DNA of 64,000 nt, taken from assembly GCF_900113305.1 (NCBI RefSeq), contig NZ_FOOW01000007.1:1-64000 (forward strand), given 5' to 3'. Numbering within the stretch: the first letter of the stretch is position 1; every line of letters starts with the position of its first letter. This DNA is from Prevotella sp. KH2C16 (GTDB taxonomy: Bacteria > Bacteroidota > Bacteroidia > Bacteroidales > Bacteroidaceae). A program made the position numbers and the translations under genes. The notes beneath the pieces are model-generated. The model was not told where the DNA came from, did no database searches, and was given only the letters and a program-made list of their open reading frames with translations. Shown here one piece after another: positions 1 through 64,000 of the stretch.

Positions 1-101
1 TAATTGCCCGAACCTTTCCGCGCGCGTCCGTCCCTCCGGCCCCCTCCGGGGCCCTTCCCGTGTTCTTCGTCCCTTGCCCGTGCCCGACGTGTCGCCCCAT
101 C

Positions 102-213
102 CGGGCGGCCGTGGCGGCGGGGTCCCGCCTCTTCCCATTCCGAACAGAGAAGCTAAGCCCGCCAGCGCCGATGGTACTGCAGTACGATGCGGGAGAGTAG
201 GCCGCCGCCCCCT
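102..213 (+). rRNA. rrf: 5S ribosomal RNA
   Basis: The stretch has the conserved 5S core: GGCGGGGTCCCGCCTCTTCCC near the 5' side, CCGAACAGAGAAGCTAAGC in the middle, and GATGGTACTGCA followed by GGGAGAGTAGG near the 3' side. The GGCGGCC near the start pairs with GGCCGCC near the end, closing the molecule. It is the last gene of an rRNA operon entering from the left; positions 1-100 are 23S-5S spacer. Exact ends are uncertain by a few bases. Confidence 0.93.
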
Positions 214-222
214 TTCCATACC

Positions 223-267
223 AGGAGTCCCCGTTCCCCCGCCGGTGAGGAACGGGGGCTCCTTTTT
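223..267 (+). terminator. rRNA operon terminator
   Basis: A GC-rich inverted repeat (AGGAGTCCCCGTTCC against GGAACGGGGGCTCCT, with one offset base) is followed directly by TTTTT. It lies about 10 bp after the 5S gene, as expected for a rho-independent terminator ending the rRNA transcript. Confidence 0.9.
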
Positions 268-286
268 CGTCCTTCCTTTATCCTCC

Positions 287-374
287 TATTCCTTTATTCT
301 TTTATTCCTTTATTCTCTTATTCTCTTATTCCTTTATTCTCTTATTCCTTTATTCTCTTATTCCTTTATTCTCC
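287..374 (+). repeat. 8-bp tandem repeat, 11 units
   Basis: Eleven consecutive 8-bp units of consensus TATTCYYT run without interruption (variants TATTCCTT, TATTCTCT, TATTCTTT and TATTCTCC). The tract is pure pyrimidine on the plus strand apart from one A per unit. It lies just after the rRNA terminator and before the next promoter. An open frame crosses it only because the 8-bp unit contains no stop in some frames; I do not consider it coding. Confidence 0.95.
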
Positions 375-506
375 TGCTCTCCTTTGCGTCGTGCCCGGCG
401 GGCGGGGACGGGAGTGGAGGTTTGCTTATATATAGTAATCATATAACTGTGTATGCCCTGTTTTTATATTTTTTACAATTTGGATAGATATAATAACAAC
501 TTTTCC

Positions 507-537
507 TTGTATAATTCATTGATATTTAGTATCTTTG
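507..537 (+). promoter_or_regulatory. Bacteroidetes-type promoter for the lysozyme-like gene
   Basis: TTG at 507-509 and TATCTTTG at 530-537 are separated by 20 bp, matching the -33/-7 promoter pattern of Bacteroidetes. It lies about 145 bp upstream of the gene at 681. The rest of 380-680 shows nothing else convincing. Confidence 0.7.
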
Positions 538-680
538 CAGAAGATAATGGTTGACTATTTCTTTTTACAGAAAAGTAGCCAAGTATTAACGGGACTGAGA
601 CAATGCGGACGATAATTCTCTATATCCCTTGTCGTGAACCTCGGTAATTGCTGAAGTTCGAGTTCCATAAAAAAACGCTT

Positions 681-1112
681 ATGAGGATATTTAAGGTATT
701 AGTATTAAGTCTTTTTTTTGTGTCAATTTCTTCGCTGTCTGCTTTGGCAGCAGGTAGTGAGGGTCATTCTGATGACTTTGACTGGAATCCGGTGATGGAT
801 GCTATCATTCAGGTGGAGAGTGGCGGTAACCAATCCGCTAAGAACGGGAATCAGGTAGGAGCTATGCAGATAACTCCGATAATGGTTGCAGAATGTAACT
901 CTATTCTTAAGGGCCGTGGTAATAAGAAGCGCTATAGGCTGTCGGATCGCCTGAGTATCAGGAAATCCAAGGAGATGTTTTTACTTGTTCAGTCTAAATA
1001 TAATCCTCGGAATAACATAGAGAAGGCAATCAGGTCATGGAATGGCGGGGTGAATTACAGTATTAAACATACACAACGCTATTTTGACAAGGTGATGGAG
1101 CTTATTCACTAA
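681..1112 (+). CDS. secreted lysozyme-like (SLT-type) protein
   Basis: This 143-residue protein looks like a small transglycosylase or lysozyme-fold enzyme acting on peptidoglycan. Residues 1-24 form a signal peptide ending in ALAAG. The segment IIQVESGGN (candidate catalytic Glu46), then QVGAMQITP and later AIRSWNGG, follow the usual order of motifs in SLT-type transglycosylases. I chose the ATG at 681, which begins the signal peptide; a TTG start at 648 would add an unlikely charged leader. It is monocistronic, with its own promoter at 507-537 and a terminator at 1121. Substrate and physiological role cannot be told from sequence. It is shorter than typical SLT proteins, so it consists of little more than the catalytic fold. 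Confidence 0.75.
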   Translation: MRIFKVLVLSLFFVSISSLSALAAGSEGHSDDFDWNPVMDAIIQVESGGNQSAKNGNQVGAMQITPIMVAECNSILKGRGNKKRYRLSDRLSIRKSKEMFLLVQSKYNPRNNIEKAIRSWNGGVNYSIKHTQRYFDKVMELIH

Positions 1113-1120
1113 AATAACAG

Positions 1121-1161
1121 GAGGGCTGGTTTGTATTTGCAGACCAGCCCTCTTTTGTTTT
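1121..1161 (+). terminator. rho-independent terminator
   Basis: GAGGGCTGGT (1121-1130) pairs perfectly with ACCAGCCCTC (1143-1152), followed by TTTTGTTTT. It ends the lysozyme-like gene. Confidence 0.92.
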
Positions 1162-1244
1162 CTTAATTTTTCTAAAAAAGTAATATCCTTGCCAACTTTT
1201 CTTGTATCTTTGTCATCAAATATATAATTAAAACTGTAAATATT

Positions 1245-1808
1245 ATGATTGTAGGAATTGTTCTTTTAGTAGTTGCCGTATTGGCAGTCCTTTGGGCAAT
1301 AGGGATTTATAACAATCTTGTCAGGTTGAGAAACAATCGTGAGAACGCGTTTGCGAACATTGATGTCCAGTTGAAGCAGCGCCACGACTTGATTCCCCAG
1401 TTGGTGGAAACCGTTAAGGGCTATGCCACTCATGAGAAAGAAGTTTTCGAGAAGGTAACTGCCGCGCGTACGGCTGCTATGGGCGCGAACACCATCGATG
1501 ACAAGATCGAGGCAGAGAATGCCCTGACGAGTGCGCTGCAAGGTCTGAAGGTATCGGTGGAAGCCTACCCAGAGCTTAAGGCCAACCAGAATTTTCTGCA
1601 GTTGCAGACCGAGTTGTCGGATATCGAGAACAAGCTTGCTGCCGTTCGTCGTTTCTTCAATTCTGCGACCAGAGAGCTCAATAATGCCGTTCAGACCTTC
1701 CCTTCAAACATTTTTGCCAATATGTTCGGGTTTAAGCGGGAACCGATGATAGAAGTTCCCGAGGAGCAGCGGGCAGAATACGACAAGGCACCGGAGGTAA
1801 AGTTCTGA
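1245..1808 (+). CDS. lemA: LemA family protein
   Basis: A 187-residue LemA-family protein: one N-terminal membrane anchor (residues 1-21) followed by the conserved YNNLVRLRNNRENAFANIDVQLKQRHDLIPQLVETVKGY block and a long helical region, as in other LemA proteins of about 185 residues. LemA proteins are membrane-anchored helical proteins whose molecular function is unclear; they often sit beside HtpX/M48 proteases. Here the M48 gene starts only 4 bp after the stop codon, so the two are surely co-transcribed. A -7 box TATCTTTG at 1205-1212 lies 33 bp upstream of the start. No oddities. Confidence 0.93.
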   Translation: MIVGIVLLVVAVLAVLWAIGIYNNLVRLRNNRENAFANIDVQLKQRHDLIPQLVETVKGYATHEKEVFEKVTAARTAAMGANTIDDKIEAENALTSALQGLKVSVEAYPELKANQNFLQLQTELSDIENKLAAVRRFFNSATRELNNAVQTFPSNIFANMFGFKREPMIEVPEEQRAEYDKAPEVKF

Positions 1809-1812
1809 TCGG

Positions 1813-2817
1813 ATGAGGTATGTCGGAATGCTGACCCAGATAAGGCGCAACAATATGATGAGCATATTGCTGCTCCTTATGTTTCCCGTTATCATACTGG
1901 GAATGGTATGGGTATTCCTTGCTCTTTTGAATTTTTTCGGGAATGGCAACTACGATGAGTATGGGAATGTGGTGCATCAGTTGGATATAGAGACCGTGAA
2001 CTATTATTTCCTGACATCCCTTCCGTGGGTCGTCGGGGGAGTGGCGGTCTGGTTCCTGATAGCTTATCTCATGAACACCAGGATGATTCAGCAGGCAACC
2101 GGTGCCTACTCCATAACCCGGAAGGAGAATCCCCGCATCTATAACATCGTGGAAAACCTCTGCATGACCTGCGGGATGGACATGCCGAAGATAAACATCG
2201 TGGACGACTCGCAGCTTAATGCCTATGCCAGCGGCATTAACAAGAATTCTTACACGGTAACGGTTACCACGGGGCTCATGGCCAAACTGGACGACAGAGA
2301 GCTGTCCGGTGTGATAGGCCATGAGCTCACGCACATCCGCAACCATGATACCCGCTTGCTCATTACGAGCATCATCTTCGTGGGAATCATCTCTACGGTC
2401 ATGAGTCTGGTGGTGCGCATGCTTTATAATTCATTCTATTATGGCGGTGGCAGAAGCCGCAGTAGTAACGGGAAGGATAGCGGGCTGTCTATAGTCGTGA
2501 TACTTTTCGTAGGGCTGATATGCAGTGCAATCGCCTATTTTTTCACGCTGATAACCCGGTTTGCCATATCCCGCAAGCGCGAGTATATGGCCGATGCAGG
2601 TGGGGCAGAGCTGTGCGGAGATCCGCTGGCACTCGCCTCGGCACTGAAGAAGATTTCCAAGGATCCGGGACTGGACAATGTGAAGCGGGCGGATGTGGCT
2701 CAGCTCTTCATCATCCAGCCCGATGAGATGGCCTCGGGCATACTCGAGTTCATGAACTCGCTGTTCAGCACTCATCCCGATACCGAGAAGCGAATCGCCA
2801 TATTGGAGCAGTTCTAA
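1813..2817 (+). CDS. M48 family zinc metalloprotease (HtpX-like)
   Basis: A 334-residue integral membrane protease of the M48 family. Transmembrane segments lie near residues 16-41 and 66-86, followed by the zinc motif HELTH at 170-174 (within GVIGHELTHIRNHD), further hydrophobic segments around 180-250, and EYMAD carrying the third zinc ligand Glu. M48/HtpX enzymes degrade misfolded membrane proteins. The gene overlaps the regulatory context of lemA, 4 bp away, forming a two-gene operon that ends at the hairpin at 2825-2856. The ATG at 1813 is used; an internal ATG-ATG pair at residues 15-16, just before the first membrane segment, is an alternative start. Confidence 0.93.
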   Translation: MRYVGMLTQIRRNNMMSILLLLMFPVIILGMVWVFLALLNFFGNGNYDEYGNVVHQLDIETVNYYFLTSLPWVVGGVAVWFLIAYLMNTRMIQQATGAYSITRKENPRIYNIVENLCMTCGMDMPKINIVDDSQLNAYASGINKNSYTVTVTTGLMAKLDDRELSGVIGHELTHIRNHDTRLLITSIIFVGIISTVMSLVVRMLYNSFYYGGGRSRSSNGKDSGLSIVVILFVGLICSAIAYFFTLITRFAISRKREYMADAGGAELCGDPLALASALKKISKDPGLDNVKRADVAQLFIIQPDEMASGILEFMNSLFSTHPDTEKRIAILEQF

Positions 2818-2824
2818 GATGGAA

Positions 2825-2857
2825 AAAGCGTAAGATTCCCTCGAATCTTACGCTTTC
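2825..2857. terminator. bidirectional terminator between the M48 gene and tRNA-fMet
   Basis: Perfect 13-bp stem: AAAGCGTAAGATT (2825-2837) with AATCTTACGCTTT (2844-2856), loop CCCTCG. The stem ends in A and T runs on both strands, so it can serve the M48 operon from the left and the tRNA gene from the right. Confidence 0.88.
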
Positions 2858-2861
2858 TTTG

Positions 2862-2934
2862 TTGCGGAGGCAGGACTCGAACATGCGACCTCCAGGTTAT
2901 GAGCCTGGCGAGCTACCAACTGCTCCACTCCGCG
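2862..2934 (-). tRNA. initiator tRNA-fMet (CAT)
   Basis: On the minus strand a full cloverleaf is present: acceptor CGCGGAG with CTCCGCA, D stem GAGC/GCTC, anticodon loop CTCATAA (anticodon CAT), T loop TTCGAGT, discriminator A. Base 1 is C and base 72 is A, an unpaired end that marks bacterial initiator tRNAs, and the D stem has the initiator A11-U24 pair. CCA is not encoded in full. Two details are unusual: the anticodon stem has A29-U41 in place of one of the three conserved GC pairs, and T52 faces C62 in the T stem. It is transcribed from the promoter at 2956-2986. Confidence 0.93.
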
Positions 2935-2955
2935 ATATTTCTTTGTTTACAGATG

Positions 2956-2986
2956 CAAAGGTAAGACTATTTTCCGAGATGTGCAA
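2956..2986 (-). promoter_or_regulatory. promoter of tRNA-fMet
   Basis: Read on the minus strand: TTG (2986-2984) and TACCTTTG (2963-2956) with a 20-bp spacer, about 22 bp upstream of the tRNA 5' end. This is a canonical Bacteroidetes promoter. Confidence 0.8.
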
Positions 2987-3034
2987 GTTTATGCGCCCCT
3001 ATTTTGTGAATAAATGTGAAAAAGGTGCCATCCC

Positions 3035-3065
3035 TTGCGTAGTTCGAATAAAAATGATACATTTG
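3035..3065 (+). promoter_or_regulatory. promoter of the TetR-fabG genes
   Basis: TTG at 3035-3037 and TACATTTG at 3058-3065, spacer 20 bp. A strong Shine-Dalgarno (AGGAGGA, 3099-3105), uncommon in this phylum, precedes the ATG at 3114. Confidence 0.75.
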
Positions 3066-3113
3066 CACATGATTGCAAGTGTGTGCAGTCCTTAAAGCAG
3101 GAGGATAAAGAGC

Positions 3114-3707
3114 ATGTCAATATCTAAGACGAGACAGACTCTGGTGGATGTCGCCAGACAGTTGTTTGCAAAAAACGGAGTGGCAAATACCACCATGAAC
3201 GACATTGCCGTGGCTTCTGGAAAGGGTCGCCGCACCCTTTATACCTATTTCAATCGTAAGGAAGACATTTACTATGCCGTGATAGAATCCGAGCTGGAGC
3301 GCTTGTCCGACCGGCTTGACGAGGTCGCGGCAAAGAAGATGCGCCCCCAGGACAAGATCATCGAGCTCATCTATACCCATCTGAGCATGATCCGTGAGAC
3401 AGTGGTGAGGAACGGAAATCTCCGCGCCGAGTTCTTCCGGAATATATGGATGGTGGAGAAGGTGAGGAAAAACTTTGACGAAGACGAGCTTGAGATCTTC
3501 CGCAAGGTGTATGCCGAGGGCAAGGAGGCAGGCGAGTTTGATATCGAGAACATTGAGCTCGTTGCCGACATTACGCACTATTGCATCAAGGGGCTTGAGG
3601 TTCCGTTTATCTATGGCCGTCTCGGCCATGGACTTGATGTGGAGTCGAGCAAGCCCCAGGTGGCCAAGGTCGTCTACGGCGCACTTGGAAAAAGCTTGAT
3701 AAAATAG
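3114..3707 (+). CDS. TetR/AcrR family transcriptional regulator
   Basis: A 197-residue regulator with an N-terminal TetR helix-turn-helix (about residues 9-55: ARQLFAKNGVANTTMNDIA then GRRTLYTYFNRKEDIYYAV) and a helical ligand/dimer domain. It stands 63 bp upstream of fabG in the same direction, and no promoter is evident in the gap, so a role in controlling fatty-acid synthesis genes is a reasonable inference, not shown. The start at 3114 is supported by the AGGAGGA site 8 bp upstream. Ligand and targets are unknown. Confidence 0.9.
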   Translation: MSISKTRQTLVDVARQLFAKNGVANTTMNDIAVASGKGRRTLYTYFNRKEDIYYAVIESELERLSDRLDEVAAKKMRPQDKIIELIYTHLSMIRETVVRNGNLRAEFFRNIWMVEKVRKNFDEDELEIFRKVYAEGKEAGEFDIENIELVADITHYCIKGLEVPFIYGRLGHGLDVESSKPQVAKVVYGALGKSLIK

Positions 3708-3770
3708 CCATTCCGGCTAAAATGAAAGTCAGGATGAAAATTAATTATAAATCTTTAATATTCAGAAATT

Positions 3771-4523
3771 ATGGGATTATTAGCAGGTAAGACGGCCCTG
3801 ATTACAGGTGCCGCTCGTGGTATTGGCAAGGCTATTGCCTTGAAGTTTGCAGCCGAAGGTGCCAACATCGCCTTCACCGACCTCTTCATCGACGAGGAGC
3901 ATGGCGGTCTGGCTACGGAGCGTGAGATTGCCGCCGTCGGCGTGAAGTGCAAGGGCTATGCCAGCAATGCGGCTGACTTCGCGCAGACCGAGGAGGTGGT
4001 GAAGGCCGTAAAGGAGGATTTCGGCTCCATCGATATCTTGGTGAACAACGCCGGAATCACGAAGGACGGCCTGATGCTTCGCATGACCGAGCAGCAGTGG
4101 GACGCAGTGATTGCGGTCAACCTGAAGAGCGCCTTCAACTTCATTCATGCCTGCGTGCCGGTGATGATGCGCCAGCGCGGCGGCTCGATTATCAACATGG
4201 CCAGCGTGGTAGGCGTTCACGGCAATGCCGGTCAGGCCAACTATGCAGCTTCCAAGGCCGGTCTGATAGCCCTCGCCAAGAGCATCGGACAGGAGATGGG
4301 GCCGAAGGGCATCCGTGCGAATGCCATTGCTCCGGGCTTCATTGATACCGCGATGACGCAGGCTTTGTCCGACGATATCCGCAAGGAGTGGATCAGCAAG
4401 ATTCCTCTTCGCCGTGGCGGTCAGGTGGAGGACATTGCCAATGTGGCCACTTTCCTGGCTTCCGACCTCTCGAGCTATGTGTCCGGACAGGTTATCCAGG
4501 TAGACGGCGGCATGAACATGTAA
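3771..4523 (+). CDS. fabG: 3-oxoacyl-[acyl-carrier-protein] reductase FabG
   Basis: A 250-residue short-chain dehydrogenase that reduces 3-oxoacyl-ACP with NADPH in fatty-acid elongation (cytoplasm). The cofactor motif TGAARGIG is at residues 12-19, NNAG at 92-95, catalytic Asn118, Ser145 (INMAS), Tyr158 and Lys162 (YAASK); the C-terminus VSGQVIQVDGGMNM is typical of FabG. Full length for the family. It follows the TetR gene and precedes the pseudouridine synthase gene by 44 bp. Another SDR activity cannot be excluded by sequence alone, but the match to FabG is close throughout. Confidence 0.93.
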   Translation: MGLLAGKTALITGAARGIGKAIALKFAAEGANIAFTDLFIDEEHGGLATEREIAAVGVKCKGYASNAADFAQTEEVVKAVKEDFGSIDILVNNAGITKDGLMLRMTEQQWDAVIAVNLKSAFNFIHACVPVMMRQRGGSIINMASVVGVHGNAGQANYAASKAGLIALAKSIGQEMGPKGIRANAIAPGFIDTAMTQALSDDIRKEWISKIPLRRGGQVEDIANVATFLASDLSSYVSGQVIQVDGGMNM

Positions 4524-4567
4524 GCCGGCGGGACAAAGATATAAGGATTATTGATGAGCAAAAAACG

Positions 4568-5251
4568 ATGGAAGTCGTTTACGAAGACAATCATATCATC
4601 GTTGTCAACAAGCAGAGTGGGGAGATCGTGCAGGGCGACAAGACCGGCGACCGCCCTCTCGCTGATGTCGTGAAGGCCTATATCAAGGAGCGGTATGCCA
4701 AGCCCGGGAGCGTGTTTCTCGGCGTGGTGCACCGTCTGGACCGCCCGGTGTTCGGGCTGGTGGTCTTCGCGCGCACCTCGAAAGCCCTTTCCCGCCTGAA
4801 CGACATGTTTCGTGAGGGCGAGGTACGCAAGACCTACTGGGCCATCGTGAAGGACGCCCCCGCCGAACCGACAGGACGGCTCGAGCACTGGCTGGTGAGA
4901 AACGAGAAGCAGAACAAGAGCTATGCCTACGACCACGAGGTGCCCCGCTCCAAGCGGGCAGTCCTCGAATATCGTGAGATAGCCCACACCGACCGTTACC
5001 ATCTGCTGGAAGTGCAGTTGCTTACGGGGCGCCACCATCAGATTCGCTGTCAGTTGGCGGCCATAGGCTGTCCGATAAAAGGCGACCTGAAGTATGGTGC
5101 CCGGCGCTCAAACCCCGACGGGAGCATCTCGCTCTTGGCGCGCACGATAGAGTTCGTGCACCCCGTTTCCAAGGAGAAAATCAGCCTCGAGGCTCCCTTG
5201 CCGGACGATACTCTCTGGCAGGCATTAGGCACGGCCATTGTTGACGGTTAG
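4568..5251 (+). CDS. RluA-family RNA pseudouridine synthase
   Basis: A 227-residue enzyme converting uridine to pseudouridine in rRNA or tRNA. The catalytic motif is VVHRLDRP (residues 53-60, Asp58); GLVVFARTSKAL follows as in RluA proteins, and LLTGRHHQIRCQL near residue 160 is the second family motif. The usual T-S-G after HRLDR is replaced by P-V-F-G. There is no S4 domain. The ATG at 4568 starts directly on the conserved domain; an open frame extends further upstream but overlaps fabG and does not look coding. Target position is unknown. Confidence 0.9.
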   Translation: MEVVYEDNHIIVVNKQSGEIVQGDKTGDRPLADVVKAYIKERYAKPGSVFLGVVHRLDRPVFGLVVFARTSKALSRLNDMFREGEVRKTYWAIVKDAPAEPTGRLEHWLVRNEKQNKSYAYDHEVPRSKRAVLEYREIAHTDRYHLLEVQLLTGRHHQIRCQLAAIGCPIKGDLKYGARRSNPDGSISLLARTIEFVHPVSKEKISLEAPLPDDTLWQALGTAIVDG

Positions 5252-5374
5252 CAAAATTTTAGAAAACTATACAAAAATTAAGTCATTCCGACGGCTTCTT
5301 CTACAATGGGAAACCGCCGGTTTTTTAGTTTCCGGGAGCTTGTTTTTCCTCGTTTTGGGAGTGTTAAGCCCCTC

Positions 5375-5480
5375 GGAAGTGGCAAACGGCGAGGCTTTTA
5401 ACGGCCTTTTACTTTGCTGGAAGCGGCAAACAGGCGAGTAAAAGGCCGCCATCTGCCGTGTAAAAGGCGGCATTCTGCCT
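5375..5480. repeat. intergenic cluster of 11-bp-phased direct and inverted repeats
   Basis: Within the 557-bp gap 5252-5808 the part 5375-5480 is made of short repeats. GGAAGYGGCAAAC occurs at 5375 and 5419 (44 bp apart). CTTTTA occurs at 5395 and 5406, and its complement TAAAAG at 5439 and 5461 (steps of 11, 33 and 22 bp). CGGCCTTTTACT (5402-5413) and AGTAAAAGGCCG (5437-5448) form a perfect 12-bp inverted repeat. A small hairpin AAACC-GCC-GGTTT followed by T's at 5311-5326 may end the upstream gene. In 5490-5808 I see no gene; a weak -7-like TTACTTTG lies at 5752-5759. Confidence 0.75.
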
Positions 5481-5808
5481 CTTCCGGAGAATGTTTTTGG
5501 AAGATTATTAGTAACGATCTTTGCTAACTTTATGGTTATCAGATGTTTATTAAAAGCACAGATTTCGGGTCGTTTTTACCTCCGGTAGGGCTCCGGAGAA
5601 AACTCTTCGCCGCATTTTGAAGTGTCCTTCTTGGTGGAAGTCGTGGTTTTAACCTATTTTACAGGTTGCTTTTCTGCCGATTCCAACCCTTATTTTAGGC
5701 TGTATTTACAAAAAAGCAGTCAAAAAGTTCATTATTTCGAAAAAAATGATTTACTTTGCATAAACCAGAGAGCCACTATGAAAACAAGTGGCACTCGCCG
5801 TTGAGCTT

Positions 5809-8800
5809 ATGAACAGAATTGCCAGGCGGGTGGGCATTATCCTTGCGATTCCTATCCTGCTGATACTCATATTGGTTGGTCTCTTTTACTTTCCGCCTTT
5901 CCAGAACTGGGCGGTGAGGCAGGTGGCGGCCTATGCCTCGGCGCAGACGGGCATGGAAATCAGCGTCGGGCATGTGAGTCTCGACTTCCCGCTCAATCTC
6001 GGCGTCGACGGCGTAAAGGTTCTCCAGCCCCGCGATTCCTCCTCCGGAGCGAAGGATACGATTGCCGATGTCCGCCATGTGGTTGCCGATGTCCGCCTGC
6101 TCCCCTTGCTGAAAGGTCAGGTGGAGATAGACGAGCTTACCTTTGAGGACATGAAGGTGAACACCGCCGGCCTCATCCATACTACCCGCATACGGGCAGC
6201 CGTGGGCCGGCTCTCCCTGAAATCGCACGGCATTGACCTCGGCGAGTCGTTCGTAAAGCTCGACGAAGCCAGCTTCAAGAATGCCCGAATCAGCGTGGAA
6301 CTGAGCGATACCGTGCCCGAGGATACCACTCCGAGCACCAATTTCTGGAAGATTCAGCTCGATTCCGTTCATTTCCACCAGACCGATTTCACCCTCCATA
6401 TGCCGGGAGACACCCTCTCCGTGCATGCCTACATGGGCAATACCACGGCCCGCGACGGCTTCCTCGACCTGCACAAGGGGCTGTACCGGGTCGGAAAGAT
6501 TGACTGGAGGAACGGCCGGCTCGACTACGACAACAACTTCAGCAAGCCTGTAGAAGGCATCGACTACAGCCATCTGGCCCTGAACGCCCTCACCCTGAAG
6601 GCCGACTCGTTCAGCTATTGCGACTCCAGGCTTGACATCAATATCCGCGAATGCTCGTTCCGGGAGAAGAGCGGCTTGAAAATCGATCGCCTCGAAGGGC
6701 GGTTCGCGCTGGATTCCACGAGTATCTCGCTGCCCGACCTGAAGCTCCGGACACCGGTCAGCACCCTTTCCGTGCGATACGATATGGCTCTCGACGCTTT
6801 CTCCGACAAGGCTCCGGGCACCCTCCGGGCCAGCGTCCATGGCCGCGTCGGCAAACAGGATATGGCGGTGTTCTTAGGCTCTTCGGCTAAGAAACTGATG
6901 CGCAGGTGGCCTTATTATCCGTTGCAAGTAGACGGAACGGTAAGCGGAAACATGAGGAAGATGCGCGTTTCCGACCTTCATATGGAGCTTCCGACAGCTT
7001 TCAGAATCACTTCCGATGGATTCATCGGGAATCTGGATGCCCCTGAACGACTGAAGGCCGACCTTGACATCGACGCACAGACATATAACATAGGCTTCCT
7101 CGTAGATGCCCTTTCGCCCGAATTAAAGCGGCAGGTACGCATTCCTCATGGCATCGGCGTGAAGGGACACTTCAATGTCGACGGACAGGAATATGCCGGA
7201 AACTTCACGGCCACCGAGGGAGGCGGAAGCCTGAAGGGCATGGCCCGGCTGGATGCCGCCCGCATGGCCTATACCGCCAGGTTGAATGCCGTCAGTCTCC
7301 CGCTCCAGCATTTCCTGCCCGGCAAGGGACTGTCGGCCTTCACGGGCTATGTGGAAGCCGATGGCGTGGGCACGGATATTCTGTCGCCGCGGACGCGCAT
7401 CAAGGCAAAGACCCGAATCCAGAAGTTCCGTTATCAGGGCTACAGCCTTGATCAGATGAATGCCGTAGCCACCGTCAGCGGCGGGAGAATCCATGCCGAT
7501 GTGGACAGCAAGAACAGTCTGCTGAAAGGACTCATCACCTTCGACGGGCTCACAAGCAGCAAGGCGATGCGGGGAACGCTGTCATGCGATCTCTCCAAGG
7601 CCGACCTCTTCCGTCTGGGGCTTACCCGCGACTCTGTCGTCGCGTCGCTCTGCGGGCATATAGACATCAATTCCGATTTTAAGCACTACTACAAGGTGCA
7701 GGGCTCGGTGAGCGATATCGCCATCCTGGAGAACGGCACCTATTATCGCCCGGATGATGTCGTGCTCGACATCCTGACCACCCGTGATACCACGCATGCT
7801 GCTGTCGACTGCGGCGATTTTCATCTGCGAGCCGATGCAAGAGGCGGATATGAGCACCTCCTGCGACAGACAGACAAGCTTGCGGGCGAGTTGCAGAAGC
7901 AGTTGAAGGGTAAGATTATCGACCAGGTGCGCATACGGGAGCGGCTCCCTGAGGCAAGGATATATCTGACCACGGGTCGCGACAACTTCTTCTGTGGGCT
8001 GATGCGCAGGCAGGGATACGACCTTGCCAGCCTGTTCGTCGACCTCGATTCTTCCCCGCAGACGGGATTGAACGGGAAAGTTTCGGCCGATTCGCTCATT
8101 GTTGACGGCATCCGGCTCGACACGGTGCGCCTCTCGCTGGTGTCAGACGCGCTTGGAATGGCCTATCATGCACAGGTGAAGAACGGAAAGCAGCATCCCG
8201 ACTATAGCTTCAATGCCTTTGTCGACGGAGCCGTCATCCAAAATGGTACCCGGATGCAAGCCCGCATTTATGATGCCAACGACAAGCTCGGGCTTGCCCT
8301 CGGAGTACAGGGAGAGATGGAGCGGAATGGCATCCGTTTCCACATGTATGGCGACAATCCGGTCCTGGGATATAAGACATTCGCCGTAAACGATAGCAAC
8401 TATGTCTTCCTGGGCGACGACCGTCGCGTTTCGGCCGACCTGAAGCTCAAGGCGGCCGACGGCATGGGCGTGCAGATCTATACCAATGACGAGAATGCCG
8501 AGGCGTTGCAGGATGTAACCATATCGCTCAATAAATTTGATTTGGAGAAGGTGCTCTCTATCATTCCCTATGCCCCGGACCTCTCAGGCGTGATGAATGG
8601 CGACTATCATCTGGTCATGACGAAGGATGAACTGTCGGTATCGTCTGACATGGACATTGCCAATCTGGTCTATGAACAATGTCCGATGGGTAATCTGGGG
8701 GCGGAATTCGTCTACATGCCGAGGCATGACGGCTCGCATTATGTGGATGGAATCCTGACCCATGACGGCAAAGAGGTAGCCAGTCTGACGGGTACCTACC

Positions 8801-10437
8801 GGTCGGAGAACGGCGGCTATCTTGACGCGGAGCTTGATTTGGAGCACTTGCCCATGCAGTTTGTGAACGGGTTTGTGCCCGACCGCATCCTGGGCCTCCG
8901 CGGTTATGGCGACGGGACGCTGGATGTGAAAGGATCTTTGAAAGCTCCCCAGGTGAATGGAGAGGTCTATCTCGATTCCTGTTACCTGTATAGTGAGCCT
9001 TACGGAATGGAAATGCGCTTCGCAAATGACCCTGTCCGCATCGTAGGAAGCAAGCTCCTCTTCGAGAATTTTGAGCTGTATGCCAACAATGAGCAGCCTC
9101 TCAACATTTCGGGAAGCTTCGACTTCACCAATCTCGACCGCATGATGCTCGACATCCGCATGCAAGCCCGGAACTTCCAGCTGATAGACGCCCGGGAGAA
9201 TCCTCGCTCCGAGGCCTATGGAAAGGCCTTCGTCGATTTCTTCGCGATCATGCGCGGACCACTCGAGAGCCTCAGGATGCGGGGCAGGCTCGATGTGTTG
9301 GGCAATACGGACATGACCTATGTGCTGCGTGATACGGAACTCGCAAGGGACACCCAGCTTGAGGAACTCGTGAAGTTTACGGATTTCAGGGATACGACGA
9401 AGGTGGCCGTGGTGAACCGGCCGCCGCTGACAGGCTTCGACATGGCCCTCTCCGTCACGGTGGACGAGGGAGCCCATATCGCCTGTATGCTGAATGCCGA
9501 CCATACCAACTATATCGATCAGCAGGGCGGAGGCAATTTGCGCCTGACCTATAATACGGTCGACGACCTGCGTCTGACGGGCCGATACACGCTTACGAGC
9601 GGTACGATGAAATATTCCCTGCCCATCATTCCGCTGAAAACCTTTACGATTCAGAATGGCAGCTATGTGGAATTTCAGGGCGATCCGATGAATCCGCAGT
9701 TGCATATCACGGCTACGGAGCGGGAGAAAGCTGCCGTAAACGAGGGTACGGGGACGGGGCGTCTGGTGGACTTTGACTGTGGCGTGAAGCTCTCGCAGAC
9801 GCTCGACAAGTTGGGATTGCAGTTTATCATCGATGCTCCCAGTGATGTAAGCATACAGGATGAGCTGAACACCATGACGGCGGAAGGCCGCTCGAAGGTG
9901 GCCATCACCATGCTCGCATCGGGAATGTATCTTGCCGACGGCAATACCCGGGGCTTCTCCATGAACAGTGCCTTGAGCTCGTTCTTGCAGTCGGAAATCA
10001 ATAATGTGGCCGGTAATGCCATGCGTTCGCTCGGCCTTGACTTGGGAATGAGCATCGACAATGCCACCACTTCGAACGGCGGTATTCACACCGATTACAA
10101 CTTCAGCTTTGCCAAGAGGCTCTGGAACAACCGCCTGCGCATCATTGTGGGCGGCAAGGTGTCGACCGGTGCCGAGCTTGAATACGGGCAGACGAACGAC
10201 TCCTTCTTTGACAATGTTGAACTGGAGTATCGCCTGGACCAGAAGTCGAGCAAGTATCTGCGCCTCTTCTATAACAACAACAAGTATGACTGGCTCGAAG
10301 GCATGTTGGGAGAATATGGCGTGGGATTCAAGTGGCAGCGCAAGTTACGCCATTTCAGGGACATCTTCCGGTTGAAGACGGAGGAGGAAAACCGGGTTCC
10401 TACAGCTCCCGATACCACTAAAGTGAAAGGAAAATGA
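5809..10437 (+). CDS. tamB: TamB-like translocation/assembly module protein
   Basis: A 1542-residue AsmA/TamB-family protein. One N-terminal membrane anchor (about residues 9-30) is followed by a very long repetitive beta-strand region, the bridge-like groove of TamB, and a C-terminal TamB (DUF490) domain ending in a barrel-like block rich in alternating aromatic residues (NFSFAKRLWNNRLRIIVGG onward). TamB proteins span the periplasm and move phospholipids or help insert outer-membrane proteins with a TamA partner. The partner gene overlaps its stop by 4 bp (ATGA). I chose the ATG at 5809, right before the membrane segment; a GTG at 5788 would add 7 residues. Size is normal for Bacteroidetes. 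Confidence 0.92.
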   Translation: MNRIARRVGIILAIPILLILILVGLFYFPPFQNWAVRQVAAYASAQTGMEISVGHVSLDFPLNLGVDGVKVLQPRDSSSGAKDTIADVRHVVADVRLLPLLKGQVEIDELTFEDMKVNTAGLIHTTRIRAAVGRLSLKSHGIDLGESFVKLDEASFKNARISVELSDTVPEDTTPSTNFWKIQLDSVHFHQTDFTLHMPGDTLSVHAYMGNTTARDGFLDLHKGLYRVGKIDWRNGRLDYDNNFSKPVEGIDYSHLALNALTLKADSFSYCDSRLDINIRECSFREKSGLKIDRLEGRFALDSTSISLPDLKLRTPVSTLSVRYDMALDAFSDKAPGTLRASVHGRVGKQDMAVFLGSSAKKLMRRWPYYPLQVDGTVSGNMRKMRVSDLHMELPTAFRITSDGFIGNLDAPERLKADLDIDAQTYNIGFLVDALSPELKRQVRIPHGIGVKGHFNVDGQEYAGNFTATEGGGSLKGMARLDAARMAYTARLNAVSLPLQHFLPGKGLSAFTGYVEADGVGTDILSPRTRIKAKTRIQKFRYQGYSLDQMNAVATVSGGRIHADVDSKNSLLKGLITFDGLTSSKAMRGTLSCDLSKADLFRLGLTRDSVVASLCGHIDINSDFKHYYKVQGSVSDIAILENGTYYRPDDVVLDILTTRDTTHAAVDCGDFHLRADARGGYEHLLRQTDKLAGELQKQLKGKIIDQVRIRERLPEARIYLTTGRDNFFCGLMRRQGYDLASLFVDLDSSPQTGLNGKVSADSLIVDGIRLDTVRLSLVSDALGMAYHAQVKNGKQHPDYSFNAFVDGAVIQNGTRMQARIYDANDKLGLALGVQGEMERNGIRFHMYGDNPVLGYKTFAVNDSNYVFLGDDRRVSADLKLKAADGMGVQIYTNDENAEALQDVTISLNKFDLEKVLSIIPYAPDLSGVMNGDYHLVMTKDELSVSSDMDIANLVYEQCPMGNLGAEFVYMPRHDGSHYVDGILTHDGKEVASLTGTYRSENGGYLDAELDLEHLPMQFVNGFVPDRILGLRGYGDGTLDVKGSLKAPQVNGEVYLDSCYLYSEPYGMEMRFANDPVRIVGSKLLFENFELYANNEQPLNISGSFDFTNLDRMMLDIRMQARNFQLIDARENPRSEAYGKAFVDFFAIMRGPLESLRMRGRLDVLGNTDMTYVLRDTELARDTQLEELVKFTDFRDTTKVAVVNRPPLTGFDMALSVTVDEGAHIACMLNADHTNYIDQQGGGNLRLTYNTVDDLRLTGRYTLTSGTMKYSLPIIPLKTFTIQNGSYVEFQGDPMNPQLHITATEREKAAVNEGTGTGRLVDFDCGVKLSQTLDKLGLQFIIDAPSDVSIQDELNTMTAEGRSKVAITMLASGMYLADGNTRGFSMNSALSSFLQSEINNVAGNAMRSLGLDLGMSIDNATTSNGGIHTDYNFSFAKRLWNNRLRIIVGGKVSTGAELEYGQTNDSFFDNVELEYRLDQKSSKYLRLFYNNNKYDWLEGMLGEYGVGFKWQRKLRHFRDIFRLKTEEENRVPTAPDTTKVKGK

Positions 10438-12791
10438 GAAGAAACAAATATAGCATAGGCCTGCTGCTGATGCTTTCGCTGCTGTTGTCAGCCTGTTCGT
10501 CTACCAGCGGCATTCCCGAGGGAGAGCAACTCTTCACGGGACTGAAGAAGATAGAATACACCAATTATGAGAAGAGCGAGCACGCTGTTGCCACCCAGGA
10601 GGAGATGGAATATGCGCTGGCTTCCGCGCCCAACGGCGCCCTCTTCGGCAGCAGCTATTATCGCAGTCCGTTCCAGTTCCGCCTTTGGGTGTGGAACGCC
10701 TTTTCCAAGAGCGAGTCTAAGTTTGGCAAGTGGATGGTCAGGGCGTTCGGGTCGCAGCCCAAGCTGATGAGCCGGGTGAATCCGGAACTGCGTGCCTTGG
10801 TGGCCGAGTCGCAGTTGAAGAAATTCGGATACTTCAACGGGAAGATCGCCCACAGCATCATAACGCAGGACAATCCGAAGAAAGCCAAGGTGGCTTACAC
10901 GGTGAACATGGGGCACTTATGGACGCTGGACTCCATCCAATATGTGAATTTTCCGCCGAGTACCGACAGCCTCATGCGCTCCCATGAGCCGGAAAGGCTC
11001 ATCCGTCGGGGCGACCCCTTCAGCGTTCCCAAGCTGGAGGCCGAACGCCAACGCGTGGGCATGCTGTTTCGCGACAACGGCTATTACTATTATAAGCCGG
11101 GCGATGCCTCCTATCTTGCAGACACGGTGAATGTGCCGGGAAAGGTTCAGGTCCGCCTCCAGATGGCAGACAGTCTGGAGCCGCGGGTTACGAGGAAATG
11201 GTATATCGGCACGCTGAAGGTGAATTATCGCAGGTCGTTTATGGAGCAGCTGGGGGATTCCATTCGGCGCCGCCGCATCAGCGTGCACTTCAACGGTCGC
11301 CGCCCCCCTCTCCGCATGGGTGCCTTGCTGCACGATGTCAAGCTCCGGCCGGGCCGCCTCTACAGCTATGCCAACGAGCAGGCGACCAATGCCAATCTGC
11401 TCAATACCGGCCTTTACAGCTACACCTCCCTGCAGTTTGTTCCCCGCGACTCGTCCTTGACCTGCGATACGCTCGACATGAGGCTTGACTTGGTGCTTGA
11501 CAAGCCCTACGATTTCTATATCGAAGCCAATGCCAAAGGTAAGACCACGGGCAGGCTGGGGCCTGAGCTGGTGCTCGGCCTGACCAAGCGCAATGCCCTG
11601 CGCGGCGGCGAGAAGCTCGACATCAAGCTGAACGGATCGTATGAATGGACGACGGGACACCATGCGGAAGGTTCGTCGTCGGGCATTAATTCTTATGAGT
11701 ATGGCGGCAGCGTGTCGCTGCTATTCCCCCGGCTGGTAACTCCGCAGAGCCTGTTTCGCAGCTGGCAGAGAAATCTTAGCCGCCGGCAAAGGGCTCGCAG
11801 ACCGCGCCATGAGTTCTACCAGACACCGACAACAACCTTGAAAGCCTCCATGCAGATTCTGAACAGGGCAAGTTATTTCAAGCGACATGTCATCTCCGGC
11901 GAGCTTACCTACGACTACTGGACCTCGGCACGGTCGCACCATTCCTTCAGTCCGCTTACCCTCTCTTATCAGTATATGCATTCGCGGACGGCCGAATTCC
12001 TGCAGCTGCTGGAGCAGAACCCATATCTGAGCGTCTCGATGCGCGACCAGTTCGTGCCCAAGATGAGCTATACCTACACCTATTCCACGGCTGCCACCAG
12101 CCGCAATCCCATCACCTGGTCGAGCACGGTCAGTGAGGCGGGCAATGTGTTGGCGGCAAGCTATGCGCTGTTTGGCGAGAAATGGAGCGCCAAGGACAAG
12201 ACGATGTTCAAGAATCCCTTTGCCCAGTTCTTCAAGGTGGAGACCGATTTCACGAAAGAATGGCGCTTCTCGGAGCGTTCCTCGCTGGTGGGACATCTCG
12301 CCGCCGGTGCGATTTTCAGTTATGGCAACGCCGCACAGCCCCCCTATTATGAGCAGTTCTATATCGGCGGTGCCAACAGCGTGCGTGCCTTCAATGTGCG
12401 CTCCGTAGGGCCGGGAAAGTATTTCCCCTCTAATTCTAAGCTCTCCTATATCGAGCAGATCGGCGATCTGAAGTTCCAGGCCAACCTTGAATACCGTCCG
12501 CACCTCTTCGGAAGCCTCTATGGAGCCTTGTTCCTCGATGCCGGCAATGTATGGTCGATGCATAGCGACGACACCCGCCAGGGTGCGAAGTTCGAGGCTA
12601 AGAGCTTCCTCCGGCAGATGGCCTTGGGCACGGGAGTGGGCCTACGCTATGATGTGGGCATGTTCGTGGTTCGCCTCGACTGGGGAATAGGCCTGCATGT
12701 GCCTTATGATACGGGTAAGGGAGGCTTCTATAATATTCCAAGTTTTCGTGATGGGCAGAGCCTGCATCTGGCCGTGGGCTATCCTTTCTGA
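10434..12791 (+). CDS. tamL: TamL-type Omp85 outer-membrane lipoprotein (TamA homologue)
   Basis: A 785-residue member of the BamA/TamA superfamily. The N-terminus is a lipoprotein signal ending LLLSAC (Cys21), then POTRA-like domains (about residues 30-360) and a C-terminal 16-strand-type barrel with the family's FYIGGANSVRAF motif near residue 645 and a terminal Phe (AVGYPF). A lipidated TamA is characteristic of Bacteroidetes (TamL). It overlaps tamB by 4 bp, so translation is coupled and the two should form one envelope complex. No oddities in length or motif order. Confidence 0.92.
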   Translation: MRRNKYSIGLLLMLSLLLSACSSTSGIPEGEQLFTGLKKIEYTNYEKSEHAVATQEEMEYALASAPNGALFGSSYYRSPFQFRLWVWNAFSKSESKFGKWMVRAFGSQPKLMSRVNPELRALVAESQLKKFGYFNGKIAHSIITQDNPKKAKVAYTVNMGHLWTLDSIQYVNFPPSTDSLMRSHEPERLIRRGDPFSVPKLEAERQRVGMLFRDNGYYYYKPGDASYLADTVNVPGKVQVRLQMADSLEPRVTRKWYIGTLKVNYRRSFMEQLGDSIRRRRISVHFNGRRPPLRMGALLHDVKLRPGRLYSYANEQATNANLLNTGLYSYTSLQFVPRDSSLTCDTLDMRLDLVLDKPYDFYIEANAKGKTTGRLGPELVLGLTKRNALRGGEKLDIKLNGSYEWTTGHHAEGSSSGINSYEYGGSVSLLFPRLVTPQSLFRSWQRNLSRRQRARRPRHEFYQTPTTTLKASMQILNRASYFKRHVISGELTYDYWTSARSHHSFSPLTLSYQYMHSRTAEFLQLLEQNPYLSVSMRDQFVPKMSYTYTYSTAATSRNPITWSSTVSEAGNVLAASYALFGEKWSAKDKTMFKNPFAQFFKVETDFTKEWRFSERSSLVGHLAAGAIFSYGNAAQPPYYEQFYIGGANSVRAFNVRSVGPGKYFPSNSKLSYIEQIGDLKFQANLEYRPHLFGSLYGALFLDAGNVWSMHSDDTRQGAKFEAKSFLRQMALGTGVGLRYDVGMFVVRLDWGIGLHVPYDTGKGGFYNIPSFRDGQSLHLAVGYPF

Positions 12792-12855
12792 CGCCTTTCC
12801 CTTGGCAGCAGTCTGTAGTCCGGCGAACGAGAGGCAGCGGCAAGGGGGATAAAAT

Positions 12856-12913
12856 CGGCGATTTTGTCGTGTGATTTCGGCGATTTTGTCGGACAAACTC
12901 GCCGATTTTGTCA
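12856..12913. repeat. 22-bp-period repeat array (GATTTTGTC family)
   Basis: CGGCGATTTTGTCG occurs at 12856-12869 and 12878-12891 and a variant CGCCGATTTTGTCA at 12900-12913: three copies exactly 22 bp apart. Copies two and three also form a hairpin, since CGGCGATTTTGTC pairs with GGACAAACTCGCCG apart from one mismatch. The array lies in the 291-bp gap after tamL. The rest of the gap holds only the promoter element TATCTTTG at 13044-13051. Confidence 0.9.
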
Positions 12914-13082
12914 GGCTTTTAGCCGTCGAACGGAAGAGGGGAGGAGGAAGGTGAAAAAAGCGGAGGCCGTCTCCACGGTGCAGTAAAAATGCTTTTGACC
13001 TGAAAAAATGAGACTCCGGCCATCGCTTTTTGATTTATTTTCGTATCTTTGCAACTTAGGAAAACTTAAAAGAACAGAACAT

Positions 13083-13994
13083 ATGAAACCAACATTGCTA
13101 TTGCTTGCTGCTGGCATGGGCAGCCGTTACGGCGGCTTGAAGCAGCTCGACGGTCTGGGTCCCAACGGCGAGACCATCATGGACTATAGTATCTACGACG
13201 CCATCCAGTCAGGGTTCGGCAAGATAGTCTTCGTCATCCGCAAGGATTTCGAGCAGGAGTTTCGCGACAAGGTGCTCTCCAAGTATGAGGGGCACATCCC
13301 CGCAGAGCTTGTCTTCCAGTCTATTGACGACCTGCCGGGGGGCTTTCGGGTTCCGGAGGGGCGCGTAAAGCCCTGGGGCACCAACCATGCTGTGCTGATG
13401 GCAAAGGATGTCATCAAGGAACCTTTCTGCGTCATCAACTGCGACGACTTCTATAACCGAGACTGCTTCAAGGTAATCGGAAAGTTCCTCGCCGACCTGC
13501 CGGAGAACAGCCGGAACCGCTATGCCATGGTGGGATTCCGCGTAGGCAACACCCTTTCAGATAACGGCACGGTGGCTCGCGGCATCTGCTCGAAGGATGC
13601 GGAGGGACACCTGACGACCGTGGTGGAGCGCACCGAGATAGAGCGGCACGGTGCCGACATCCAGTATAAGGATGAGAACGGCGAATGGGTAAGCGTGGAA
13701 GAACATACGCCCGTGTCGATGAATGTATGGGGATTCACGCCCGACTACTTCGCATACAGCGAGGCCTACTTCAGGGAATTCCTCTCAGACTCGAAGAACA
13801 TGGCCAACCTGAAGGCGGAGTTCTTTATCCCCTTGATGGTAAACAAGCTCGTCAATGAGGGTACGGCCACCGTGAAGGTGCTCGACACGGCCAGCAAGTG
13901 GTTTGGCGTAACCTATGCTGCCGACCGTCCCGGCACGGTGGAAAGAATCCAGAAACTTGTCGACGAGGGTGTTTATCCGAACAAATTATTCTAA
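13083..13994 (+). CDS. NTP transferase family nucleotidyltransferase
   Basis: A 303-residue protein with the sugar-nucleotidyltransferase fold. The N-terminal signature LLLAAGMGSRYGGLKQLDG (residues 5-23) is the nucleotide-binding GxGxR...K loop, and INCDDFY (around 120) gives the metal-binding acidic pair. Such proteins transfer an NMP to a phosphorylated substrate, but for this subfamily the substrate is not evident here. A longer open frame begins at 13008, but the ATG at 13083 begins at the conserved core and lies 31 bp after the -7 box TATCTTTG (13044-13051). The NrnA-like gene follows after 6 bp, so the two are co-transcribed. Confidence 0.85.
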   Translation: MKPTLLLLAAGMGSRYGGLKQLDGLGPNGETIMDYSIYDAIQSGFGKIVFVIRKDFEQEFRDKVLSKYEGHIPAELVFQSIDDLPGGFRVPEGRVKPWGTNHAVLMAKDVIKEPFCVINCDDFYNRDCFKVIGKFLADLPENSRNRYAMVGFRVGNTLSDNGTVARGICSKDAEGHLTTVVERTEIERHGADIQYKDENGEWVSVEEHTPVSMNVWGFTPDYFAYSEAYFREFLSDSKNMANLKAEFFIPLMVNKLVNEGTATVKVLDTASKWFGVTYAADRPGTVERIQKLVDEGVYPNKLF

Positions 13995-14000
13995 GGGCTT

Positions 14001-15044
14001 GTGGACTTAAGTATTCTCTCAGAGGGCGAACTGGCTACTCTGAACCAACTGATAGAGGAATCCGAGCACATTGTCATCACGGGCCACAAGACTCCTGACG
14101 GCGACGCGATAGGATCCTGCCTGGCCTGGGCAGAATACCTTCGCTCGCAGCGGGGCAAGATGCCGGTGGTCATCATGCCTGATGCCTATCCCGATTTCCT
14201 GCAATGGCTGCCGAATACGGAGCGCATCGTGCGGTACGACAAGCGTCCGGATGTGGTGGAAGAGGCATTCAAGAAGGCGCAACTGGTATTCTGCATCGAT
14301 TATAACGAGGCTTCGCGCGTGGAGTCCATGGCTCCCGTGCTGACGGCATGCCCGGCTCACAAGGTGATGATAGACCATCATCTGAACCCTGATATGGAAG
14401 GGCTCGACCTGCTCGCCTCGTATCCGGACGCATGCAGTTCCTCCGAACTGGTGTTCCGCATCATCTGGCAGATGGGCGGTTTCGACGCCATGTCGAAGAA
14501 AAATGCCGTACAGATCTATTGCGGAATGATGACCGATACGGGGGGCTTCACCTTCAACAGCTCGCGTCCGGAAATCTTCGACATCATCGGAAAACTGCTG
14601 ACAAAGGGCTTCGACAAGGATAAAATCTACCGGAATGTCTATAACAACTACAGCGTTTGGGCCATCCGGCTCCGGGGATACATCATGTCGCAGAAGCTGA
14701 ATTACTTCAACGACCTTCATGCGGCTTACTTCACCATCACCCGCGAGGATATGCGCGACTATCATTTCATCAAGGGCGATGCCGAAGGACTGGTCAATGA
14801 GCCGTTGCGAATCAAGGGATTGAAGTTGTCGATATCCCTTCGCGAGGACGACCGCGTGGATAATCAGGTGTGGGTGAGCCTGCGTTCGGTGGACGATTTT
14901 CCGTGTAACGAGGTGGCGCAGAAGTTCTTCAACGGCGGCGGCCACCTGAATGCGAGTGGCGGCAGTCTGAGCTGCACGATAGAAGAGGCCGAGAATGTGG
15001 CCCGCGAAGCGTTCCGCTATTACGCGGACAGGCTGAAGGCATGA
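14001..15044 (+). CDS. nrnA: DHH-family phosphoesterase, NrnA-like (nanoRNase/pAp phosphatase)
   Basis: A 347-residue DHH/DHHA1 enzyme. N-terminal DHH domain: VITGHKTPDGDAIGS (around residues 24-38), the metal motif DHHLNPD (about 124-130) and later MTDTGGF; C-terminal DHHA1 domain with GGGHLNASGG near 315. NrnA proteins degrade very short RNA oligomers and dephosphorylate pAp; related family members hydrolyse cyclic dinucleotides, so the exact substrate is not certain. The start is a GTG at 14001, 6 bp after the preceding stop; no ATG is available nearby. No sign of disruption. Confidence 0.88.
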   Translation: MDLSILSEGELATLNQLIEESEHIVITGHKTPDGDAIGSCLAWAEYLRSQRGKMPVVIMPDAYPDFLQWLPNTERIVRYDKRPDVVEEAFKKAQLVFCIDYNEASRVESMAPVLTACPAHKVMIDHHLNPDMEGLDLLASYPDACSSSELVFRIIWQMGGFDAMSKKNAVQIYCGMMTDTGGFTFNSSRPEIFDIIGKLLTKGFDKDKIYRNVYNNYSVWAIRLRGYIMSQKLNYFNDLHAAYFTITREDMRDYHFIKGDAEGLVNEPLRIKGLKLSISLREDDRVDNQVWVSLRSVDDFPCNEVAQKFFNGGGHLNASGGSLSCTIEEAENVAREAFRYYADRLKA

Positions 15045-15131
15045 TCCAGGGTGGTTAAAAAACTAAAAAGCTTTCCGTGTGTGTAATCTTTTTAGTACAT
15101 TTGCAACCGATTGTATAAAATAATAAAGGTG

Positions 15132-15776
15132 ATGAAGAGAATTTGCTATATATTCCTTGTCTTGATGTCTGTTATCGTGGTGGCATCATGCAGCGATACG
15201 GAGACTTATGCAGAGCGACTGGAAAAGGAGCGTACGGCCATCAGCAAGTATCTTAACGATTCTGCCGTTACGGTGATATCCGAGGCTCAGTTCGAGAAGC
15301 AGAATTACACTACGGATGTAAGGAAAAACGAGTTCGTGCTCATTGCAAGTAGTGGTGTGTATATGCAAATCATGCGTGGGGGATGTGGTGAAAAGATCAA
15401 GGACGGTGAGACCGTGAATGTGCTCTGCCGCTTCCGTGAGCGCAACCTGATGACGGATTCCGTACAGCTTAACAACGATTATGGGGTTTCCAACGCTTCC
15501 TTTCCTGAGAAAATGTCGGTAAGGAATACGAGCGGAACCTTTACGGCTGCCTTCACCGGTGGCGACAACAGCCTGATGTTCAATGCCTATGGCAGCACAT
15601 CGGTTCCTTCGGGGTGGCTGACTCCTTTTGCCTATATCAAGGTAGGACGCCAGACAACAGCCGAGGAGGAGATTGCCAAGGTGCGTCTCATCGTTCCTGC
15701 TTCCCAGGGGCAGTATCATGCCACGGTGAATACCTATCCCTGCCTTTACGACATTACCTATGAGCGCGGACGCTGA
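15132..15776 (+). CDS. conserved Bacteroidales lipoprotein (DUF4827-like)
   Basis: A 214-residue lipoprotein with signal peptide ending VVASC (Cys about residue 20). The body resembles the DUF4827 family, which has a fold related to FKBP peptidyl-prolyl isomerases; this assignment is from memory of the family and is tentative. The ATG at 15132 begins the signal peptide; a TTG at 15111 is in frame but less likely. A -7 element TACATTTG lies at 15096-15103. The glmM gene follows after 32 bp and is probably co-transcribed. Function unknown. Confidence 0.72.
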   Translation: MKRICYIFLVLMSVIVVASCSDTETYAERLEKERTAISKYLNDSAVTVISEAQFEKQNYTTDVRKNEFVLIASSGVYMQIMRGGCGEKIKDGETVNVLCRFRERNLMTDSVQLNNDYGVSNASFPEKMSVRNTSGTFTAAFTGGDNSLMFNAYGSTSVPSGWLTPFAYIKVGRQTTAEEEIAKVRLIVPASQGQYHATVNTYPCLYDITYERGR

Positions 15777-15808
15777 TAGAGGCACAAACATTTTATCTTG
15801 ATTATATT

Positions 15809-17200
15809 ATGACACTGATAAAGTCTATTTCCGGAATCCGGGGAACGATTGGCGGAACTGCGGGCGATACGCTTAATCCGCTGGATATCGTAAAGTTTAC
15901 TTCAGCTTATGCTGCATTTATCCGCCGCAATGGCAAGTCGGACAGTAATAAGATCGTAGTGGGTCGGGATGCCCGTATATCAGGCGAGATGGTCGAGAAT
16001 GTGGTTTGCGGCACCTTGATGGGCATGGGGTATGATGTCATAAACATCGGCCTTGCCACGACTCCTACCACGGAACTTGCCGTTCGCAGGACGGGAGCTG
16101 AAGGAGGTATCATCATTACTGCCAGCCATAATCCCCGCCAGTGGAATGCCCTGAAGCTGCTTAACTGTGAGGGGGAGTTCCTTACGAAGGACGAGGGCAA
16201 CGAGGTGCTCTCCATTGCAGAGCAGGAAGACTTCCATTATGCCGATGTCGACCATCTGGGTCATTATCAGGAAGATGGCTCGTTTGACCAGAAACACATA
16301 CAATCCGTATTGGCACTCGACCTTGTGGATGTTGAAACCATCCGGAAGGCGCATTTCCGTGTGGCGGTAGATACCATTAACTCGGTAGGGGGTATTATCC
16401 TTCCGGGGCTGTTGGATGCGCTGGGGGTGGAGTATACTTTCCTCAACGGGGAGCCCACGGGCGACTTCGCACATAATCCGGAGCCGTTGGAGAAGAATCT
16501 TGGCGGTATCATGGACGAGATGGCAAAGGGCGGATACGACCTCGGCATCGTCGTAGACCCCGATGTAGACCGCCTTGCCTTCATTCAGGAAGACGGCAGG
16601 ATGTATGGCGAGGAGTATACGCTCGTAACAGTTGCAGACTATGTTCTCGATCATGTGAAGGGTGCCACGGTGAGCAATCTGAGTTCCACCCGGGCTCTGC
16701 GCGATGTAACCGAGAGGCATGGATGCAAGTATTATGCCTCCGCTGTGGGCGAGGTGAATGTTACGACCAAGATGAAAGAAGTGGCTGCGGTTATTGGCGG
16801 CGAAGGCAATGGCGGGGTAATCTATCCTGAGAGCCACTATGGACGCGATGCCCTTGTGGGTATCGGACTGTTCTTGAGCAGTATGGCGCAGAAAGGATTG
16901 AAAGCTTCAGAGCTTCGCAAAACATTTCCTGAGTATTTTATTGCTAAGAATCGAATCGACCTGACACCTTCCACCGATGTGGATGCCATCCTTGAACGGG
17001 TCAAGCAGAAGTATGGGGCGGAGCCGGATGTGCAGGTAACCGATATTGACGGAGTTAAATTAGACTTTCCTGATAAATGGGTGCATCTGCGTAAAAGCAA
17101 TACGGAGCCTATCATCCGGGTCTATAGCGAGGCTTCTTCCATGGACGAGGCTGACCGCATAGGCAAGCAGCTGATGCAGATAGTCTATGATATGCAGTAG
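15809..17200 (+). CDS. glmM: phosphoglucosamine mutase
   Basis: A 463-residue alpha-phosphohexomutase converting glucosamine-6-phosphate to glucosamine-1-phosphate for UDP-GlcNAc synthesis. Motifs in order: phosphoserine loop TASHNP (104-109, Ser106), metal loop DPDVD (250-254), sugar-binding GEGNGG (331-336) and the phosphate-binding RKSNTEP near 430. GEGNGG rather than GEESGH fits GlmM or archaeal-type phosphosugar mutases over phosphoglucomutase; a phosphomannomutase role is the main alternative. It is the only such gene in the window. The start context is clear. Confidence 0.88.
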   Translation: MTLIKSISGIRGTIGGTAGDTLNPLDIVKFTSAYAAFIRRNGKSDSNKIVVGRDARISGEMVENVVCGTLMGMGYDVINIGLATTPTTELAVRRTGAEGGIIITASHNPRQWNALKLLNCEGEFLTKDEGNEVLSIAEQEDFHYADVDHLGHYQEDGSFDQKHIQSVLALDLVDVETIRKAHFRVAVDTINSVGGIILPGLLDALGVEYTFLNGEPTGDFAHNPEPLEKNLGGIMDEMAKGGYDLGIVVDPDVDRLAFIQEDGRMYGEEYTLVTVADYVLDHVKGATVSNLSSTRALRDVTERHGCKYYASAVGEVNVTTKMKEVAAVIGGEGNGGVIYPESHYGRDALVGIGLFLSSMAQKGLKASELRKTFPEYFIAKNRIDLTPSTDVDAILERVKQKYGAEPDVQVTDIDGVKLDFPDKWVHLRKSNTEPIIRVYSEASSMDEADRIGKQLMQIVYDMQ

Positions 17201-17298
17201 TTGAGAAGAGACATGCCCGGACTTTAAAGTCGGCTGCCTATTGGTTGTCCACAATGCCGGGACAAGGCTTGTTGTCGTAGAGATTTCCAAGGAAACTC

Positions 17299-17742
17299 AT
17301 GTTTAGAGACTTGCTGAATGGCTTTATCAGGTATACATGCATCTTCTTGGGTGCCGGTATCCGCTATATTTACCATCTCTTGAAGCGCGATGGGTATAGC
17401 TTCCATTCGCTGGTAACAGACGCTCCGGACCTCAATTACAAACCGGGACACTATCGGGAGGCTTTTGATAAGTGGAAATCGGAGCAACTGGGGAAAAGCC
17501 TGCCTCAACGGCTTAGTGCCGAATTGAAAGCAGAGCTGGAATCTCTTGAGAAGGAAGGAATGACCCAAGCGGAAGCTTTGGAAATGATGAAGGCAGCCGG
17601 AGAGCTGGACTCTTTGGATCTGGATATATTTCCCCGGGATCCGGAATGGTTTTCCAATCGGGCCTTAGACGGATTTATAGGCTTCATCTTGATAGTCGTT
17701 CTTCTGGCGGCTGCCATCTTCTTTTTTAAGTATATGGGATGA
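17299..17742 (+). CDS. small membrane protein of unknown function
   Basis: A 147-residue protein with one hydrophobic segment near each end (residues 8-26 and 125-145) and a charged helical middle containing KSLPQRLSAELKAELESLEKEGMTQAEAL. I do not recognise a characterised family. It lies between glmM and the endonuclease/exonuclease/phosphatase gene on the same strand, 98 bp after glmM, and the reading frame is complete with a sensible ATG. Its topology suggests both ends in the inner membrane with a cytoplasmic or periplasmic helical domain; nothing points to a specific role. Confidence 0.65.
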   Translation: MFRDLLNGFIRYTCIFLGAGIRYIYHLLKRDGYSFHSLVTDAPDLNYKPGHYREAFDKWKSEQLGKSLPQRLSAELKAELESLEKEGMTQAEALEMMKAAGELDSLDLDIFPRDPEWFSNRALDGFIGFILIVVLLAAAIFFFKYMG

Positions 17743-17790
17743 GAGATATGTGAAAATAGCATTTATAAAACTTTTAATAAATAATCTGAG

Positions 17791-18657
17791 ATGAAAAAAC
17801 ATTTCCTTTTAATTTTAAGTGTGATTGCCGTCTTGGCCGTCAATGGACAGGAACTTACGGTAGGCACCTATAATATTCGTAACAATAATCGTGGCGACTA
17901 TAAGATTTTTGACGGCTGGAATCAGCGCAAGGAAGCAATGTGTGCGGAGATAAACTTCATCTATCCTGATTTGTTTGGCTGCCAGGAGGCTACCCATCAG
18001 CAGATAGTGGACATGCTGGCCTTGTTGCCGGACTATGCTTACTTGGGCGTGGGCAGGGAAGATGGGAAGGAAGAAGGAGAATATTCCCCCGTCTATTATA
18101 AGAAAGACCGCTTCAAACTGCTTGACAGTGGCACATTCTGGCTTGCCGAAGATCCCACGAAACCGGTCATGGGATGGGACGCCGCCTGCAAGCGTGTATG
18201 TACATGGGGATACTTTAAAGACAAGAAAAGCAAGCGGAAGTTTTACTTCTTCAATACGCATATGGACCATATTGGGGTGATAGCGCGCCGGGAAGGTGCC
18301 AAGCTTATCATGAAGAAGATGAAGGAACTCATGAAGACGGACGAGCCGGTGGTGCTGACTGGCGACTTCAATGTAGACCAGTATAACGAGGTTTATGCCA
18401 TCTTCTCAGAGTCGGACTTGCTGAAGGATTGTTATGCGAGTGCCAGATATTGCTTTGCTCCCAATGGATCATTCAACGATTTCAAAACAGGACAGTACAC
18501 GGACCGGCGTATTGACCATATTTTTGTAAGCAAGAGCGTTGATGTTCAGCGTTATGCCATTCTGAACGATACCGATTGGCGCGCCGGGGCTGACGGCGAG
18601 AAGGTACGGCATGTGCTTTCAGACCATTACCCGGTATTTGCCAAAATCGTTTTTTAA
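17791..18657 (+). CDS. secreted endonuclease/exonuclease/phosphatase family hydrolase
   Basis: A 288-residue protein with signal peptide (residues 1-19, ending VNGQ) and the EEP fold. Visible active-site motifs: GTYNIRNNN (26-34), GCQEATH with catalytic Glu (about 63-69), FFNTHMDH (about 152-159), LTGDFNVDQ (about 188-196) and the C-terminal SDHYPV with catalytic His. The family hydrolyses phosphodiesters in nucleic acids, phospholipids or inositol phosphates; secreted Bacteroidetes members are usually of unknown substrate. It is followed by a strong terminator at 18712. Confidence 0.88.
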   Translation: MKKHFLLILSVIAVLAVNGQELTVGTYNIRNNNRGDYKIFDGWNQRKEAMCAEINFIYPDLFGCQEATHQQIVDMLALLPDYAYLGVGREDGKEEGEYSPVYYKKDRFKLLDSGTFWLAEDPTKPVMGWDAACKRVCTWGYFKDKKSKRKFYFFNTHMDHIGVIARREGAKLIMKKMKELMKTDEPVVLTGDFNVDQYNEVYAIFSESDLLKDCYASARYCFAPNGSFNDFKTGQYTDRRIDHIFVSKSVDVQRYAILNDTDWRAGADGEKVRHVLSDHYPVFAKIVF

Positions 18658-18711
18658 TGCGAGGCAAGGATGTTCTTCTGATTTCACCTGGAGGTATCCA
18701 AAGAGGTTTGT

Positions 18712-18752
18712 AACAATAAAGGAGCTCGGTTTTTCCAAGCTCCTTTATTGTT
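18712..18752. terminator. bidirectional terminator between convergent genes
   Basis: Perfect 15-bp stem: AACAATAAAGGAGCT (18712-18726) with AGCTCCTTTATTGTT (18738-18752), loop of 11. It lies between the plus-strand EEP gene and the minus-strand transporter gene and has A/T-rich ends on both sides. Confidence 0.9.
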
Positions 18753-18782
18753 ATAGTTGCCTCAAAAACTATGAAGACTTAT

Positions 18783-20246
18783 CTATGCAAAGAATCCTGC
18801 CTTTCCGATGAAGTAGAGCATGGTATAGCCTAAAACCATGGAGACAACACCTACCAATAGTCCCACTTTCAGCATTTCCTTCTGTTCTACAAGGCCTGTA
18901 GAGTAGGCAATAGCATTGGGGGGCGTAGATATCGGCAGACACATGGCAGAGCTGGCAGCGAGGGCAATACCTATAATAACAGTAGGCGTGCCGCCGATGG
19001 AGCTTAGTTTGTCGCCCATGCCCGTACATACTACGGCAAGAATCGGAACAAGCAGGGCCGCTGTAGCCGTATTGCTGATGAAGTTACTGAGGAAATAGCA
19101 TATCAGGCCTGACATGAGCAGGATAAGAATTGGCGAGAAACTGCCGAAGGGAATACTTTCTATGGCGTTGTCTGCAAGTCCTGAAGCATTCATGCCCAGA
19201 CCAAGGGCAAAGCCTCCCGCCACCATCCAGATGACCGACCAGTCTATTTTCTGCAGATCTTTTGCGGTGATTACACCAGTAAGGGCAAAGATACCAATAG
19301 GAATAAGTGCTACCGTATTGGCATCTACGCCCGTAACACGGTCGAGCAACCACATTAGGATTGTAATGCAGAATGTGCCTGCTACTATCCACATGCGCCA
19401 TCCATGGGCAATATTTCCGGTGATTTCCAAGTCAATGGACTTCTGTGTGAATGGATAGAGCTTTAGAATCACTCGCCAGCCTATAAAGAGCAGAAGAATT
19501 ACCAATGGGAACATGAACATCATCCATTGCCCGAAACTGAGGTTTATGCCGAGCTGTTGCGTCATGGCCTGAAGTGCGATAGCATTCGGAGGGGTGCCTA
19601 TCGGGGTGGCCATACCTCCAATGTTTGCAGCTACAGGAATGCTCATGGTCAATGCCACGCGCCCTTTTCCGCTTGCAGGCAGAGCGGCAAATACAGGGGT
19701 GAGGAAGGTAAGCATCATGGCTGCCGTGGCAGTATTGGAGACAAACATGGAGAAGAATCCCGTGATAAGGAGAAAGCCCAATAACACATTCTCACTCTTA
19801 TGGCCGAACGGGCGGATGAGATTCTTGGCTAAAAGTACATCCAGACCCGACTTTGTCGCGGCAATAGCCAAGATAAAGCCACCCAAGAACAGGATAATGA
19901 CAGGATTGGCAAAGGTCGCCATGATGTCTTTTGCCTTTAGCAGCTCGCCAAATGTACTGCCGTCTCCCTTGAATAGGGCTATAGAGTTGTCGGAAATAGT
20001 TAGGCACATGACAGTAATGATAACCAGCGATGTGGCCCACGAGGGAATGGCTTCCAGGAGCCAGGAAAGTGTTGCAAACACAAAGATGGCAATCATTCGT
20101 TGCTGCACAATCGTTAATCCCGAGATTCCGAAGAAGTCGGTTGGGAGATTCCAGACAATCAGGGTAGCCGCAATGATGGCAAGAAGCTCCCAAACCTTCT
20201 TTGCCGAGATGCGACTACTCAATTGATTTTCTTTTTCTTCTGACAT
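18783..20246 (-). CDS. SLC13/DASS family anion:sodium symporter
   Basis: A 487-residue polytopic inner-membrane transporter with about a dozen hydrophobic segments. Two copies of the DASS signature are visible: SNTATAAMM followed by PIGTPPNAIAL in the N-terminal half and SNTATAALL followed by PISTPPNAIAY in the C-terminal half, the paired SNT motifs that bind sodium and carboxylate. Family members import di- or tricarboxylates or sulfate; which one cannot be told. The gene stands alone on the minus strand; a -7 element TACCTTTG (20289-20282) lies 36 bp upstream of the start. Confidence 0.92.
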   Translation of the reverse strand: MSEEKENQLSSRISAKKVWELLAIIAATLIVWNLPTDFFGISGLTIVQQRMIAIFVFATLSWLLEAIPSWATSLVIITVMCLTISDNSIALFKGDGSTFGELLKAKDIMATFANPVIILFLGGFILAIAATKSGLDVLLAKNLIRPFGHKSENVLLGFLLITGFFSMFVSNTATAAMMLTFLTPVFAALPASGKGRVALTMSIPVAANIGGMATPIGTPPNAIALQAMTQQLGINLSFGQWMMFMFPLVILLLFIGWRVILKLYPFTQKSIDLEITGNIAHGWRMWIVAGTFCITILMWLLDRVTGVDANTVALIPIGIFALTGVITAKDLQKIDWSVIWMVAGGFALGLGMNASGLADNAIESIPFGSFSPILILLMSGLICYFLSNFISNTATAALLVPILAVVCTGMGDKLSSIGGTPTVIIGIALAASSAMCLPISTPPNAIAYSTGLVEQKEMLKVGLLVGVVSMVLGYTMLYFIGKAGFFA

Positions 20247-20383
20247 TTTAGTTGTTTAGTTTAGATATTTATTCTGGGGAACAAAGGTACTAAATTCCCT
20301 ACAATTAGGAAAGGATAATAGTTAAAAAGTGGCTCTGTTTGAAAAAAAACAAGTGTAAGTTTTTATTTATATGGTTAATTTTG

Positions 20384-20391
20384 TATCTTTG
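20384..20391 (+). promoter_or_regulatory. promoter -7 element of the B12 operon
   Basis: TATCTTTG just upstream of the riboswitch; a clear TTG at the -33 distance is not present. Transcription would start near 20398, directly before the aptamer. Confidence 0.65.
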
Positions 20392-20402
20392 TCTCTGCAT
20401 TT

Positions 20403-20553
20403 GGTTCACTGAAGGTGATTAAAATGGGAATCAGGTGAGAGTCCTGAACAGTCCCGCTGCTGTATGCGGCATTATCGAAAGGCATGGGTGCCACTGTCTG
20501 AACAAGAATGGGAAGGCAGCCTTTTCGGCCGCAAGTCAGAAGACCTGCCGTTG
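20403..20553 (+). promoter_or_regulatory. cobalamin (AdoCbl) riboswitch
   Basis: The conserved cobalamin aptamer elements occur in order: GGGAATCAGGTGAGAGTCC, ACAGTCCCGCTGCTGT, GTGCCACTG, GGGAAGGC and the B12 box AAGTCAGAAGACCTGCC (20533-20549). It lies directly in front of the BtuB-BtuG-BtuF-BtuC-PduO genes, which fits repression of B12 uptake when cobalamin is plentiful. Confidence 0.96.
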
Positions 20554-20563
20554 CAAGTTAGAG

Positions 20564-20592
20564 TTTCATTTTTCTCGAGGAAGAAAATGAAA
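20564..20592 (+). promoter_or_regulatory. candidate riboswitch expression-platform hairpin
   Basis: TTTCATTTT (20564-20572) pairs with AAAATGAAA (20584-20592), loop 11, between the B12 box and the btuB ATG at 20600. It lies where a translation-controlling hairpin would be expected. It includes an in-frame-blocked ATG at 20587 that opens only a 6-codon frame. Confidence 0.5.
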
Positions 20593-20599
20593 GGTCTTT

Positions 20600-22576
20600 A
20601 TGGGTAGAAGAGCGATTATATTTCCCTTGATGATGTCGGTGCTGGGTCTTCAGGCTCAAACTGATTCGATTGCCAGTAGAGTGCATGCTTTGCAGGGCGT
20701 GGAGATAGTGTCTTTGAAAAACAAGACGGTTGCCGCTACGGTTCCTGTTCAAATGATTACCGAAGAGAGAATGCTGAATCTGGGCATTATGACCCTGGCC
20801 GACGCCCTCACCCATATCGCGGGGATTACCGTCAGGGACTATGGCGGGGCAGGGGGGATGAAGACGGTCTCTGTTCGCGGCATCGGAAGTCGCCATACGG
20901 GGGTGATATACGACGGTATTGCATTGAGCGACTGTCAGACGGGAGAAATCGACCTCTCGCGCTATTCGCTGGATAATGTGAGCATGCTGAAGATGGTTAT
21001 CGGTGAAGACGACAACATCTTCCTGCCGGCAAGAAGCACTTCTTCCGCGGCGGCCTTGGTGATTGACAATCTGAAAAGTCCCACCGAAGACCACTCTGCG
21101 CACCTGAAAGCCCGGCTCACCTATGGCTCCTGGAATACGGTCGTGCCCTCGCTATATTACGGGCAGAGCCTTTCTGACAGGCTTTCCCTTTCCGTGATGG
21201 GCGAGTTTACCCATTCCGACAACGATTATCCTTTCAAGATATATAATGTAAAGCTTCTAACGAAGGAGCGCCGGCAGAACAGCAAGATGAATTCGGGGCA
21301 TCTCGAAACGAACCTGTTGTGGAAAATAACCGACCGGCAGACCCTCTCCGGGAAACTCTATTACTATGACAACAATCGTCAGCTGCCCGGAATCGTGCAT
21401 CTGTATAATAATAAAAACAGCGAGACGCTGCATGATCAGAACGCCTTCGCACAGGCAGGCTACTATGCCACGCTGTCTGACAGGTTCTCTTTGCAGGGCA
21501 ATTTGAAGTATAATTGGGCAAAGAGTGATTACCGCAATGGAAATCCCGCCTCGGGAATCCCTGACGGCCGGTATTATCAGCAGGAGTATTATGCTTCCGT
21601 GGCAGCTCTCTATAGTCCGAAATCCTGGCTGGCCTTCAGCTATGCGGGAGACTATTTCTATAATGCCCTTACAACCGGTCAGACTGCTTCCGGCCATCCC
21701 TCGAGACACTCCCTCCTGCAGACCCTTTCGGCCAAAGTCGCCACGGGTCGGCTTACCGTTGTCTCGCGGCTTTTGTGGAGTAACTATATAAATGAGGTGC
21801 GGGCGGGCGAAACCGGCAAGGACGGCCGTCGTCTTTCTCCCTCCATAAGCCTTTCTTATAGGCTGTTGAGTGCAGAGGAACTGTATATCAGGGCATTCTG
21901 GAAGAGCATCTTCCGCATGCCTACCTTCAACGAACTCTATTATTACCATATCGGAAGCACCGACCTGCGCCCGGAAAAGACGCGGCAGTTGAATCTGGGA
22001 GTTACCTATGCCAAGCGACAGCGACGCTTTGAGACCAGTCTTACTCTTGATGGCTATCTCAACAGAGTCGATGACAAGATAGTTGCCATACCGTTCAACA
22101 TGTTTGTATGGCATATGATGAACCTTGCAAAGGTTACGGTCTATGGGGTCGATTTCACGGCAAATGCCAGATATAGCCTCGCTGCCCGGCATGCTCTGGA
22201 GCTCAATGGCAACTATAGTTGGCAGCGGGCAGAAAACCAGTCGAATAAGAATTCGGAATATTACAAGAATCAGATAGCCTATACGCCGGAGCATACCTTC
22301 TGTGCTACGATGACATGGCATAATCCCTGGGCTAACTTCACCTGCGCCTTTGACGGCATGGACGAGCGGTGGACAACCAACAGCCATAGTGCCGGAACCC
22401 GCATCCCCGGCTTCGTGGAGATGGATGCGAGTCTTTGGCGCACTTTCCCTTTGAAGAAATATACACTCACGGCACGGGCAGCCATGATGAATATAGCCGA
22501 CAAGCAATATGACCTTGTGGCTCATTATCCCATGCCCGGCCGTTCGTGGAGAATATCAATCACATTAGAAATATAA
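20600..22576 (+). CDS. btuB: TonB-dependent outer-membrane receptor, BtuB-like
   Basis: A 658-residue outer-membrane receptor: signal peptide (residues 1-19, ending LQAQ), plug domain with the typical LADALTHIAGITVRDYGGAGGMKTVSVRGIGSRHTGVIYDG region, then a 22-strand-type barrel ending in an aromatic-rich C-terminus (SWRISITLEI). Size and the lack of a SusC-type N-terminal extension fit a vitamin or siderophore receptor; the cobalamin riboswitch directly upstream makes corrinoid the substrate with good confidence. The first gene of the operon; the next gene begins 13 bp after its stop. Confidence 0.9.
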   Translation: MGRRAIIFPLMMSVLGLQAQTDSIASRVHALQGVEIVSLKNKTVAATVPVQMITEERMLNLGIMTLADALTHIAGITVRDYGGAGGMKTVSVRGIGSRHTGVIYDGIALSDCQTGEIDLSRYSLDNVSMLKMVIGEDDNIFLPARSTSSAAALVIDNLKSPTEDHSAHLKARLTYGSWNTVVPSLYYGQSLSDRLSLSVMGEFTHSDNDYPFKIYNVKLLTKERRQNSKMNSGHLETNLLWKITDRQTLSGKLYYYDNNRQLPGIVHLYNNKNSETLHDQNAFAQAGYYATLSDRFSLQGNLKYNWAKSDYRNGNPASGIPDGRYYQQEYYASVAALYSPKSWLAFSYAGDYFYNALTTGQTASGHPSRHSLLQTLSAKVATGRLTVVSRLLWSNYINEVRAGETGKDGRRLSPSISLSYRLLSAEELYIRAFWKSIFRMPTFNELYYYHIGSTDLRPEKTRQLNLGVTYAKRQRRFETSLTLDGYLNRVDDKIVAIPFNMFVWHMMNLAKVTVYGVDFTANARYSLAARHALELNGNYSWQRAENQSNKNSEYYKNQIAYTPEHTFCATMTWHNPWANFTCAFDGMDERWTTNSHSAGTRIPGFVEMDASLWRTFPLKKYTLTARAAMMNIADKQYDLVAHYPMPGRSWRISITLEI

Positions 22577-22589
22577 AAATATTAGCAGT

Positions 22590-23702
22590 ATGAAAAAGAG
22601 TTTTTCGAGTATTCTTTGCCTATTGTTAGGCTTGGCGGTCTTTACCGCGTGTCATGACGACGACAACTATTTGCCTGACAGGGAATATAAGGTCGTATCC
22701 GACGGAGTATTCATCCTGAATGAAGGAAGCTATTATAGTCAGATTAATGGCACCTTGGACTATCTCGACTATTCAGCCGACCATGTGAAGCGAGGTGTCT
22801 TTGCGAGTGCTAACGGCCGCTCTCTGGGCGGCACTCCCAATAATGCCGTGCTTGTTGACTCCACGCTTTACATCGCTTGTGCCGACGAAGGGCGCGTGGA
22901 GATGATTCATTCCAGAACCTTTAAGAGCCTTGGATATGTAACGATAGAGTCTCCCCGCGAGCTGGCTACGGACGGCGAGCATGTCTATGTGTCTTCCTAC
23001 ACGGGCAAGGTGAGCATGATCAATGCTGAGAATCGTATGCTGGAGAAAACCTCTGAGGTTGTGGGTTCTCACCTCGAGGGTATCGCTGTCTTGGGCGACT
23101 ATGTGTATGTGGCCAATTCCACGGATGCCACCAAACAGTATACTGACCCTGGTTATTACCTGAAAAGTGTGTGTCGCTTGAACAAGAAAACCCTCACAAA
23201 GGTTGCCGACATCACCGTAGGGCTGAATCCCACGCAGCTGCTCACCGACGGGCGGTATGTCTATGTGGTCTGCATGGGCAATTATAAGGATATAAAGGCG
23301 CATGTGGAAGCCATCCGCTCCACGGACTTGCAGGTGGAGAAACTCTTCGAGGCCACGATGATGGCCTATGATATGGGCGGCAATATTATCTATGCGAATG
23401 CCCCTTACGGCGGCACGCCGACCTACGGAGTGTATAGTGTGTCAAACGGAAAGGCACAAACATGGACTCCTTCAGAGGCTCCCCAGTTCCCTTATTCCAT
23501 AGCCGTAGACCCGATTTCCAACGATGTCTATGTGTCTTCGCTCAGTCCCAATCCCGACTATCCTTCATCCGCAAGCTATGATACCGATGGTATTCTCTAC
23601 CGTTACAATAGTTGGGGGAGTCTGAAGAAGAAGTATACGATTGGCGTGAGCCCCGGCACCATCGTCTTCAACGACCATGTTGAGGTAATCGAGAAGCCAT
23701 GA
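22590..23702 (+). CDS. btuG: surface B12-binding beta-propeller lipoprotein, BtuG-like
   Basis: A 370-residue lipoprotein (signal ending VFTAC, Cys21, followed by the acidic HDDDN that in Bacteroidetes directs lipoproteins to the cell surface). The body is a YncE/DUF5074-type seven-bladed propeller with recurring blades such as VYVSSYTGKVSMI, VYVANSTDA and VYVVCMGN. In Bacteroides, BtuG caps BtuB and captures B12 with very high affinity. Position right after btuB under a cobalamin riboswitch supports the same role. Its stop overlaps the next gene by 4 bp. Confidence 0.88.
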   Translation: MKKSFSSILCLLLGLAVFTACHDDDNYLPDREYKVVSDGVFILNEGSYYSQINGTLDYLDYSADHVKRGVFASANGRSLGGTPNNAVLVDSTLYIACADEGRVEMIHSRTFKSLGYVTIESPRELATDGEHVYVSSYTGKVSMINAENRMLEKTSEVVGSHLEGIAVLGDYVYVANSTDATKQYTDPGYYLKSVCRLNKKTLTKVADITVGLNPTQLLTDGRYVYVVCMGNYKDIKAHVEAIRSTDLQVEKLFEATMMAYDMGGNIIYANAPYGGTPTYGVYSVSNGKAQTWTPSEAPQFPYSIAVDPISNDVYVSSLSPNPDYPSSASYDTDGILYRYNSWGSLKKKYTIGVSPGTIVFNDHVEVIEKP

Positions 23703-24769
23703 TGAGGCGGGCGGCAGTCTTCCTTTCGGCCTTGGCATTGCTGTGTTCCTGCGGGGGGAGGGTGGCCTCTTCCGTGCAGGATGTCGGCGACACCATTCCC
23801 ATGAAGTATGCCACGCTCCTCACGATGGTGCGCTATGCCGACCATATCCATGTCTCCATCAAGAGTCCGTGGCAGCAAGGCAAGGTGCTGCATGAATACG
23901 ATGTCTACAAGCCTTTCCGTCGTGCGGTGGTGTTCACCTCGCCTCATTGCCAGCTGCTCTGCGATTTAAGGGCGGAGGAAAATGTCAAGGGGGTCTGCGA
24001 CTTGCAGTATATCCTCATTCCGGAAATCCGGAAGCGGGTCGGAGACGGGCGCATCGTGGACTGTGGCAACGGCCTCTCGCCGATGACGGAGAAGATGGTC
24101 GACGCCAGGGCCGACGCCCTCGTTGTCTCTCCGTTTGAGAATTCCGGAGGCTACGGAAAGCTCGAAAGGCTGGGCATTCCCATCATCGAGGCGGCCGACT
24201 ACATGGAGACTTCGGCACTCGGACGGGCAGAGTGGATGCGGTTCTACGGCCTGCTCTTCGGACGGGAGCGCGAAGCCGACTCGCTGTTCCAGGTCGTGGA
24301 CAGTAGCTATCAGGCCCTGAAGGCCTATGCCTCGAAGCTTCCGAAGGGAAGGTCGATACTTACGGAGCGCAAGACAGGCAGCGTATGGTATACGCCCGGA
24401 GGTAGAAGTTCCGTGGGGCAGCTTATCCGCGATGCCCACGGAGGCTATGCCTTTGCGGCCGACGACCATGCCGGGTCGTTGGCCCTGCCGTTCGAGCAGG
24501 TGCTCGACAAGGCAGGAGACACGGAGGTATGGGCCTTCAAGTACAACGGGGCAAAGCTTTTGTCGAAGGCCGACCTGTTGGAGGAGTTCCATGGATATAG
24601 CGGACTGAAGGCTTTTCGCGACGGCGAAATCTACGAATGCAATACTGCGGTCGTGCCTTACTTCGAGACCGTGGCCTTCCGTCCTGACTTCTTGTTGAGG
24701 GAATTCATACAACTCCTTCATCCTGAGGCGAATTTAGGAGGCTTAAAGTTTTACACGAAGCTTGAATAG
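23699..24769 (+). CDS. btuF: periplasmic cobalamin-binding ABC lipoprotein, BtuF-like
   Basis: A 356-residue class III substrate-binding protein. Signal peptide ends ALLCSC, so it is probably lipidated. The fold is indicated by PFRRAVVFTSPHCQLLCDL, KVDARADALVVSPFENSGGYGKLERLGIPIIEAADYMETS, typical of FecB/BtuF family proteins. It would hand cobalamin from BtuB/BtuG to the permease. The gene overlaps btuG (ATGA) and its end overlaps the TTG start of the permease gene. An ATG at 23702 is an equally good start. Confidence 0.85.
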   Translation: MMRRAAVFLSALALLCSCGGRVASSVQDVGDTIPMKYATLLTMVRYADHIHVSIKSPWQQGKVLHEYDVYKPFRRAVVFTSPHCQLLCDLRAEENVKGVCDLQYILIPEIRKRVGDGRIVDCGNGLSPMTEKMVDARADALVVSPFENSGGYGKLERLGIPIIEAADYMETSALGRAEWMRFYGLLFGREREADSLFQVVDSSYQALKAYASKLPKGRSILTERKTGSVWYTPGGRSSVGQLIRDAHGGYAFAADDHAGSLALPFEQVLDKAGDTEVWAFKYNGAKLLSKADLLEEFHGYSGLKAFRDGEIYECNTAVVPYFETVAFRPDFLLREFIQLLHPEANLGGLKFYTKLE

Positions 24770-25751
24770 AGGGGTGGGATATTGCCTGGGATTGACGCTG
24801 CTGGTCATCGTGCTGTTTGCGCTCAGTCTCTTTGTCGGGAGCGTCCGCATCCCGGCGAGGGATGTGTTTGAGATTTTGACAGGCGGCGGGGCTGCCCACG
24901 AAAGTTGGCGTTTCATCATCCTTGAGTCGCGTCTGCCGCAGGCCGTTACGGCCACCCTTTGCGGAGCTGCCCTCGCCGTGAGTGGACTGATGCTGCAGAC
25001 GGCATTCCGCAATCCGCTGGCAGGACCTGACATCTTCGGCATCAGTAGCGGGGCCGGACTGTGCGTGGCTCTCGTGATGCTGGCTCCCGTGGCCTGGTTT
25101 TACGGCACGGTGTCGGTGATCCTGGCAGCCTTTGCCGGTGCCATGGCCGTTACGGCACTCATCTTTTTCTTTGCCACGATAGTCAGGAGCCATGTCATGC
25201 TGCTCATCATCGGTATCATGACGGGTTATCTGGCTTCCTCTGCCGTCTCCTTGCTGAACTTTTTCGCCACGGAAGAGGGGGTGAAGTCGTATATGGTCTG
25301 GGGCATGGGCAACTTCGGCGGAGTGTCGATGCATCAGTTGCCGGCATTCGCCGGCGTAACGGTGGTCGGCCTCATGGCCTCCGTGTTGCTCATCAAGCCG
25401 CTCAACGCCTTGCTCCTCGGCGAGCAGTATGCCGAGAGCCTGGGGGTGAATACTCGCCGGCTGCGCAACGGGCTGCTCGTCATCACCGGAGTGCTGACGG
25501 CCGTTACGACGGCTTTCTGCGGGCCGATAGCCTTTATCGGACTGGCCGTTCCCCACATGGCGCGCCTCCTCCTTACCACCGACAACCATCGGCAGCTCCT
25601 TCCGGCAACGCTCCTTACGGGGTCGGCCGTGGCCCTGCTGTGCAACCTGATTTGCTATCTGCCCGGAGAGAGCGGTATGATTCCGCTCAACGCGGTAACC
25701 CCCCTCATCGGTGCTCCCGTGATTATCTATGTGATTATACGAAAGAAATAA
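24762..25751 (+). CDS. btuC: FecCD/BtuC-family ABC permease
   Basis: A 329-residue integral membrane permease of the BtuC/FecCD family with about ten helices. Hallmarks include LPQAVTATLCGAALAVSGLMLQTAFRNPLAGPDIFGISSGAGL (residues 55-98) and the coupling region GPIAFIGLAVPHMARLL near 250. It would move cobalamin across the inner membrane. The start is a TTG at 24762 inside the end of btuF (an in-frame stop at 24744 prevents a start further up); a GTG at 24774 is an alternative. The ATPase subunit normally encoded next to such a permease is missing from the operon and from the window. Confidence 0.9.
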   Translation: MNRGVGYCLGLTLLVIVLFALSLFVGSVRIPARDVFEILTGGGAAHESWRFIILESRLPQAVTATLCGAALAVSGLMLQTAFRNPLAGPDIFGISSGAGLCVALVMLAPVAWFYGTVSVILAAFAGAMAVTALIFFFATIVRSHVMLLIIGIMTGYLASSAVSLLNFFATEEGVKSYMVWGMGNFGGVSMHQLPAFAGVTVVGLMASVLLIKPLNALLLGEQYAESLGVNTRRLRNGLLVITGVLTAVTTAFCGPIAFIGLAVPHMARLLLTTDNHRQLLPATLLTGSAVALLCNLICYLPGESGMIPLNAVTPLIGAPVIIYVIIRKK

Positions 25752-25761
25752 ACCCAGGAAG

Positions 25762-26256
25762 ATGAAAATATACACGAAAAAAGGCGACGACGGACAGACG
25801 GCTATCGGCCGCGGCGACCGAGTGAGCAAGACCGACATCCGCATAGAGGCCAATGGCGAGATAGACGAGCTCAACGCCCTGCTGGGCGTAGTGCGCACGC
25901 TGTTGCCGGAAGAAGATAAGGATGCGCTGATTATAAAGGAAATCCAACTTGTCTTGATGCGGGTGATGGGCCATGTGGTGATGCCGGACTCGGTCAGTCC
26001 GGAGGGGTTGGAAACCCTCACGCAGCGGATGGAGGCGCGCATAGACGCCCTTGCTTCCGCGGCTCCTTTCGGCTTCGTGGTTCCCGGAAGTTCGCGGCAG
26101 GAGGCGTTCCTGCATGTGGCCCGTACCAAGGCGCGTACTGCCGAGCGCCGCCTCTGGGCGGTGAGGGAGTGGTGGCCGATAGCCGATGAGGTCATGAAAT
26201 TCATGAACCGGCTTTCCGATTACCTGTTTGCGGTGGCCGAAAAGGAAACCTTCTGA
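25762..26256 (+). CDS. PduO-type ATP:cob(I)alamin adenosyltransferase
   Basis: A 164-residue cytoplasmic enzyme that adds the 5'-deoxyadenosyl group from ATP to cob(I)alamin. The N-terminal MKIYTKKGDDGQTA (1-14) is the PduO ATP-binding motif; EANGEIDELNALLG (31-44), a central RxEA-type helix and the C-terminal FMNRLSDYLFAVA are conserved. A bit shorter than the usual 180-190 residues. It begins 10 bp after btuC, the last gene of the riboswitch-controlled operon, so imported corrinoid is activated by the same transcript. It is followed by the palindromic repeat array. Confidence 0.9.
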   Translation: MKIYTKKGDDGQTAIGRGDRVSKTDIRIEANGEIDELNALLGVVRTLLPEEDKDALIIKEIQLVLMRVMGHVVMPDSVSPEGLETLTQRMEARIDALASAAPFGFVVPGSSRQEAFLHVARTKARTAERRLWAVREWWPIADEVMKFMNRLSDYLFAVAEKETF

Positions 26257-26282
26257 AAGGAAGAAGGCCGCCGGCAGGAATG

Positions 26283-26365
26283 TTACACGCCGTGTGTAAT
26301 CGTGTTACAAGCCGTGTGTAATCGTGTTACAAGCAGCGTGTAATCATGTTACAAGCTGCTTGTAA
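26283..26365. repeat. array A of palindromic 22-bp repeats (4 units)
   Basis: Four units TTACA-N7-TGTAA separated by exactly 5 bp (period 22): starts at 26283, 26305, 26327 and 26349. N7 cores are CGCCGTG, AGCCGTG, AGCAGCG and AGCTGCT. Each unit is a palindrome in its outer 5 bases. The array lies between the convergent PduO and GNAT genes, and its last unit forms the final codons of the GNAT gene. Confidence 0.95.
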
Positions 26366-26867
26366 CTTTCTCGGGAGCCGTGGTCTTCTGGTAGGCCAAC
26401 CGCTCGGTGCCGTCCGTAAGGTAGATGATTCCGCAATAGTGGAACCCGTATTTCAGGATGAGGTGCTGCATGACGGTGTTGTCGCGGTGGGTGTCGATGC
26501 GGATGTTGTCGGTCTGCGTGAAGCAGAAGTCAAGTATGTCGTTGAACGCATGGTGCCTTCCCGGCATGCTTGCCATGCGGTGCACCACATAGTAAGGCTC
26601 CTCGTTGAGCCATTTCCCCTCGTAAATTTTCCTATAAGTGATGTCGGGTCCCGGCACAAAGGCAAATGTCGCTATCGGCATGCCGTCTTCTTCGAGAAGA
26701 TAGCTGTTGCCGATGGCGACATCCTGTAATATCGTTTCGCGCGAAGGCTGACCGTCCGTCCATTGGTGCATGTTTCCGCTCCGGCGCATCTTCTGCCGCC
26801 CGTAGTCGATGAGCTGCAGGATGCGGTAGAGGTCTTCTGCCGTGGCCTTGCGGAACGCCCTTGCCAT
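26349..26867 (-). CDS. GNAT-family N-acetyltransferase
   Basis: A 172-residue GNAT-fold protein: N-terminal RKATAEDLYRILQLID, central beta strands, then NIRIDTHRDNTVMQHLILKYGFHYCGIIYL, the usual end of the acetyl-CoA domain. Substrate unknown; alanine or small-molecule acetylation is possible. The start lies 1 bp after the pheS stop, so it is co-transcribed with pheS. The last codons (encoding V-T-S-S-L and the stop) are formed by the terminal unit of repeat array A, so the C-terminus seems to have been set by the repeat. Confidence 0.8.
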   Translation of the reverse strand: MARAFRKATAEDLYRILQLIDYGRQKMRRSGNMHQWTDGQPSRETILQDVAIGNSYLLEEDGMPIATFAFVPGPDITYRKIYEGKWLNEEPYYVVHRMASMPGRHHAFNDILDFCFTQTDNIRIDTHRDNTVMQHLILKYGFHYCGIIYLTDGTERLAYQKTTAPEKVTSSL

Positions 26868-26868
26868 T

Positions 26869-27906
26869 TTAGCGCGCCGTCTTGAATTCCTCGAGGAACC
26901 GGGTGTCGTTTTCGGAGAACATGCGGAGGTCGCTCACGCGGTATTTCAGGTTGGTGATGCGCTCCACGCCCATGCCGAAGGCATAGCCGGTGTATACCTT
27001 GGAGTCGATGCCGCATGCCTCGAGCACATTCGGGTCGACCATTCCGCAGCCGAGAATCTCCACCCATCCGGTGTGCTTGCAGAACCCGCAGCCCTCTCCG
27101 CCGCAGATGTTGCAGGAGATATCCATCTCCGCACTCGGCTCGGTGAACGGGAAGTAACTGGGGCGCAGGCGGATTTTCGTGTCGGCCCCGAACATTTCAC
27201 GGGCGAAGGTGAGCAATACCTGCTTGAGGTCGGTGAAGCTCACATTCTTGTCGATGTACAGCCCTTCCACCTGGTGGAAGAAGCAGTGGGCGCGCGCCGA
27301 GATGGCCTCGTTGCGGTAGACGCGGCCCGGGCAGATGATGCGCAGCGGCGGCTGGTGGGTCTCCATGTAGTGAGCCTGGTCGCCGGAGGTGTGGCTCCGG
27401 AGGATGATGTTCTTGGTTACATCGTTCGGATTCTGCTCGATGAAGAAGGTGTCCTGCATGTCGCGTGCCGGATGATCTGCCGCGAAGTTGAGCTTGGTGA
27501 AGACATGGAGGTCGTCGTCTACCTCCGGCCCTTCGGCCAGCGTGAAGCCCATGCGGCTGAAAATATCGATAATCTCGTTCTTGACCACGGTGAGCGGATG
27601 GCGTGTGCCCAGCTGGATGGGGTAGGCCGTGCGGGTGAGGTCGAGGTCGTCTTTCTCTTCCTCTGAGATCTCCACCTGTTCCTTCAGCTCATTAATTTTG
27701 CTGAGAGCCGTCTGTTTCAGTTCGTTGATCTTGATTCCCACGGCCTTTTTCTGGTCGGCTGCCACATTGCGGAAGTCGGCCATGAGGGCTGTGATTTCTC
27801 CTTTCTTACTCAGGTATTTCAGGCGCAGTTGCTCTATTTCCTCAGCATTCCTTGCCTGGAGGGCACCCACTTCTTTCAGAAGCTCGTCAATTTTATCCAG
27901 TATCAT
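26869..27906 (-). CDS. pheS: phenylalanyl-tRNA synthetase alpha subunit
   Basis: A 345-residue class II synthetase alpha chain: N-terminal coiled coil (about 1-85), catalytic core with HPLTVVKNEI, FAEGPEVDDD-like segment (FTLAEGPEVDDDLHVF), motif 2 PGRVYRNEAISARAHCFFHQVEGLYID, FFTEPSAEMD-type block (YFPFTEPSAEMDISC) and motif 3 GFAFGMGVERI (here YAFGMGVERITNLKY). It charges tRNA-Phe together with PheT, which is not in the window. An open frame extends to 27936, but the ATG at 27906 (MILDKIDELL) matches the family start. Four cysteines around 240-255 (CNICGGEGCGFC) form a small zinc-like knuckle seen in some PheS. Confidence 0.95.
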   Translation of the reverse strand: MILDKIDELLKEVGALQARNAEEIEQLRLKYLSKKGEITALMADFRNVAADQKKAVGIKINELKQTALSKINELKEQVEISEEEKDDLDLTRTAYPIQLGTRHPLTVVKNEIIDIFSRMGFTLAEGPEVDDDLHVFTKLNFAADHPARDMQDTFFIEQNPNDVTKNIILRSHTSGDQAHYMETHQPPLRIICPGRVYRNEAISARAHCFFHQVEGLYIDKNVSFTDLKQVLLTFAREMFGADTKIRLRPSYFPFTEPSAEMDISCNICGGEGCGFCKHTGWVEILGCGMVDPNVLEACGIDSKVYTGYAFGMGVERITNLKYRVSDLRMFSENDTRFLEEFKTAR

Positions 27907-28033
27907 ATTTTCGATAAAGTTACAATTTTCGTGCAAAGGTAATAATTTTACCGTAAAATAAGAAATATCTCAAAATAAAGTTGTAATTTTGCATAACAAT
28001 TTGAGAGGCAAACAGATATAAAAAAGGCCTAAG

Positions 28034-28888
28034 ATGAAGAAATGTGCTTGGTTTTTCATGGGATTGCTAATCCTCACCATGGTGGGTTTTTCCAGTATAG
28101 GATGTTCCGACAGGAAGCCGGTTGCCACAGACTCCGCGGTGGTAGACTCCGTGGCCGACAGTATTACGACGGACACGCTGGAGACAATGTTAGAGGAACA
28201 GCCGATGCCGAAGGCTGCCGACGAACTGTTTGACGACTTCTTCTTCAATTTCGCGGGCAACCGGAGATTGCAGGTGAAGCGCATCCGGTTTCCCCTTGCC
28301 GTCGTCCGTAACGGCAGGCCGGAGAAGCCTATACAGAAGAAGGGCTGGCAGGTAGACCATTTCTTCATGCGGCAGGAATACTATACGCTCATCTTCGACA
28401 ACCGCAAGCAGATTAATCTGGTAAAGGATACCAGCGTGAACCGTGTTGCCGTGGAGAAGATTTACTTTAAGAGCAAGACCGTGAAGCAGTATCTCTTTGA
28501 CCGGGTAGACGGCCTCTGGATGCTCACGGCCATCCATTACAAGCCTATTTCACAAAACATGAATGCCAGTTTCCTGACATTCTATGATAAATTCAGCTCC
28601 GACTCGACTTTCCAGATAGCGAGCATGAACGACATGGTTACCTTCACCGCTCCTGATCCGGACGACGACTTCAAGAGCATTACGGGCGAAATGGTTCCCG
28701 AGCAGTGGCCGATGTTCAAGCCGGCCATCATTCCTACGGGCGTTATCTACAATATCCTCTATGGGCAGAAATATACCGAGAGCACCCAGAAGATTCTCAT
28801 GGTGCGCGGTATAGCCAATGGTCTGGAGATGGAAATGACATTCCGCAAGAAGGGCGGGGCGTGGAAACTCGTGAAATTCAACAGCTAA
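28034..28888 (+). CDS. DUF4348-like lipoprotein
   Basis: A 284-residue lipoprotein (signal ending SSIGC, Cys24) with an acidic, Ser/Thr/Asp-rich linker and then a domain that I recognise as the Bacteroidales family DUF4348 (FDDFFFNFAGNRRLQVKRIRFPLAV, later DDFKSITGEMVPEQW). Function unknown. A -7 element TAATTTTG (27984-27991) precedes it. The stop codon touches the murB start codon (0 bp gap), so it shares a transcript with murB and the MBL hydrolase; a cell-envelope role is plausible but inferred only from lipidation and neighbours. Confidence 0.75.
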   Translation: MKKCAWFFMGLLILTMVGFSSIGCSDRKPVATDSAVVDSVADSITTDTLETMLEEQPMPKAADELFDDFFFNFAGNRRLQVKRIRFPLAVVRNGRPEKPIQKKGWQVDHFFMRQEYYTLIFDNRKQINLVKDTSVNRVAVEKIYFKSKTVKQYLFDRVDGLWMLTAIHYKPISQNMNASFLTFYDKFSSDSTFQIASMNDMVTFTAPDPDDDFKSITGEMVPEQWPMFKPAIIPTGVIYNILYGQKYTESTQKILMVRGIANGLEMEMTFRKKGGAWKLVKFNS

Positions 28889-29914
28889 ATGAAGGACCTG
28901 AAGTCTTATTCTCTCCTGCGGCACAACACATTCGGCATTGATGCCCGGTGCGACCGATTTCTCGAATACGCATCCGCCGAAGAGGCCGTGGAAATCGTCC
29001 GCGGCCTGAAGGAAACCGACCAGCCCCTGCTCCTGTTGGGGGGAGGGAGCAACCTCTTGCTTACGGGCGACTATCATGGCACTGTGATCACTCCTGAAAA
29101 CCGGTTTGAGGTCGTGGAGTCAGAAGATGCAGACGAGGCTGACGGCATCTATCTGCATTGCTGGGCGGGCACGACTTTCGACGATGTGGTGGCCTATGCC
29201 GTGAAGCAGGGCTATTATGGCATGGAAAACCTCTCGCTTATCCCGGGACAGGTGGGAGCTTCGGCCATTCAGAATATCGGTGCCTACGGGGCTGAAGCCA
29301 AGGATTTCATCGATGAAGTGCGGGCTGTTGAGATTGCAACGGGAAACATGGTCGTCTTCAGCAATGATGATTGCGAGTATAGTTATCGGCAGAGCAAGTT
29401 CAAGCATGCGTGGAAAGACAAGTTTCTCATCGTCCAGGTTACTTATAAACTCTCACGAGCCTTTGTCCCGAAGCTTGACTATGGCAATATCCGCATGAAG
29501 CTCAAGGAGCAGGGGATAGGGCAGCCTACGGCGCAGCAGCTTCGGGATGTGATTATAGAAATCCGCCGGGAGAAGTTGCCCGACCCGCAAATCTTGGGGA
29601 ACGCAGGCAGCTTTTTCATGAATCCTATTGTCTTCCGTGAGAAATACGAGCAGCTGGCGGCGGAATACCCGGGCATGCCCCATTACACCATTGACGGTGA
29701 GCACGAGAAGATTCCGGCAGGCTGGATGATTGAGCAGTGCGGCTGGAAGGGGCGTCCCCTTGGCAAGGCCGGAGTTCATAGCAAGCAGGCATTGATACTG
29801 GTGAACCTCGGAGGTGCCACGGGCACCGATATCTTGAATCTTTGCGAGGCTGTCCGCGCGGATGTGAAGCATAAGTTTGATATAGAGATTTATCCGGAGG
29901 TGAACATCCGATGA
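28889..29914 (+). CDS. murB: UDP-N-acetylmuramate dehydrogenase
   Basis: A 341-residue FAD enzyme that reduces UDP-GlcNAc-enolpyruvate to UDP-MurNAc. FAD-binding region LLLGGGSNLLLT (around 49-60), GMENLSLIPGQVGASAIQNIGAYG (about 111-134) and the catalytic GNAGSFFMNPIV (about 231-242, Ser proton donor) are all present, as is the C-terminal IYPEVNIR. It is a type I MurB with the Tyr loop (EYSYRQSKFK). It begins immediately after the lipoprotein stop and its end overlaps the MBL gene by 4 bp. Confidence 0.95.
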   Translation: MKDLKSYSLLRHNTFGIDARCDRFLEYASAEEAVEIVRGLKETDQPLLLLGGGSNLLLTGDYHGTVITPENRFEVVESEDADEADGIYLHCWAGTTFDDVVAYAVKQGYYGMENLSLIPGQVGASAIQNIGAYGAEAKDFIDEVRAVEIATGNMVVFSNDDCEYSYRQSKFKHAWKDKFLIVQVTYKLSRAFVPKLDYGNIRMKLKEQGIGQPTAQQLRDVIIEIRREKLPDPQILGNAGSFFMNPIVFREKYEQLAAEYPGMPHYTIDGEHEKIPAGWMIEQCGWKGRPLGKAGVHSKQALILVNLGGATGTDILNLCEAVRADVKHKFDIEIYPEVNIR

Positions 29915-30672
29915 CACTTACTTTCCTTGGAACGGGTACTTCGGGGGGCGTCCCGGCGTTGGGATGCCAGTGCGAAGTGTGCCGCAGCAAGAATCCCAAG
30001 GACAAGCGGCTGCGCTCGGCTGCCTTGTTGGAGAGCGGAAACACGCGCGTTCTGATAGATTGCGGCCCTGATATCCGCCAGCAGCTCATGCCGCTGCCTT
30101 TCAAACCGATAGACGGTGTGCTCGTAACCCACATTCATTACGACCATGTCGCGGGGATGGATGACTTGCGTCCATTCTGCGTTTTCGGCGATATTCATGT
30201 CTATGCCAATAAGGCGACGGAGCACGGTTTAAGGCATACGATGCCCTATTGCTTTACCGAGGAACTTTATCCCGGGGTTCCCCGATTGGAGTTGCATGTG
30301 ATTGCGCCTCATAGATCCTTTGCGATTGGCGACTTGGAGATCATGCCGATTCAGGTGATGCACGACAGGCTGCCGATACTCGGTTTCCGTGTCGGGAACT
30401 TTGCCTATATCACCGATATGAAGACTATCGGGGAGACGGAGATGCCCTATCTGGAAGGAGTGGATACCCTTGTGCTGAATGCCTTGCGGTGGGAACGGGA
30501 GCATCACAGCCATATGCTGGTGGGAGAAGCTATCGAGTTTGCTCGCAGGGTGGGGGCTGAATCTACCTATTTTACACACATGACTCATGAGATTGGCTTT
30601 CATGATGATGCTAACCGGCAGCTTCCGGTTGGATTTCAATTCGCTTACGACGGTTTGAAAGTCAATCTGTAA
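29911..30672 (+). CDS. MBL-fold metal-dependent hydrolase (PhnP-like)
   Basis: A 253-residue metallo-beta-lactamase-fold hydrolase. Metal motif THIHYDH (residues 73-79) with a Cys-rich N-terminal loop GCQCEVCRS (18-26) typical of the PhnP/YtvP branch, which hydrolyses cyclic phosphodiesters; other metal ligands are seen at HDRLP (about 151), YITDMK and the C-terminal THMTHEI. The exact substrate is unknown. The ATG overlaps the murB stop (ATGA), the third gene of the lipoprotein-murB-MBL operon. Confidence 0.87.
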   Translation: MTLTFLGTGTSGGVPALGCQCEVCRSKNPKDKRLRSAALLESGNTRVLIDCGPDIRQQLMPLPFKPIDGVLVTHIHYDHVAGMDDLRPFCVFGDIHVYANKATEHGLRHTMPYCFTEELYPGVPRLELHVIAPHRSFAIGDLEIMPIQVMHDRLPILGFRVGNFAYITDMKTIGETEMPYLEGVDTLVLNALRWEREHHSHMLVGEAIEFARRVGAESTYFTHMTHEIGFHDDANRQLPVGFQFAYDGLKVNL

Positions 30673-30761
30673 GTGAATTGATAGAAAAAGGTTAAAAGTG
30701 ATAAAATGGCCATTGTTTTACTTAAACAATGTTATAAGTGTGCGTTCACACATTTAAAAAT

Positions 30762-30791
30762 TTGCATATTCCTATTTTATGTTTAAATTTG
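30762..30791 (+). promoter_or_regulatory. orphan promoter upstream of a terminator
   Basis: TTG (30762-30764) and TAAATTTG (30784-30791) with a 19-bp spacer match the Bacteroidetes consensus closely. There is no protein gene downstream on the plus strand; the next features are a terminator at 30834 and a structured region, so a short non-coding transcript is likely. Confidence 0.65.
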
Positions 30792-30796
30792 CAGTG

Positions 30797-30860
30797 TGTT
30801 TTTCATAGTATTAGATTTAAGGTTAACAAGGTAGGGACTCAGCGGAGTCCCATTTTTTTA
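30797..30860 (+). ncRNA. candidate small RNA, about 60 nt
   Basis: The interval begins at the expected start site of the 30762-30791 promoter and ends at a terminator, GGGACTC-AGCG-GAGTCCC (30834-30851) followed by A and seven T's. It has no open frame of note. It may be an independent small RNA, or the first hairpin may be an attenuator in front of the structured region at 30899-31004. Existence is predicted only from sequence. Confidence 0.45.
30834..30859 (+). terminator. rho-independent terminator
   Basis: Perfect 7-bp stem (30834-30840 with 30845-30851), tetraloop AGCG, then ATTTTTTT. It lies 162 bp after the MBL gene stop, so it could also end the murB operon. Confidence 0.88.
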
Positions 30861-30898
30861 TATCCTGACTTTTACCTTGGGGATATCACGGAGGCTGG

Positions 30899-31004
30899 GA
30901 GTTGTGGCGGCAAGGTATGCCTTCAGAAAGGCATGCAAACAACTCTGTCCATTTGACAGGTGCTTGCCGCTAACGGGCATAGCTCAGACTTGTCAAATGA
31001 ACAG
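30899..31004. other. highly structured intergenic region, candidate ncRNA of unknown strand
   Basis: No coding frame. Nested hairpin 1: GAGTTGT (30899-30905) with ACAACTC (30939-30945), enclosing ATGCCTT (30917-30923) with AAGGCAT (30928-30934), loop CAGA. Hairpin 2: a 17-nt arm at 30945-30961 pairs with 30988-31004 with only two non-Watson-Crick positions. GCGGCAAG (30907-30914) in hairpin 1 is an exact complement of CTTGCCGC (30963-30970) in the loop of hairpin 2, a possible pseudoknot. It resembles no RNA family that I can name. A weak hairpin followed by a T-rich tract at 31014-31045 could end a plus-strand transcript. Confidence 0.5.
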
Positions 31005-31028
31005 AATAGGGGGAAGACAGTCTAAAAA

Positions 31029-31310
31029 CTATCTTTTCTTTTTCTTTGTATTGAAAAGTTGTTTTCCGCTGAATTTATGGTAGAGTTTCCATCCCAGGAT
31101 GACGGCATCTAAAATCCCGGCTCCCGTGTTCATCAATGTGTTGAATCGTTTTGACGGGGTCAGGGCGGCCGTTGGTTCCGGTTTATGGAACAGTTCTTTC
31201 CACATGGAGCGAATCTGCTCGTCGTCTTTGCGAATGTCTTTCAGGAGCATCTCCTTCCTGAGATGTATGTCAGAAAGTGAACGATAGGTTGATAAGTCGT
31301 CAGTATTCAT
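31029..31310 (-). CDS. small hypothetical protein, last gene of a membrane-protein operon
   Basis: A 93-residue mainly helical protein with a basic tail ending FNTKKKKR and one moderately hydrophobic stretch (about residues 62-80, TLMNTGAGILDAVILGWKLYHKF). I do not recognise the family. It starts 4 bp after the holin-like gene and closes a three-gene operon with a YtxH-type protein, whose members are often induced together as small envelope or stress proteins. Function unknown. Confidence 0.65.
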   Translation of the reverse strand: MNTDDLSTYRSLSDIHLRKEMLLKDIRKDDEQIRSMWKELFHKPEPTAALTPSKRFNTLMNTGAGILDAVILGWKLYHKFSGKQLFNTKKKKR

Positions 31311-31314
31311 AGGC

Positions 31315-31665
31315 TTATTTCTCCATTAAAAGACTCGCCAGGAAATGCACGAGCGGGCGCTCTATCCATCTATGGCGGAAAATGACACACAATATCAGCA
31401 CCAGCAGATACACTCCTCCGACAACGCAGAAAGCCCAGGGCAGGCCCATGCTGGGCTCGAGTGCATAAGCCAGGGCGAACGAGAAGTAGATAAGGGTAAG
31501 CATCAGCAAGACCGAGATGACAACGGTAATCGTGGCCACGGTGAGCAGGCGCACGACCTTTTCTGCCATATCGAGCTTCACATATTCGCTTTGAAGGCCG
31601 ATATAGTGCTTGAGCACTTCGACAAGCTGCCCTATCGTTTCTATGTTTCTGTCGTTCGAGAACAT
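31315..31665 (-). CDS. phage-holin-superfamily membrane protein (Holin-X-like)
   Basis: A 116-residue protein with an N-terminal helix and two hydrophobic segments (about residues 43-68 and 75-97), the layout of the putative holin-X (Pfam Phage_holin_3_6) family. Despite the family name there is no sign of phage around it; in Bacteroidetes such proteins are chromosomal and commonly neighbour YtxH proteins, as here. Function unknown, probably envelope-related. Confidence 0.75.
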   Translation of the reverse strand: MFSNDRNIETIGQLVEVLKHYIGLQSEYVKLDMAEKVVRLLTVATITVVISVLLMLTLIYFSFALAYALEPSMGLPWAFCVVGGVYLLVLILCVIFRHRWIERPLVHFLASLLMEK

Positions 31666-31673
31666 CTGTGCGA

Positions 31674-31892
31674 TTATTCAACGACCTCTGCTGCAGCGTC
31701 CTTGATGTCGTCTACAAGGTCGTCAACCTCTTTACGCGATAGCTTGATGTCATGCTTCTTGCAGAATTCATCCACGGCATCTGCGATTTTGTTGCGTGTG
31801 TCAACACCCTTTTCCGGGGCAAAAGCCAAACCTGCGGCAGCACCTGCAATGGCTCCGCCAATGAAAGCTCCGATATAACCTAATGTCTTCAT
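31674..31892 (-). CDS. YtxH domain-containing protein
   Basis: A 72-residue protein: Gly/Ala-rich membrane segment MKTLGYIGAFIGGAIAGAAAG, then the YtxH signature LAFAPEKG (like LLFAPxSG) and a helical tail VDDLVDDIKDAAAEVVE. A longer open frame runs up to 32000, but the promoter at 31955-31984 lies inside that extension, so the ATG at 31892 is right. It is the first gene of the operon. YtxH proteins of other bacteria are general-stress membrane proteins of unknown mechanism. Confidence 0.82.
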   Translation of the reverse strand: MKTLGYIGAFIGGAIAGAAAGLAFAPEKGVDTRNKIADAVDEFCKKHDIKLSRKEVDDLVDDIKDAAAEVVE

Positions 31893-31954
31893 AACCAAAT
31901 AATTTATTAAATAGTTTAACATTCTTCGTCCGGCTGGCGGACGATATTCACTCG

Positions 31955-31984
31955 CAAATATAAGAAAAGAAATGAGAACGGCAA
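31955..31984 (-). promoter_or_regulatory. promoter of the YtxH-holin operon
   Basis: Read on the minus strand: TTG (31984-31982), 19-bp spacer, TATATTTG (31962-31955). The 5' leader contains a small hairpin, CGTCCG-GCTGG-CGGACG (31927-31943). Confidence 0.75.
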
Positions 31985-32057
31985 TGAAAACGGTAGCCAT
32001 TTTTTGTTAAATAGTTTCTATTTTGTTGATTTAACAAACTTTATGCGCCATTTTCGC

Positions 32058-32086
32058 TTGTGTTTTCGATATTATTCGTAACTTTG
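32058..32086 (+). promoter_or_regulatory. promoter of the SPOR-ruvX genes
   Basis: TTG (32058-32060) and TAACTTTG (32079-32086), spacer 18 bp; about 47 bp upstream of the SPOR lipoprotein start. Confidence 0.7.
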
Positions 32087-32132
32087 TTGCACTAAAATGA
32101 GTATTTAAGTTTAATTTCAATAAGAACAGAAA

Positions 32133-32630
32133 ATGATGAAGAAAAGTTTGGCTATGTGCGCAGGTTTCTGCGTCGCCCTCGTCTTAGCAAGTTGCGGCTC
32201 AAGCAAGGAAAGTGCTTATAAGAAGGCCTACGAGAAAGCAAAAGCTCAGGAGCAGGTGGCTCAGGATCAGCAGCCTGTTACCCAAGCCCCTGTCGTGGCA
32301 CCTATCGTTCAGCAACCTGCGACACAGACTACAGTAGTAGACAATGTTGATAATGCAACCGTTCGTACGGAGGATGTTACCCTCGTCAGCGGCGCAGGAC
32401 TCCAGTCTTATAGCGTGGTAGTAGGCTCTTTCTCGCTGAAAGCTAATGCGGAAGGGCTGCAGAATACATTGAAGTCTGCCGGCTATGATGCCCAGATTGC
32501 TTACAACTCAGCTCGCAATATGTATCGCGTGGTGGCTTCTACGCATTCTGACAAGGCTTCGGCCGTTGCAAGCCGCAATCAGTTCCGCGGTGGAAATTAT
32601 CCAGACGCCTGGCTGCTCTATAAGAAATAA
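32133..32630 (+). CDS. SPOR-domain lipoprotein
   Basis: A 165-residue lipoprotein: signal ending LVLASC (Cys21), Lys/Ala-rich segment, Gln/Pro/Val-rich linker (about residues 45-80) and a C-terminal SPOR domain (about 90-165: LQSYSVVVGSFSLKANAEGLQNTLKSAGYDAQI... NMYRVVAST). SPOR domains bind septal peptidoglycan that lacks stem peptides, so it probably acts at the division site or in the envelope. ruvX begins 3 bp after its stop. ATG codons at 32133 and 32136 are both possible starts. Confidence 0.88.
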   Translation: MMKKSLAMCAGFCVALVLASCGSSKESAYKKAYEKAKAQEQVAQDQQPVTQAPVVAPIVQQPATQTTVVDNVDNATVRTEDVTLVSGAGLQSYSVVVGSFSLKANAEGLQNTLKSAGYDAQIAYNSARNMYRVVASTHSDKASAVASRNQFRGGNYPDAWLLYKK

Positions 32631-32633
32631 CTG

Positions 32634-33047
32634 ATGCGAATACTTTCCGTAGACTACGGTAAGAAACGCACAGGATTAGCAGTGACCGACCCTTTGCAAC
32701 TGATTGCAAATGGTTTGGCCACTGTTTCTACATCCGAAATTTTTGAATATCTGGCCGCTTATATCCAGAGAGAGCCGGTTGAGCGGATCATCATAGGGAA
32801 ACCCATGCAGCCCAATGGGCGTCCGAGCGAGAACATGGTGCGTGTGGAGCAGTTCGTAAACCGATGGAAGGAGCTGCACCCGGATGTTCCGATTGAGTAT
32901 TACGACGAGCGATTCACCTCGGTTCTGGCGCATCGCGCCATCCTCGAGAGCGGCATCGGCAAGAAGGTCCGCAGGGAAAACAAGGGCCTGGCGGATGAGA
33001 TAAGCGCCACGATAATCCTTCAGGATTGGATGAAATCCCGCAAGTAG
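32634..33047 (+). CDS. ruvX: RuvX/YqgF family nuclease (pre-16S rRNA processing, putative Holliday junction resolvase)
   Basis: A 137-residue RNase H-fold protein: MRILSVDYGKKRTGLAVTD (catalytic Asp7), PVERIIIGKPMQPNGRPSENMVRVEQF and the C-terminal DEISATIILQDW with the final acidic residue. YqgF is needed for 5'-end maturation of 16S rRNA and resembles RuvC. Normal length. Co-transcribed after the SPOR gene; def follows after 54 bp. Confidence 0.93.
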   Translation: MRILSVDYGKKRTGLAVTDPLQLIANGLATVSTSEIFEYLAAYIQREPVERIIIGKPMQPNGRPSENMVRVEQFVNRWKELHPDVPIEYYDERFTSVLAHRAILESGIGKKVRRENKGLADEISATIILQDWMKSRK

Positions 33048-33101
33048 GATAGAAATACTTTAGAAAAAAGATAGTAGAAATCAGCTTTTAAAGGAGATTG
33101 A

Positions 33102-33662
33102 ATGATATTACCTATTTATATATATGGACAACCAGTGCTTCGGAAGACGGCAGAGGACATTCCCCTCGACTATCCCGACTTGAAGCAGCTGATACAGGAT
33201 ATGTTTGAGACCATGCACGCTTCTGACGGCGTAGGGCTCGCCGCGCCACAGATAGGCAAGCCTATCCGTGTAGTAGTGATTGACCTTGATGTGTTGAAGG
33301 ACGATTTTCCCGAGTATGAGAACTTTCGGCGTGCCTTCATTAATCCGCACATCCTCGAGTATGACGACACCGAGACGGAGACTTTGGAGGAGGGTTGTCT
33401 CTCCGTGCCGGGCATCCACGAGAGCGTAACGCGCCCCACGCGCATCCATGTGAAGTATGTCGACGAAGAGCTCAAGGAGCATGACGAGTGGGTGGAAGGC
33501 TACCTCGCCCGCGTGATGCAGCACGAGTTCGACCACCTCGACGGCACGATGTTTGTCGACAGGGTCAAGCCCTTGCGCAAGCAACTCATACGCAACAAGC
33601 TGAAGGCAATGATACAAGGCAAGTATCGTTGTGCCTATCGTACAAAACCCTTGCATCGATAG
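33102..33662 (+). CDS. def: peptide deformylase
   Basis: A 186-residue iron enzyme that removes the formyl group from nascent proteins. The three motifs are intact: [10 protein letters not shown] (43-52), EGCLSVPG (97-104, metal Cys99) and HEFDHLDG (141-148). Type I enzyme with a short insertion typical of Bacteroidetes. The TPR gene begins 7 bp after its stop, in the order ruvX-def-TPR that is common in the order. Confidence 0.96.
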
Positions 33663-33669
33663 CTGCCCC

Positions 33670-35661
33670 ATGCGCCGGCATATCATAGTTTTCCTGGTGT
33701 CGTTGCTCAGCCTCCCCGGATTCTCCCAGTACAATACCGACAGGCTGCTGACCAGTGGGGAGGTGGCTCTCCACTATGAGGACTATGTGTTGTCGATTCA
33801 GTATTTCAATCAGGTCATAGCCCTGAAGCCCTATCTTTACCAGCCTTGGTATTACCGTTCCGTGGCGAAGTTCTATTTAGAAGACTTCGTAGGAGCGGAA
33901 AACGATGCCACACAGGCCATCCGCATTAATCCCTATATTGACCAGATTTATGATCTGAGGGCTATTTCCCGTATCCGGCAAGAGAAGTATAGTGATGCCA
34001 TTGACGACTACGGGCAGGCCATCCGGCTGAATCCTGGCCAGCGCAACTTTTGGTTTAACCGCGTCATCTGTCGTATGAACACGAAGGACTACAGGCAGGC
34101 TCATCTCGATGTAGACACGATCGTCGCCCGTTGGAGCCAGTTCGCCAACGCCTATTCCCTCAACGCGGAGGTCTATCTGCACGAGAAAGACACTACAGAA
34201 GCGGTAAAATGGCTTGACAAAAGCCTGGAACTCGACCCTTACGACGGGAATGCGTGGACTACGCGAGCCTATATCAGCCTGTCGCGAAGGCAGTGGAGGG
34301 AGGCCGACAAGTATCTCAGCGAGGCCATCCACCTGAAGCCCAAGACCGTGGGAAACTATGTCAACCGCGCCCTGGCTCGCTACAACTACAACAATCTGCG
34401 CGGAGCGATGGCGGACTATGATACTGCCATCGACCTCGACCCCAACAATTTCCTCGCCCACTATAACCGCGGCCAGCTGCGCATGCAGCTCGGAGACGAC
34501 AACCGGGCCATCAGCGACTTCGACTTCATCATCCGCATGGAGCCCAAGAACTTCATGGCCATCTTCAACCGGGCTCTCCTCAACGACCGCACGGGCAACC
34601 TGCGCGACGCCATACGCGACTATACCACGGTCATCGACCAGTTTCCCAACTTCTGGACAGGCCTCTCTTATCGTGCCAACGCCTATCGGCGGCTGGGCAT
34701 GACGGCCAAGGCCGAACTCGACGAGTTCCGCATCTTCAAGGCCCAGATGAACAAACACCAGGGCATACAGCCGCGATGGAGCAAGGGAAAGCGTAAGGAT
34801 GTGCGCAAGCGCAGTGAGATTGACCCGGAGAAATACAATCAACTCGTGCAGGAAGACGAGAACGAAGTGGAGCATGAATACAAGAGTGCCTACCGCGGAC
34901 AGATACAGAACCGCGCCGTCGAGGTGGCCTTCATGCCCCTCTACGGCCTTTCCTACTTCCAGTATAACAACGGCGTGAAGTCCTATCAGGCCTTCGACCC
35001 CGAGGTGGAGGAGTTCAACCGCACGGAGAACTCGCGGGAGAAGCTCTATGTGAACTGCAACCCCGTGCAGCTCGACGAGGCTCAGTCTACGGCCTTTTTC
35101 CAGCTGATAGACAGCCTTTCCGCACGGATAGAGGCCACGAAAGGTGTCGACAAGGCGAAAGGGTTGCTTATTCGCCGTGCCGTTGCCTACGGCACGGTGC
35201 AGGACTTTGACGCAGCCATCAGCGACCTGACGGCCTATATTCACCTCGACAGCATTTCTGCCATGGGCTATTGGGAGCGTGCCGTGTGCCAGATTATGAT
35301 GAACAACTTCAACGCTTCACATGGAATAGATATCGAAATAAAGATGATGAAGGCGCGAGACGACCTCGACCGCGCCGTGAAGCTCAGTCCCAAGAATGCC
35401 TATCTGTATTATGACCGTGGCAATCTTCATGCCGTCCGTAAGGAATATGCCAATGCCATCGATGACTATACGAAGGCGATAGAACTCGACGGGAAGCTGG
35501 CCGAAGCCTATTATAACCGCGGTCTTGCTCGCTATTATAACGGCGACAGGGCGGGTGGAGTGCACGACTTGAGCCGTGCCGGAGAGCTTGGCGTCTATAA
35601 CTCCTACAGCGTTATCAAGCAGTTTAACAAAGAGAAAGGCCTGGCTGCTGATAATCGTTAA
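33670..35661 (+). CDS. secreted TPR-repeat protein
   Basis: A 663-residue protein with signal peptide (MRRHIIVFLVSLLSLPGFSQ) and many tetratricopeptide repeats: a first block at about residues 20-360 (units such as YDLRAISRIRQEKYSDAIDDYGQAI) and a second near 520-655 (YYDRGNLHAVRKEYANAIDDYTKAI), separated by a charged non-TPR segment with KGKRKDVRKRSE. A protein-interaction role in the periplasm is likely; partner unknown. The open frame reaches 33631, but the ATG at 33670 starts the signal peptide. Its last 109 bp (35553-35661) are duplicated at 37115-37223. Confidence 0.9.
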   Translation: MRRHIIVFLVSLLSLPGFSQYNTDRLLTSGEVALHYEDYVLSIQYFNQVIALKPYLYQPWYYRSVAKFYLEDFVGAENDATQAIRINPYIDQIYDLRAISRIRQEKYSDAIDDYGQAIRLNPGQRNFWFNRVICRMNTKDYRQAHLDVDTIVARWSQFANAYSLNAEVYLHEKDTTEAVKWLDKSLELDPYDGNAWTTRAYISLSRRQWREADKYLSEAIHLKPKTVGNYVNRALARYNYNNLRGAMADYDTAIDLDPNNFLAHYNRGQLRMQLGDDNRAISDFDFIIRMEPKNFMAIFNRALLNDRTGNLRDAIRDYTTVIDQFPNFWTGLSYRANAYRRLGMTAKAELDEFRIFKAQMNKHQGIQPRWSKGKRKDVRKRSEIDPEKYNQLVQEDENEVEHEYKSAYRGQIQNRAVEVAFMPLYGLSYFQYNNGVKSYQAFDPEVEEFNRTENSREKLYVNCNPVQLDEAQSTAFFQLIDSLSARIEATKGVDKAKGLLIRRAVAYGTVQDFDAAISDLTAYIHLDSISAMGYWERAVCQIMMNNFNASHGIDIEIKMMKARDDLDRAVKLSPKNAYLYYDRGNLHAVRKEYANAIDDYTKAIELDGKLAEAYYNRGLARYYNGDRAGGVHDLSRAGELGVYNSYSVIKQFNKEKGLAADNR

Positions 35662-35717
35662 AACCGCCCGTATGTATTTCTGCGTCTGTATTTAGATAAG
35701 TCTGATTTATCTTCTGT

Positions 35718-36995
35718 TTATTCTCCGTGGTAGGTGCCGATGTAGCAGATAGCCCCAAAGGGGTCGTATATCAAATAGACGAACGGCCGGTTGGCTTCGA
35801 AATAGGCGATATTCTCCTCTTTTGCTATGACCAGCGAGAGTTCCGCAAACTCCGTGCCGGTAACCGATTCGGCCGTTGTTCCCCATTCATCCACCTTGAT
35901 TTTGGTTTGCTGCTGTATCTTGTTTATCTTTAAGGGCTTGTCGCTGATGTTTACCAGCTCGGCATCATCGCCGAAAGCTTTGTGCATGCCCAGTTGCCGT
36001 AGCGGCTCTTTGAGCGACATGTCGGTTGCTGCCTCAAACTTAGGGATGGATATATGCACCTCTTCATAGGTCTTTAGCTTTCCTTGTGCAGCGCGCAGTT
36101 CTTCCATGGACAGCCGATCTATGAAGGCCCGGAGGTCGACAAGGCTGTCCGGCAAGATGATTTGCATGTTGAATCCACCGGTGTAATGCGTGTTCAGAAG
36201 GCTGAAGTTTGCGTGTTTGCAGACGCTGCTATACTTCTCTTTGTCTATCTTGCTCATCATGCTTACCTTGCTGCTCGTACCTTCGTAGAACGGTTTCGGC
36301 CTTGCCTCTGAGAATTCTTCCGGCCATACGCCGGCGAAGTTGTTGGCATTTACGAGCAGTAATTTCGTGTCCCGGTCAACTTTCAGGGGCATGCGGGGAA
36401 TCATGCCCGCCGTCTGTTCATTGCACCAATCGTCAAGCCTCTTCTGCATTTCTTCGTCAAATCTGCCCTCTATGACTCCTGCAAAATAGTCTTGCTCCAT
36501 CTTTGCCCGGTAATCTTCCTTGAAATAGTCGCTGCCTTCCGTGGCAATTATATTTGCACTTTTCAGGTAAGAACGATTCATGAAGACAGAGCCCACGCTT
36601 ACCTGCGGACTGTCTATGGCCAGGGAGAGCATCTGCCGGTGGGCAAACTTGTTGAACGCTTCTATCTCCTTTTCGCTGATGCCCAGCGCCTTGCATATTT
36701 CCCCGCGAGTTTCCCCCGTTGCCCCGGTAGCAGTCATGTTGAGCAGATATAATGCTCCCAGGGGCGAATATACCTGGTTTTTGCCGTCCTTGCCTGCCGC
36801 GAGTTGCCGGAAGAGGCGCAGTGAGAAGTCGTTTTCCTTGTTTATCAGCAGCTTCTCCGCCTTGCTCAAATCGTAGTCCGGCACCATGCTTCTTGCAGCC
36901 TCGGTGAGCGTCTTTTGTTCACTACAAGCCGTCAGGAGCGCTGCCGTTACTCCGCAAAGCATTGCCAGGCCCCAAGATATAAGTGTTCTTTTCAT
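35718..36995 (-). CDS. serpin-family serine protease inhibitor, lipoprotein
   Basis: A 425-residue serpin. Lipoprotein signal ends ALLTAC (Cys24); the serpin fold is clear from NDFSLRLFRQL, VYSPLGALYLLNMTATGATGET, NANNFAGVW and the C-terminal NRPFVYLIYDPFGAICYIG. The hinge DEWGTTAESVTGTEFAE (about 375-391) is less Ala-rich than the EEGTEAAAAT of good inhibitors, so inhibition is likely but not certain; the cleavage site lies in the following LSLVIAKEENIAYF. Serpins trap host or bacterial proteases. The gene is flanked by 109-bp direct repeats of the TPR gene end. A -7 element TATATTTG is at 37042-37035. Confidence 0.92.
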   Translation of the reverse strand: MKRTLISWGLAMLCGVTAALLTACSEQKTLTEAARSMVPDYDLSKAEKLLINKENDFSLRLFRQLAAGKDGKNQVYSPLGALYLLNMTATGATGETRGEICKALGISEKEIEAFNKFAHRQMLSLAIDSPQVSVGSVFMNRSYLKSANIIATEGSDYFKEDYRAKMEQDYFAGVIEGRFDEEMQKRLDDWCNEQTAGMIPRMPLKVDRDTKLLLVNANNFAGVWPEEFSEARPKPFYEGTSSKVSMMSKIDKEKYSSVCKHANFSLLNTHYTGGFNMQIILPDSLVDLRAFIDRLSMEELRAAQGKLKTYEEVHISIPKFEAATDMSLKEPLRQLGMHKAFGDDAELVNISDKPLKINKIQQQTKIKVDEWGTTAESVTGTEFAELSLVIAKEENIAYFEANRPFVYLIYDPFGAICYIGTYHGE

Positions 36996-37114
36996 ATTAA
37001 TATTGTTTACGGTTGCCGATTCTCAGTTATCTCGCAAATATAATATATTTTCTCGGAAACCATGGACATTCACCGTGATTTCTTTCTCTGCCTCTTCTTC
37101 TTTTCTTGAAAAAC

Positions 37115-37223
37115 GGGTGGAGTGCGCGACCTGAGCCGTGCCGGAGAGCTCGGCATCTACAACTCCTACAGCGTTATCAAGCAGTTTAACAAGGAGAAAG
37201 GCCCGGCTGCCGGTGGTCGTTAG
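37115..37223 (+). pseudogene. duplicated 3' end of the TPR gene
   Basis: These 109 bp match 35553-35661, the last 109 bp of the TPR gene including the stop, without gaps; I count 12 differences (about 89% identity), all of them transitions. The frame is still open and encodes the C-terminal DLSRAGELG...YNSYSVIKQFNKEKG, but no start or upstream TPR sequence is present. It is a remnant that brackets the serpin gene together with the intact TPR gene. The rest of the gap up to 37467 holds repeat array B and then nothing clear. Confidence 0.9.
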
Positions 37224-37294
37224 CATCCGTTCAGGCGATGGTTTCCGAAGGCGGGAGCCGCCCGCCGCAATGCCCGAGGTAGCCGGGAGGAATG

Positions 37295-37355
37295 TTACAA
37301 GCGGCGTGTAACGCGATTACACGCCGTTTGTAACACGATTACACACGGCTTGTAG
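37295..37355. repeat. array B of palindromic 22-bp repeats (3 units)
   Basis: Three units TTACA-N7-TGTAA/G at 37295, 37317 and 37339 with 5-bp spacers (period 22). Cores: AGCGGCG, CGCCGTT, CACGGCT. Unit 2 is the reverse complement of unit 1 with one mismatch. It lies 72 bp after the TPR remnant. Confidence 0.95.
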
Positions 37356-37467
37356 CATCACGGGTGGCCGCCTTTTGTTTCAGGTAGAGCCGCCCGCCGT
37401 CCCGCCGGTGCCCGTTTCCCGTTCCGCTTCGTGCCCCTCACCGGCAGGAAAATATCTTTTGTTTTTC

Positions 37468-37499
37468 TTGCGAAATTCAATAAAAATCTTGTATATTTG
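37468..37499 (+). promoter_or_regulatory. promoter of the hybrid two-component regulator
   Basis: TTG (37468-37470) and TATATTTG (37492-37499), spacer 21 bp; 33 bp upstream of the start codon. Confidence 0.7.
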
Positions 37500-37532
37500 C
37501 AAAAGAGCCTAAACAAATGACTAAAAAATACA

Positions 37533-40193
37533 ATGAGGAAGCGTCGTTTCTTATTCCTATTCACGGTTGCTCTCTTTCTGCTCACGGCCTGCGGAAGGGG
37601 CGAGAAGCAATATGTCATCGGGGTGTCGCAGTGTTCGGAAGACATCTGGCGGGACAAGCTCAACGGCGAGCTTGTCATGAGTACCTACCAGCATGAGAAT
37701 GTAAAGCTGGAGTTTGCGTCGGCCGGCGACAACGACGAGCTCCAGACCGAGCAGATACAGCGGTTCATAGACGAGGGCGTAGACCTTATCATCGTCTCGC
37801 CCAACCAGATTCACACCATCTCGTCGGTCATCGACAAGGCCTACGGAAAGGGCATTCCCGTCATCCTCTTCGACCGCAAGACCGACTCCAATAACTATAC
37901 CGCCTTCATCGGGGCAGACAACTATGAGGTTGGCCGGCAAATGGGCGACTTCATCGCCCGGCAGCTGGGCGGCAGGGGAAACATTGCCGAGATATGCGGC
38001 CTGAAGGGCTCCTCGCCGGCCATAGAGCGCCATAAGGGATTCATGGATGCCATCAGCCGCTATCCGGGAATCAAGTTGGTGGCCCGCAGATATGCCGGAT
38101 GGCTGAAGGAACGGGGCAGGGTAGAGATGGACAGCATCCTTCTGGCAGGCACGAAGGTCGACTATGTGTTTGCCCAGAACGACCGTATGGGCATCGGCGC
38201 GCGGCAATCGGCATGGAAGCACGGCGCCAAGAACATCCGCTTCGTGGGTATTGACGCCCTTCCCAGCCGCGGGGGCGGACTGGAGCAGGTGCGCGACGGC
38301 CACTTGGTGGCGTCTTACATCTATCCCACCCGTGGCGACATCGTCATGCAGCTGGCGCTCAACATCCTCGAGGGAAAGCCTTACCGCCGCGACAATTACC
38401 TGAAGGGGGCGCTCGTTACGCGCGACAACGCCGGCGTGCTACTCCTTCAGAACGAAGAACTGGACAAGCAAAGCAGCCGTCTGAAATCGCTCCACGGCAA
38501 GGTGAACGACTATCTGGCGCAATATAATCACCAGCAGATATACATGCTGCTGTCGGCCATCATCATCCTGCTGCTCATCGGCCTGATTGCCTACATCTAC
38601 CACACGCTCGCCCTGAAGCGGCGGATGGAGGAGAAGGCCACCAACGCTAAGCTGCAGTTCTTCACCAATGTGAGCCACGAGATACGCACGCCGCTCACGC
38701 TCATCGCCGACCCCATAGACCATCTGCAGCACGCCGACAACCTCACTCCGCGGCAGCAGGACATGCTGCGCATCGTGCACAGGAACATCGATGTGCTGAT
38801 GAGGCTGGTCAACGAGATACTGGAATTCCGCAAGGTGCAGAACGGCAAGATGACGCTGAGCCTCTCCGACTTCGACCTGGCGATAAGCCTGCGCCAGTGG
38901 GCGGAGGTGTTCGAGGAGGCTGCCGCCGCCAAGAAGGCCGTGCTCTCACTGGAGCTGCCCGAGCGGCTGATGATGCACGCCGATATATATAAGGTGGAGC
39001 GCATCTGTTATAACCTGCTCAACAACGCCGTGAAATACTGCGCCGAGGGCAGCCGCGTCGTCGTGTCGGCGCACGAGGAGGGCGGCAACGCCTGCATCCG
39101 CGTGGCCAACGACGGGCAGGTGATTCCCCGTGAGGAGCTGTCGCGCGTGTTCGAGCGGTTCTATCAGGCCGGTAATGCCAAGGGCGGCACCGGCATCGGG
39201 CTTGCCTTGGTGAAGGCCTTTGCCGAGTTGCAGGGCGGCACGGTCAGGGCGACGAGCGACCCCGGCGGGCTGACCGAGTTCACCGTAACGATTCCCCTGC
39301 AGGTGGTTTCCGCTGCTGAATCTACGGCTTCTGCCGCCTCACCGGCTGCCTCCGGTCCCACCAGGGACGACCAGTCGGCCGACGACCTGAAGTCGAAGGT
39401 GATGGTAGACAGAATCACCGAGGGCGCCGAGGAGAAGCCTTCCATCCTCGTCATAGACGACAACGCCGACATCCGCGCCTATATGATGGCCGTATTGTCG
39501 GACTCCTACGAGGTTACGGAATCGGCCGACGGAGCCGAGGGACTGCGTCGCGCCCTGCGCGATGTGCCCGACCTGATTGTCTGCGATGTCATGATGCCCG
39601 TCATGGACGGCTTGGAATTCTGCCGGCGCATCAAGGCCGACCCCATCACGAGCCATATCCCCGTCATCCTGCTCACGGCCCGCATCATGGAAGAACACCG
39701 TGCACAGGGCTACGAGCAGGGTGCCGATGCCTACCTCACAAAGCCGTTCAGTAGTGAAGTGCTGAAAGCCCGCATCGGCAATCTGCTGCTCAATCGCAAG
39801 CGGATGAAGCTGGCCTTTGCTGCCGAGGGCGACCATGCCAGGGCCGACTCGCCGGCGGCGTCGGCCGAGCCGAAGAGCATGGAGACGGAGTTTATCGACC
39901 GGTTCCGCAGGCTGATGCAGGAGAAACTCGCCGCCCCCGACCTGAATGTAGACCAGCTGAGCAGCGACATGGGCATCAGCCGGGCGCAGCTCTACCGCAA
40001 GATCAAGGCCCTCACGGGCTATTCTCCCGTGGAGGTGATACGCGAGGCGCGGCTCAAGCGTGCGAAAAGGCTGCTGGAGACCACCGACAAGAGCATTTCC
40101 GAGGTGGCCTATGCCGTGGGATTCTCCACGCCGAGCTATTTCACGAAGTGCTACAGGGAGCGTTTCGGCAAGAATCCCGGCAGTAGGGAGTGA
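37533..40193 (+). CDS. hybrid two-component system regulator with sugar-binding sensor (fructose-type HTCS)
   Basis: An 886-residue one-protein signalling system. N-terminal signal/anchor (1-20), periplasmic ribose-binding-like domain (about 26-300: YVIGVSQCSEDIWR, DGVDLIIVSPN-type, FDRKTDSNNYTAFIGADN), transmembrane helix (337-357), HisKA with FFTNVSHEIRTP (His382), HATPase with GTGIGLALVK (552-561), receiver domain with phospho-Asp685 (LIVCDVMMPVMDG) and an AraC-type HTH (about 785-886). The same architecture, with a periplasmic-binding-protein sensor, is known from BT1754 of B. thetaiotaomicron, which binds fructose. Adjacent GH32, permease and fructokinase genes support fructose sensing here. 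Confidence 0.92.
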   Translation: MRKRRFLFLFTVALFLLTACGRGEKQYVIGVSQCSEDIWRDKLNGELVMSTYQHENVKLEFASAGDNDELQTEQIQRFIDEGVDLIIVSPNQIHTISSVIDKAYGKGIPVILFDRKTDSNNYTAFIGADNYEVGRQMGDFIARQLGGRGNIAEICGLKGSSPAIERHKGFMDAISRYPGIKLVARRYAGWLKERGRVEMDSILLAGTKVDYVFAQNDRMGIGARQSAWKHGAKNIRFVGIDALPSRGGGLEQVRDGHLVASYIYPTRGDIVMQLALNILEGKPYRRDNYLKGALVTRDNAGVLLLQNEELDKQSSRLKSLHGKVNDYLAQYNHQQIYMLLSAIIILLLIGLIAYIYHTLALKRRMEEKATNAKLQFFTNVSHEIRTPLTLIADPIDHLQHADNLTPRQQDMLRIVHRNIDVLMRLVNEILEFRKVQNGKMTLSLSDFDLAISLRQWAEVFEEAAAAKKAVLSLELPERLMMHADIYKVERICYNLLNNAVKYCAEGSRVVVSAHEEGGNACIRVANDGQVIPREELSRVFERFYQAGNAKGGTGIGLALVKAFAELQGGTVRATSDPGGLTEFTVTIPLQVVSAAESTASAASPAASGPTRDDQSADDLKSKVMVDRITEGAEEKPSILVIDDNADIRAYMMAVLSDSYEVTESADGAEGLRRALRDVPDLIVCDVMMPVMDGLEFCRRIKADPITSHIPVILLTARIMEEHRAQGYEQGADAYLTKPFSSEVLKARIGNLLLNRKRMKLAFAAEGDHARADSPAASAEPKSMETEFIDRFRRLMQEKLAAPDLNVDQLSSDMGISRAQLYRKIKALTGYSPVEVIREARLKRAKRLLETTDKSISEVAYAVGFSTPSYFTKCYRERFGKNPGSRE

Positions 40194-40208
40194 GGCCTGT
40201 CAGGGCTT

Positions 40209-40277
40209 AAAAAATCGTTCATTTGCTGCGAATTCCGTCATGATGAAACATTATTTGCATGCTGTGAACGATTTTTT
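40209..40277 (+). promoter_or_regulatory. inverted repeat upstream of susC, candidate regulator site
   Basis: AAAAAATCGTTCA (40209-40221) and TGAACGATTTTTT (40265-40277) form a perfect 13-bp inverted repeat with a 43-bp spacer. It lies between the HTCS stop and the susC promoter. It could be a terminator for the HTCS gene, but the left arm includes AAATCGTTCAT, also found at the same distance from the second fructan promoter, which favours a regulator-binding role. Confidence 0.6.
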
Positions 40278-40301
40278 CAGGACCGGAATGTTAGAAGAAA
40301 G

Positions 40302-40309
40302 TATCTTTG
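40302..40309 (+). promoter_or_regulatory. promoter -7 element of the susC operon
   Basis: TATCTTTG, 46 bp upstream of the susC ATG; no good -33 TTG, as is common for activator-dependent Sus-type promoters. Confidence 0.7.
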
Positions 40310-40355
40310 CGGCAGATTACAAAGACCAAAATACTAACTTCTAACATTTTTTCTA

Positions 40356-43300
40356 ATGGAAAACCTAAGGAAAATCTTTCTGAGCGCAATGCTCTTTATG
40401 ATGTTCTGCAGTCTCGCGAATGCGCAGGACATTCCTGTTTCCGGTACCGTTGTCGACCCGACGGGAGAACCGGTCATCGGTGCGACGGTCATGCAAAAGG
40501 GAACTTCCAACGGTTCCGTGACCGACATTGACGGACATTTCTCTTTCAAGGCTCCCAAGGGCTCGATGATCACTATTTCCTACATCGGCTTCGCAGACCA
40601 GGAAGTGGAGGCAGGCGAAAACCTTACCATCACCCTGCAGGAAAGCTCCACGGAGCTGAACGAGGTCGTTGTAACGGGCTATACCACGCAGCGCAAGGCC
40701 GACCTGACGGGTGCCATTTCAGTAGTAAGCGTCAACGACATCGCCAAGCAGAATGAAAACAACCCCATCAAGGCCATGCAAGGCCGGGTGCCGGGCATGA
40801 ACATCTCGGCCGACGGTTCGCCATCAGGCTCAGCTACCGTGCGTATCCGCGGTATCGGAACACTGAACAACAACGACCCTCTCTACATTATTGACGGTGT
40901 GCCCACCAAGGCTGGCATGCACGAGCTCAACGGCAACGACATCGAGAGCATACAGGTGCTGAAGGATGCAGCCTCGGCAAGCATCTACGGTAGCCGTGCT
41001 GCCAACGGTGTAATCATCATCACCACCAAGAGCGGAAAGGACGGAAAGGTGAAGATCAATTTCGATGCCAGCGTGTCGGCACAGACCTATGCCCACGAGA
41101 TGGAGGTGCTCAACGCCAAGGAGTTCGGACAGGTGATGTGGCAGGGCTATGTGAACGACGGTCTGAACCCTAATTCCAACGGGCTTGGCTACCGCTATGA
41201 CTGGGGTTACGATGCCCAGGGCAATCCCGTTCTGAACGGCATCACCATGAACAAGTATCTGGATGCGGCCGGAACCACGCCCGCTGCCGACACCGACTGG
41301 CTCGACCAGACCACCCGCACGGGAATCATCCAGCAGTATAATGTGTCGATGAGCAATGGGTCTGACAAAGGGACATCGTTCTTCTCGCTGGGCTACTATA
41401 AGAACAAGGGTATCATTGAGCACTCCGACTTCGAGCGTTTCTCCGCCCGTATGAATACCAGCTACAACCTGCTGAAGATTGCCGAGCGCAACATCATCAC
41501 CATCGGCGAGAGCTTTACGCTGAACCGCACTTCCGAGGTGCAGGCTCCCGGGGGCTTCTTGGAAAATGTGCTTCAGTTCAATCCATCGCTCCCCGTCTAC
41601 ACCACGAGCGGCGAATATGCAGGTCCTGTGGGCGGCTATCCCGACCGTGAGAATCCCGTGGCGCGCCTCAAGCGCAACGCTGACAACCGCTACAGCTACT
41701 GGCGCGTGTTCGGCGATGCCTACATCAACATCAGCCCCATCAAGAACTTTAACATCAAGTCGACCTTCGGTCTCGACTATGCGCAGAAGCAACAGCGCAT
41801 CTTCACCTATCCCATAACCGAGGGAACGGTGGCCAATCCCACCAATGCCGTAGAAGCCAAGCAGGAGCATTGGACCAAATGGATGTGGAACGCCATCGCC
41901 ACCTATAATCTGGAAATGGGCAAGCATCGCGGCGATGTCATGATAGGTACGGAGCTCAACCGCGAGGACGATACCAACTTCAGCGGTAAGAAATTTGACT
42001 ATTCGGTTCTCAATCCTGACTATATGTGGCCCAATGCCGGTGTAGGAGAGGCTGAAGCCTACGGCGGAGGCGAAGGTTACACCTTGGTTTCCTTCTTCGG
42101 CAAGCTCAACTATACCTACGACGACCGCTATCTGGCCAGTTTCACCGTGCGCCATGACGGCTCCAGCCGTTTTGGAAAGAACAACCGCTATGGTACCTTC
42201 CCATCCGTAAGTGCGGGCTGGCGCATCAGTGAAGAGAAATTCATGAAGAAATTCAGCTGGATCGACAACCTGAAGTTCCGTGTCAGCTGGGGGCAGACAG
42301 GTAACCAGGAAATATCCAATATCGCCCGTTACACGCTCTATGTGAGTAACTATGGAGAAGCAGGATTCGGCGGGCAGAGCTACGGAACAAGCTACGATAT
42401 CGAAGGAACCAACGGGGGAAAGACTCTTCCTAGTGGATTCAAGCGCAATCAGATAGGCAATGATAACCTGAAATGGGAGACCACCACGCAGACCAACCTT
42501 GGTCTCGACTTCGGTTTCTTCAGGTCGGCATTATATGGAAGCTTCGAATGGTATCATAAGAAGACCACCGACATCCTCGTGTATATGCCCGGCATCGGTG
42601 TCATGGGCGAGGGCTCGTCGCAGTGGATCAACGCCGGCGAGATGGTGAACAAGGGTATTGAGCTCAATCTCGGATACCGCGGAAAGATGGGCGACTTCCA
42701 GTATGACCTCGCCGGCAACATCGGCACCTATCGCAACGAGATAACCAAGCTCCCCGAGACCATCGCAGCCAACGGCACCTTCGGCGGAAACGGCGTGAAG
42801 AGCGTCGTGGGCCATCCCATGGGTGCGCAGGTGGGCTATGTCTATGACGGCATCTTCAAGAGCCAGGCCGAAATCGACAACCATGCCCAGCAGAACGGCG
42901 CCGGACTGGGTCGCATACGCTGGAAGGACCTCAACCACGACGATGTCATCAACGAGAGCGACCAGCAATGGATATATACTCCCGTGCCGGATTTCTCTTG
43001 GGGTCTGAACATCTACCTGCAATACAAGAACCTTGACTTCACTATGTTCTGGCAGGGAGTGCAGGGCGTGGATGTCATCTCCGACCTGAAGAAGGAAACT
43101 GACCTGTGGAGCGGACTCAATATCTCGAATCTGAACAAGGGTCGCCGCCTGCTCAACGCATGGAGTCCCACCAATATGGGCTCTAACATACCGGCCGTCA
43201 GCACGATGGACAATAACAACGAGAAGCGTGTGAGCAGCTATTTCGTAGAGGACGGCTCGTTCGCCAAGCTACGCACGGTGCAGATTGGCTACAACTTCCC

Positions 43301-43469
43301 GGAGAATCTGACCAAGAAACTCTATATGGAGCGCCTGCGCATATATCTCTCTGCCCAGAATCTCCTGACCATCAAGTCGAAGAACTTCACGGGCGTTGAC
43401 CCCGAGAATCCGAATTTCGGCTATCCTATTCCTCTGAACATTACTTTCGGGCTGAATGTTTCATTCTAA
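40356..43469 (+). CDS. susC: SusC/RagA-family TonB-linked outer-membrane transporter
   Basis: A 1037-residue transporter that imports oligosaccharides over the outer membrane with its SusD partner. Signal peptide (1-24, ending ANAQ), carboxypeptidase-like regulatory domain (about 28-110: VSGTVVDPTGEPVIGATV), TonB-linked plug (VVVTGYTTQRKADLTGAISVV; the LYIIDGVPT and IYGSRAANGVIIITTKSGK motifs at 160-230) and a large barrel ending in LNITFGLNVSF. It is the first gene of the fructan operon. Substrate (levan or inulin oligomers) is inferred from the neighbouring GH32 genes. Confidence 0.95.
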   Translation: MENLRKIFLSAMLFMMFCSLANAQDIPVSGTVVDPTGEPVIGATVMQKGTSNGSVTDIDGHFSFKAPKGSMITISYIGFADQEVEAGENLTITLQESSTELNEVVVTGYTTQRKADLTGAISVVSVNDIAKQNENNPIKAMQGRVPGMNISADGSPSGSATVRIRGIGTLNNNDPLYIIDGVPTKAGMHELNGNDIESIQVLKDAASASIYGSRAANGVIIITTKSGKDGKVKINFDASVSAQTYAHEMEVLNAKEFGQVMWQGYVNDGLNPNSNGLGYRYDWGYDAQGNPVLNGITMNKYLDAAGTTPAADTDWLDQTTRTGIIQQYNVSMSNGSDKGTSFFSLGYYKNKGIIEHSDFERFSARMNTSYNLLKIAERNIITIGESFTLNRTSEVQAPGGFLENVLQFNPSLPVYTTSGEYAGPVGGYPDRENPVARLKRNADNRYSYWRVFGDAYINISPIKNFNIKSTFGLDYAQKQQRIFTYPITEGTVANPTNAVEAKQEHWTKWMWNAIATYNLEMGKHRGDVMIGTELNREDDTNFSGKKFDYSVLNPDYMWPNAGVGEAEAYGGGEGYTLVSFFGKLNYTYDDRYLASFTVRHDGSSRFGKNNRYGTFPSVSAGWRISEEKFMKKFSWIDNLKFRVSWGQTGNQEISNIARYTLYVSNYGEAGFGGQSYGTSYDIEGTNGGKTLPSGFKRNQIGNDNLKWETTTQTNLGLDFGFFRSALYGSFEWYHKKTTDILVYMPGIGVMGEGSSQWINAGEMVNKGIELNLGYRGKMGDFQYDLAGNIGTYRNEITKLPETIAANGTFGGNGVKSVVGHPMGAQVGYVYDGIFKSQAEIDNHAQQNGAGLGRIRWKDLNHDDVINESDQQWIYTPVPDFSWGLNIYLQYKNLDFTMFWQGVQGVDVISDLKKETDLWSGLNISNLNKGRRLLNAWSPTNMGSNIPAVSTMDNNNEKRVSSYFVEDGSFAKLRTVQIGYNFPENLTKKLYMERLRIYLSAQNLLTIKSKNFTGVDPENPNFGYPIPLNITFGLNVSF

Positions 43470-43509
43470 GTGTAGCATCAACATGGTTTCAACATTAAGA
43501 TTCAAGACA

Positions 43510-45264
43510 ATGAAAACGAATTATATATACAAAGGTGCGAAGGGACTGGCCGTCTTACCTCTCTGCCTTCTCGCCCTCGTCTTTTTTACCGGATGCAGCA
43601 ACTTCCTTGATGAGCACACTCCACAAGGAACGCTCAGCGACGACCAGGTGAAGACGCCTGAGAATGCCGACGCAATGGTTATCTCGGCCTATGCCATATT
43701 CACTTCGGCCGAGGATATCAACTCCTCCTTCTCCATGTGGAACTTCGATGTGCGCAGCGATGATGCCTACAAGGGCGGAAGCGGAACCAGCGATGGAGAT
43801 GTGTTCCATCAATTAGAGGTGGAGCAGGGAGTGCTTACTACTAACTGGAATATCAACGACATGTGGGTGCGCCTCTATAATGCCATCTCGCGTGTGAATA
43901 CGGCCATTGCCCTACTCAACCAGACTAATGACAGTTTCACCATGAAACAGCAACGCCTGGCTGAGATGAAGTATCTCCGTGCTTATGCCCACTTCCTTCT
44001 GAAGCGGCTCTACAAGCATATTCCGTTTATTGTCGACGAGAACATGAGCTACGACGACTACACCCAACTGTCCAATACGGAATATAGCAACGATGCAGGC
44101 TGGCAGGTTATCATCGACGACCTGATGGAAGCTTACAACACTCTGCCGCAGACCCAGGCTGACAAAGCTCGCCCCACAAAAGCGGCTGCAGCAGCCTTCC
44201 TGGCCAAGGTGTATCTCTACAAAGCCTACCATCAGGATGACGAGAAGAGCAATCAGGTAACATCTATCGATAAGGGCGATCTGGAGAAAGTCATCGAGTA
44301 TACCGACCCTTTGCTCTATACCAACTATGGTCTGGAGGATGACATTCATAACAACTTCCGTCCCGAGGACCAGTACGAGAACGGCAAGGAGAGCATCTGG
44401 GCCATCCAGTACTCGCACAATGACGGCTCCACTTATGGTAACCTCAACTGGAGCTATGGCCTCATCGTGCCCAACATTCCCGATGTTACCGACGGCGGTA
44501 CTGATTTCTACAAGCCGTCGCAGAATCTGGTGAATGCTTTCCGCACCGATGCCTCGGGCCTGCCTTTGCTTGACAATTTTAACGCCAGGGACTACGACAA
44601 GGCCATCGACAATGCCGACCCTCGCCTTTTTCTCACCGTAGGAATGCCCGGGCTTCCCTATGAGTTCAATGCCAACTTTATCATGGATCGCACCAGTACC
44701 TGGAGTCGTTCAAATGGACTCTATGGTTATTATGTTACGCTGAAGCAGAACATCGACCCCGACTTGATAGGTACCTATCTTATCAAGGGCTCCTACTGGG
44801 CCAGCCCGATGAATCGTATTGTGTTCCGCTACGCCGATGTCTTACTGGAGCGTGCCGAGGCTTATGCACAGCTCGGTAATGCAGGACAGGCCATACAGCT
44901 CGTCAACGAATTGCGCACCCGCGCCGCAGGAAGTACCCAGATGATTTCCAACTACCACAGCAGATATGGAGTGAACATCTATGTGAGAAACTATACCGGC
45001 AACTACGACAAAGAACAGGCTCTCAAGATTGTGAAGATGGAACGCCGACTTGAGCTCGGAATGGAAAGCGAGCGCTTCTTCGACCTCGTGCGATGGGGCG
45101 AGGCAGCCACCGTGCTCAACAAGTATTATGCAGAAGAGGCCAACGACTGTGCAATCTACAGCAGCGCCAAGTTCACGGCCAACAAGGATGAATACCTGCC
45201 TATCCCTTATTCGCAGATTGCGGCTTCCAACGGACACTACACCCAGAACATCGGTAACTGGTAA
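43510..45264 (+). CDS. susD: SusD/RagB-family surface lipoprotein
   Basis: A 584-residue lipoprotein (signal ending FFTGC, Cys30 region, followed by SNFLDEHTPQGTLSDDQ) with the helical TPR-like SusD fold: YLRAYAHFLLKRLYKHIPFI, then RYADVLLERAEAYAQLGN and the C-terminal RRLELGMESERFFDLVRWG. SusD lids the SusC barrel and binds glycan at the cell surface. The open frame reaches up to 43456, but the ATG at 43510 starts the signal peptide. It lies 40 bp after susC in the same operon. Confidence 0.95.
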   Translation: MKTNYIYKGAKGLAVLPLCLLALVFFTGCSNFLDEHTPQGTLSDDQVKTPENADAMVISAYAIFTSAEDINSSFSMWNFDVRSDDAYKGGSGTSDGDVFHQLEVEQGVLTTNWNINDMWVRLYNAISRVNTAIALLNQTNDSFTMKQQRLAEMKYLRAYAHFLLKRLYKHIPFIVDENMSYDDYTQLSNTEYSNDAGWQVIIDDLMEAYNTLPQTQADKARPTKAAAAAFLAKVYLYKAYHQDDEKSNQVTSIDKGDLEKVIEYTDPLLYTNYGLEDDIHNNFRPEDQYENGKESIWAIQYSHNDGSTYGNLNWSYGLIVPNIPDVTDGGTDFYKPSQNLVNAFRTDASGLPLLDNFNARDYDKAIDNADPRLFLTVGMPGLPYEFNANFIMDRTSTWSRSNGLYGYYVTLKQNIDPDLIGTYLIKGSYWASPMNRIVFRYADVLLERAEAYAQLGNAGQAIQLVNELRTRAAGSTQMISNYHSRYGVNIYVRNYTGNYDKEQALKIVKMERRLELGMESERFFDLVRWGEAATVLNKYYAEEANDCAIYSSAKFTANKDEYLPIPYSQIAASNGHYTQNIGNW

Positions 45265-45330
45265 TCGTCGGGAGTGATAACAAACTATCATTCAAGAATG
45301 ATTAATGAATCGTTTAAAGACAAAATAGCA

Positions 45331-46758
45331 ATGAAAAAGAACAATATATATATAATAAAGGTAGTAAAGGTTCTGTACCTTTTGCCTCTTTGCCTTTTGG
45401 CCTTTCTGTTCCTGACAGGTTGCAACAGCGACAACACAAGCGACCTGCAACTTGAGGGTAACTGTATGGTCGAGGCACTGAAACTCGACAGCTATGAAGG
45501 CAATGTCGACCTGAAGACGCGCACCATTACCGTGCGTCTGCCCGAAGTCTATGAGACATCAGCCATGAAGCTAACGGCTCTCCAACTGTCGCCGGGAGCC
45601 ACCTGCGATGTATCGGAAGGCGCAACGCTCAACATGGATGCTCCTAAGACACTCCATGTGAAGAATGGCGATGTGTTCATCGACTGGACGCTCAGTGTGC
45701 TTCACGATGAGGCTCGCATCACTCAGTTTGTGCTTAACGACATTTATACAGGCACCATAGACCAAGATGCCAAGACCATCACAGCCTATGTACCGGCATC
45801 GATTGGGGTAGAGAGTCTGGTGCCCACCATTATCTATAGTGCCAACGCCACCATCACACCGGCTTCAGGCGTGCCACAGGACTTCACCAATCCCGTTACT
45901 TATAAGGTAACCAACAATTCGGCCGAGAGCACTTATACCGTAACCGTCCATGCCATCGACAAGCCGAAGGCTCTCTTCGTAGGCGACGCAGCCAACATGA
46001 ACGACCTCGATCCAGAGGCAAAAGAAGCTTGCCTGTGGATGCTGTCAAATGTGTCCAGCTCGCTCTATGCATCGTTTGCCGATTTGCAGGCCGAATCCGT
46101 AGACCTCTCTGAGTGCAAGGTCATCTGGTGGCATTATCATGTAGATGGTGGTGTCGATGGCCATGATGCCTTCGCTGCAAAGGCCAAGGGGGCACTGGCG
46201 GCCAAGAATGAGCTGCGCAAGTTCTATGAGAACGGAGGTTCTTTGTTCCTCACGCGCTATGCCACTAACCTGCCATCTTTCATCGGAGCAACGGGCAGTG
46301 ACGAATGGACAACGCCCAATAACTGCTGGGGACAGGACGAAGATAAGGCAGAGCTCTGTGGGGGACCGTGGACATTCCGTATCTTTAACGGGCAGAACGC
46401 ACATCCTCTGTGGCAGGGTCTCATTGCCGGCGACAATGCCGATGAAGTCTATTGCACCGATGCCGGCTACCATATCACCAACTCTACAGCACAGTATCAT
46501 GTGGGTACCGACTGGGGCGACTATCCCGACTATAACGCATGGACGACGCGCACAGGTGCCGAAGTTCTCGGTGTGGGCGGCGATGGTGCCATCGTGGCAT
46601 GGGAGTATCCTGCAACGGCAGGCAAGGGCGGCATTATATGCATCGGCTCAGGCTGTTTCGACTGGTATTCCTACACCTTCGAGGCTGGCTATACGGAGAA
46701 CTACCACAAGAACATCTCTACCATTGCAAAGAACGCATTCAATTACCTAACGAAATAA
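45331..46758 (+). CDS. probable surface glycan-binding lipoprotein of the fructan locus
   Basis: A 475-residue lipoprotein (signal ending LFLTGC; Cys29 followed by NSDNTSD, surface-export type). N-terminal part has two Ig-like or DUF-type beta domains (ALKLDSYEGNVDLKTRTITVRLP, ITQFVLNDIYTGTIDQDAKTITAYVP); the C-terminal part (about 230-470, VGDAANMNDLDPEAKEACLWML ... GGIICIGSGCFDWYSY) may be the DUF4960 domain seen beside GH32 genes, an assignment I hold only loosely. Position between susD and a surface GH32 matches the levan-binding protein BT1761 of B. thetaiotaomicron. The ATG at 45331 starts the signal peptide. Confidence 0.8.
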   Translation: MKKNNIYIIKVVKVLYLLPLCLLAFLFLTGCNSDNTSDLQLEGNCMVEALKLDSYEGNVDLKTRTITVRLPEVYETSAMKLTALQLSPGATCDVSEGATLNMDAPKTLHVKNGDVFIDWTLSVLHDEARITQFVLNDIYTGTIDQDAKTITAYVPASIGVESLVPTIIYSANATITPASGVPQDFTNPVTYKVTNNSAESTYTVTVHAIDKPKALFVGDAANMNDLDPEAKEACLWMLSNVSSSLYASFADLQAESVDLSECKVIWWHYHVDGGVDGHDAFAAKAKGALAAKNELRKFYENGGSLFLTRYATNLPSFIGATGSDEWTTPNNCWGQDEDKAELCGGPWTFRIFNGQNAHPLWQGLIAGDNADEVYCTDAGYHITNSTAQYHVGTDWGDYPDYNAWTTRTGAEVLGVGGDGAIVAWEYPATAGKGGIICIGSGCFDWYSYTFEAGYTENYHKNISTIAKNAFNYLTK

Positions 46759-46765
46759 AAACCTT

Positions 46766-48352
46766 ATGAAAAAGATGATATATTCATTCGCAGTCATGCT
46801 GTCGGCTCTGTCGCTGACAGCATGCAGCAGCGACAATTTTGCTGCCGATCCTGAGAAAGACTGGGCTGGTACCACCGAGTTCTTCACCTCTACCGAAGAG
46901 AAAGGTTTCGCCACCTACTATAAGCCCGCTATCGGACGCGTGGGCGACCCGATGCCTTTCTATGATCAGAAGGCAGCCCACTTCAAGGTGCTCTACCTGC
47001 AGGACTATGAAATCAACGACAGTTATCGCTATCATCCCATCTGGGGCGTTGCCACAAACGACGGTGCCAACTATGAGTCGATAGGCGAGGTGCTGCCCGT
47101 GAATGCTTCCGCCGAGGCCCAGGATGCGGCACTTGGAACAGGTTGCTGCGTCTATAACGAGAGCGACGGACTTTATTATATCTACTATACTGGCCACAAC
47201 CCGAGGTGCAAGAACACCGAAGCTGTCATGCGTGCCACTTCGCCCGATTTCAAGACATGGACCAGAGACAACGCCTGGATGCTGAAGGGCGACGACTACG
47301 GATTCTCTTCCGTTGACTTCCGCGACCCTCAGATATTCAAGGGAGACGACGGCCTTTGGCACATGGTCATTGCCAGCAACCTGAAGTTTGCCGAGTTCAC
47401 CTCTGCCGACCTGAAGAGCTGGAAGTATGAGTCGCAGTTCCCCATGATCTGGGATCGCATGTGCGAGTGCCCCGACATCTTCAAGATGGGCGACTGGTGG
47501 TATCTCGTCTATAGCGAAGCCTATAAGAGCACATGGAGCCGTAAGGTGAAATACATGATGGCCAAGTCGTGGGATGCCCTGAAGGCTTGTTTCAACGATC
47601 CCGGAGCTAACTGGCCCAAGGACGGCCATGAAGGAGTGCTCGACAGCCGGGCATTCTATGCCGGCAAGACGGCTTCTAACGGCACCAACCGCTACATCTG
47701 GGGGTGGTGTCCCTATCGCACGGGAGCCAATATCTATGAGCAAAACATCAATGTCGGCACATCCGAGCCTAACTGGGGCGGTGCACTCGTTTGTCACAAG
47801 GTCATCCAGCACTCTGACGGAACGCTCACTTTGGGGAAGGTCGAGGCCATTGACGCTAAATACAATCAGGCAAAGGATGTGGCCTTGAAGGCTCAGCGGG
47901 GGGTAAGCCAGTCGGGCGATAGCTATGCTCTTGCAGGCGATGCCTATGCGCTCTTCGGCCGGTTGGGTGCTCACAACAAACTGTCGTTCACTGTGAAGAC
48001 TGGCAGCGCTACCGACAAGTTTGGCATCTCGCTTGTCCGCGGCTCCGAATCAAAGAAGTACTATACCATGGTGGTGAATCCTGAGAATGAGAACACCCGC
48101 AAGGTAAACTTCGAGGAAGAGGGTCCCGAGGGAAAGGGGTTCATCGAGGGCATCGACGGCTATCCTTTCAGCCGTCCGTCCGACAATACCTACAACATTA
48201 CCCTCTACACCGACAACAGCGTTATCACGATGTACATCAACGATGTTTGTGCTTACACCCAGCGTATCAGCGGCATTGCGAAGAACTGCTGGAGCATCAA
48301 TGCCTATGGAGGAAGCATCACCGTTAGCAACCTTACCGTCAGCGAATATTGA
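46766..48352 (+). CDS. surface lipoprotein GH32-like fructan hydrolase, divergent motifs
   Basis: A 528-residue lipoprotein (signal ending LSLTAC, Cys20, then SSDNFAADPEKD, surface-export type). It has the GH32 five-blade propeller but with an altered first motif: instead of WMNDPN there is RVGDPMPFY (59-66, candidate nucleophile Asp61); RDP (186-188) and CECPD (233-237, candidate acid/base Glu234) are kept. A C-terminal beta-sandwich (about 370-528) follows. By position it corresponds to the surface endo-acting GH32 of Bacteroides levan loci (BT1760). Begins 7 bp after the preceding gene. Whether it cleaves levan, inulin or other fructan is unknown. Confidence 0.85.
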   Translation: MKKMIYSFAVMLSALSLTACSSDNFAADPEKDWAGTTEFFTSTEEKGFATYYKPAIGRVGDPMPFYDQKAAHFKVLYLQDYEINDSYRYHPIWGVATNDGANYESIGEVLPVNASAEAQDAALGTGCCVYNESDGLYYIYYTGHNPRCKNTEAVMRATSPDFKTWTRDNAWMLKGDDYGFSSVDFRDPQIFKGDDGLWHMVIASNLKFAEFTSADLKSWKYESQFPMIWDRMCECPDIFKMGDWWYLVYSEAYKSTWSRKVKYMMAKSWDALKACFNDPGANWPKDGHEGVLDSRAFYAGKTASNGTNRYIWGWCPYRTGANIYEQNINVGTSEPNWGGALVCHKVIQHSDGTLTLGKVEAIDAKYNQAKDVALKAQRGVSQSGDSYALAGDAYALFGRLGAHNKLSFTVKTGSATDKFGISLVRGSESKKYYTMVVNPENENTRKVNFEEEGPEGKGFIEGIDGYPFSRPSDNTYNITLYTDNSVITMYINDVCAYTQRISGIAKNCWSINAYGGSITVSNLTVSEY

Positions 48353-48402
48353 TAAGTCTGCTTCACTTATGGACATAATACTAATTAATAAGGAATAAGA
48401 AG

Positions 48403-48413
48403 AAATCGTTCAT
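48403..48413 (+). promoter_or_regulatory. AAATCGTTCAT box upstream of the second GH32 gene
   Basis: The 11-mer AAATCGTTCAT is identical to 40212-40222 upstream of susC. It lies 88 bp before the -7 box here and 90 bp before it at susC. Further hairpins (GTTTTG-CGTTT-CAAAAC near 48461-48477) fill the rest of the leader region. Confidence 0.55.
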
Positions 48414-48490
48414 CCAGTGGCGTTTCTGTTTCATGCAACAAAAATGCCATTGAATGGGTGGTTTTGCGTTTCAAAACGAAAAGGAATCAC

Positions 48491-48498
48491 TATCTTTG
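48491..48498 (+). promoter_or_regulatory. promoter -7 element of the GH32-permease-fructokinase genes
   Basis: TATCTTTG, 33 bp upstream of the ATG at 48532; no clear -33 TTG, as at susC. Confidence 0.65.
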
Positions 48499-48531
48499 CA
48501 GAAGGAATCCTATAACTATCAACAAATCTAC

Positions 48532-50217
48532 ATGAAGAGAAAAATCCAAACCATGGCACTCTGCCTCCTCGCCGGCGTATCGCTGTCGCACGCACAGACC
48601 TTCCTGAGTCAGAACCATGCAATGAAGCGCGTCAAGACAACCGAGAAGTATCTTCTCCTCCCCGTGGAGGAAAGTGAGGGCATCGCCCACATTCGCGTCT
48701 TGAAGGACAACCGGCTCGTGAAGGAGTTCAACTGTAAACTGGCCATCAACAAGACCGATTACCAGGTGCCTCTCGACCTCAGCGAGTTCGGCGGCGACCT
48801 GCTGCTCGACATCCAGTTTCCCGGCGATACGCGTACCACGGGTGTCATCCGCGACTTTGCCTGCTGGCAGGAAATGAAGGTGGCAGACAATTTCGACACG
48901 ACAAACCGCGAGAAGTATCGCCCAGCTTATCATCACACGCCCCTCTACGGATGGATGAACGACCCGAACGGCATGTTCTATAAGGACGGCGTCTGGCATC
49001 TTTATTTCCAGTATAACCCCTATGGGTCGCAATGGGAGAACATGACCTGGGGGCACAGCACCTCTACCGACCTCACCCATTGGACCTATGAAGGGGAAGC
49101 CATCACGCCCGATGCCCTCGGCACCATCTTTAGCGGATGCTGCGTAGTGGACAAGGCGAATACGGCGGGATTCGGCAAAGATGCCGTCGTAGCTTTCTAT
49201 ACCTCGGCCGGGGCGTCGCAGACGCAGAGCATGGCGTATAGCACTGATGACGGGAAAAACTTCACGAAGTATGCCGGCAACCCCGTCATCACGAGCAATA
49301 TGCCAGACTTCCGCGACCCCAACGCCTTCTGGAACGACGAGCTGGGGCAGTGGAACCTTATCCTCGCTGCCGGGCAGCAGATGAACATCTACAGTTCGAA
49401 GGACCTGAAGGAGTGGAAATACGAGAGCAGTTTCGGCGAAGGCTACGGAAGCCACGGCGGCGTATGGGAGTGTCCAGACCTGCTGCGGATGGGCGACAAG
49501 TGGGTGCTCGTGTGCAACATCAATCCCGGCGGACCTTTCGGAGGCTCTGCCACGCAGTATTTCGTGGGCACATTCGACGGGCACAAGTTTACCTGCGACT
49601 CCGCCCCTGGCGTTACCAAGTGGATGGACTATGGGAAAGACCATTATGCCACGGTGGCCTTCGACAACGCTCCCGACGGCCGCCACATCGTGTTGCCGTG
49701 GATGAGCAACTGGCAGTATGCCAACCAGGTGCCCACGCGCCAGTTCCGTTCAGCCAACGGCCTGCCGCGCGACCTTGGCCTCTTCACCTATCGGGGCGAG
49801 TACTATGTAAGCGTGAAGCCCTCGCCGGAGGTGTTTGTCTCGTTTGTGGCGAAGTCTTCTGCCAAGCTTTCTCCCGCGGCCTATCTGGAGGTAACGGATG
49901 TGAAAACCAACGCTTCCATCACCCTGAGCAACGCTAAGGGCGAGCGCGTGGTGATGACCTACAACGGCATGGACGAGACATTCAGCATGAATCGCGACGC
50001 AAGCGGCCTCTCCGATTTCAGCACCGACTTCAAGTGTACGACCGTGGCACCTACCTACGGCGCCGTCAAGGCCATGCAGATCTTCGTCGACCACAGCAGT
50101 ATAGAAGCCTTTGATGCCGACGGCAAGATGGCCATGACCAACCTCGTGTTCCCCTCCGAGCCGTATGACAGGATAGCCGCCAAGGGCTGCAAGGTGAAGA
50201 TTCACGCCTTGAAATGA
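48532..50217 (+). CDS. GH32 fructanase/beta-fructosidase, periplasmic
   Basis: A 561-residue GH32 enzyme with a cleavable signal peptide (ending SHAQ) and no lipobox cysteine, so probably periplasmic. All catalytic motifs are classical: GWMNDPNG (140-147, nucleophile Asp144), FRDPNAFW (260-267, Asp262) and WECPD (312-316, acid/base Glu313); FQYNPYG and WGHSTSTDLTHW are also typical. A C-terminal beta-sandwich (about 430-561) follows. It likely releases fructose from imported fructan oligomers. An open frame extends up to 48454, but the ATG at 48532 starts the signal peptide after the promoter. Confidence 0.94.
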   Translation: MKRKIQTMALCLLAGVSLSHAQTFLSQNHAMKRVKTTEKYLLLPVEESEGIAHIRVLKDNRLVKEFNCKLAINKTDYQVPLDLSEFGGDLLLDIQFPGDTRTTGVIRDFACWQEMKVADNFDTTNREKYRPAYHHTPLYGWMNDPNGMFYKDGVWHLYFQYNPYGSQWENMTWGHSTSTDLTHWTYEGEAITPDALGTIFSGCCVVDKANTAGFGKDAVVAFYTSAGASQTQSMAYSTDDGKNFTKYAGNPVITSNMPDFRDPNAFWNDELGQWNLILAAGQQMNIYSSKDLKEWKYESSFGEGYGSHGGVWECPDLLRMGDKWVLVCNINPGGPFGGSATQYFVGTFDGHKFTCDSAPGVTKWMDYGKDHYATVAFDNAPDGRHIVLPWMSNWQYANQVPTRQFRSANGLPRDLGLFTYRGEYYVSVKPSPEVFVSFVAKSSAKLSPAAYLEVTDVKTNASITLSNAKGERVVMTYNGMDETFSMNRDASGLSDFSTDFKCTTVAPTYGAVKAMQIFVDHSSIEAFDADGKMAMTNLVFPSEPYDRIAAKGCKVKIHALK

Positions 50218-50291
50218 AAGCGGCAACCGCCCGCACGGGCAAAAAACATCATAGAAAAGAAAACAAAACCCTTTAAGCTAAAAACATAAAC

Positions 50292-51452
50292 ATGTCTAAA
50301 GTAAACAAGTTCGCCATCATACCGGTCATGCTCTGCTTCTTCTGCATGGGCTTCGTAGACCTGGTAGGCAGTGCCTCCAACTATGTGAAGGAAGACCTGG
50401 CGCTCACCAATGCCGAGGCCAACATCTTCCCGTCGCTCGTCTTTTTCTGGTTCTTGATCTTCTCCGTGCCCACGGGCATGCTGATGAACAAGATCGGGCG
50501 CAAGAAGACCGTGTTGCTCAGTCTCCTCGTTACAGTGGTCTCCCTCATTCCTCCCATCTTCGGCGAGTCCTATCTCGTGATGCTGATATCCTTCTCGTTG
50601 CTGGGCATCGGCAACGCCCTGATGCAGACTTCGCTCAACCCGCTGGTGGCCACGGTCTTGAAGGGCGGCAACCTCGCGTCTACGCTCACCTTCGGGCAGT
50701 TCGTCAAGGCCATCGCCTCTATCTCGGCTCCCACCATCTTCAGCTGGGGCTTCGCCGCCGCCATTCCCACCCTGGGACTTAGCTGGCGCATCCTTTTCCC
50801 CATCTTCGCGGTGATAGGCACGCTGTCCACGCTGTGGCTGCTCGCCACGCCTATCGAGGAGAAGCCTGCCCAGGGCAAGCCCAGCACCTTCATAGAGTGC
50901 TTCAAGCTGATGGGCATGCCTATCGTGCTGCTCAGCTTCCTCGGCATCATGTGCCATGTGGGAATCGATGTGGGCACCAACACCACGGCTCCCCGCATCC
51001 TCATGGAGCGGCTGAATGTGTCGGTGGGCGACGCCACCTTTGCCACCACGCTCTACTTCATCTTCCGCACCATAGGCTGTCTTACGGGCTCGTTCTTCCT
51101 GCGCGTGATGAACAACAAGGTGTTCTTCATCATTTCTGTCTCCATGATGGCGCTCTCCATGGTCGGCCTTTCGGTAGGAACCACCAAGGCGGTGCTCTAC
51201 ACGGCCATAGCCCTCGTCGGTTACGGCAACAGCAATGTTTTCTCCATGGTCTTTGCCCGTGCCTTGCAGAGCGTGCCTGAGAAGCAGAACGAGGTGAGCG
51301 GACTCATGATTATGGGTCTCTTCGGCGGCACCGTGTTCCCGCTGATCATGGGCCGGGTGAGCGACCTCATGGGGCAGATGGGTGCCGTGCTGGTCATGGC
51401 CGTCGGCGTAATCTATCTTTTCAGCTATATTCCACGAATGAACAAAAAATAA
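50292..51452 (+). CDS. MFS sugar permease, probable fructose importer
   Basis: A 386-residue major facilitator protein with 12 hydrophobic segments; NKIGRKKTVL after helix 2 is the MFS loop motif. It resembles the fucose/glucose-galactose permease branch. In the Bacteroides levan locus the equivalent gene (BT1758) imports fructose across the inner membrane; the same position here, between the periplasmic GH32 and fructokinase, supports that role. 74 bp after the GH32 gene and 9 bp before the kinase gene. Confidence 0.9.
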   Translation: MSKVNKFAIIPVMLCFFCMGFVDLVGSASNYVKEDLALTNAEANIFPSLVFFWFLIFSVPTGMLMNKIGRKKTVLLSLLVTVVSLIPPIFGESYLVMLISFSLLGIGNALMQTSLNPLVATVLKGGNLASTLTFGQFVKAIASISAPTIFSWGFAAAIPTLGLSWRILFPIFAVIGTLSTLWLLATPIEEKPAQGKPSTFIECFKLMGMPIVLLSFLGIMCHVGIDVGTNTTAPRILMERLNVSVGDATFATTLYFIFRTIGCLTGSFFLRVMNNKVFFIISVSMMALSMVGLSVGTTKAVLYTAIALVGYGNSNVFSMVFARALQSVPEKQNEVSGLMIMGLFGGTVFPLIMGRVSDLMGQMGAVLVMAVGVIYLFSYIPRMNKK

Positions 51453-51461
51453 AGAATCACT

Positions 51462-52343
51462 ATGAAACATGTAATTGTAGGCCTCGGCGAAGCGTTGTGG
51501 GACTGTCTTCCCGAAGGCAAGAAACTTGGTGGAGCACCCGCAAACTTTGCCTACCATGCCGGCCAGTTCGGTCATGACACCTACGCAATCAGTGCCGTCG
51601 GCACCGACGCCTTGGGCGACGAGACGCTGGCCGCCTTCGATAGCAAGCAGGTAAAGTATATCATGCCGCGCGTAGACTATCCCACGGGCACCGTGCAAGT
51701 GGAGCTCGACGCGCAGGGCGTGCCTACCTATGAAATCAAGGAAGGCGTGGCATGGGACCACATTCCCTTCACGCCCGAGATAGAAAATGCGGCAAAGAAC
51801 TGCCGTGCCGTGTGCTTCGGCTCGCTTGCCCAGCGCAGCAGCGTGAGCAAGCAGACCATCCACCGCTTTCTGGATGCCACTCCGAAGGACTGTCTGAAGA
51901 TATTCGACATCAACCTCAGGCAGAATTTCTATACGCGGGAGGTCATCTGCGACTCGATGAGACAGTGCAACATCCTCAAGATCAACGACGAGGAGCTGGT
52001 GTCCATCGGGCGCATGTTTGGCTATCCGGGACTCGACATGGAGAACAAGTGCTGGCTCCTTCTGGGCAAGTATAATCTCGACATGCTCGTGCTCACCTGC
52101 GGCGTCAACGGCTCTTATGTCTTCGCGCCGAACATGAAGACCTTCCAGGAAACGCCCAAGGTGGAGGTTGCCGACACCGTGGGTGCGGGCGACTCTTTCA
52201 CCGGAGCCTTCGCCTCGGCCATCCTTGCCGGCATGCCCATCCCCGATGCCCACAAGCTGGCAGTGGATGTGAGTGCCTTCGTGTGCACGCAGAGCGGTGC
52301 GATGCCGCGGCTTCCCAAGAAGTTGACGGATAGGATAAAGTAA
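51462..52343 (+). CDS. PfkB-family fructokinase
   Basis: A 293-residue ribokinase-fold sugar kinase. GEALWDCLPEGKKLGGAPANFAYHAG (9-34) is the sugar-binding N-terminal signature and DTVGAGDSFTGAF (238-250, catalytic base Asp244) the PfkB signature 2. It phosphorylates fructose released by the GH32 enzymes; the matching gene in B. thetaiotaomicron is BT1757. Last gene of the fructan locus. Normal length. Confidence 0.93.
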   Translation: MKHVIVGLGEALWDCLPEGKKLGGAPANFAYHAGQFGHDTYAISAVGTDALGDETLAAFDSKQVKYIMPRVDYPTGTVQVELDAQGVPTYEIKEGVAWDHIPFTPEIENAAKNCRAVCFGSLAQRSSVSKQTIHRFLDATPKDCLKIFDINLRQNFYTREVICDSMRQCNILKINDEELVSIGRMFGYPGLDMENKCWLLLGKYNLDMLVLTCGVNGSYVFAPNMKTFQETPKVEVADTVGAGDSFTGAFASAILAGMPIPDAHKLAVDVSAFVCTQSGAMPRLPKKLTDRIK

Positions 52344-52398
52344 TTCTTCTTTTAAAACGCCGCTTCTGGCGGCAATCGGTAATCTTTTTATAGTGTCC

Positions 52399-52432
52399 GC
52401 CCCGTGTCAAACAAGTTTTGATGCGGGGCTTT
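52399..52432. terminator. possible terminator after the fructan locus
   Basis: GCCCCG (52399-52404) pairs with CGGGGC (52424-52429), with an inner stem TCAAA/TTTGA; a short TTT follows on the plus strand. Weak T-tract, so moderate confidence. It overlaps the end of the small frame on the minus strand. Confidence 0.5.
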
Positions 52433-52559
52433 CCTGCTTCTCGGCGGTAGGATTTCCCTCTTTGCGCAGTCTTCTTTGCACAGCCTTGAACAGCATAGGA
52501 TTGCCCACGGGGTGGAGGATTGTTTCGAAAATCCGTCCTGATAGCAGGCGGCGAGGCAT
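52407..52559 (-). CDS. possible small protein, 50 residues
   Basis: An open frame of 50 codons, basic (MPRRLLSGRIFETILHPVGN at the start, then FKAVQRRLRKEG), beginning 9 bp after the stop of the PorT-like gene and in the same frame. It could be a small downstream gene, or a former C-terminal extension of that gene separated by a stop codon. I recognise no family. Low confidence that it is expressed. The rest of 52344-52568 shows only the hairpin at 52399-52429. Confidence 0.3.
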   Translation of the reverse strand: MPRRLLSGRIFETILHPVGNPMLFKAVQRRLRKEGNPTAEKQESPASKLV

Positions 52560-52568
52560 TGAGAAGGA

Positions 52569-53222
52569 TTAGTAATTGCCGTCGGAGGCAGGCATGTAAT
52601 ACTTTGTCTTGGGCCGCTCATCTTTCATTTTACCTAAAGAGAAGCGGTAGCCAAGCGTGATGGAGGCCACTTGGTTAACCACGGGGTCTGCGTCGGCCTT
52701 GATGAGTGAGGTGCCAATCACATAGCGGGCATCCAGTACCACATGCTTGTATTCATATGACACACCCACCGGAATGCCCAGAGTGATTTTGCTCACTGTA
52801 GCCTTGTCAATATTCTTATCTGTGAGATTGAAGCCCGGTTGAAGGCCAGCCTTGATGATAAGTCCTTCCACGGGTTGAACGCCCAGCAGTACGGGGATAT
52901 TTAGATAGTCTACTTGAGCAGCCTTGCGACCATCCTTGAAGTTGCACCCCTGTTGGCTGTAGTATAGCCCGATGTCCATCAGGAGCGGGCGGGCAAGTTC
53001 TATTTCGAGGTCGCAGCCTATCAGCAGCCCGGCCTTCATCTTGGTTTCCAGCGGAGCTGTTTCCGCCGCTCCTGATCCTGCAGCCGACCCGTATACATGT
53101 TTGAGGTCGGCTATGTTCACGCCGATGCGCGGAATTAGGGATACTCGTTTGTCTCTCAGTTGTGCCTGCAGGTGGATGGAAGCCGTCAGCATGACAACGA
53201 TAAGTAGGATTTGCCTTTTCAT
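52569..53222 (-). CDS. PorT-like outer-membrane beta-barrel protein
   Basis: A 217-residue protein with signal peptide (1-20, ending LQAQ) and a small beta-barrel pattern of alternating residues: VSLIPRIGVNIADLK, KAGLLIGCDLEIEL, MDIGLYYSQQGCNF, YLNIPVLLGV, LIIKAGLQPGFNL and the C-terminal SITLGYRFSLG, as in the PorT/OmpA-like barrel family of Bacteroidetes. A polar 20-residue tail follows the last strand. Function unknown. A -7 element TACCTTTG is at 53267-53260. It lies between the fructan locus and thrS, convergent with the former. Confidence 0.82.
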   Translation of the reverse strand: MKRQILLIVVMLTASIHLQAQLRDKRVSLIPRIGVNIADLKHVYGSAAGSGAAETAPLETKMKAGLLIGCDLEIELARPLLMDIGLYYSQQGCNFKDGRKAAQVDYLNIPVLLGVQPVEGLIIKAGLQPGFNLTDKNIDKATVSKITLGIPVGVSYEYKHVVLDARYVIGTSLIKADADPVVNQVASITLGYRFSLGKMKDERPKTKYYMPASDGNY

Positions 53223-53411
53223 ATTGTCCGAATTGTGATGGTTGTTGCTTAAGTAGATACAAAGGTATCGATTAATTCCCGATTCCCATCAGGATTTCCG
53301 GGGAAAATCTTCGTGCGGAATAAAAAATGTGGAATTATTCACGGAAAATAGCCTTTGTCTCGACAGAAAGTGTTATTTTTGCATTTGATTAGAATTAAAC
53401 TACTTTGTATT

Positions 53412-55364
53412 ATGGTTAAAATCACTTTTCCTGATGGCTCTGTTCGTGAGTACGAAGAGGGCGTAACGGGGTTACAAATCGCCGAGAGCCTCTCGCCGGC
53501 TCTCGCCCGCGCCGTTGTATCGTGCGGTGTCAATGGCGAGACGGTAGAGCTCAACCGTCCCATCGTGAAGGATTCCACCATCGCCCTCTATAAGTTTGAG
53601 GACGAGGAGGGCAAGCACACCTTCTGGCACACCAGCGCCCATTTGCTGGCAGAGGCTCTTCAGGAGCTTTACCCCGGCATCCAGTTCGGGTTCGGCCCAG
53701 CCATTGAGAACGGCTTCTTCTACGATGTAATGCCGCCCGCAGGGACGACGATTTCCGAGAACGACTTCCCCAAGATTGAGGAGAAAATGCGCGAGCTGGC
53801 CAAGAAAGACGAGCCCGTGGTGAGAAAGGATGTGTCCAAGGCCGACGCCCTGAAGGAGTTTGAGGCCGACGGACAGGAGTATAAGTGCGAGCACATAGCC
53901 CAGGACTTGGAGGACGGAACGATTTCCACCTACACGCAGGGCAACTTCACCGACCTCTGCCGGGGTCCTCACCTCATGTCGACGGGCGAGATCAAGGCGA
54001 TCAAGATTACCTCTGTGGCCGGAGCCTTCTGGCGCGGAGACGCCAAGCGCGAGCAGATGACGCGCATCTACGGCATCACCTTCCCCAAGAAGAAGATGCT
54101 CGACGAGTATCTCGTGATGCTCGAGGAGGCCAAGAAACGCGACCATCGCAAGATAGGCAAGGAGATGGAACTCTTCATGTTCTCCGACCGCGTGGGCAAG
54201 GGAATGCCCATCTGGCTGCCCAAGGGAACGGCACTGCGCCTGCGCTTGCAGGACTTGTTGCGCAAGATGCTGAAGCCTTATAATTATCAGGAGGTTATCA
54301 CCCCGGGCATCGGAGGCAAGAGCCTCTATGTTACCAGCGGGCATTATGCCCACTATTCGAAGGACGCTTTCCAGCCCATCCACACGCCCGAGGAGGATGA
54401 GGAGTATATGCTCAAGCCCATGAACTGTCCCCATCACTGCGAGATCTACGCCCGCAAGCCTCGCTCCTACAAGGATCTGCCGCTGCGCATTGCCGAGTTC
54501 GGCACGGTGTTCCGCTACGAGAAGAGCGGCGAGCTGCACGGACTGACCCGTGTGCGCAACTTCACGCAGGACGATGCTCATATCTTCGTGCGTCCGGAAC
54601 AGGTGAAACAGGAGTTTGAGAATGTAATCGACATCATCCAGAAAGTGTTCACCATCTTCGGCTTCGACAACTACGAGGCTCAGATTTCGCTGCGCGACCC
54701 TGCCGACAAGGAGAAGTATATCGGTTCCGACGAGACCTGGGAGGAGAGCGAGAACGCCATCCGGGAGGCCTGCAGGGAAAAGGGAATGAACGCCCGCGAG
54801 GAGATCGGAGAGGCTGCCTTCTATGGTCCGAAGCTCGACTTCATGGTGAAGGATGCCATCGGTCGCCGCTGGCAGCTGGGCACGATACAGGTGGACTACA
54901 ACCTGCCGCAGCGCTTCAAGCTTGAGTATACCGCCGAGGACAACTCCAAGCAGACGCCGGTGATGATTCACCGTGCCCCCTTCGGCTCTCTCGAGCGCTT
55001 CACCGCCGTGCTCATCGAGCACACGGCAGGTCATTTCCCGCTCTGGCTTACGCCCGACCAGGTGGCCATCCTGCCCATCTCGGAGAAGTATAACGACTAT
55101 GCGGTCGAGGTTTGCAAATATCTCGACAGCCGCGATGTGCGTGCCTTCGTGGACGACCGCAACGAGAAGATAGGGCGCAAGATACGCGACAACGAGCTCA
55201 AGCGCGTGCCTTACATGGTCGTCGTGGGGGAGAAGGAGGCTGCCGAAGGTCTTGTCAGCATGCGCAAGCAGGGCGGAGGCGAGCAGTCTACGATGAAGAT
55301 GGAAGACTTTGCCCAGCGTATCAACGGCGAGGTGGCCGAGCAACTGAAGCTCGCCGAAGAATAA
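53412..55364 (+). CDS. thrS: threonyl-tRNA synthetase
   Basis: A 650-residue class II synthetase in full domain order: TGS domain (1-60, [19 protein letters not shown]), editing domain with [11 protein letters not shown] (zinc/editing HxxxH, about 75) and later C-rich segment, catalytic core with [10 protein letters not shown] (zinc Cys/His), motif 2 [26 protein letters not shown], motif 3 [11 protein letters not shown], then the anticodon-binding domain ([12 protein letters not shown] onward). An open frame begins at 53355, but the ATG at 53412 matches the family. A -7 box TATTTTTG is at 53374-53381. Confidence 0.97.
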
Positions 55365-55382
55365 CTATTATCCCTTTATACG

Positions 55383-55422
55383 ATAAGCCCCGGCAGGCTC
55401 TCATGGAGCTGCCGGGGCTTAT
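55383..55422 (+). terminator. terminator after thrS
   Basis: Perfect 14-bp stem: ATAAGCCCCGGCAG (55383-55396) with CTGCCGGGGCTTAT (55409-55422). Only a short T-tract (TTATTCT), but a very stable hairpin 18 bp after the stop codon. Confidence 0.82.
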
Positions 55423-55452
55423 TCTGTGTGCGGCTTGCTGCTGCGGGGAATG

Positions 55453-55513
55453 TTACAAGCAGCGTGTAATGTTGTTACACGCTGCTTGTAACGGCATTAC
55501 ACGCCGTGTGTAA
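55453..55513. repeat. array C of palindromic 22-bp repeats (3 units)
   Basis: Three TTACA-N7-TGTAA units at 55453, 55475 and 55497, 5-bp spacers (period 22). Cores: AGCAGCG, CGCTGCT, CGCCGTG. Unit 2 is the exact 17-bp reverse complement of unit 1. The array ends 2 bp before the stop codon of the convergent gene on the minus strand. Confidence 0.95.
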
Positions 55514-55515
55514 TC

Positions 55516-55977
55516 CTACGAGTTGCCGCTACGGAAGTCCACGGCGGCTTCGTAGTGCTCGAACGCGAGCCCTTCCTCGTATCCGAACTCGCGGAAGAGG
55601 GCGATTATCCAGGCCTGTTGATCCGGGGTGAGGAGCAGCGTGCCGTGCTCATATTTGTAGTAGGTGCCGTTGCTCCCGAGGTATTCCTTCATTCGTCGGC
55701 GCAGCTCCGCGTGGTCTTTTTCCCTCACATTCCTGAACAGGTTGGCGAACCCCCACGCGCCGTTTATCGTTCGGGTTTCCCGGAAGAAAGGGCATGCGCC
55801 GCCTTTACAGGCGGTGGGGTAGACGGCCATTCCGCACAGTTTGTCGTCGGGCAGGGCGGCTCCCGTCAGATGGCGGAGGCAGTTTTCTTTCTGTTTACAG
55901 TTTTCGTTGAAGCAGTGCTTCCAGCTCTTCGGCTGATGCCGGAGGCTGATTCCGGTCGTTAAGGTTTTGTTTTCCAT
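55516..55977 (-). CDS. Cys-rich protein, DUF6078-like
   Basis: A 153-residue cytoplasmic protein without signal peptide. The N-terminal third holds cysteines spaced as CFNENCKQKENCLRH (22-36), then LCGMAVYPTACKGGACPFF (48-66), suggesting a metal-binding site; the C-terminal half has GTYYKYEHGTLLLTPDQQ. I associate it with the Bacteroidales family DUF6078, tentatively. Function unknown. It is transcribed alone from the promoter at 56005-56035 and is inserted, with the barrel protein gene, between thrS and infC. Confidence 0.7.
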   Translation of the reverse strand: MENKTLTTGISLRHQPKSWKHCFNENCKQKENCLRHLTGAALPDDKLCGMAVYPTACKGGACPFFRETRTINGAWGFANLFRNVREKDHAELRRRMKEYLGSNGTYYKYEHGTLLLTPDQQAWIIALFREFGYEEGLAFEHYEAAVDFRSGNS

Positions 55978-56004
55978 GTGATGTGTGTGTTAGAAATTGA
56001 CATA

Positions 56005-56035
56005 CAAAGATACAAAACTTCTGGCCGTTTTCCAA
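56005..56035 (-). promoter_or_regulatory. promoter of the DUF6078-like gene
   Basis: Read on the minus strand: TTG (56035-56033), 20-bp spacer, TATCTTTG (56012-56005); 28 bp upstream of the start codon. Confidence 0.75.
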
Positions 56036-56201
56036 AAGTAAAGAGGCGGTTTTCCATGCCGTCGGCGGTCGGGAGACAGTGGTGCGGGCTTGATTTAAAA
56101 TATGTATTTCCCCTAAAGAAAGATAAAAAACTTTATAGGAGTGGCCGGAGTTCGTGATTTTTGTGTAAGTTTGCATCGTTATTCATCAGAAAGGAAAGAT
56201 T

Positions 56202-56675
56202 ATGAAAAAGTTATTTTTATTATTTGCCCTCGCTCTTGTGAGCGCGAGCGGCTTTGCACAGAGGGAAACCTTTGAGTTTGGCGTGAAATTAAATTATGGC
56301 TTCGACGACCCGAATGTGGGCGTCGGACTGGTAGGCCGATATAACATCGATAATCATTTCAGGCCAGAACTGGCGCTGAACTATTATCCGGAGTCTGATG
56401 ATCATTCGGCATGGGATGTGAATGCGAACCTGCATTACATCTTCCACATCACCAATAAGTTCAAGCTCTATCCGCTGGGAGGACTGACCATAACGGGGCA
56501 TGACTTCGATAACGGCCTCGTAGACCATTCAGAAACCAATGTGGGCGTGAACCTCGGAGGCGGCTTGCAGTACAACATTACCCGCAACCTGCACCTGAAC
56601 GCGGAAACCTACTATCAGTTCGTGGACGACTACGACCGGGGAATCATGAACTTCAGCCTCTCATATGTGTTCTGA
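56202..56675 (+). CDS. small outer-membrane beta-barrel protein
   Basis: A 157-residue protein: signal peptide (1-19, ending GFAQ) then eight-strand-type barrel segments (TFEFGVKLNYGF, VGVGLVGRYNI, FRPELALNYYP, WDVNANLHYIFHI, FKLYPLGGLTITG, TNVGVNLGGGLQYNI, LHLNAETYYQFV and the terminal MNFSLSYVF ending in Phe). It belongs to the OmpX/OmpW-like group of small barrels; function unknown. A -7 element TAAGTTTG (56166-56173) lies 28 bp upstream. It stands between the DUF6078-like gene (divergent) and infC. Confidence 0.85.
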   Translation: MKKLFLLFALALVSASGFAQRETFEFGVKLNYGFDDPNVGVGLVGRYNIDNHFRPELALNYYPESDDHSAWDVNANLHYIFHITNKFKLYPLGGLTITGHDFDNGLVDHSETNVGVNLGGGLQYNITRNLHLNAETYYQFVDDYDRGIMNFSLSYVF

Positions 56676-56716
56676 CGGGATGTCGGGATACAGAAGAAAA
56701 ATAATATCGGAAACTT

Positions 56717-56747
56717 TTGGCTATTTCACGGAAAACCATTACCTTTG
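56717..56747 (+). promoter_or_regulatory. promoter of the infC-rpmI-rplT operon
   Basis: TTG (56717-56719), 20-bp spacer, TACCTTTG (56740-56747); 25 bp upstream of the infC start. Confidence 0.8.
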
Positions 56748-56772
56748 CATCCGCTAAATAGAATATAGTTGG

Positions 56773-57459
56773 ATGAAGAATGACAGAATGAAGAGTCAGT
56801 ACCGCGTGAATGAGCAGATTCGCGTAAGGGAAGTTCGTGTGGTTGGTGATAACGGGTCAGAAGTCTTGCCTACTCGTAAGGCGCTTGACATGGCTCGCCA
56901 GGAAGGGGTCGACCTTGTGGAAATCTCCCCGAATGCCCAGCCGCCGGTTTGTCGTCTCATCGACTATTCCAAGTTTCTCTACCAGCAGAAGAAACGGCAG
57001 AAGGAAATGAAGCAGAAGCAGGTGAAGGTAGAGGTGAAGGAGATTCGTTTCGGCCCTCAGACCGACGAGCACGACTATCAGTTCAAGCTGAAGCATGCGC
57101 GTGAATTCCTGCTGGAAGGCAACAAGGTGCGTGCCTATGTGTTCTTCCGCGGTCGCTCCATCCTTTTCAAGGAACAGGGTGAGGTGCTGTTGCTGCGCTT
57201 TGCCAACGACTTGGAGGAGTATGGCAAGGTGGAGTCGATGCCGGCTCTCGAAGGCAAGAAGATGTTCCTCTATCTCGCTCCGAAGAAGGCTGGCATACAG
57301 AAAAAGAGTCAGCAGAAACGCGACCGCGAGGCCGAGCAGGATGCTGCCCGTCAGGCCGCCAAGCAGGAACAGGAAGCTGCCGCTGAGAAAAACGGTCTGC
57401 TCGCCAATGCCAAAGGTGGCGATGCGCTGAAAAAACTGGCTGAGACGGCCGGGGAATAA
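56773..57459 (+). CDS. infC: translation initiation factor IF-3
   Basis: A 228-residue IF3. N-domain (about 8-80: [62 protein letters not shown]), helical linker [25 protein letters not shown] and C-domain (to about 180). It prevents 70S association and proofreads initiation. A charged Ala/Lys/Glu-rich tail of about 45 residues extends beyond the core, as in other Bacteroidetes IF3. ATG codons at 56773 and 56788 are both possible; unlike enteric infC it does not depend on a rare start codon. First of the infC-rpmI-rplT operon. Confidence 0.96.
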
Positions 57460-57534
57460 AGACAGAAATGTGTGCGTAAAGTCTTGGTATATACTTTACC
57501 ACCTCTATTAATAACAATTTAAAAACAAACAAAA

Positions 57535-57732
57535 ATGCCAAAAGTAAAGACAAATTCCGGCGCGAAGAAGAGATTCCGTTTCACCGGTACAGGTAAGATC
57601 AAGAGACATCATGCTTACCACAGTCATATCTTGACGAAGAAAACAAAGAAGCAGAAGAGAAACCTCGTTCACCAGACTTTGGTCGATGGGGCTAACTTAA
57701 AGCAGGTGCGCGACCTGTTGTGCCTCCGTTAA
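57535..57732 (+). CDS. rpmI: 50S ribosomal protein L35
   Basis: A 65-residue basic ribosomal protein with the L35 signature [25 protein letters not shown] and later [12 protein letters not shown]. It lies in the conserved order infC-rpmI-rplT, 75 bp after infC. Confidence 0.97.
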
Positions 57733-57770
57733 TCATTAACTTTTAGTAGAACTTTAAAAAGAAAAGAATT

Positions 57771-58115
57771 ATGCCAAGATCAGTAAATCATGTTGCTTCA
57801 AGGGCAAGAAGAAAAAGAATTCTGAAGCTCACTAAGGGTTATTTTGGAGCTCGCAAGAATGTCTGGACCGTAGCGAAGAACACTTGGGAAAAGGGTCTTA
57901 CCTACGCTTATCGCGATCGTCGTAACAAGAAGCGCACATTCCGTGCATTGTGGATTCAGCGTATCAATGCCGCAGCTCGTCTACACGATATGAGCTACTC
58001 CCAGTTGATGGGTGCTCTCCACAAGGCAGGTATCGAGATTAACCGCAAGGTACTCGCTGACCTCGCCGTCAATAACCCGGAGGCTTTTAAGGCCATCGTG
58101 GACAAGGTGAAGTAA
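57771..58115 (+). CDS. rplT: 50S ribosomal protein L20
   Basis: A 114-residue L20: basic N-terminus [20 protein letters not shown], the [15 protein letters not shown] region and the C-terminal globular domain [41 protein letters not shown]. It binds 23S rRNA early in 50S assembly and, in other bacteria, represses its own operon. 38 bp after rpmI; the operon ends at the terminator at 58160. Confidence 0.97.
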
Positions 58116-58159
58116 AAGCAATGTGTCTTTCTTTTTGGGAAGACGCATCTGAATATGAG

Positions 58160-58199
58160 ACAGGCCGCTATTCGTGAGAATGGGCGGCCTGTTTCTTTT
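58160..58199 (+). terminator. terminator after rplT
   Basis: ACAGGCCGC (58160-58168) pairs with GCGGCCTGT (58184-58192), followed by TTCTTTT. A weaker hairpin, ATGTGTCTT with AAGACGCAT, lies just before it at 58121-58147. Confidence 0.88.
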
Positions 58200-58224
58200 G
58201 GAAAAAGCTGTCTTCAGCTGAATC

Positions 58225-58575
58225 TTACATCGCTTTATAGTCTGTGATTCCCAACCGATTTCCTGACGGGTCGTCGAATTCTACTGCCCATCCAGTCTTG
58301 ATTTGGAATGGCTTTGACAGGAAGTGAATCCCTTTTTCTTTTAATCTCGAATATTCTTCCATCACATCTTCCACTTCTATCCATAATGCAGGTTTGGCAT
58401 CAGGATATTGTGTGATGTCTCTTAAGATGAGGGCCGGCTCATCGTTCCCTATTTTGTAGGCAATCATCCCCATAGGGCTAAAATCGAACTTAATGGCTAA
58501 TCCGAGTAATTCACCATAGAAATGCTTGGCGGTCTCAAAGTCTGTTGCAGGAAAGAAGTAGTTGTCTGTCTTCAT
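58225..58575 (-). CDS. VOC (glyoxalase/bleomycin-resistance) superfamily protein
   Basis: A 116-residue single VOC domain: FFPATDFETAKHFYGELLGLAIKFDFSP, later WIEVEDVMEEYSRLKEKGIHFLSKP and the C-terminal AVEFDDPSGNRLGITDY. The Glu in EFDDPSGN is the usual metal ligand. Family members act as isomerases, dioxygenases or drug-binding proteins; which applies here is unknown. It lies downstream of tex on the same strand with a 44-bp gap. Confidence 0.82.
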   Translation of the reverse strand: MKTDNYFFPATDFETAKHFYGELLGLAIKFDFSPMGMIAYKIGNDEPALILRDITQYPDAKPALWIEVEDVMEEYSRLKEKGIHFLSKPFQIKTGWAVEFDDPSGNRLGITDYKAM

Positions 58576-58619
58576 ATAGAGTTTCTGTTTAGGAATTGTA
58601 TATTGGCTCGTGATTCTTT

Positions 58620-60773
58620 TTATTGTTTAATCTGTTTCATGCTTAGGCCGATTCTCTTCCTCCTTTCGTCGACGGCGATCACCCTTACCTTTACATGTTG
58701 GTGGAGCTTTACCACCTCGCTGGGGTCTCTGACAAACCTGTCGGCAAGCTGGGAGACATGTACCAGTCCGTCTTGATGCACGCCGATGTCGACGAAGGCG
58801 CCGAAGTTGGTGATGTTGGTTACGATGCCCGGCAGCTCCATGCCCACCTCGAGGTCGTCTATCTCCTTAACCCTCGGGTCGAATTCAAACACCTCTATCT
58901 GCCGCCGCGGGTCTCGTCCGGGCTTCTCCAGCTCGCTCCGGATGTCGAGCAGGGTGGGCATTCCCACCTCCACCGTGATATACCGCTCGAGCTGGATGTT
59001 CTTCTGGCGATTTTTGTCGTCGATGAGTTCCTTTACCGTGCATTGCTGGTCTTTGGCCATCTGCTCCACGATACCGTAGCTCTCGGGATGTACGGCACTA
59101 TTATCCAGCGGGTTGTCGGCACCTGGAATGCGGAGGAATCCCGCGCATTGCTGGAACGCTGCCGCTCCCAGTCGCGGCACTTTCTTGAGCTGGGCGCGGC
59201 TGCTGAACGGGCCGTTCTCCGTGCGATAGTCCACAATGTTCTTTGCCAACGCCGGGCCGAGGCCGCTAATGTACATTAATAAATAGGTGCTCGCCGTGTT
59301 CAGGTTTACCCCCACGAGGTTCACGCAGCTTTCCACGGTCAGGTCGAGCGAGTGCTTCAGCTTGGCTTGGTCTACATCGTGCTGATATTGCCCCACGCCT
59401 ATATTCTTCGGATCAATCTTTACCAGTTCCGACAGCGGGTCCATCAGCCGTCGCCCGATGCTGACGGCACCCCTCACGGTAACATCCTCGTCGGGAAATT
59501 CTTCTCGCGCAAGCTTTGATGCGGAATAGATGGAAGCGCCGTCCTCGCTGACCACGAATATCTGCGGTCGGCTTTGCGGCAGTTCTCCGATTTCGTCGAT
59601 TACCTCCTTGACAAAGGCCTGCGACTCTCTCGATGCCGTGCCGTTGCCTATGGCTATGGCCTCTATGCGGAAGTCTTTTATCATCCGCATCATGGAGACT
59701 GTGGCCTGGGCGTAAAGCCGCTTGGGGGGGTGAGGGTAGATGATTTCGTGGTGGAGCAGACCTCCTTGCTCATTGAGGCAAGCTATTTTGCAGCCGTTGG
59801 CATACCCGGGGTCGAATGCCATCACGCGCTTCTGCCCTAACGGGGCTGCTAATAACAGTTGTCGTAGATTTTCGGAGAAAACCTTGATGGCTTCCTCGTC
59901 GGCTTTTTCTTTGCTTGAAGCGGCAAATTCGTTTTCTATGGACGGCTTTAGAAGTCGCTTGTAGCTGTCTTCCACGGCTTCGGATACAATCTTTTGCAAA
60001 TCTCCAACTCCATGAACATAGTGCCGTTTGAGCTTTTCGATGCACTTGTCTTCGTCTACGGAGATGCTTACGCGCAAGACTCCCTCGTTCTCTCCACGGC
60101 GCATGGCAAGCAGGCGATGGGACGAACAGCGGCGGAGGGGCTCTGAAAAGTCGAAGTAGTCAGAATATTTCGCGGCCTCGTCGCTGTCCTTCCTTGTCTT
60201 GACAGCCTTGGATGAGATGACTGCGAACCGCTGGAACTCGCCTCTGACCACATTTCTCGTACCCTCGTTCTCGCTTACCTGCTCCGCAATGATGTCCATT
60301 GCTCCGCTGACGGCGGCCTCTTCGCCCGTCTGGGCAATGAGGACAGCAAGGACAGGGGGTGCCTGCCGGAGTGTCCCCCGCTGCTGGAGGATGTAGTGGG
60401 CGAGTGGTTCGAGTCCTTTCTCACGGGCCATCTGCGCCCTCGTGCGCCGTTTCGGGCGATAGGGGAGGTAGATGTCCTCCAACTCCGTGGCGTTCCAGCA
60501 TTCTTCTATTCTCCGCTGCAGTTCTGGTGTCATCTTTCCTTGCTCGGTGATGGTCTTGACCATCGTCTCCTTTCGTTTCGACATTTCCTTGAGTCGGTTG
60601 TTCCAGTCGCTTATCTGTGTAATCTGCACTTCGTCAAGTCCGCCTGTCCGTTCCTTGCGATAGCGGGCAATGAAAGGGATGGTGGCACCCTCGTCGAGCA
60701 GCCTCAGCGTGTTTTTCACCGCCTCTTCCATGAGGCTCAAGGCGTTGGCTATGATTTTGATGTATGCGTCCAT
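58620..60773 (-). CDS. tex: Tex-family RNA-binding transcription accessory protein
   Basis: A 717-residue Tex protein in full domain order: N-terminal HTH-like region (RLLDEGATIPFIARYRKERTGGLDEVQI), YqgF/RNase H-like domain (about 310-440: RVMAFDPGYANGCKIACLNEQG), helix-hairpin-helix region (about 480-560: GLGPALAKNIVDYRTENGPFSSRAQLKKVPRLGAAAFQQCAGFLRIPG) and the C-terminal S1 domain (about 640-717: GIVTNITNFGAFVDIGVHQDGLVHVSQL). Tex binds nucleic acids and influences transcription. Normal length and no sign of disruption. Confidence 0.95.
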   Translation of the reverse strand: MDAYIKIIANALSLMEEAVKNTLRLLDEGATIPFIARYRKERTGGLDEVQITQISDWNNRLKEMSKRKETMVKTITEQGKMTPELQRRIEECWNATELEDIYLPYRPKRRTRAQMAREKGLEPLAHYILQQRGTLRQAPPVLAVLIAQTGEEAAVSGAMDIIAEQVSENEGTRNVVRGEFQRFAVISSKAVKTRKDSDEAAKYSDYFDFSEPLRRCSSHRLLAMRRGENEGVLRVSISVDEDKCIEKLKRHYVHGVGDLQKIVSEAVEDSYKRLLKPSIENEFAASSKEKADEEAIKVFSENLRQLLLAAPLGQKRVMAFDPGYANGCKIACLNEQGGLLHHEIIYPHPPKRLYAQATVSMMRMIKDFRIEAIAIGNGTASRESQAFVKEVIDEIGELPQSRPQIFVVSEDGASIYSASKLAREEFPDEDVTVRGAVSIGRRLMDPLSELVKIDPKNIGVGQYQHDVDQAKLKHSLDLTVESCVNLVGVNLNTASTYLLMYISGLGPALAKNIVDYRTENGPFSSRAQLKKVPRLGAAAFQQCAGFLRIPGADNPLDNSAVHPESYGIVEQMAKDQQCTVKELIDDKNRQKNIQLERYITVEVGMPTLLDIRSELEKPGRDPRRQIEVFEFDPRVKEIDDLEVGMELPGIVTNITNFGAFVDIGVHQDGLVHVSQLADRFVRDPSEVVKLHQHVKVRVIAVDERRKRIGLSMKQIKQ

Positions 60774-60874
60774 AATTCTTTAGATTGCTTCCACAAAAAT
60801 AAGTATTTTCTGCTGGAATGCCAACTGAAATCCAACTATTTTTAGTAACTTTGTGGCATAATTACAGTAAAAGG

Positions 60875-62818
60875 ATGATTTCAGTAGAAGACCTTACGGT
60901 GGAGTTTTCCGCAAAACCTTTGTTCCGAGGCGTGAGTTTCGTGGTCAACGACCGCGACCGTATAGCCCTCGTGGGCAAGAACGGTGCGGGAAAATCCACC
61001 TTGCTCAAGATACTCTGCGGACTTCAGCAGCCTACGGTGGGTACTGTTTCCGTTCCTAACGGGCAGACTATAGGCTATCTGCCGCAGGTGATGAGGCTCT
61101 CTGATGATACTACGGTGCTGGAAGAAACACGCAAGGCGTTTGCCGAAACCGTGAAGATGAAGGAGACCCTCGACCGCATGCAGCAGCAGATGAACGACCG
61201 CACCGACTATGAAAGCGAGGATTATCTGGCCCTCGTGGAACGCTTTACTGAGCGGCATGAACACTATCTGCTCATGGGAGGCGATAATTATCAGGGCGAG
61301 ATGGAGCGCACGCTCACGGGCTTGGGCTTTCTCCGGACAGACTTCGACCGGCCTACGAAAGAGTTTTCAGGAGGTTGGCGTATGCGTGTTGAGCTTGCGA
61401 AGATACTGCTCCAGCGGCCGGATGTACTTCTTCTGGACGAGCCCACCAACCATCTTGACATCGAAAGCATACAGTGGCTGGAGCAATTTCTCGCCCAGGC
61501 ATCCTGTGCCGTGGTGCTGGTGAGCCACGACCGGGCCTTTATCAATAATGTAACCAATCGCACGCTGGAGATAACCTGCGGTCATATAGAGGACTACAAG
61601 GTAAGGTACGACGAGTATGTTGTCTTGCGCCAAGAGCGTCGCGAGCAGCAGTTGCGCGCCTACGAGAACCAGCAGAAGGAGATTGCCGACACCCAGGCGT
61701 TCATTGATCGCTTTCGTTATCAGGCCACGAAGGCCGTTCAGGTGCAGCAGCGTATACGCCAATTGGAGAAAATCGTGCCGATAGAGGTGGACGAGGTCGA
61801 CAACTCTGCCATGCATCTGAAGTTCCCGCCATGCCTCCGGTCGGGCGATTATCCCGTCATTTGCAATGAGGTTCGCAAGGACTATGGCGAGCATACGGTG
61901 TTCGACCATGTAACTCTTACGATAAAGCGTGGCGAGAAAGTGGCTTTTGTGGGCAGGAACGGCGAGGGAAAGTCGACGCTCGTGAAGTGTATAATGGGCG
62001 AGATACCCTTCAGCGGCGAGCTGAAGATCGGCCATAATGTGCAGATTGGGTATTTCGCGCAGAACCAGGCTCAGCTGCTCGACGAGAGTGTGAGCGTCTA
62101 TGAGACCATCGACCGGGTGGCCACGGGCGACATGCGCCTTAAGATCAACGACCTGCTCGGAGCCTTCATGTTCGGCGGCGAGGCGTCGGAAAAGAAGGTG
62201 AAGGTGCTGAGCGGAGGCGAGCGGAGTCGTTTGGCAATGATACGCCTGCTCCTCGAGCCCGTTAACCTGCTCATCCTCGACGAGCCTACTAATCATCTTG
62301 ACATGCCCTCTAAGGATGTACTGAAGGAGGCCGTCAAGGCTTTCGACGGTACTGCTATCATCGTAAGCCATGATCGCGACTTTCTTGACGGACTTGTAAC
62401 TAAAGTGTTCGAATTCGCGGACGGGCATGTAAAGGAACACATCGGAGGAATCTACGATTACCTGCAGGCTCATCATGCCGAGACAATCCACGAGGCACTC
62501 GACGATCAGTCGTTGTCCCGGCGGCTTCCTGCGGTTTCTGAAAGCGTGCCTTCGGAGAACAAGAAGTCGTATATGGAGCACAAGGAGCAACAGAAGAAGC
62601 TCCGTAAGACTCAAAAGGCTGTGGACGAAAGTGAGCGGAAGATAGCCCGGATGGAAGTGCGCATAGCCGAGCTCGACCGATTGTTCATGCAGCCGTCGAA
62701 TGCCTCCAATATGGAGTTGGTAACGGAGTACACCTCTACCCGCCAGGCTCTTGACGCAGAAAACGAGCGGTGGATACAGCTCTCGGAAGAACTGGAGACA
62801 CTGCAGAATCAAAGTTGA
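60875..62818 (+). CDS. ABC-F family ATPase (Uup/EttA-like)
   Basis: A 647-residue soluble tandem ABC protein without membrane domains. First ATPase: Walker A GKNGAGKST (34-42), signature FSGGWRMRVELAK and Walker B VLLLDEPTNHLD; second: GRNGEGKST, LSGGERSRLAM, LLILDEPTNHLD. A charged linker (RRFRYQATKAVQVQQRIRQLEKI) joins them and a C-terminal coiled coil (about 560-640) follows. ABC-F proteins act on ribosomes. The ATG at 60875 lies just after the promoter element TAACTTTG (60846-60853), so the longer frame from 60818 is rejected. Confidence 0.93.
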   Translation: MISVEDLTVEFSAKPLFRGVSFVVNDRDRIALVGKNGAGKSTLLKILCGLQQPTVGTVSVPNGQTIGYLPQVMRLSDDTTVLEETRKAFAETVKMKETLDRMQQQMNDRTDYESEDYLALVERFTERHEHYLLMGGDNYQGEMERTLTGLGFLRTDFDRPTKEFSGGWRMRVELAKILLQRPDVLLLDEPTNHLDIESIQWLEQFLAQASCAVVLVSHDRAFINNVTNRTLEITCGHIEDYKVRYDEYVVLRQERREQQLRAYENQQKEIADTQAFIDRFRYQATKAVQVQQRIRQLEKIVPIEVDEVDNSAMHLKFPPCLRSGDYPVICNEVRKDYGEHTVFDHVTLTIKRGEKVAFVGRNGEGKSTLVKCIMGEIPFSGELKIGHNVQIGYFAQNQAQLLDESVSVYETIDRVATGDMRLKINDLLGAFMFGGEASEKKVKVLSGGERSRLAMIRLLLEPVNLLILDEPTNHLDMPSKDVLKEAVKAFDGTAIIVSHDRDFLDGLVTKVFEFADGHVKEHIGGIYDYLQAHHAETIHEALDDQSLSRRLPAVSESVPSENKKSYMEHKEQQKKLRKTQKAVDESERKIARMEVRIAELDRLFMQPSNASNMELVTEYTSTRQALDAENERWIQLSEELETLQNQS

Positions 62819-62857
62819 AGAGAGAATATAGTCAAACATATTAAATAATCAGGTAAA

Positions 62858-64000
62858 ATGAAAATGAAACAAATCCTTCCGATTGCTATGTTCGCATCAG
62901 TTCCCTTGATGGGAATGGGACAGAACAAGTCGGGTCTTGTCATGAAGAATCTGGACAAGACGGTGAGCCCCGCAGAAGATTTCTATCAGTTCGCAACGGG
63001 CGGTTGGCAAAAGAACTATCCGCTCCCGGCTGCCTATAGTCGGTTCGGCAGTTTCGACCAGCTACAGGAGGATAACAACAAACGCATCAACATCATCCTT
63101 TCCCAGCTGCAGAAAAAGAAGTTCGAGCAGGGTTCTACGGAGCAGAAACTTTCTGATTTCTACAAGCTGGCCCTGAATGTGAGTCGTCGGAATGCTGAGG
63201 GAATTGCCCCGGTTAAGCCGTTGCTTGCCGAGATAGAACAGGCTCATAGCGTGGATGCCCTCCGCAAATTGCAGCTCAAATATGCCGACCGCGGCTATGG
63301 AGTTCAGTTCGGTTCCTACTTCGCTGCGGATGAAAAGAATGTCAAGATGAACATCCTCAACATCAGCCAGAGCGGCCTGACACTTGGCCAGAAGGACTAT
63401 TATCTGAACAACGACGCGGCAACGAAGGCCATCCGCGACGCTTACAAGAAACACATTGCGCGCATGTTCAGGCTCTACGGTTTCACGGAAACCGAGGCGG
63501 AAAAGAGAAGCGCAGCCATTTTCAGACAGGAAACCCTGGTTGCCCTTATTTCCAAGAGCATGACGGAGCTTCGCGATCCGCAGGCCAATTACAATAAGAT
63601 GACCCTGAAGGAATTTGCTGCCAATTATCCGAACATTCCTCTTGAAGGTCTGGCAAAGGCAGAAGGTGTAAAGGCAGATTACATTCAGGAGATGGTAGTA
63701 GGTCAGCCTTCGTTCATGCAGGGACTTGACAAGCTCATGGAGATGCAGGCTGCCGACGAAATCAAGGCTCTCATGGAGTGGGATGTCATACAAGGTTCTG
63801 CAAGCTATCTGACCGATGAAATCCGTGAGGCTAACTTCGATTTCTTTGGCAAGACGATGAGCGGTCGCAAGGAAGACTATCCTCTCTGGAAGCGCGCGAC
63901 GAATCAAGTGGAGAATGCCATGGGCGAGGCTTTGGGCAAGATGTATTGCGAGAAATACTTCCCAGAGACCTCTAAGAAGATTATGGAGCAGCTTGTTTCT
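62858..64000 (+). CDS. M13 (neprilysin-like) metallopeptidase, 5' part
   Basis: The frame stays open for 381 codons from the ATG at 62858 to the end of the window. It starts with a signal peptide (MKMKQILPIAMFASVPLMGMGQ) and continues with DKTVSPAEDFYQFATGGWQKNYPLPAAYSRFGSFDQL and later LGQKDYYLNNDA, the recognisable N-terminal half of M13 peptidases (PepO/neprilysin). The zinc motif HExxH lies beyond position 64000 and cannot be checked. Secreted M13 enzymes of Bacteroidetes degrade peptides in the periplasm or at the surface. It starts 39 bp after the ABC-F stop. An ATG at 62864 is an alternative start. Confidence 0.9.
   Translation, partial: MKMKQILPIAMFASVPLMGMGQNKSGLVMKNLDKTVSPAEDFYQFATGGWQKNYPLPAAYSRFGSFDQLQEDNNKRINIILSQLQKKKFEQGSTEQKLSDFYKLALNVSRRNAEGIAPVKPLLAEIEQAHSVDALRKLQLKYADRGYGVQFGSYFAADEKNVKMNILNISQSGLTLGQKDYYLNNDAATKAIRDAYKKHIARMFRLYGFTETEAEKRSAAIFRQETLVALISKSMTELRDPQANYNKMTLKEFAANYPNIPLEGLAKAEGVKADYIQEMVVGQPSFMQGLDKLMEMQAADEIKALMEWDVIQGSASYLTDEIREANFDFFGKTMSGRKEDYPLWKRATNQVENAMGEALGKMYCEKYFPETSKKIMEQLVS

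Follow-up and report, generated by a model that had tools for sequence, protein, structure and literature searches.

Palindromic 22-bp arrays stand in phase with a kilobase-long 11-bp lattice in some Prevotella

What are the three short palindromic arrays that lie between genes in this part of the Prevotella sp. KH2C16 chromosome, and what does their exact 22-bp spacing reflect? By pattern count, the window (the whole 64,000-nucleotide stretch analysed here) contains 10 occurrences of TTACA-N7-TGTAA against 0.05 expected. Array A (26283-26365) has four 17-bp units at 26283, 26305, 26327 and 26349. Array B (37295-37355) has units at 37295, 37317 and 37339, two of them exact and the third ending in TGTAG with one mismatch. 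Array C (55453-55513) has three units at 55453, 55475 and 55497, and a lone match lies inside a gene at 15305. In each of the three arrays the units repeat at exactly 22 bp. The whole genome contains 163 units (5 for the reversed-pattern control) and 100 tandem unit pairs with an exact 5-bp spacer (control, 0); most units belong to 3-unit arrays with an exact 22-bp period. The repeat family proposed in the initial annotation is therefore real and larger than first claimed: its count is far above chance with many sites beyond the first three, and 22 bp is the dominant period genome-wide, other periods not being equally frequent. A viral-sequence collection gave a single AT-rich match to the arrays, probably by chance, and none of the four Rfam matches in the window fell at an array.

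Array A, between a cobalamin adenosyltransferase gene (+) and an unnamed ORF (-), and array C, between thrS (+) and a DUF6078 gene (-), lie at gene 3' ends, as had been stated for all three. Array B does not: it is flanked by a serpin gene (-) and a hybrid two-component gene (+), that is, by called 5' ends. The serpin gene (35718-36995) lies within 35557-37198, between two 80-bp copies of the 3' end of a TPR gene (35557-35636 and 37119-37198), the latter just before array B. The copies are offset by 1562 bp, arithmetically 71 x 22, and the corresponding place in Prevotella sp. oral taxon 376 F0043 has no serpin. Genome-wide, 28 of 49 intergenic arrays have convergent flanking genes, whereas 16 of 223 other gene pairs are convergent; in genome G195, of 17 lag-22 arrays whose position could be assigned, 11 are flanked by tandem genes. 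An all-against-all comparison of array-adjacent ORFs revealed no family recurring beside arrays as a candidate partner gene.

We examined whether the units behave as hairpins. The cores are not selected for palindromy. Complementary pairs were depleted at core positions 6/12 (46 of 151, versus 69 +/- 6 expected) and 7/11 (71, versus 88 +/- 5 expected); covariation of the hairpin type was absent. Perfect palindromes are thus avoided among the units, indicating that hairpins are not the selected property, and the suggestion that the arrays form hairpins or cruciforms is not borne out. Neighbouring units are reverse complements of each other in array C (exactly) and array B (one mismatch), but this does not hold as a general rule: across the genome's arrays, the inverted core match of neighbours averaged 4.07 of 7 positions, with no enrichment over random pairs (4.35 +/- 0.13). 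Transcript-end hairpins or terminators are hardly a credible identity for the arrays. In favour of it, 44 of the 52 arrays adjoin a called gene 3' end on one side or both; against it stand the depleted core pairs, the lack of an Rfam family at the arrays and a terminator scan in which no flagged site was built from the units of the three arrays. The scan gave one weak minus-strand site adjoining array A, not formed from its units. Read by eye, the sequence before array C contains a separate G+C-rich hairpin, which the scan did not flag.

The sequence pattern extends beyond the units. The 52 arrays of the KH2C16 genome have 104 flanks, which were aligned together, right flanks being reverse-complemented and pooled with left ones (for array A, 26223-26282 and 26366-26425). 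An edge motif of type GCNGCTTNCNGNAATR stands before TTACA, and RYNRY (GCNGC) recurs at -16, -38 and -60, matching the phase of the unit cores. The flank signal weakens outward in 22-bp steps with no common sharp end, and left and right flanks show no pairing beyond the consensus (0.357 versus 0.362 shuffled). The same 22-bp phase of RYNRY was found in F0043; there was none at -16 in G148 (6 arrays) and none in G172 (4 arrays). A second array class (CAAAATCGSCGATTTTG), unrelated in sequence to TTACA-N7-TGTAA, has the same 22-bp period. Its copy in the window (12850-12913, downstream of an Omp85-family gene) has dyads of type AAAATCGSCGATTTT at 12858, 12880 and 12902. Other Prevotella carry 22-bp arrays built from different, species-specific sequences. 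Arms are strict 5-mers, and their sequence varies from species to species and, within one genome, from class to class.

Arrays are conserved where their surroundings diverge. Of 40 arrays examined in F0043, 29 have a KH2C16 ortholog, a share biased upward since the KH2C16 stretches compared were picked for having arrays. In orthologous arrays, 560 of 570 arm positions are identical (98%), compared with 123 of 195 spacer positions (63%) and 64-76% in the flanks; two pairings to F0043 locus L188 were left out of the arm and spacer count as ambiguous. The ortholog of array A is a three-unit array at F0043 locus L124, and that of array C lies at locus L092. One candidate for a clean empty site of an array present only in F0043 was rejected, the KH2C16 locus being rearranged.

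The whole window (1-64000, genes included) carries an 11-bp G+C lattice, whose 10.991-bp line is the strongest in the spectrum among periods of 3.2-60 bp. This G+C oscillation (10.99-11.0 bp) is phased to the arrays and runs about 3 kb to either side, through genes and intergenic DNA; anchored on arrays at 11.0 bp, it reaches 1.87 kb in both KH2C16 and F0043. Pooled power at 11.0 bp over -660 to -110 was 41.8, whereas jittered anchors gave a mean of 1.2 and a maximum of 5.9. Near arrays the amplitude was 0.032; it fell to 0.021 at 1-2 kb and to 0.011 at 2-3 kb, and reached noise past about 6 kb. Synonymous-codon shuffling lowered the lattice z from 27.7 to 7.6-9.5; this test, like those of anchored power and amplitude, mirrors the flanks, so that a continuous lattice can give only phase 0 or half a period. 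Without anchors, autocorrelation in KH2C16 was coherent up to a lag of 5.5 kb. Coherence was lost when 300-bp pieces were reshuffled (z 18.9 before, -1.3 to -0.1 after) and kept when arrays +/-300 bp were masked (z 21.2). The signal was stronger in intergenic DNA (42e-4, se 4.8e-4) than at codon position 3 (31.5e-4), and lower at positions 1 (11.6e-4) and 2 (2.9e-4; se 1.6e-4 for each codon position). A weaker 22-bp component appeared in purine content in KH2C16 (z 8.1), F0043 (6.7), JALCDQ (5.2) and P. histicola (5.6), and was absent in G195. The lattice was not detected in the other Bacteroidota families sampled, nor in 100 kb of E. coli by the G+C statistic, which is not directly comparable with the whole-genome dinucleotide spacing used in PMC7537859. 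Among array-bearing species, ONAK (24 kb), DXCV (29 kb) and G172 (22 kb), with few kb sampled in each, gave no detectable lattice. G010 has many 22-bp arrays and no lattice, showing that arrays do not require one.

Arrays are phase-locked to the lattice, of which they form the sharpest points. The conclusion on phase rests on an unmirrored test that takes one phase per array from 130-1000 bp on either side and counts each site once. Array by array, the unit dyad coincides with the G+C maximum, with significance in four species: KH2C16 (50 arrays, R 0.79, mean offset of the maximum relative to the dyad -0.15 bp, p 2.6e-14), F0043 (40 arrays, R 0.68, mean offset -0.44 bp, p 8.2e-9), JALCDQ (11 arrays, R 0.91, 0.01 bp, p 1.2e-4) and P. 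histicola (4 arrays, R 0.92, -0.34 bp, p 0.035). The second array class of KH2C16 behaved likewise (11 sites, R 0.70, offset -0.79 bp, p 0.005), and the jittered-anchor control gave R 0.06. Locking was not significant in JAGAPR (5 arrays, p 0.39), G148 (6 arrays, p 0.59) and CAMWVS (7 arrays, p 0.38). The spacing from one array to the next does not follow multiples of 11 (R 0.37, n=11, p 0.23), indicating that register is lost within a few kb.

Length differences between KH2C16 and F0043, measured as net offsets between ungapped blocks in this one species pair, came mostly in 22-bp steps, single-base changes apart. With both blocks at least 250 bp long, all nine differences of at least 5 bp fell within 1 bp of 22n (p 1.6e-8); with blocks of at least 40 bp, 18 of 21 did so. 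Controls showed no 22n clustering. Gapped alignments contained mostly small gaps that compensate one another, and the raw lengths of these were not quantised. Differences of +440 and +507 coincide with inserted non-repetitive ORFs; one insertion of 4988 bp (HSP coordinates) fits neither 11n nor 22n. Single-base differences occurred at 19 of 48 junctions, so the register tolerates them. Several differences of 22-66 bp beside arrays could be gain and loss of units, and the one at L227 (-22) coincides with a change in unit number. Offsets taken from array edges were zero in 42 of 51 cases and within 1 of a multiple of 11 in the other nine; these were not relied on, since the edge of an array may move by one unit.

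We propose, with a probability of about 0.5, that the arrays are anchor sites of a putative protein assembly that keeps the chromosome in register every 22 bp, or two helical turns. We favour this because the arrays stand in phase with a kilobase-long 11-bp lattice on both sides and because gains and losses between KH2C16 and F0043, single bases apart, are mostly multiples of 22 bp. The annotators' remark that 22 bp is two helical turns, placing the units on one DNA face, was the right lead, and among the identities they offered, protein-binding arrays survive, the binding itself being what we infer. One dimer of the putative protein would read each 17-bp unit, with neighbours in contact every 22 bp. 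The assembly would nucleate at the array and extend outward as a wrap or filament with a weaker sequence preference, for G+C where unit dyads lie and AA/TT about half a turn off. Upkeep of the register would shape silent sites and reject length changes other than whole lattice units. The array would then act as a phasing mark for continuous wrapping, in the manner of a nucleosome phasing element, rather than as a terminator or operator. More tentatively, and at somewhat less than even odds, a group of Prevotella chromosomes may be register-locked: silent sites and intergenic DNA would together carry a single unbroken lattice, with 22 bp as its unit, that is wrapped on a putative protein scaffold with species-specific palindromic arrays as register marks, and, single bases apart, indels would be accepted essentially only as 22-bp units, even for whole-gene insertions.

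Other causes can be imagined. The arrays may be selfish or neutral REP/MITE-like palindromic repeats, spread to gene ends by a transposase over a separately caused lattice, with only in-register insertions surviving. Their scattered distribution, their species-specific sequences and their concentration at convergent gene ends, which tolerate insertions, fit such repeats, and F0043 holds one Y1 transposase. We consider this unlikely, as the transposase is absent from KH2C16 and from six of ten further genomes, the flank signal fades in 22-bp steps with no sharp outer boundary, and array positions and arms stay conserved next to diverging flanks. Rather less likely, in our judgement, are strong gyrase or topoisomerase wrap sites, counterparts of BIME-2, with the lattice as the same enzyme's genome-wide preference. 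Positive supercoils would collect between converging genes, where 28 of the 49 intergenic arrays lie, and, according to PMC6379681, the E. coli gyrase motif is symmetric with 10.75-bp phased G/C over 130 bp and BIME-2 elements are gyrase sites. The Prevotella lattice, however, is coherent over kilobases, not 130 bp, and has a 22-bp component; the strict arms vary by species and by class within one genome, and the placed arrays of G195 lie mostly between tandem genes.

An unselected mutational imprint is more doubtful still: a bound filament would shield one helix face and leave an 11-bp mutation rhythm, the arrays merely fixing where it binds. The signal does peak at the least constrained sites, as an imprint would; the 22-bp multiples of the larger length differences are left unexplained, and a weaker genome periodicity has been argued to be selected, since it increases as codon selection does (PMC7537859).

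A faint 10-11 bp rhythm has been known in bacterial genomes for decades; to our knowledge, its binding partner and purpose are not known. Here the rhythm is strong, coherent over kilobases and tied to definite DNA sites that can serve as bait; apparently it is also strong enough to decide which of the larger insertions persist. If the register-anchoring reading is true, the old question of how bacterial chromosomes fold becomes experimentally answerable, and gene uptake by abundant oral and gut bacteria is subject to a new constraint.

REP/BIME elements are dispersed short palindromes associated with a RAYT transposase. The arrays resemble them in being dispersed short palindromes, arrayed and at gene ends. 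They differ in their avoided core palindromy, in their 17-bp units at exactly 22 bp in lattice phase and in the lack of a Y1 transposase in their genome: the proposed BIME membership is not supported, there being zero matches to Y1_Tnp (PF01797, RAYT) in KH2C16, when 5 of 14 control genomes and 4 of 10 further genomes, F0043 included, were positive. Genome-wide 10-11 bp periodicity (Atzinger and Lawrence 2020, PMC7537859) and the cyanobacterial AT2 signal (PMC4132750) are also comparable. According to PMC7537859, local periodic regions in E. coli extend at least one kilobase, and compensatory indels were foreseen, not tested there. The Prevotella lattice shares with that periodicity, as there described, a period of about 11 bp, chromosome-wide extent and silent-site location; unlike it, the Prevotella signal holds its phase over 2-5 kb and includes a component at 22 bp, and it is both locked to sequence-specific arrays and accompanied by quantised larger length differences. 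The E. coli gyrase motif is likewise a symmetric phased G/C pattern explained by wrapping, and BIME-2 are likewise intergenic repeats (PMC6379681); the motif spans 130 bp at 10.75 bp without fixed arms, unlike the kilobases at 10.99/22 bp seen here. The BrickBuilt MITE of Porphyromonas gingivalis, in a related family, also consists of intergenic tandem repeats of similar length (23 nt, with 22-nt direct repeats in W83), but by description has a leader, a tail and IS5-type terminal inverted repeats (PMC4596501), whereas no sharp end was seen in the Prevotella arrays. Searches confined to an open-access collection turned up no account of arrays like these, of their phase locking or of indels quantised in this way. 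Eukaryotic nucleosome phasing elements are sequence-specific sites that set the register of wrapping for kilobases. The Prevotella arrays are likewise sequence-specific sites with a register of kilobase range; unlike that of phasing elements, this register is helical (11/22 bp), not nucleosomal.

In the window, the initial annotation had described three intergenic arrays, A (26283-26365), B (37295-37355) and C (55453-55513), built from 17-bp TTACA-N7-TGTAA palindromes with 5-bp spacers and a 22-bp period. This build was borne out, with nine exact units and one carrying a single mismatch. The genome-wide scan that it proposed returned far more matches than the control: the 3.22-Mb genome of Prevotella sp. 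KH2C16 (58 contigs) contains 163 units and 100 exact tandem unit pairs, compared with 5 and 0 for the reversed pattern. The window and 49 further array-centred stretches from the same genome together gave 52 arrays, a near-complete but not entirely complete census. With degenerate units counted, 33 arrays have three units, 15 four, two five and two two; they contain 151 exact units, besides which there are two lone units. The usual unit is TTACA-MRC-N-GYK-TGTAA, and the commonest of the 302 half-sites are TTACAAGC (123), TTACACGC (81), TTACACAC (61) and TTACAAAC (19). At five loci (L150, L160, L162, L163 and L164) the arrays are mixed, a further arm type, TTACC-N7-GGTAA, sharing their 22-bp frame; two others (L165 and L236) have TTACTC/GAGTAA half-sites. 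Hairpins or cruciforms, suggested earlier for the arrays, are disfavoured as a selected feature because unlike half-sites are preferred within a unit; positions 6/12 are complementary in 46 of 151 units versus 69 ± 6 expected.

Gene limits and orientations, taken from our simple hexamer gene caller, place 28 of the 52 arrays between convergent genes, 16 between tandem and five between divergent genes, with three inside a called ORF; among the 223 remaining pairs of adjacent genes on these stretches, 16 are convergent. Array A is flanked by a cobalamin adenosyltransferase gene and an unnamed ORF, array B by a serpin gene and a hybrid two-component gene, and array C by thrS and a DUF6078 gene. 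At 30796-30863 the window also matches, in Rfam, FopS, a Bacteroidetes family of paralogous sRNAs.

Comparison with Prevotella sp. oral taxon 376 F0043 showed that the arms are the conserved part. A script matched 30 of 40 distinct F0043 arrays to KH2C16 arrays through flanking DNA; two pairings to one locus were removed and array C (L092) was added later, giving 29 pairs, with the pair of array A and L124 kept outside this set. In the 18 pairs with equal unit number, identity is 560 of 570 positions for arms, 304 of 399 for cores, 123 of 195 for spacers and 64-76% for flanks. The arm figure is somewhat inflated, since an array is detected only if both species have one or more exact units. Change is fastest at the unit centre (51%) and in the middle of the spacer (46-54%).

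A scan of 84,980 species genomes for TTACA arrays found at least 88 stretches, and among the matches listed nearly all were from Prevotella or Bacteroidaceae, the carriers including P. histicola, P. veroralis, P. ruminicola KHT3 and F0043; among the sequences listed, cores vary between species. Within the genus 12 of 100 genomes, KH2C16 counted, match at up to two mismatches, two of them by a single two-mismatch match only; at zero mismatches the pattern has no match in 120 further genomes from the family, and among 60 phylum genomes KH2C16 matches together with two others, each by one weak match. The 22-bp period is more widely spread than the TTACA sequence. In a self-similarity scan over lags 12-45, lag 22 dominates, with quite different palindromes, in G195 of the same genus (20 arrays in 460 kb), which has no TTACA-array match at up to two mismatches, and in G010, from a different genus of the same family (13 in 200 kb). 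A further genome (G087) has two lag-22 arrays in 119 kb. The 201 kb sampled from other families of the class yielded one, and the samples from other classes (123 kb) and from E. coli (100 kb) yielded zero. The G195 loci (L251-L274) contain several array sequences, among them GCGAAGATTGC/GCATTCTTCGC and AAAGTACGTACTTT, and in the G148 loci (L190-L195) self-similarity appears not only at lag 22 but also at 16, 24, 32 and 40 bp, the mark of an 8-bp repeat family.

The periodicity extends beyond the arrays. When the 104 KH2C16 flanks were anchored on the array edge, right flanks being reverse-complemented and pooled with left, RYNRY sites (mostly GCNGC) appeared at -16, -38, -60 and -82, in 22-bp steps, in phase with the unit core and weaker outward. 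F0043 reproduced this, with frequencies of 0.60, 0.47, 0.29 and 0.28 in phase versus about 0.045 out of phase; the phasing was not clear in six G148 and four G172 arrays. Farther out, in both KH2C16 and F0043, G+C oscillates at 11.0 bp up to 1.87 kb from the arrays, coding regions included. For 23 arrays, with 46 flanks reaching up to 9.8 kb, the amplitude anchored on the array starts at 0.032, is down to 0.011 at 2-3 kb and reaches noise near 6 kb, whereas local power without anchoring stays similar whatever the distance (1.86 in the first kilobase, 1.2-1.6 farther; control 0.87-1.04). The lattice is thus genome-wide and the arrays are in register with it, the register being lost over a few kilobases. 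By our arithmetic, an autocorrelation amplitude of about 22e-4 corresponds to a site amplitude near 0.033, the same as the anchored one, and locking close to the arrays is thus near-full. The long-range signal survives masking of the arrays and is abolished by shuffling 300-bp pieces. Intergenic DNA and third codon positions carry it, first positions less so and second positions not at all.

Lattices at 10.98-10.99 bp were found in P. histicola (z 36.9 in 32 kb), the JALCDQ and JAGAPR MAGs (29.4 and 21.8) and G148 (6.3); that of G195 (L251-L274) is at 10.91 bp (z 35.0, coherence about 1-2 kb), and those of CAMWVS (z 3.7) and CAJONO (z 4.2) are weak. For G010, G087, E. coli and seven genomes from other families, each tested on its own, z did not exceed the 2-4 that the best of 301 periods reaches elsewhere. 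G010 (L275-L284) has many unrelated 22-bp palindromic arrays, yet an 11-bp G+C lattice could not be detected there. In the purine signal, four species have a 22-bp component and G195 lacks one.

Pooled mirrored profiles place the G+C maximum on the unit dyad in KH2C16, F0043, JALCDQ, JAGAPR and P. histicola, but not in CAMWVS; G148 agrees in phase at an amplitude of just 1.5 standard errors. Because mirroring restricts the pooled phase to two values, the test was redone with one unmirrored phase per array. Locking was found in KH2C16 (50 arrays, R 0.79, offset -0.15 bp, p 2.6e-14), F0043 (40, R 0.68, offset -0.44 bp, p 8.2e-9), JALCDQ (11, R 0.91, p 1.2e-4) and P. histicola (4, R 0.92, p 0.035), and was not significant in JAGAPR (five arrays), G148 (six) or CAMWVS (seven). 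A second, dispersed class of palindromic array in KH2C16, CAAAATCGSCGATTTTG, likewise has a 22-bp period. Its window copy, an array of AAAATCGSCGATTTTGTC units at 12850-12913, matches at least 40 distinct places in F0043 by our count (40 of 132 candidates scored). This class is also locked to the KH2C16 lattice (11 sites, R 0.70, offset -0.79 bp, p 0.005), with a mirrored amplitude of 0.038 ± 0.008 at 110-440 bp and, farther out, only 0.013 ± 0.007 at 440-990 bp and 0.029 ± 0.007 at 990-1490 bp. The F0043 stretches examined for phase contained no site of this class.

The larger length differences between KH2C16 and F0043 mostly follow the period as well. Ungapped blocks totalling 131 kb meet at 48 junctions. 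The net offset is zero at six of these, 1 bp at 19, -2 at one and 3 at one. At the other 21 it amounts to 5 bp or more, and in 18 cases it falls within 1 bp of 22n (2.9 expected, p 2.3e-13). Because short array-on-array blocks yield 22n trivially, both blocks were required to be at least 250 bp; the differences left (-308, -44, -44, -22, 22, 44, 66, 440 and 507) are all near 22n (9/9, p 1.6e-8; 8/8 excluding L227, a unit-number change). The 440-bp case (L321, near 12445) covers a complete ORF resembling S23-type four-helix proteins and the 507-bp case (L185, near 1596) an ORF resembling DUF559 nucleases, both named by eye and missing at the matching F0043 places. Alignment coordinates add 286 (13 × 22, short block) and 660 (30 × 22), and one HSP of 14,355 bp has lengths 1 bp apart. 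The serpin gene, between two 80-bp copies of a TPR gene 3' end (35557-37198), is missing at the matching F0043 place with an offset of 1562 (71 × 22, short blocks); an adjoining difference of 15,367 bp is an odd multiple of 11 (1397 × 11, short blocks). Another difference, of 4988 bp, is a multiple of neither 11 nor 22. A block of about 5 kb with a cobalamin riboswitch (20384-20566) at its start, reaching to about 25.7 kb, is missing at the corresponding F0043 place. Among the controls, three overlapping comparisons between E. coli strains gave 0/5 near 22n and 3/5 near 11n. Three Prevotella pairs (L067-L121, L070-L080 and L055-L080) gave 0/5 and 1; no lattice was seen in 16-24 kb each of the L070, L080 and L121 genomes. 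A further set took the best 60 of 346 remaining locus pairs; most compare distant species, some are within-genome repeats of G195, and two F0043 loci are included. These were at chance level (7/91 near 22n and 21/91 near 11n).

Gyrase, as the cause of both arrays and lattice, would explain these data in part, since it accounts for the convergent-gene bias and the phased G+C but fails on coherence over kilobases, on arms that are strict and species-specific, and on the 22-bp unit. A mutational imprint would also be a partial explanation, of the lattice itself, and leaves the length differences unaccounted for. The simplest account we can offer is a putative protein assembly with a 22-bp repeat, seated at the arrays. 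Such an assembly would extend from its seats along the DNA, so that register would become important over kilobases; silent sites would then come into phase, and the larger register-breaking length changes would be lost.
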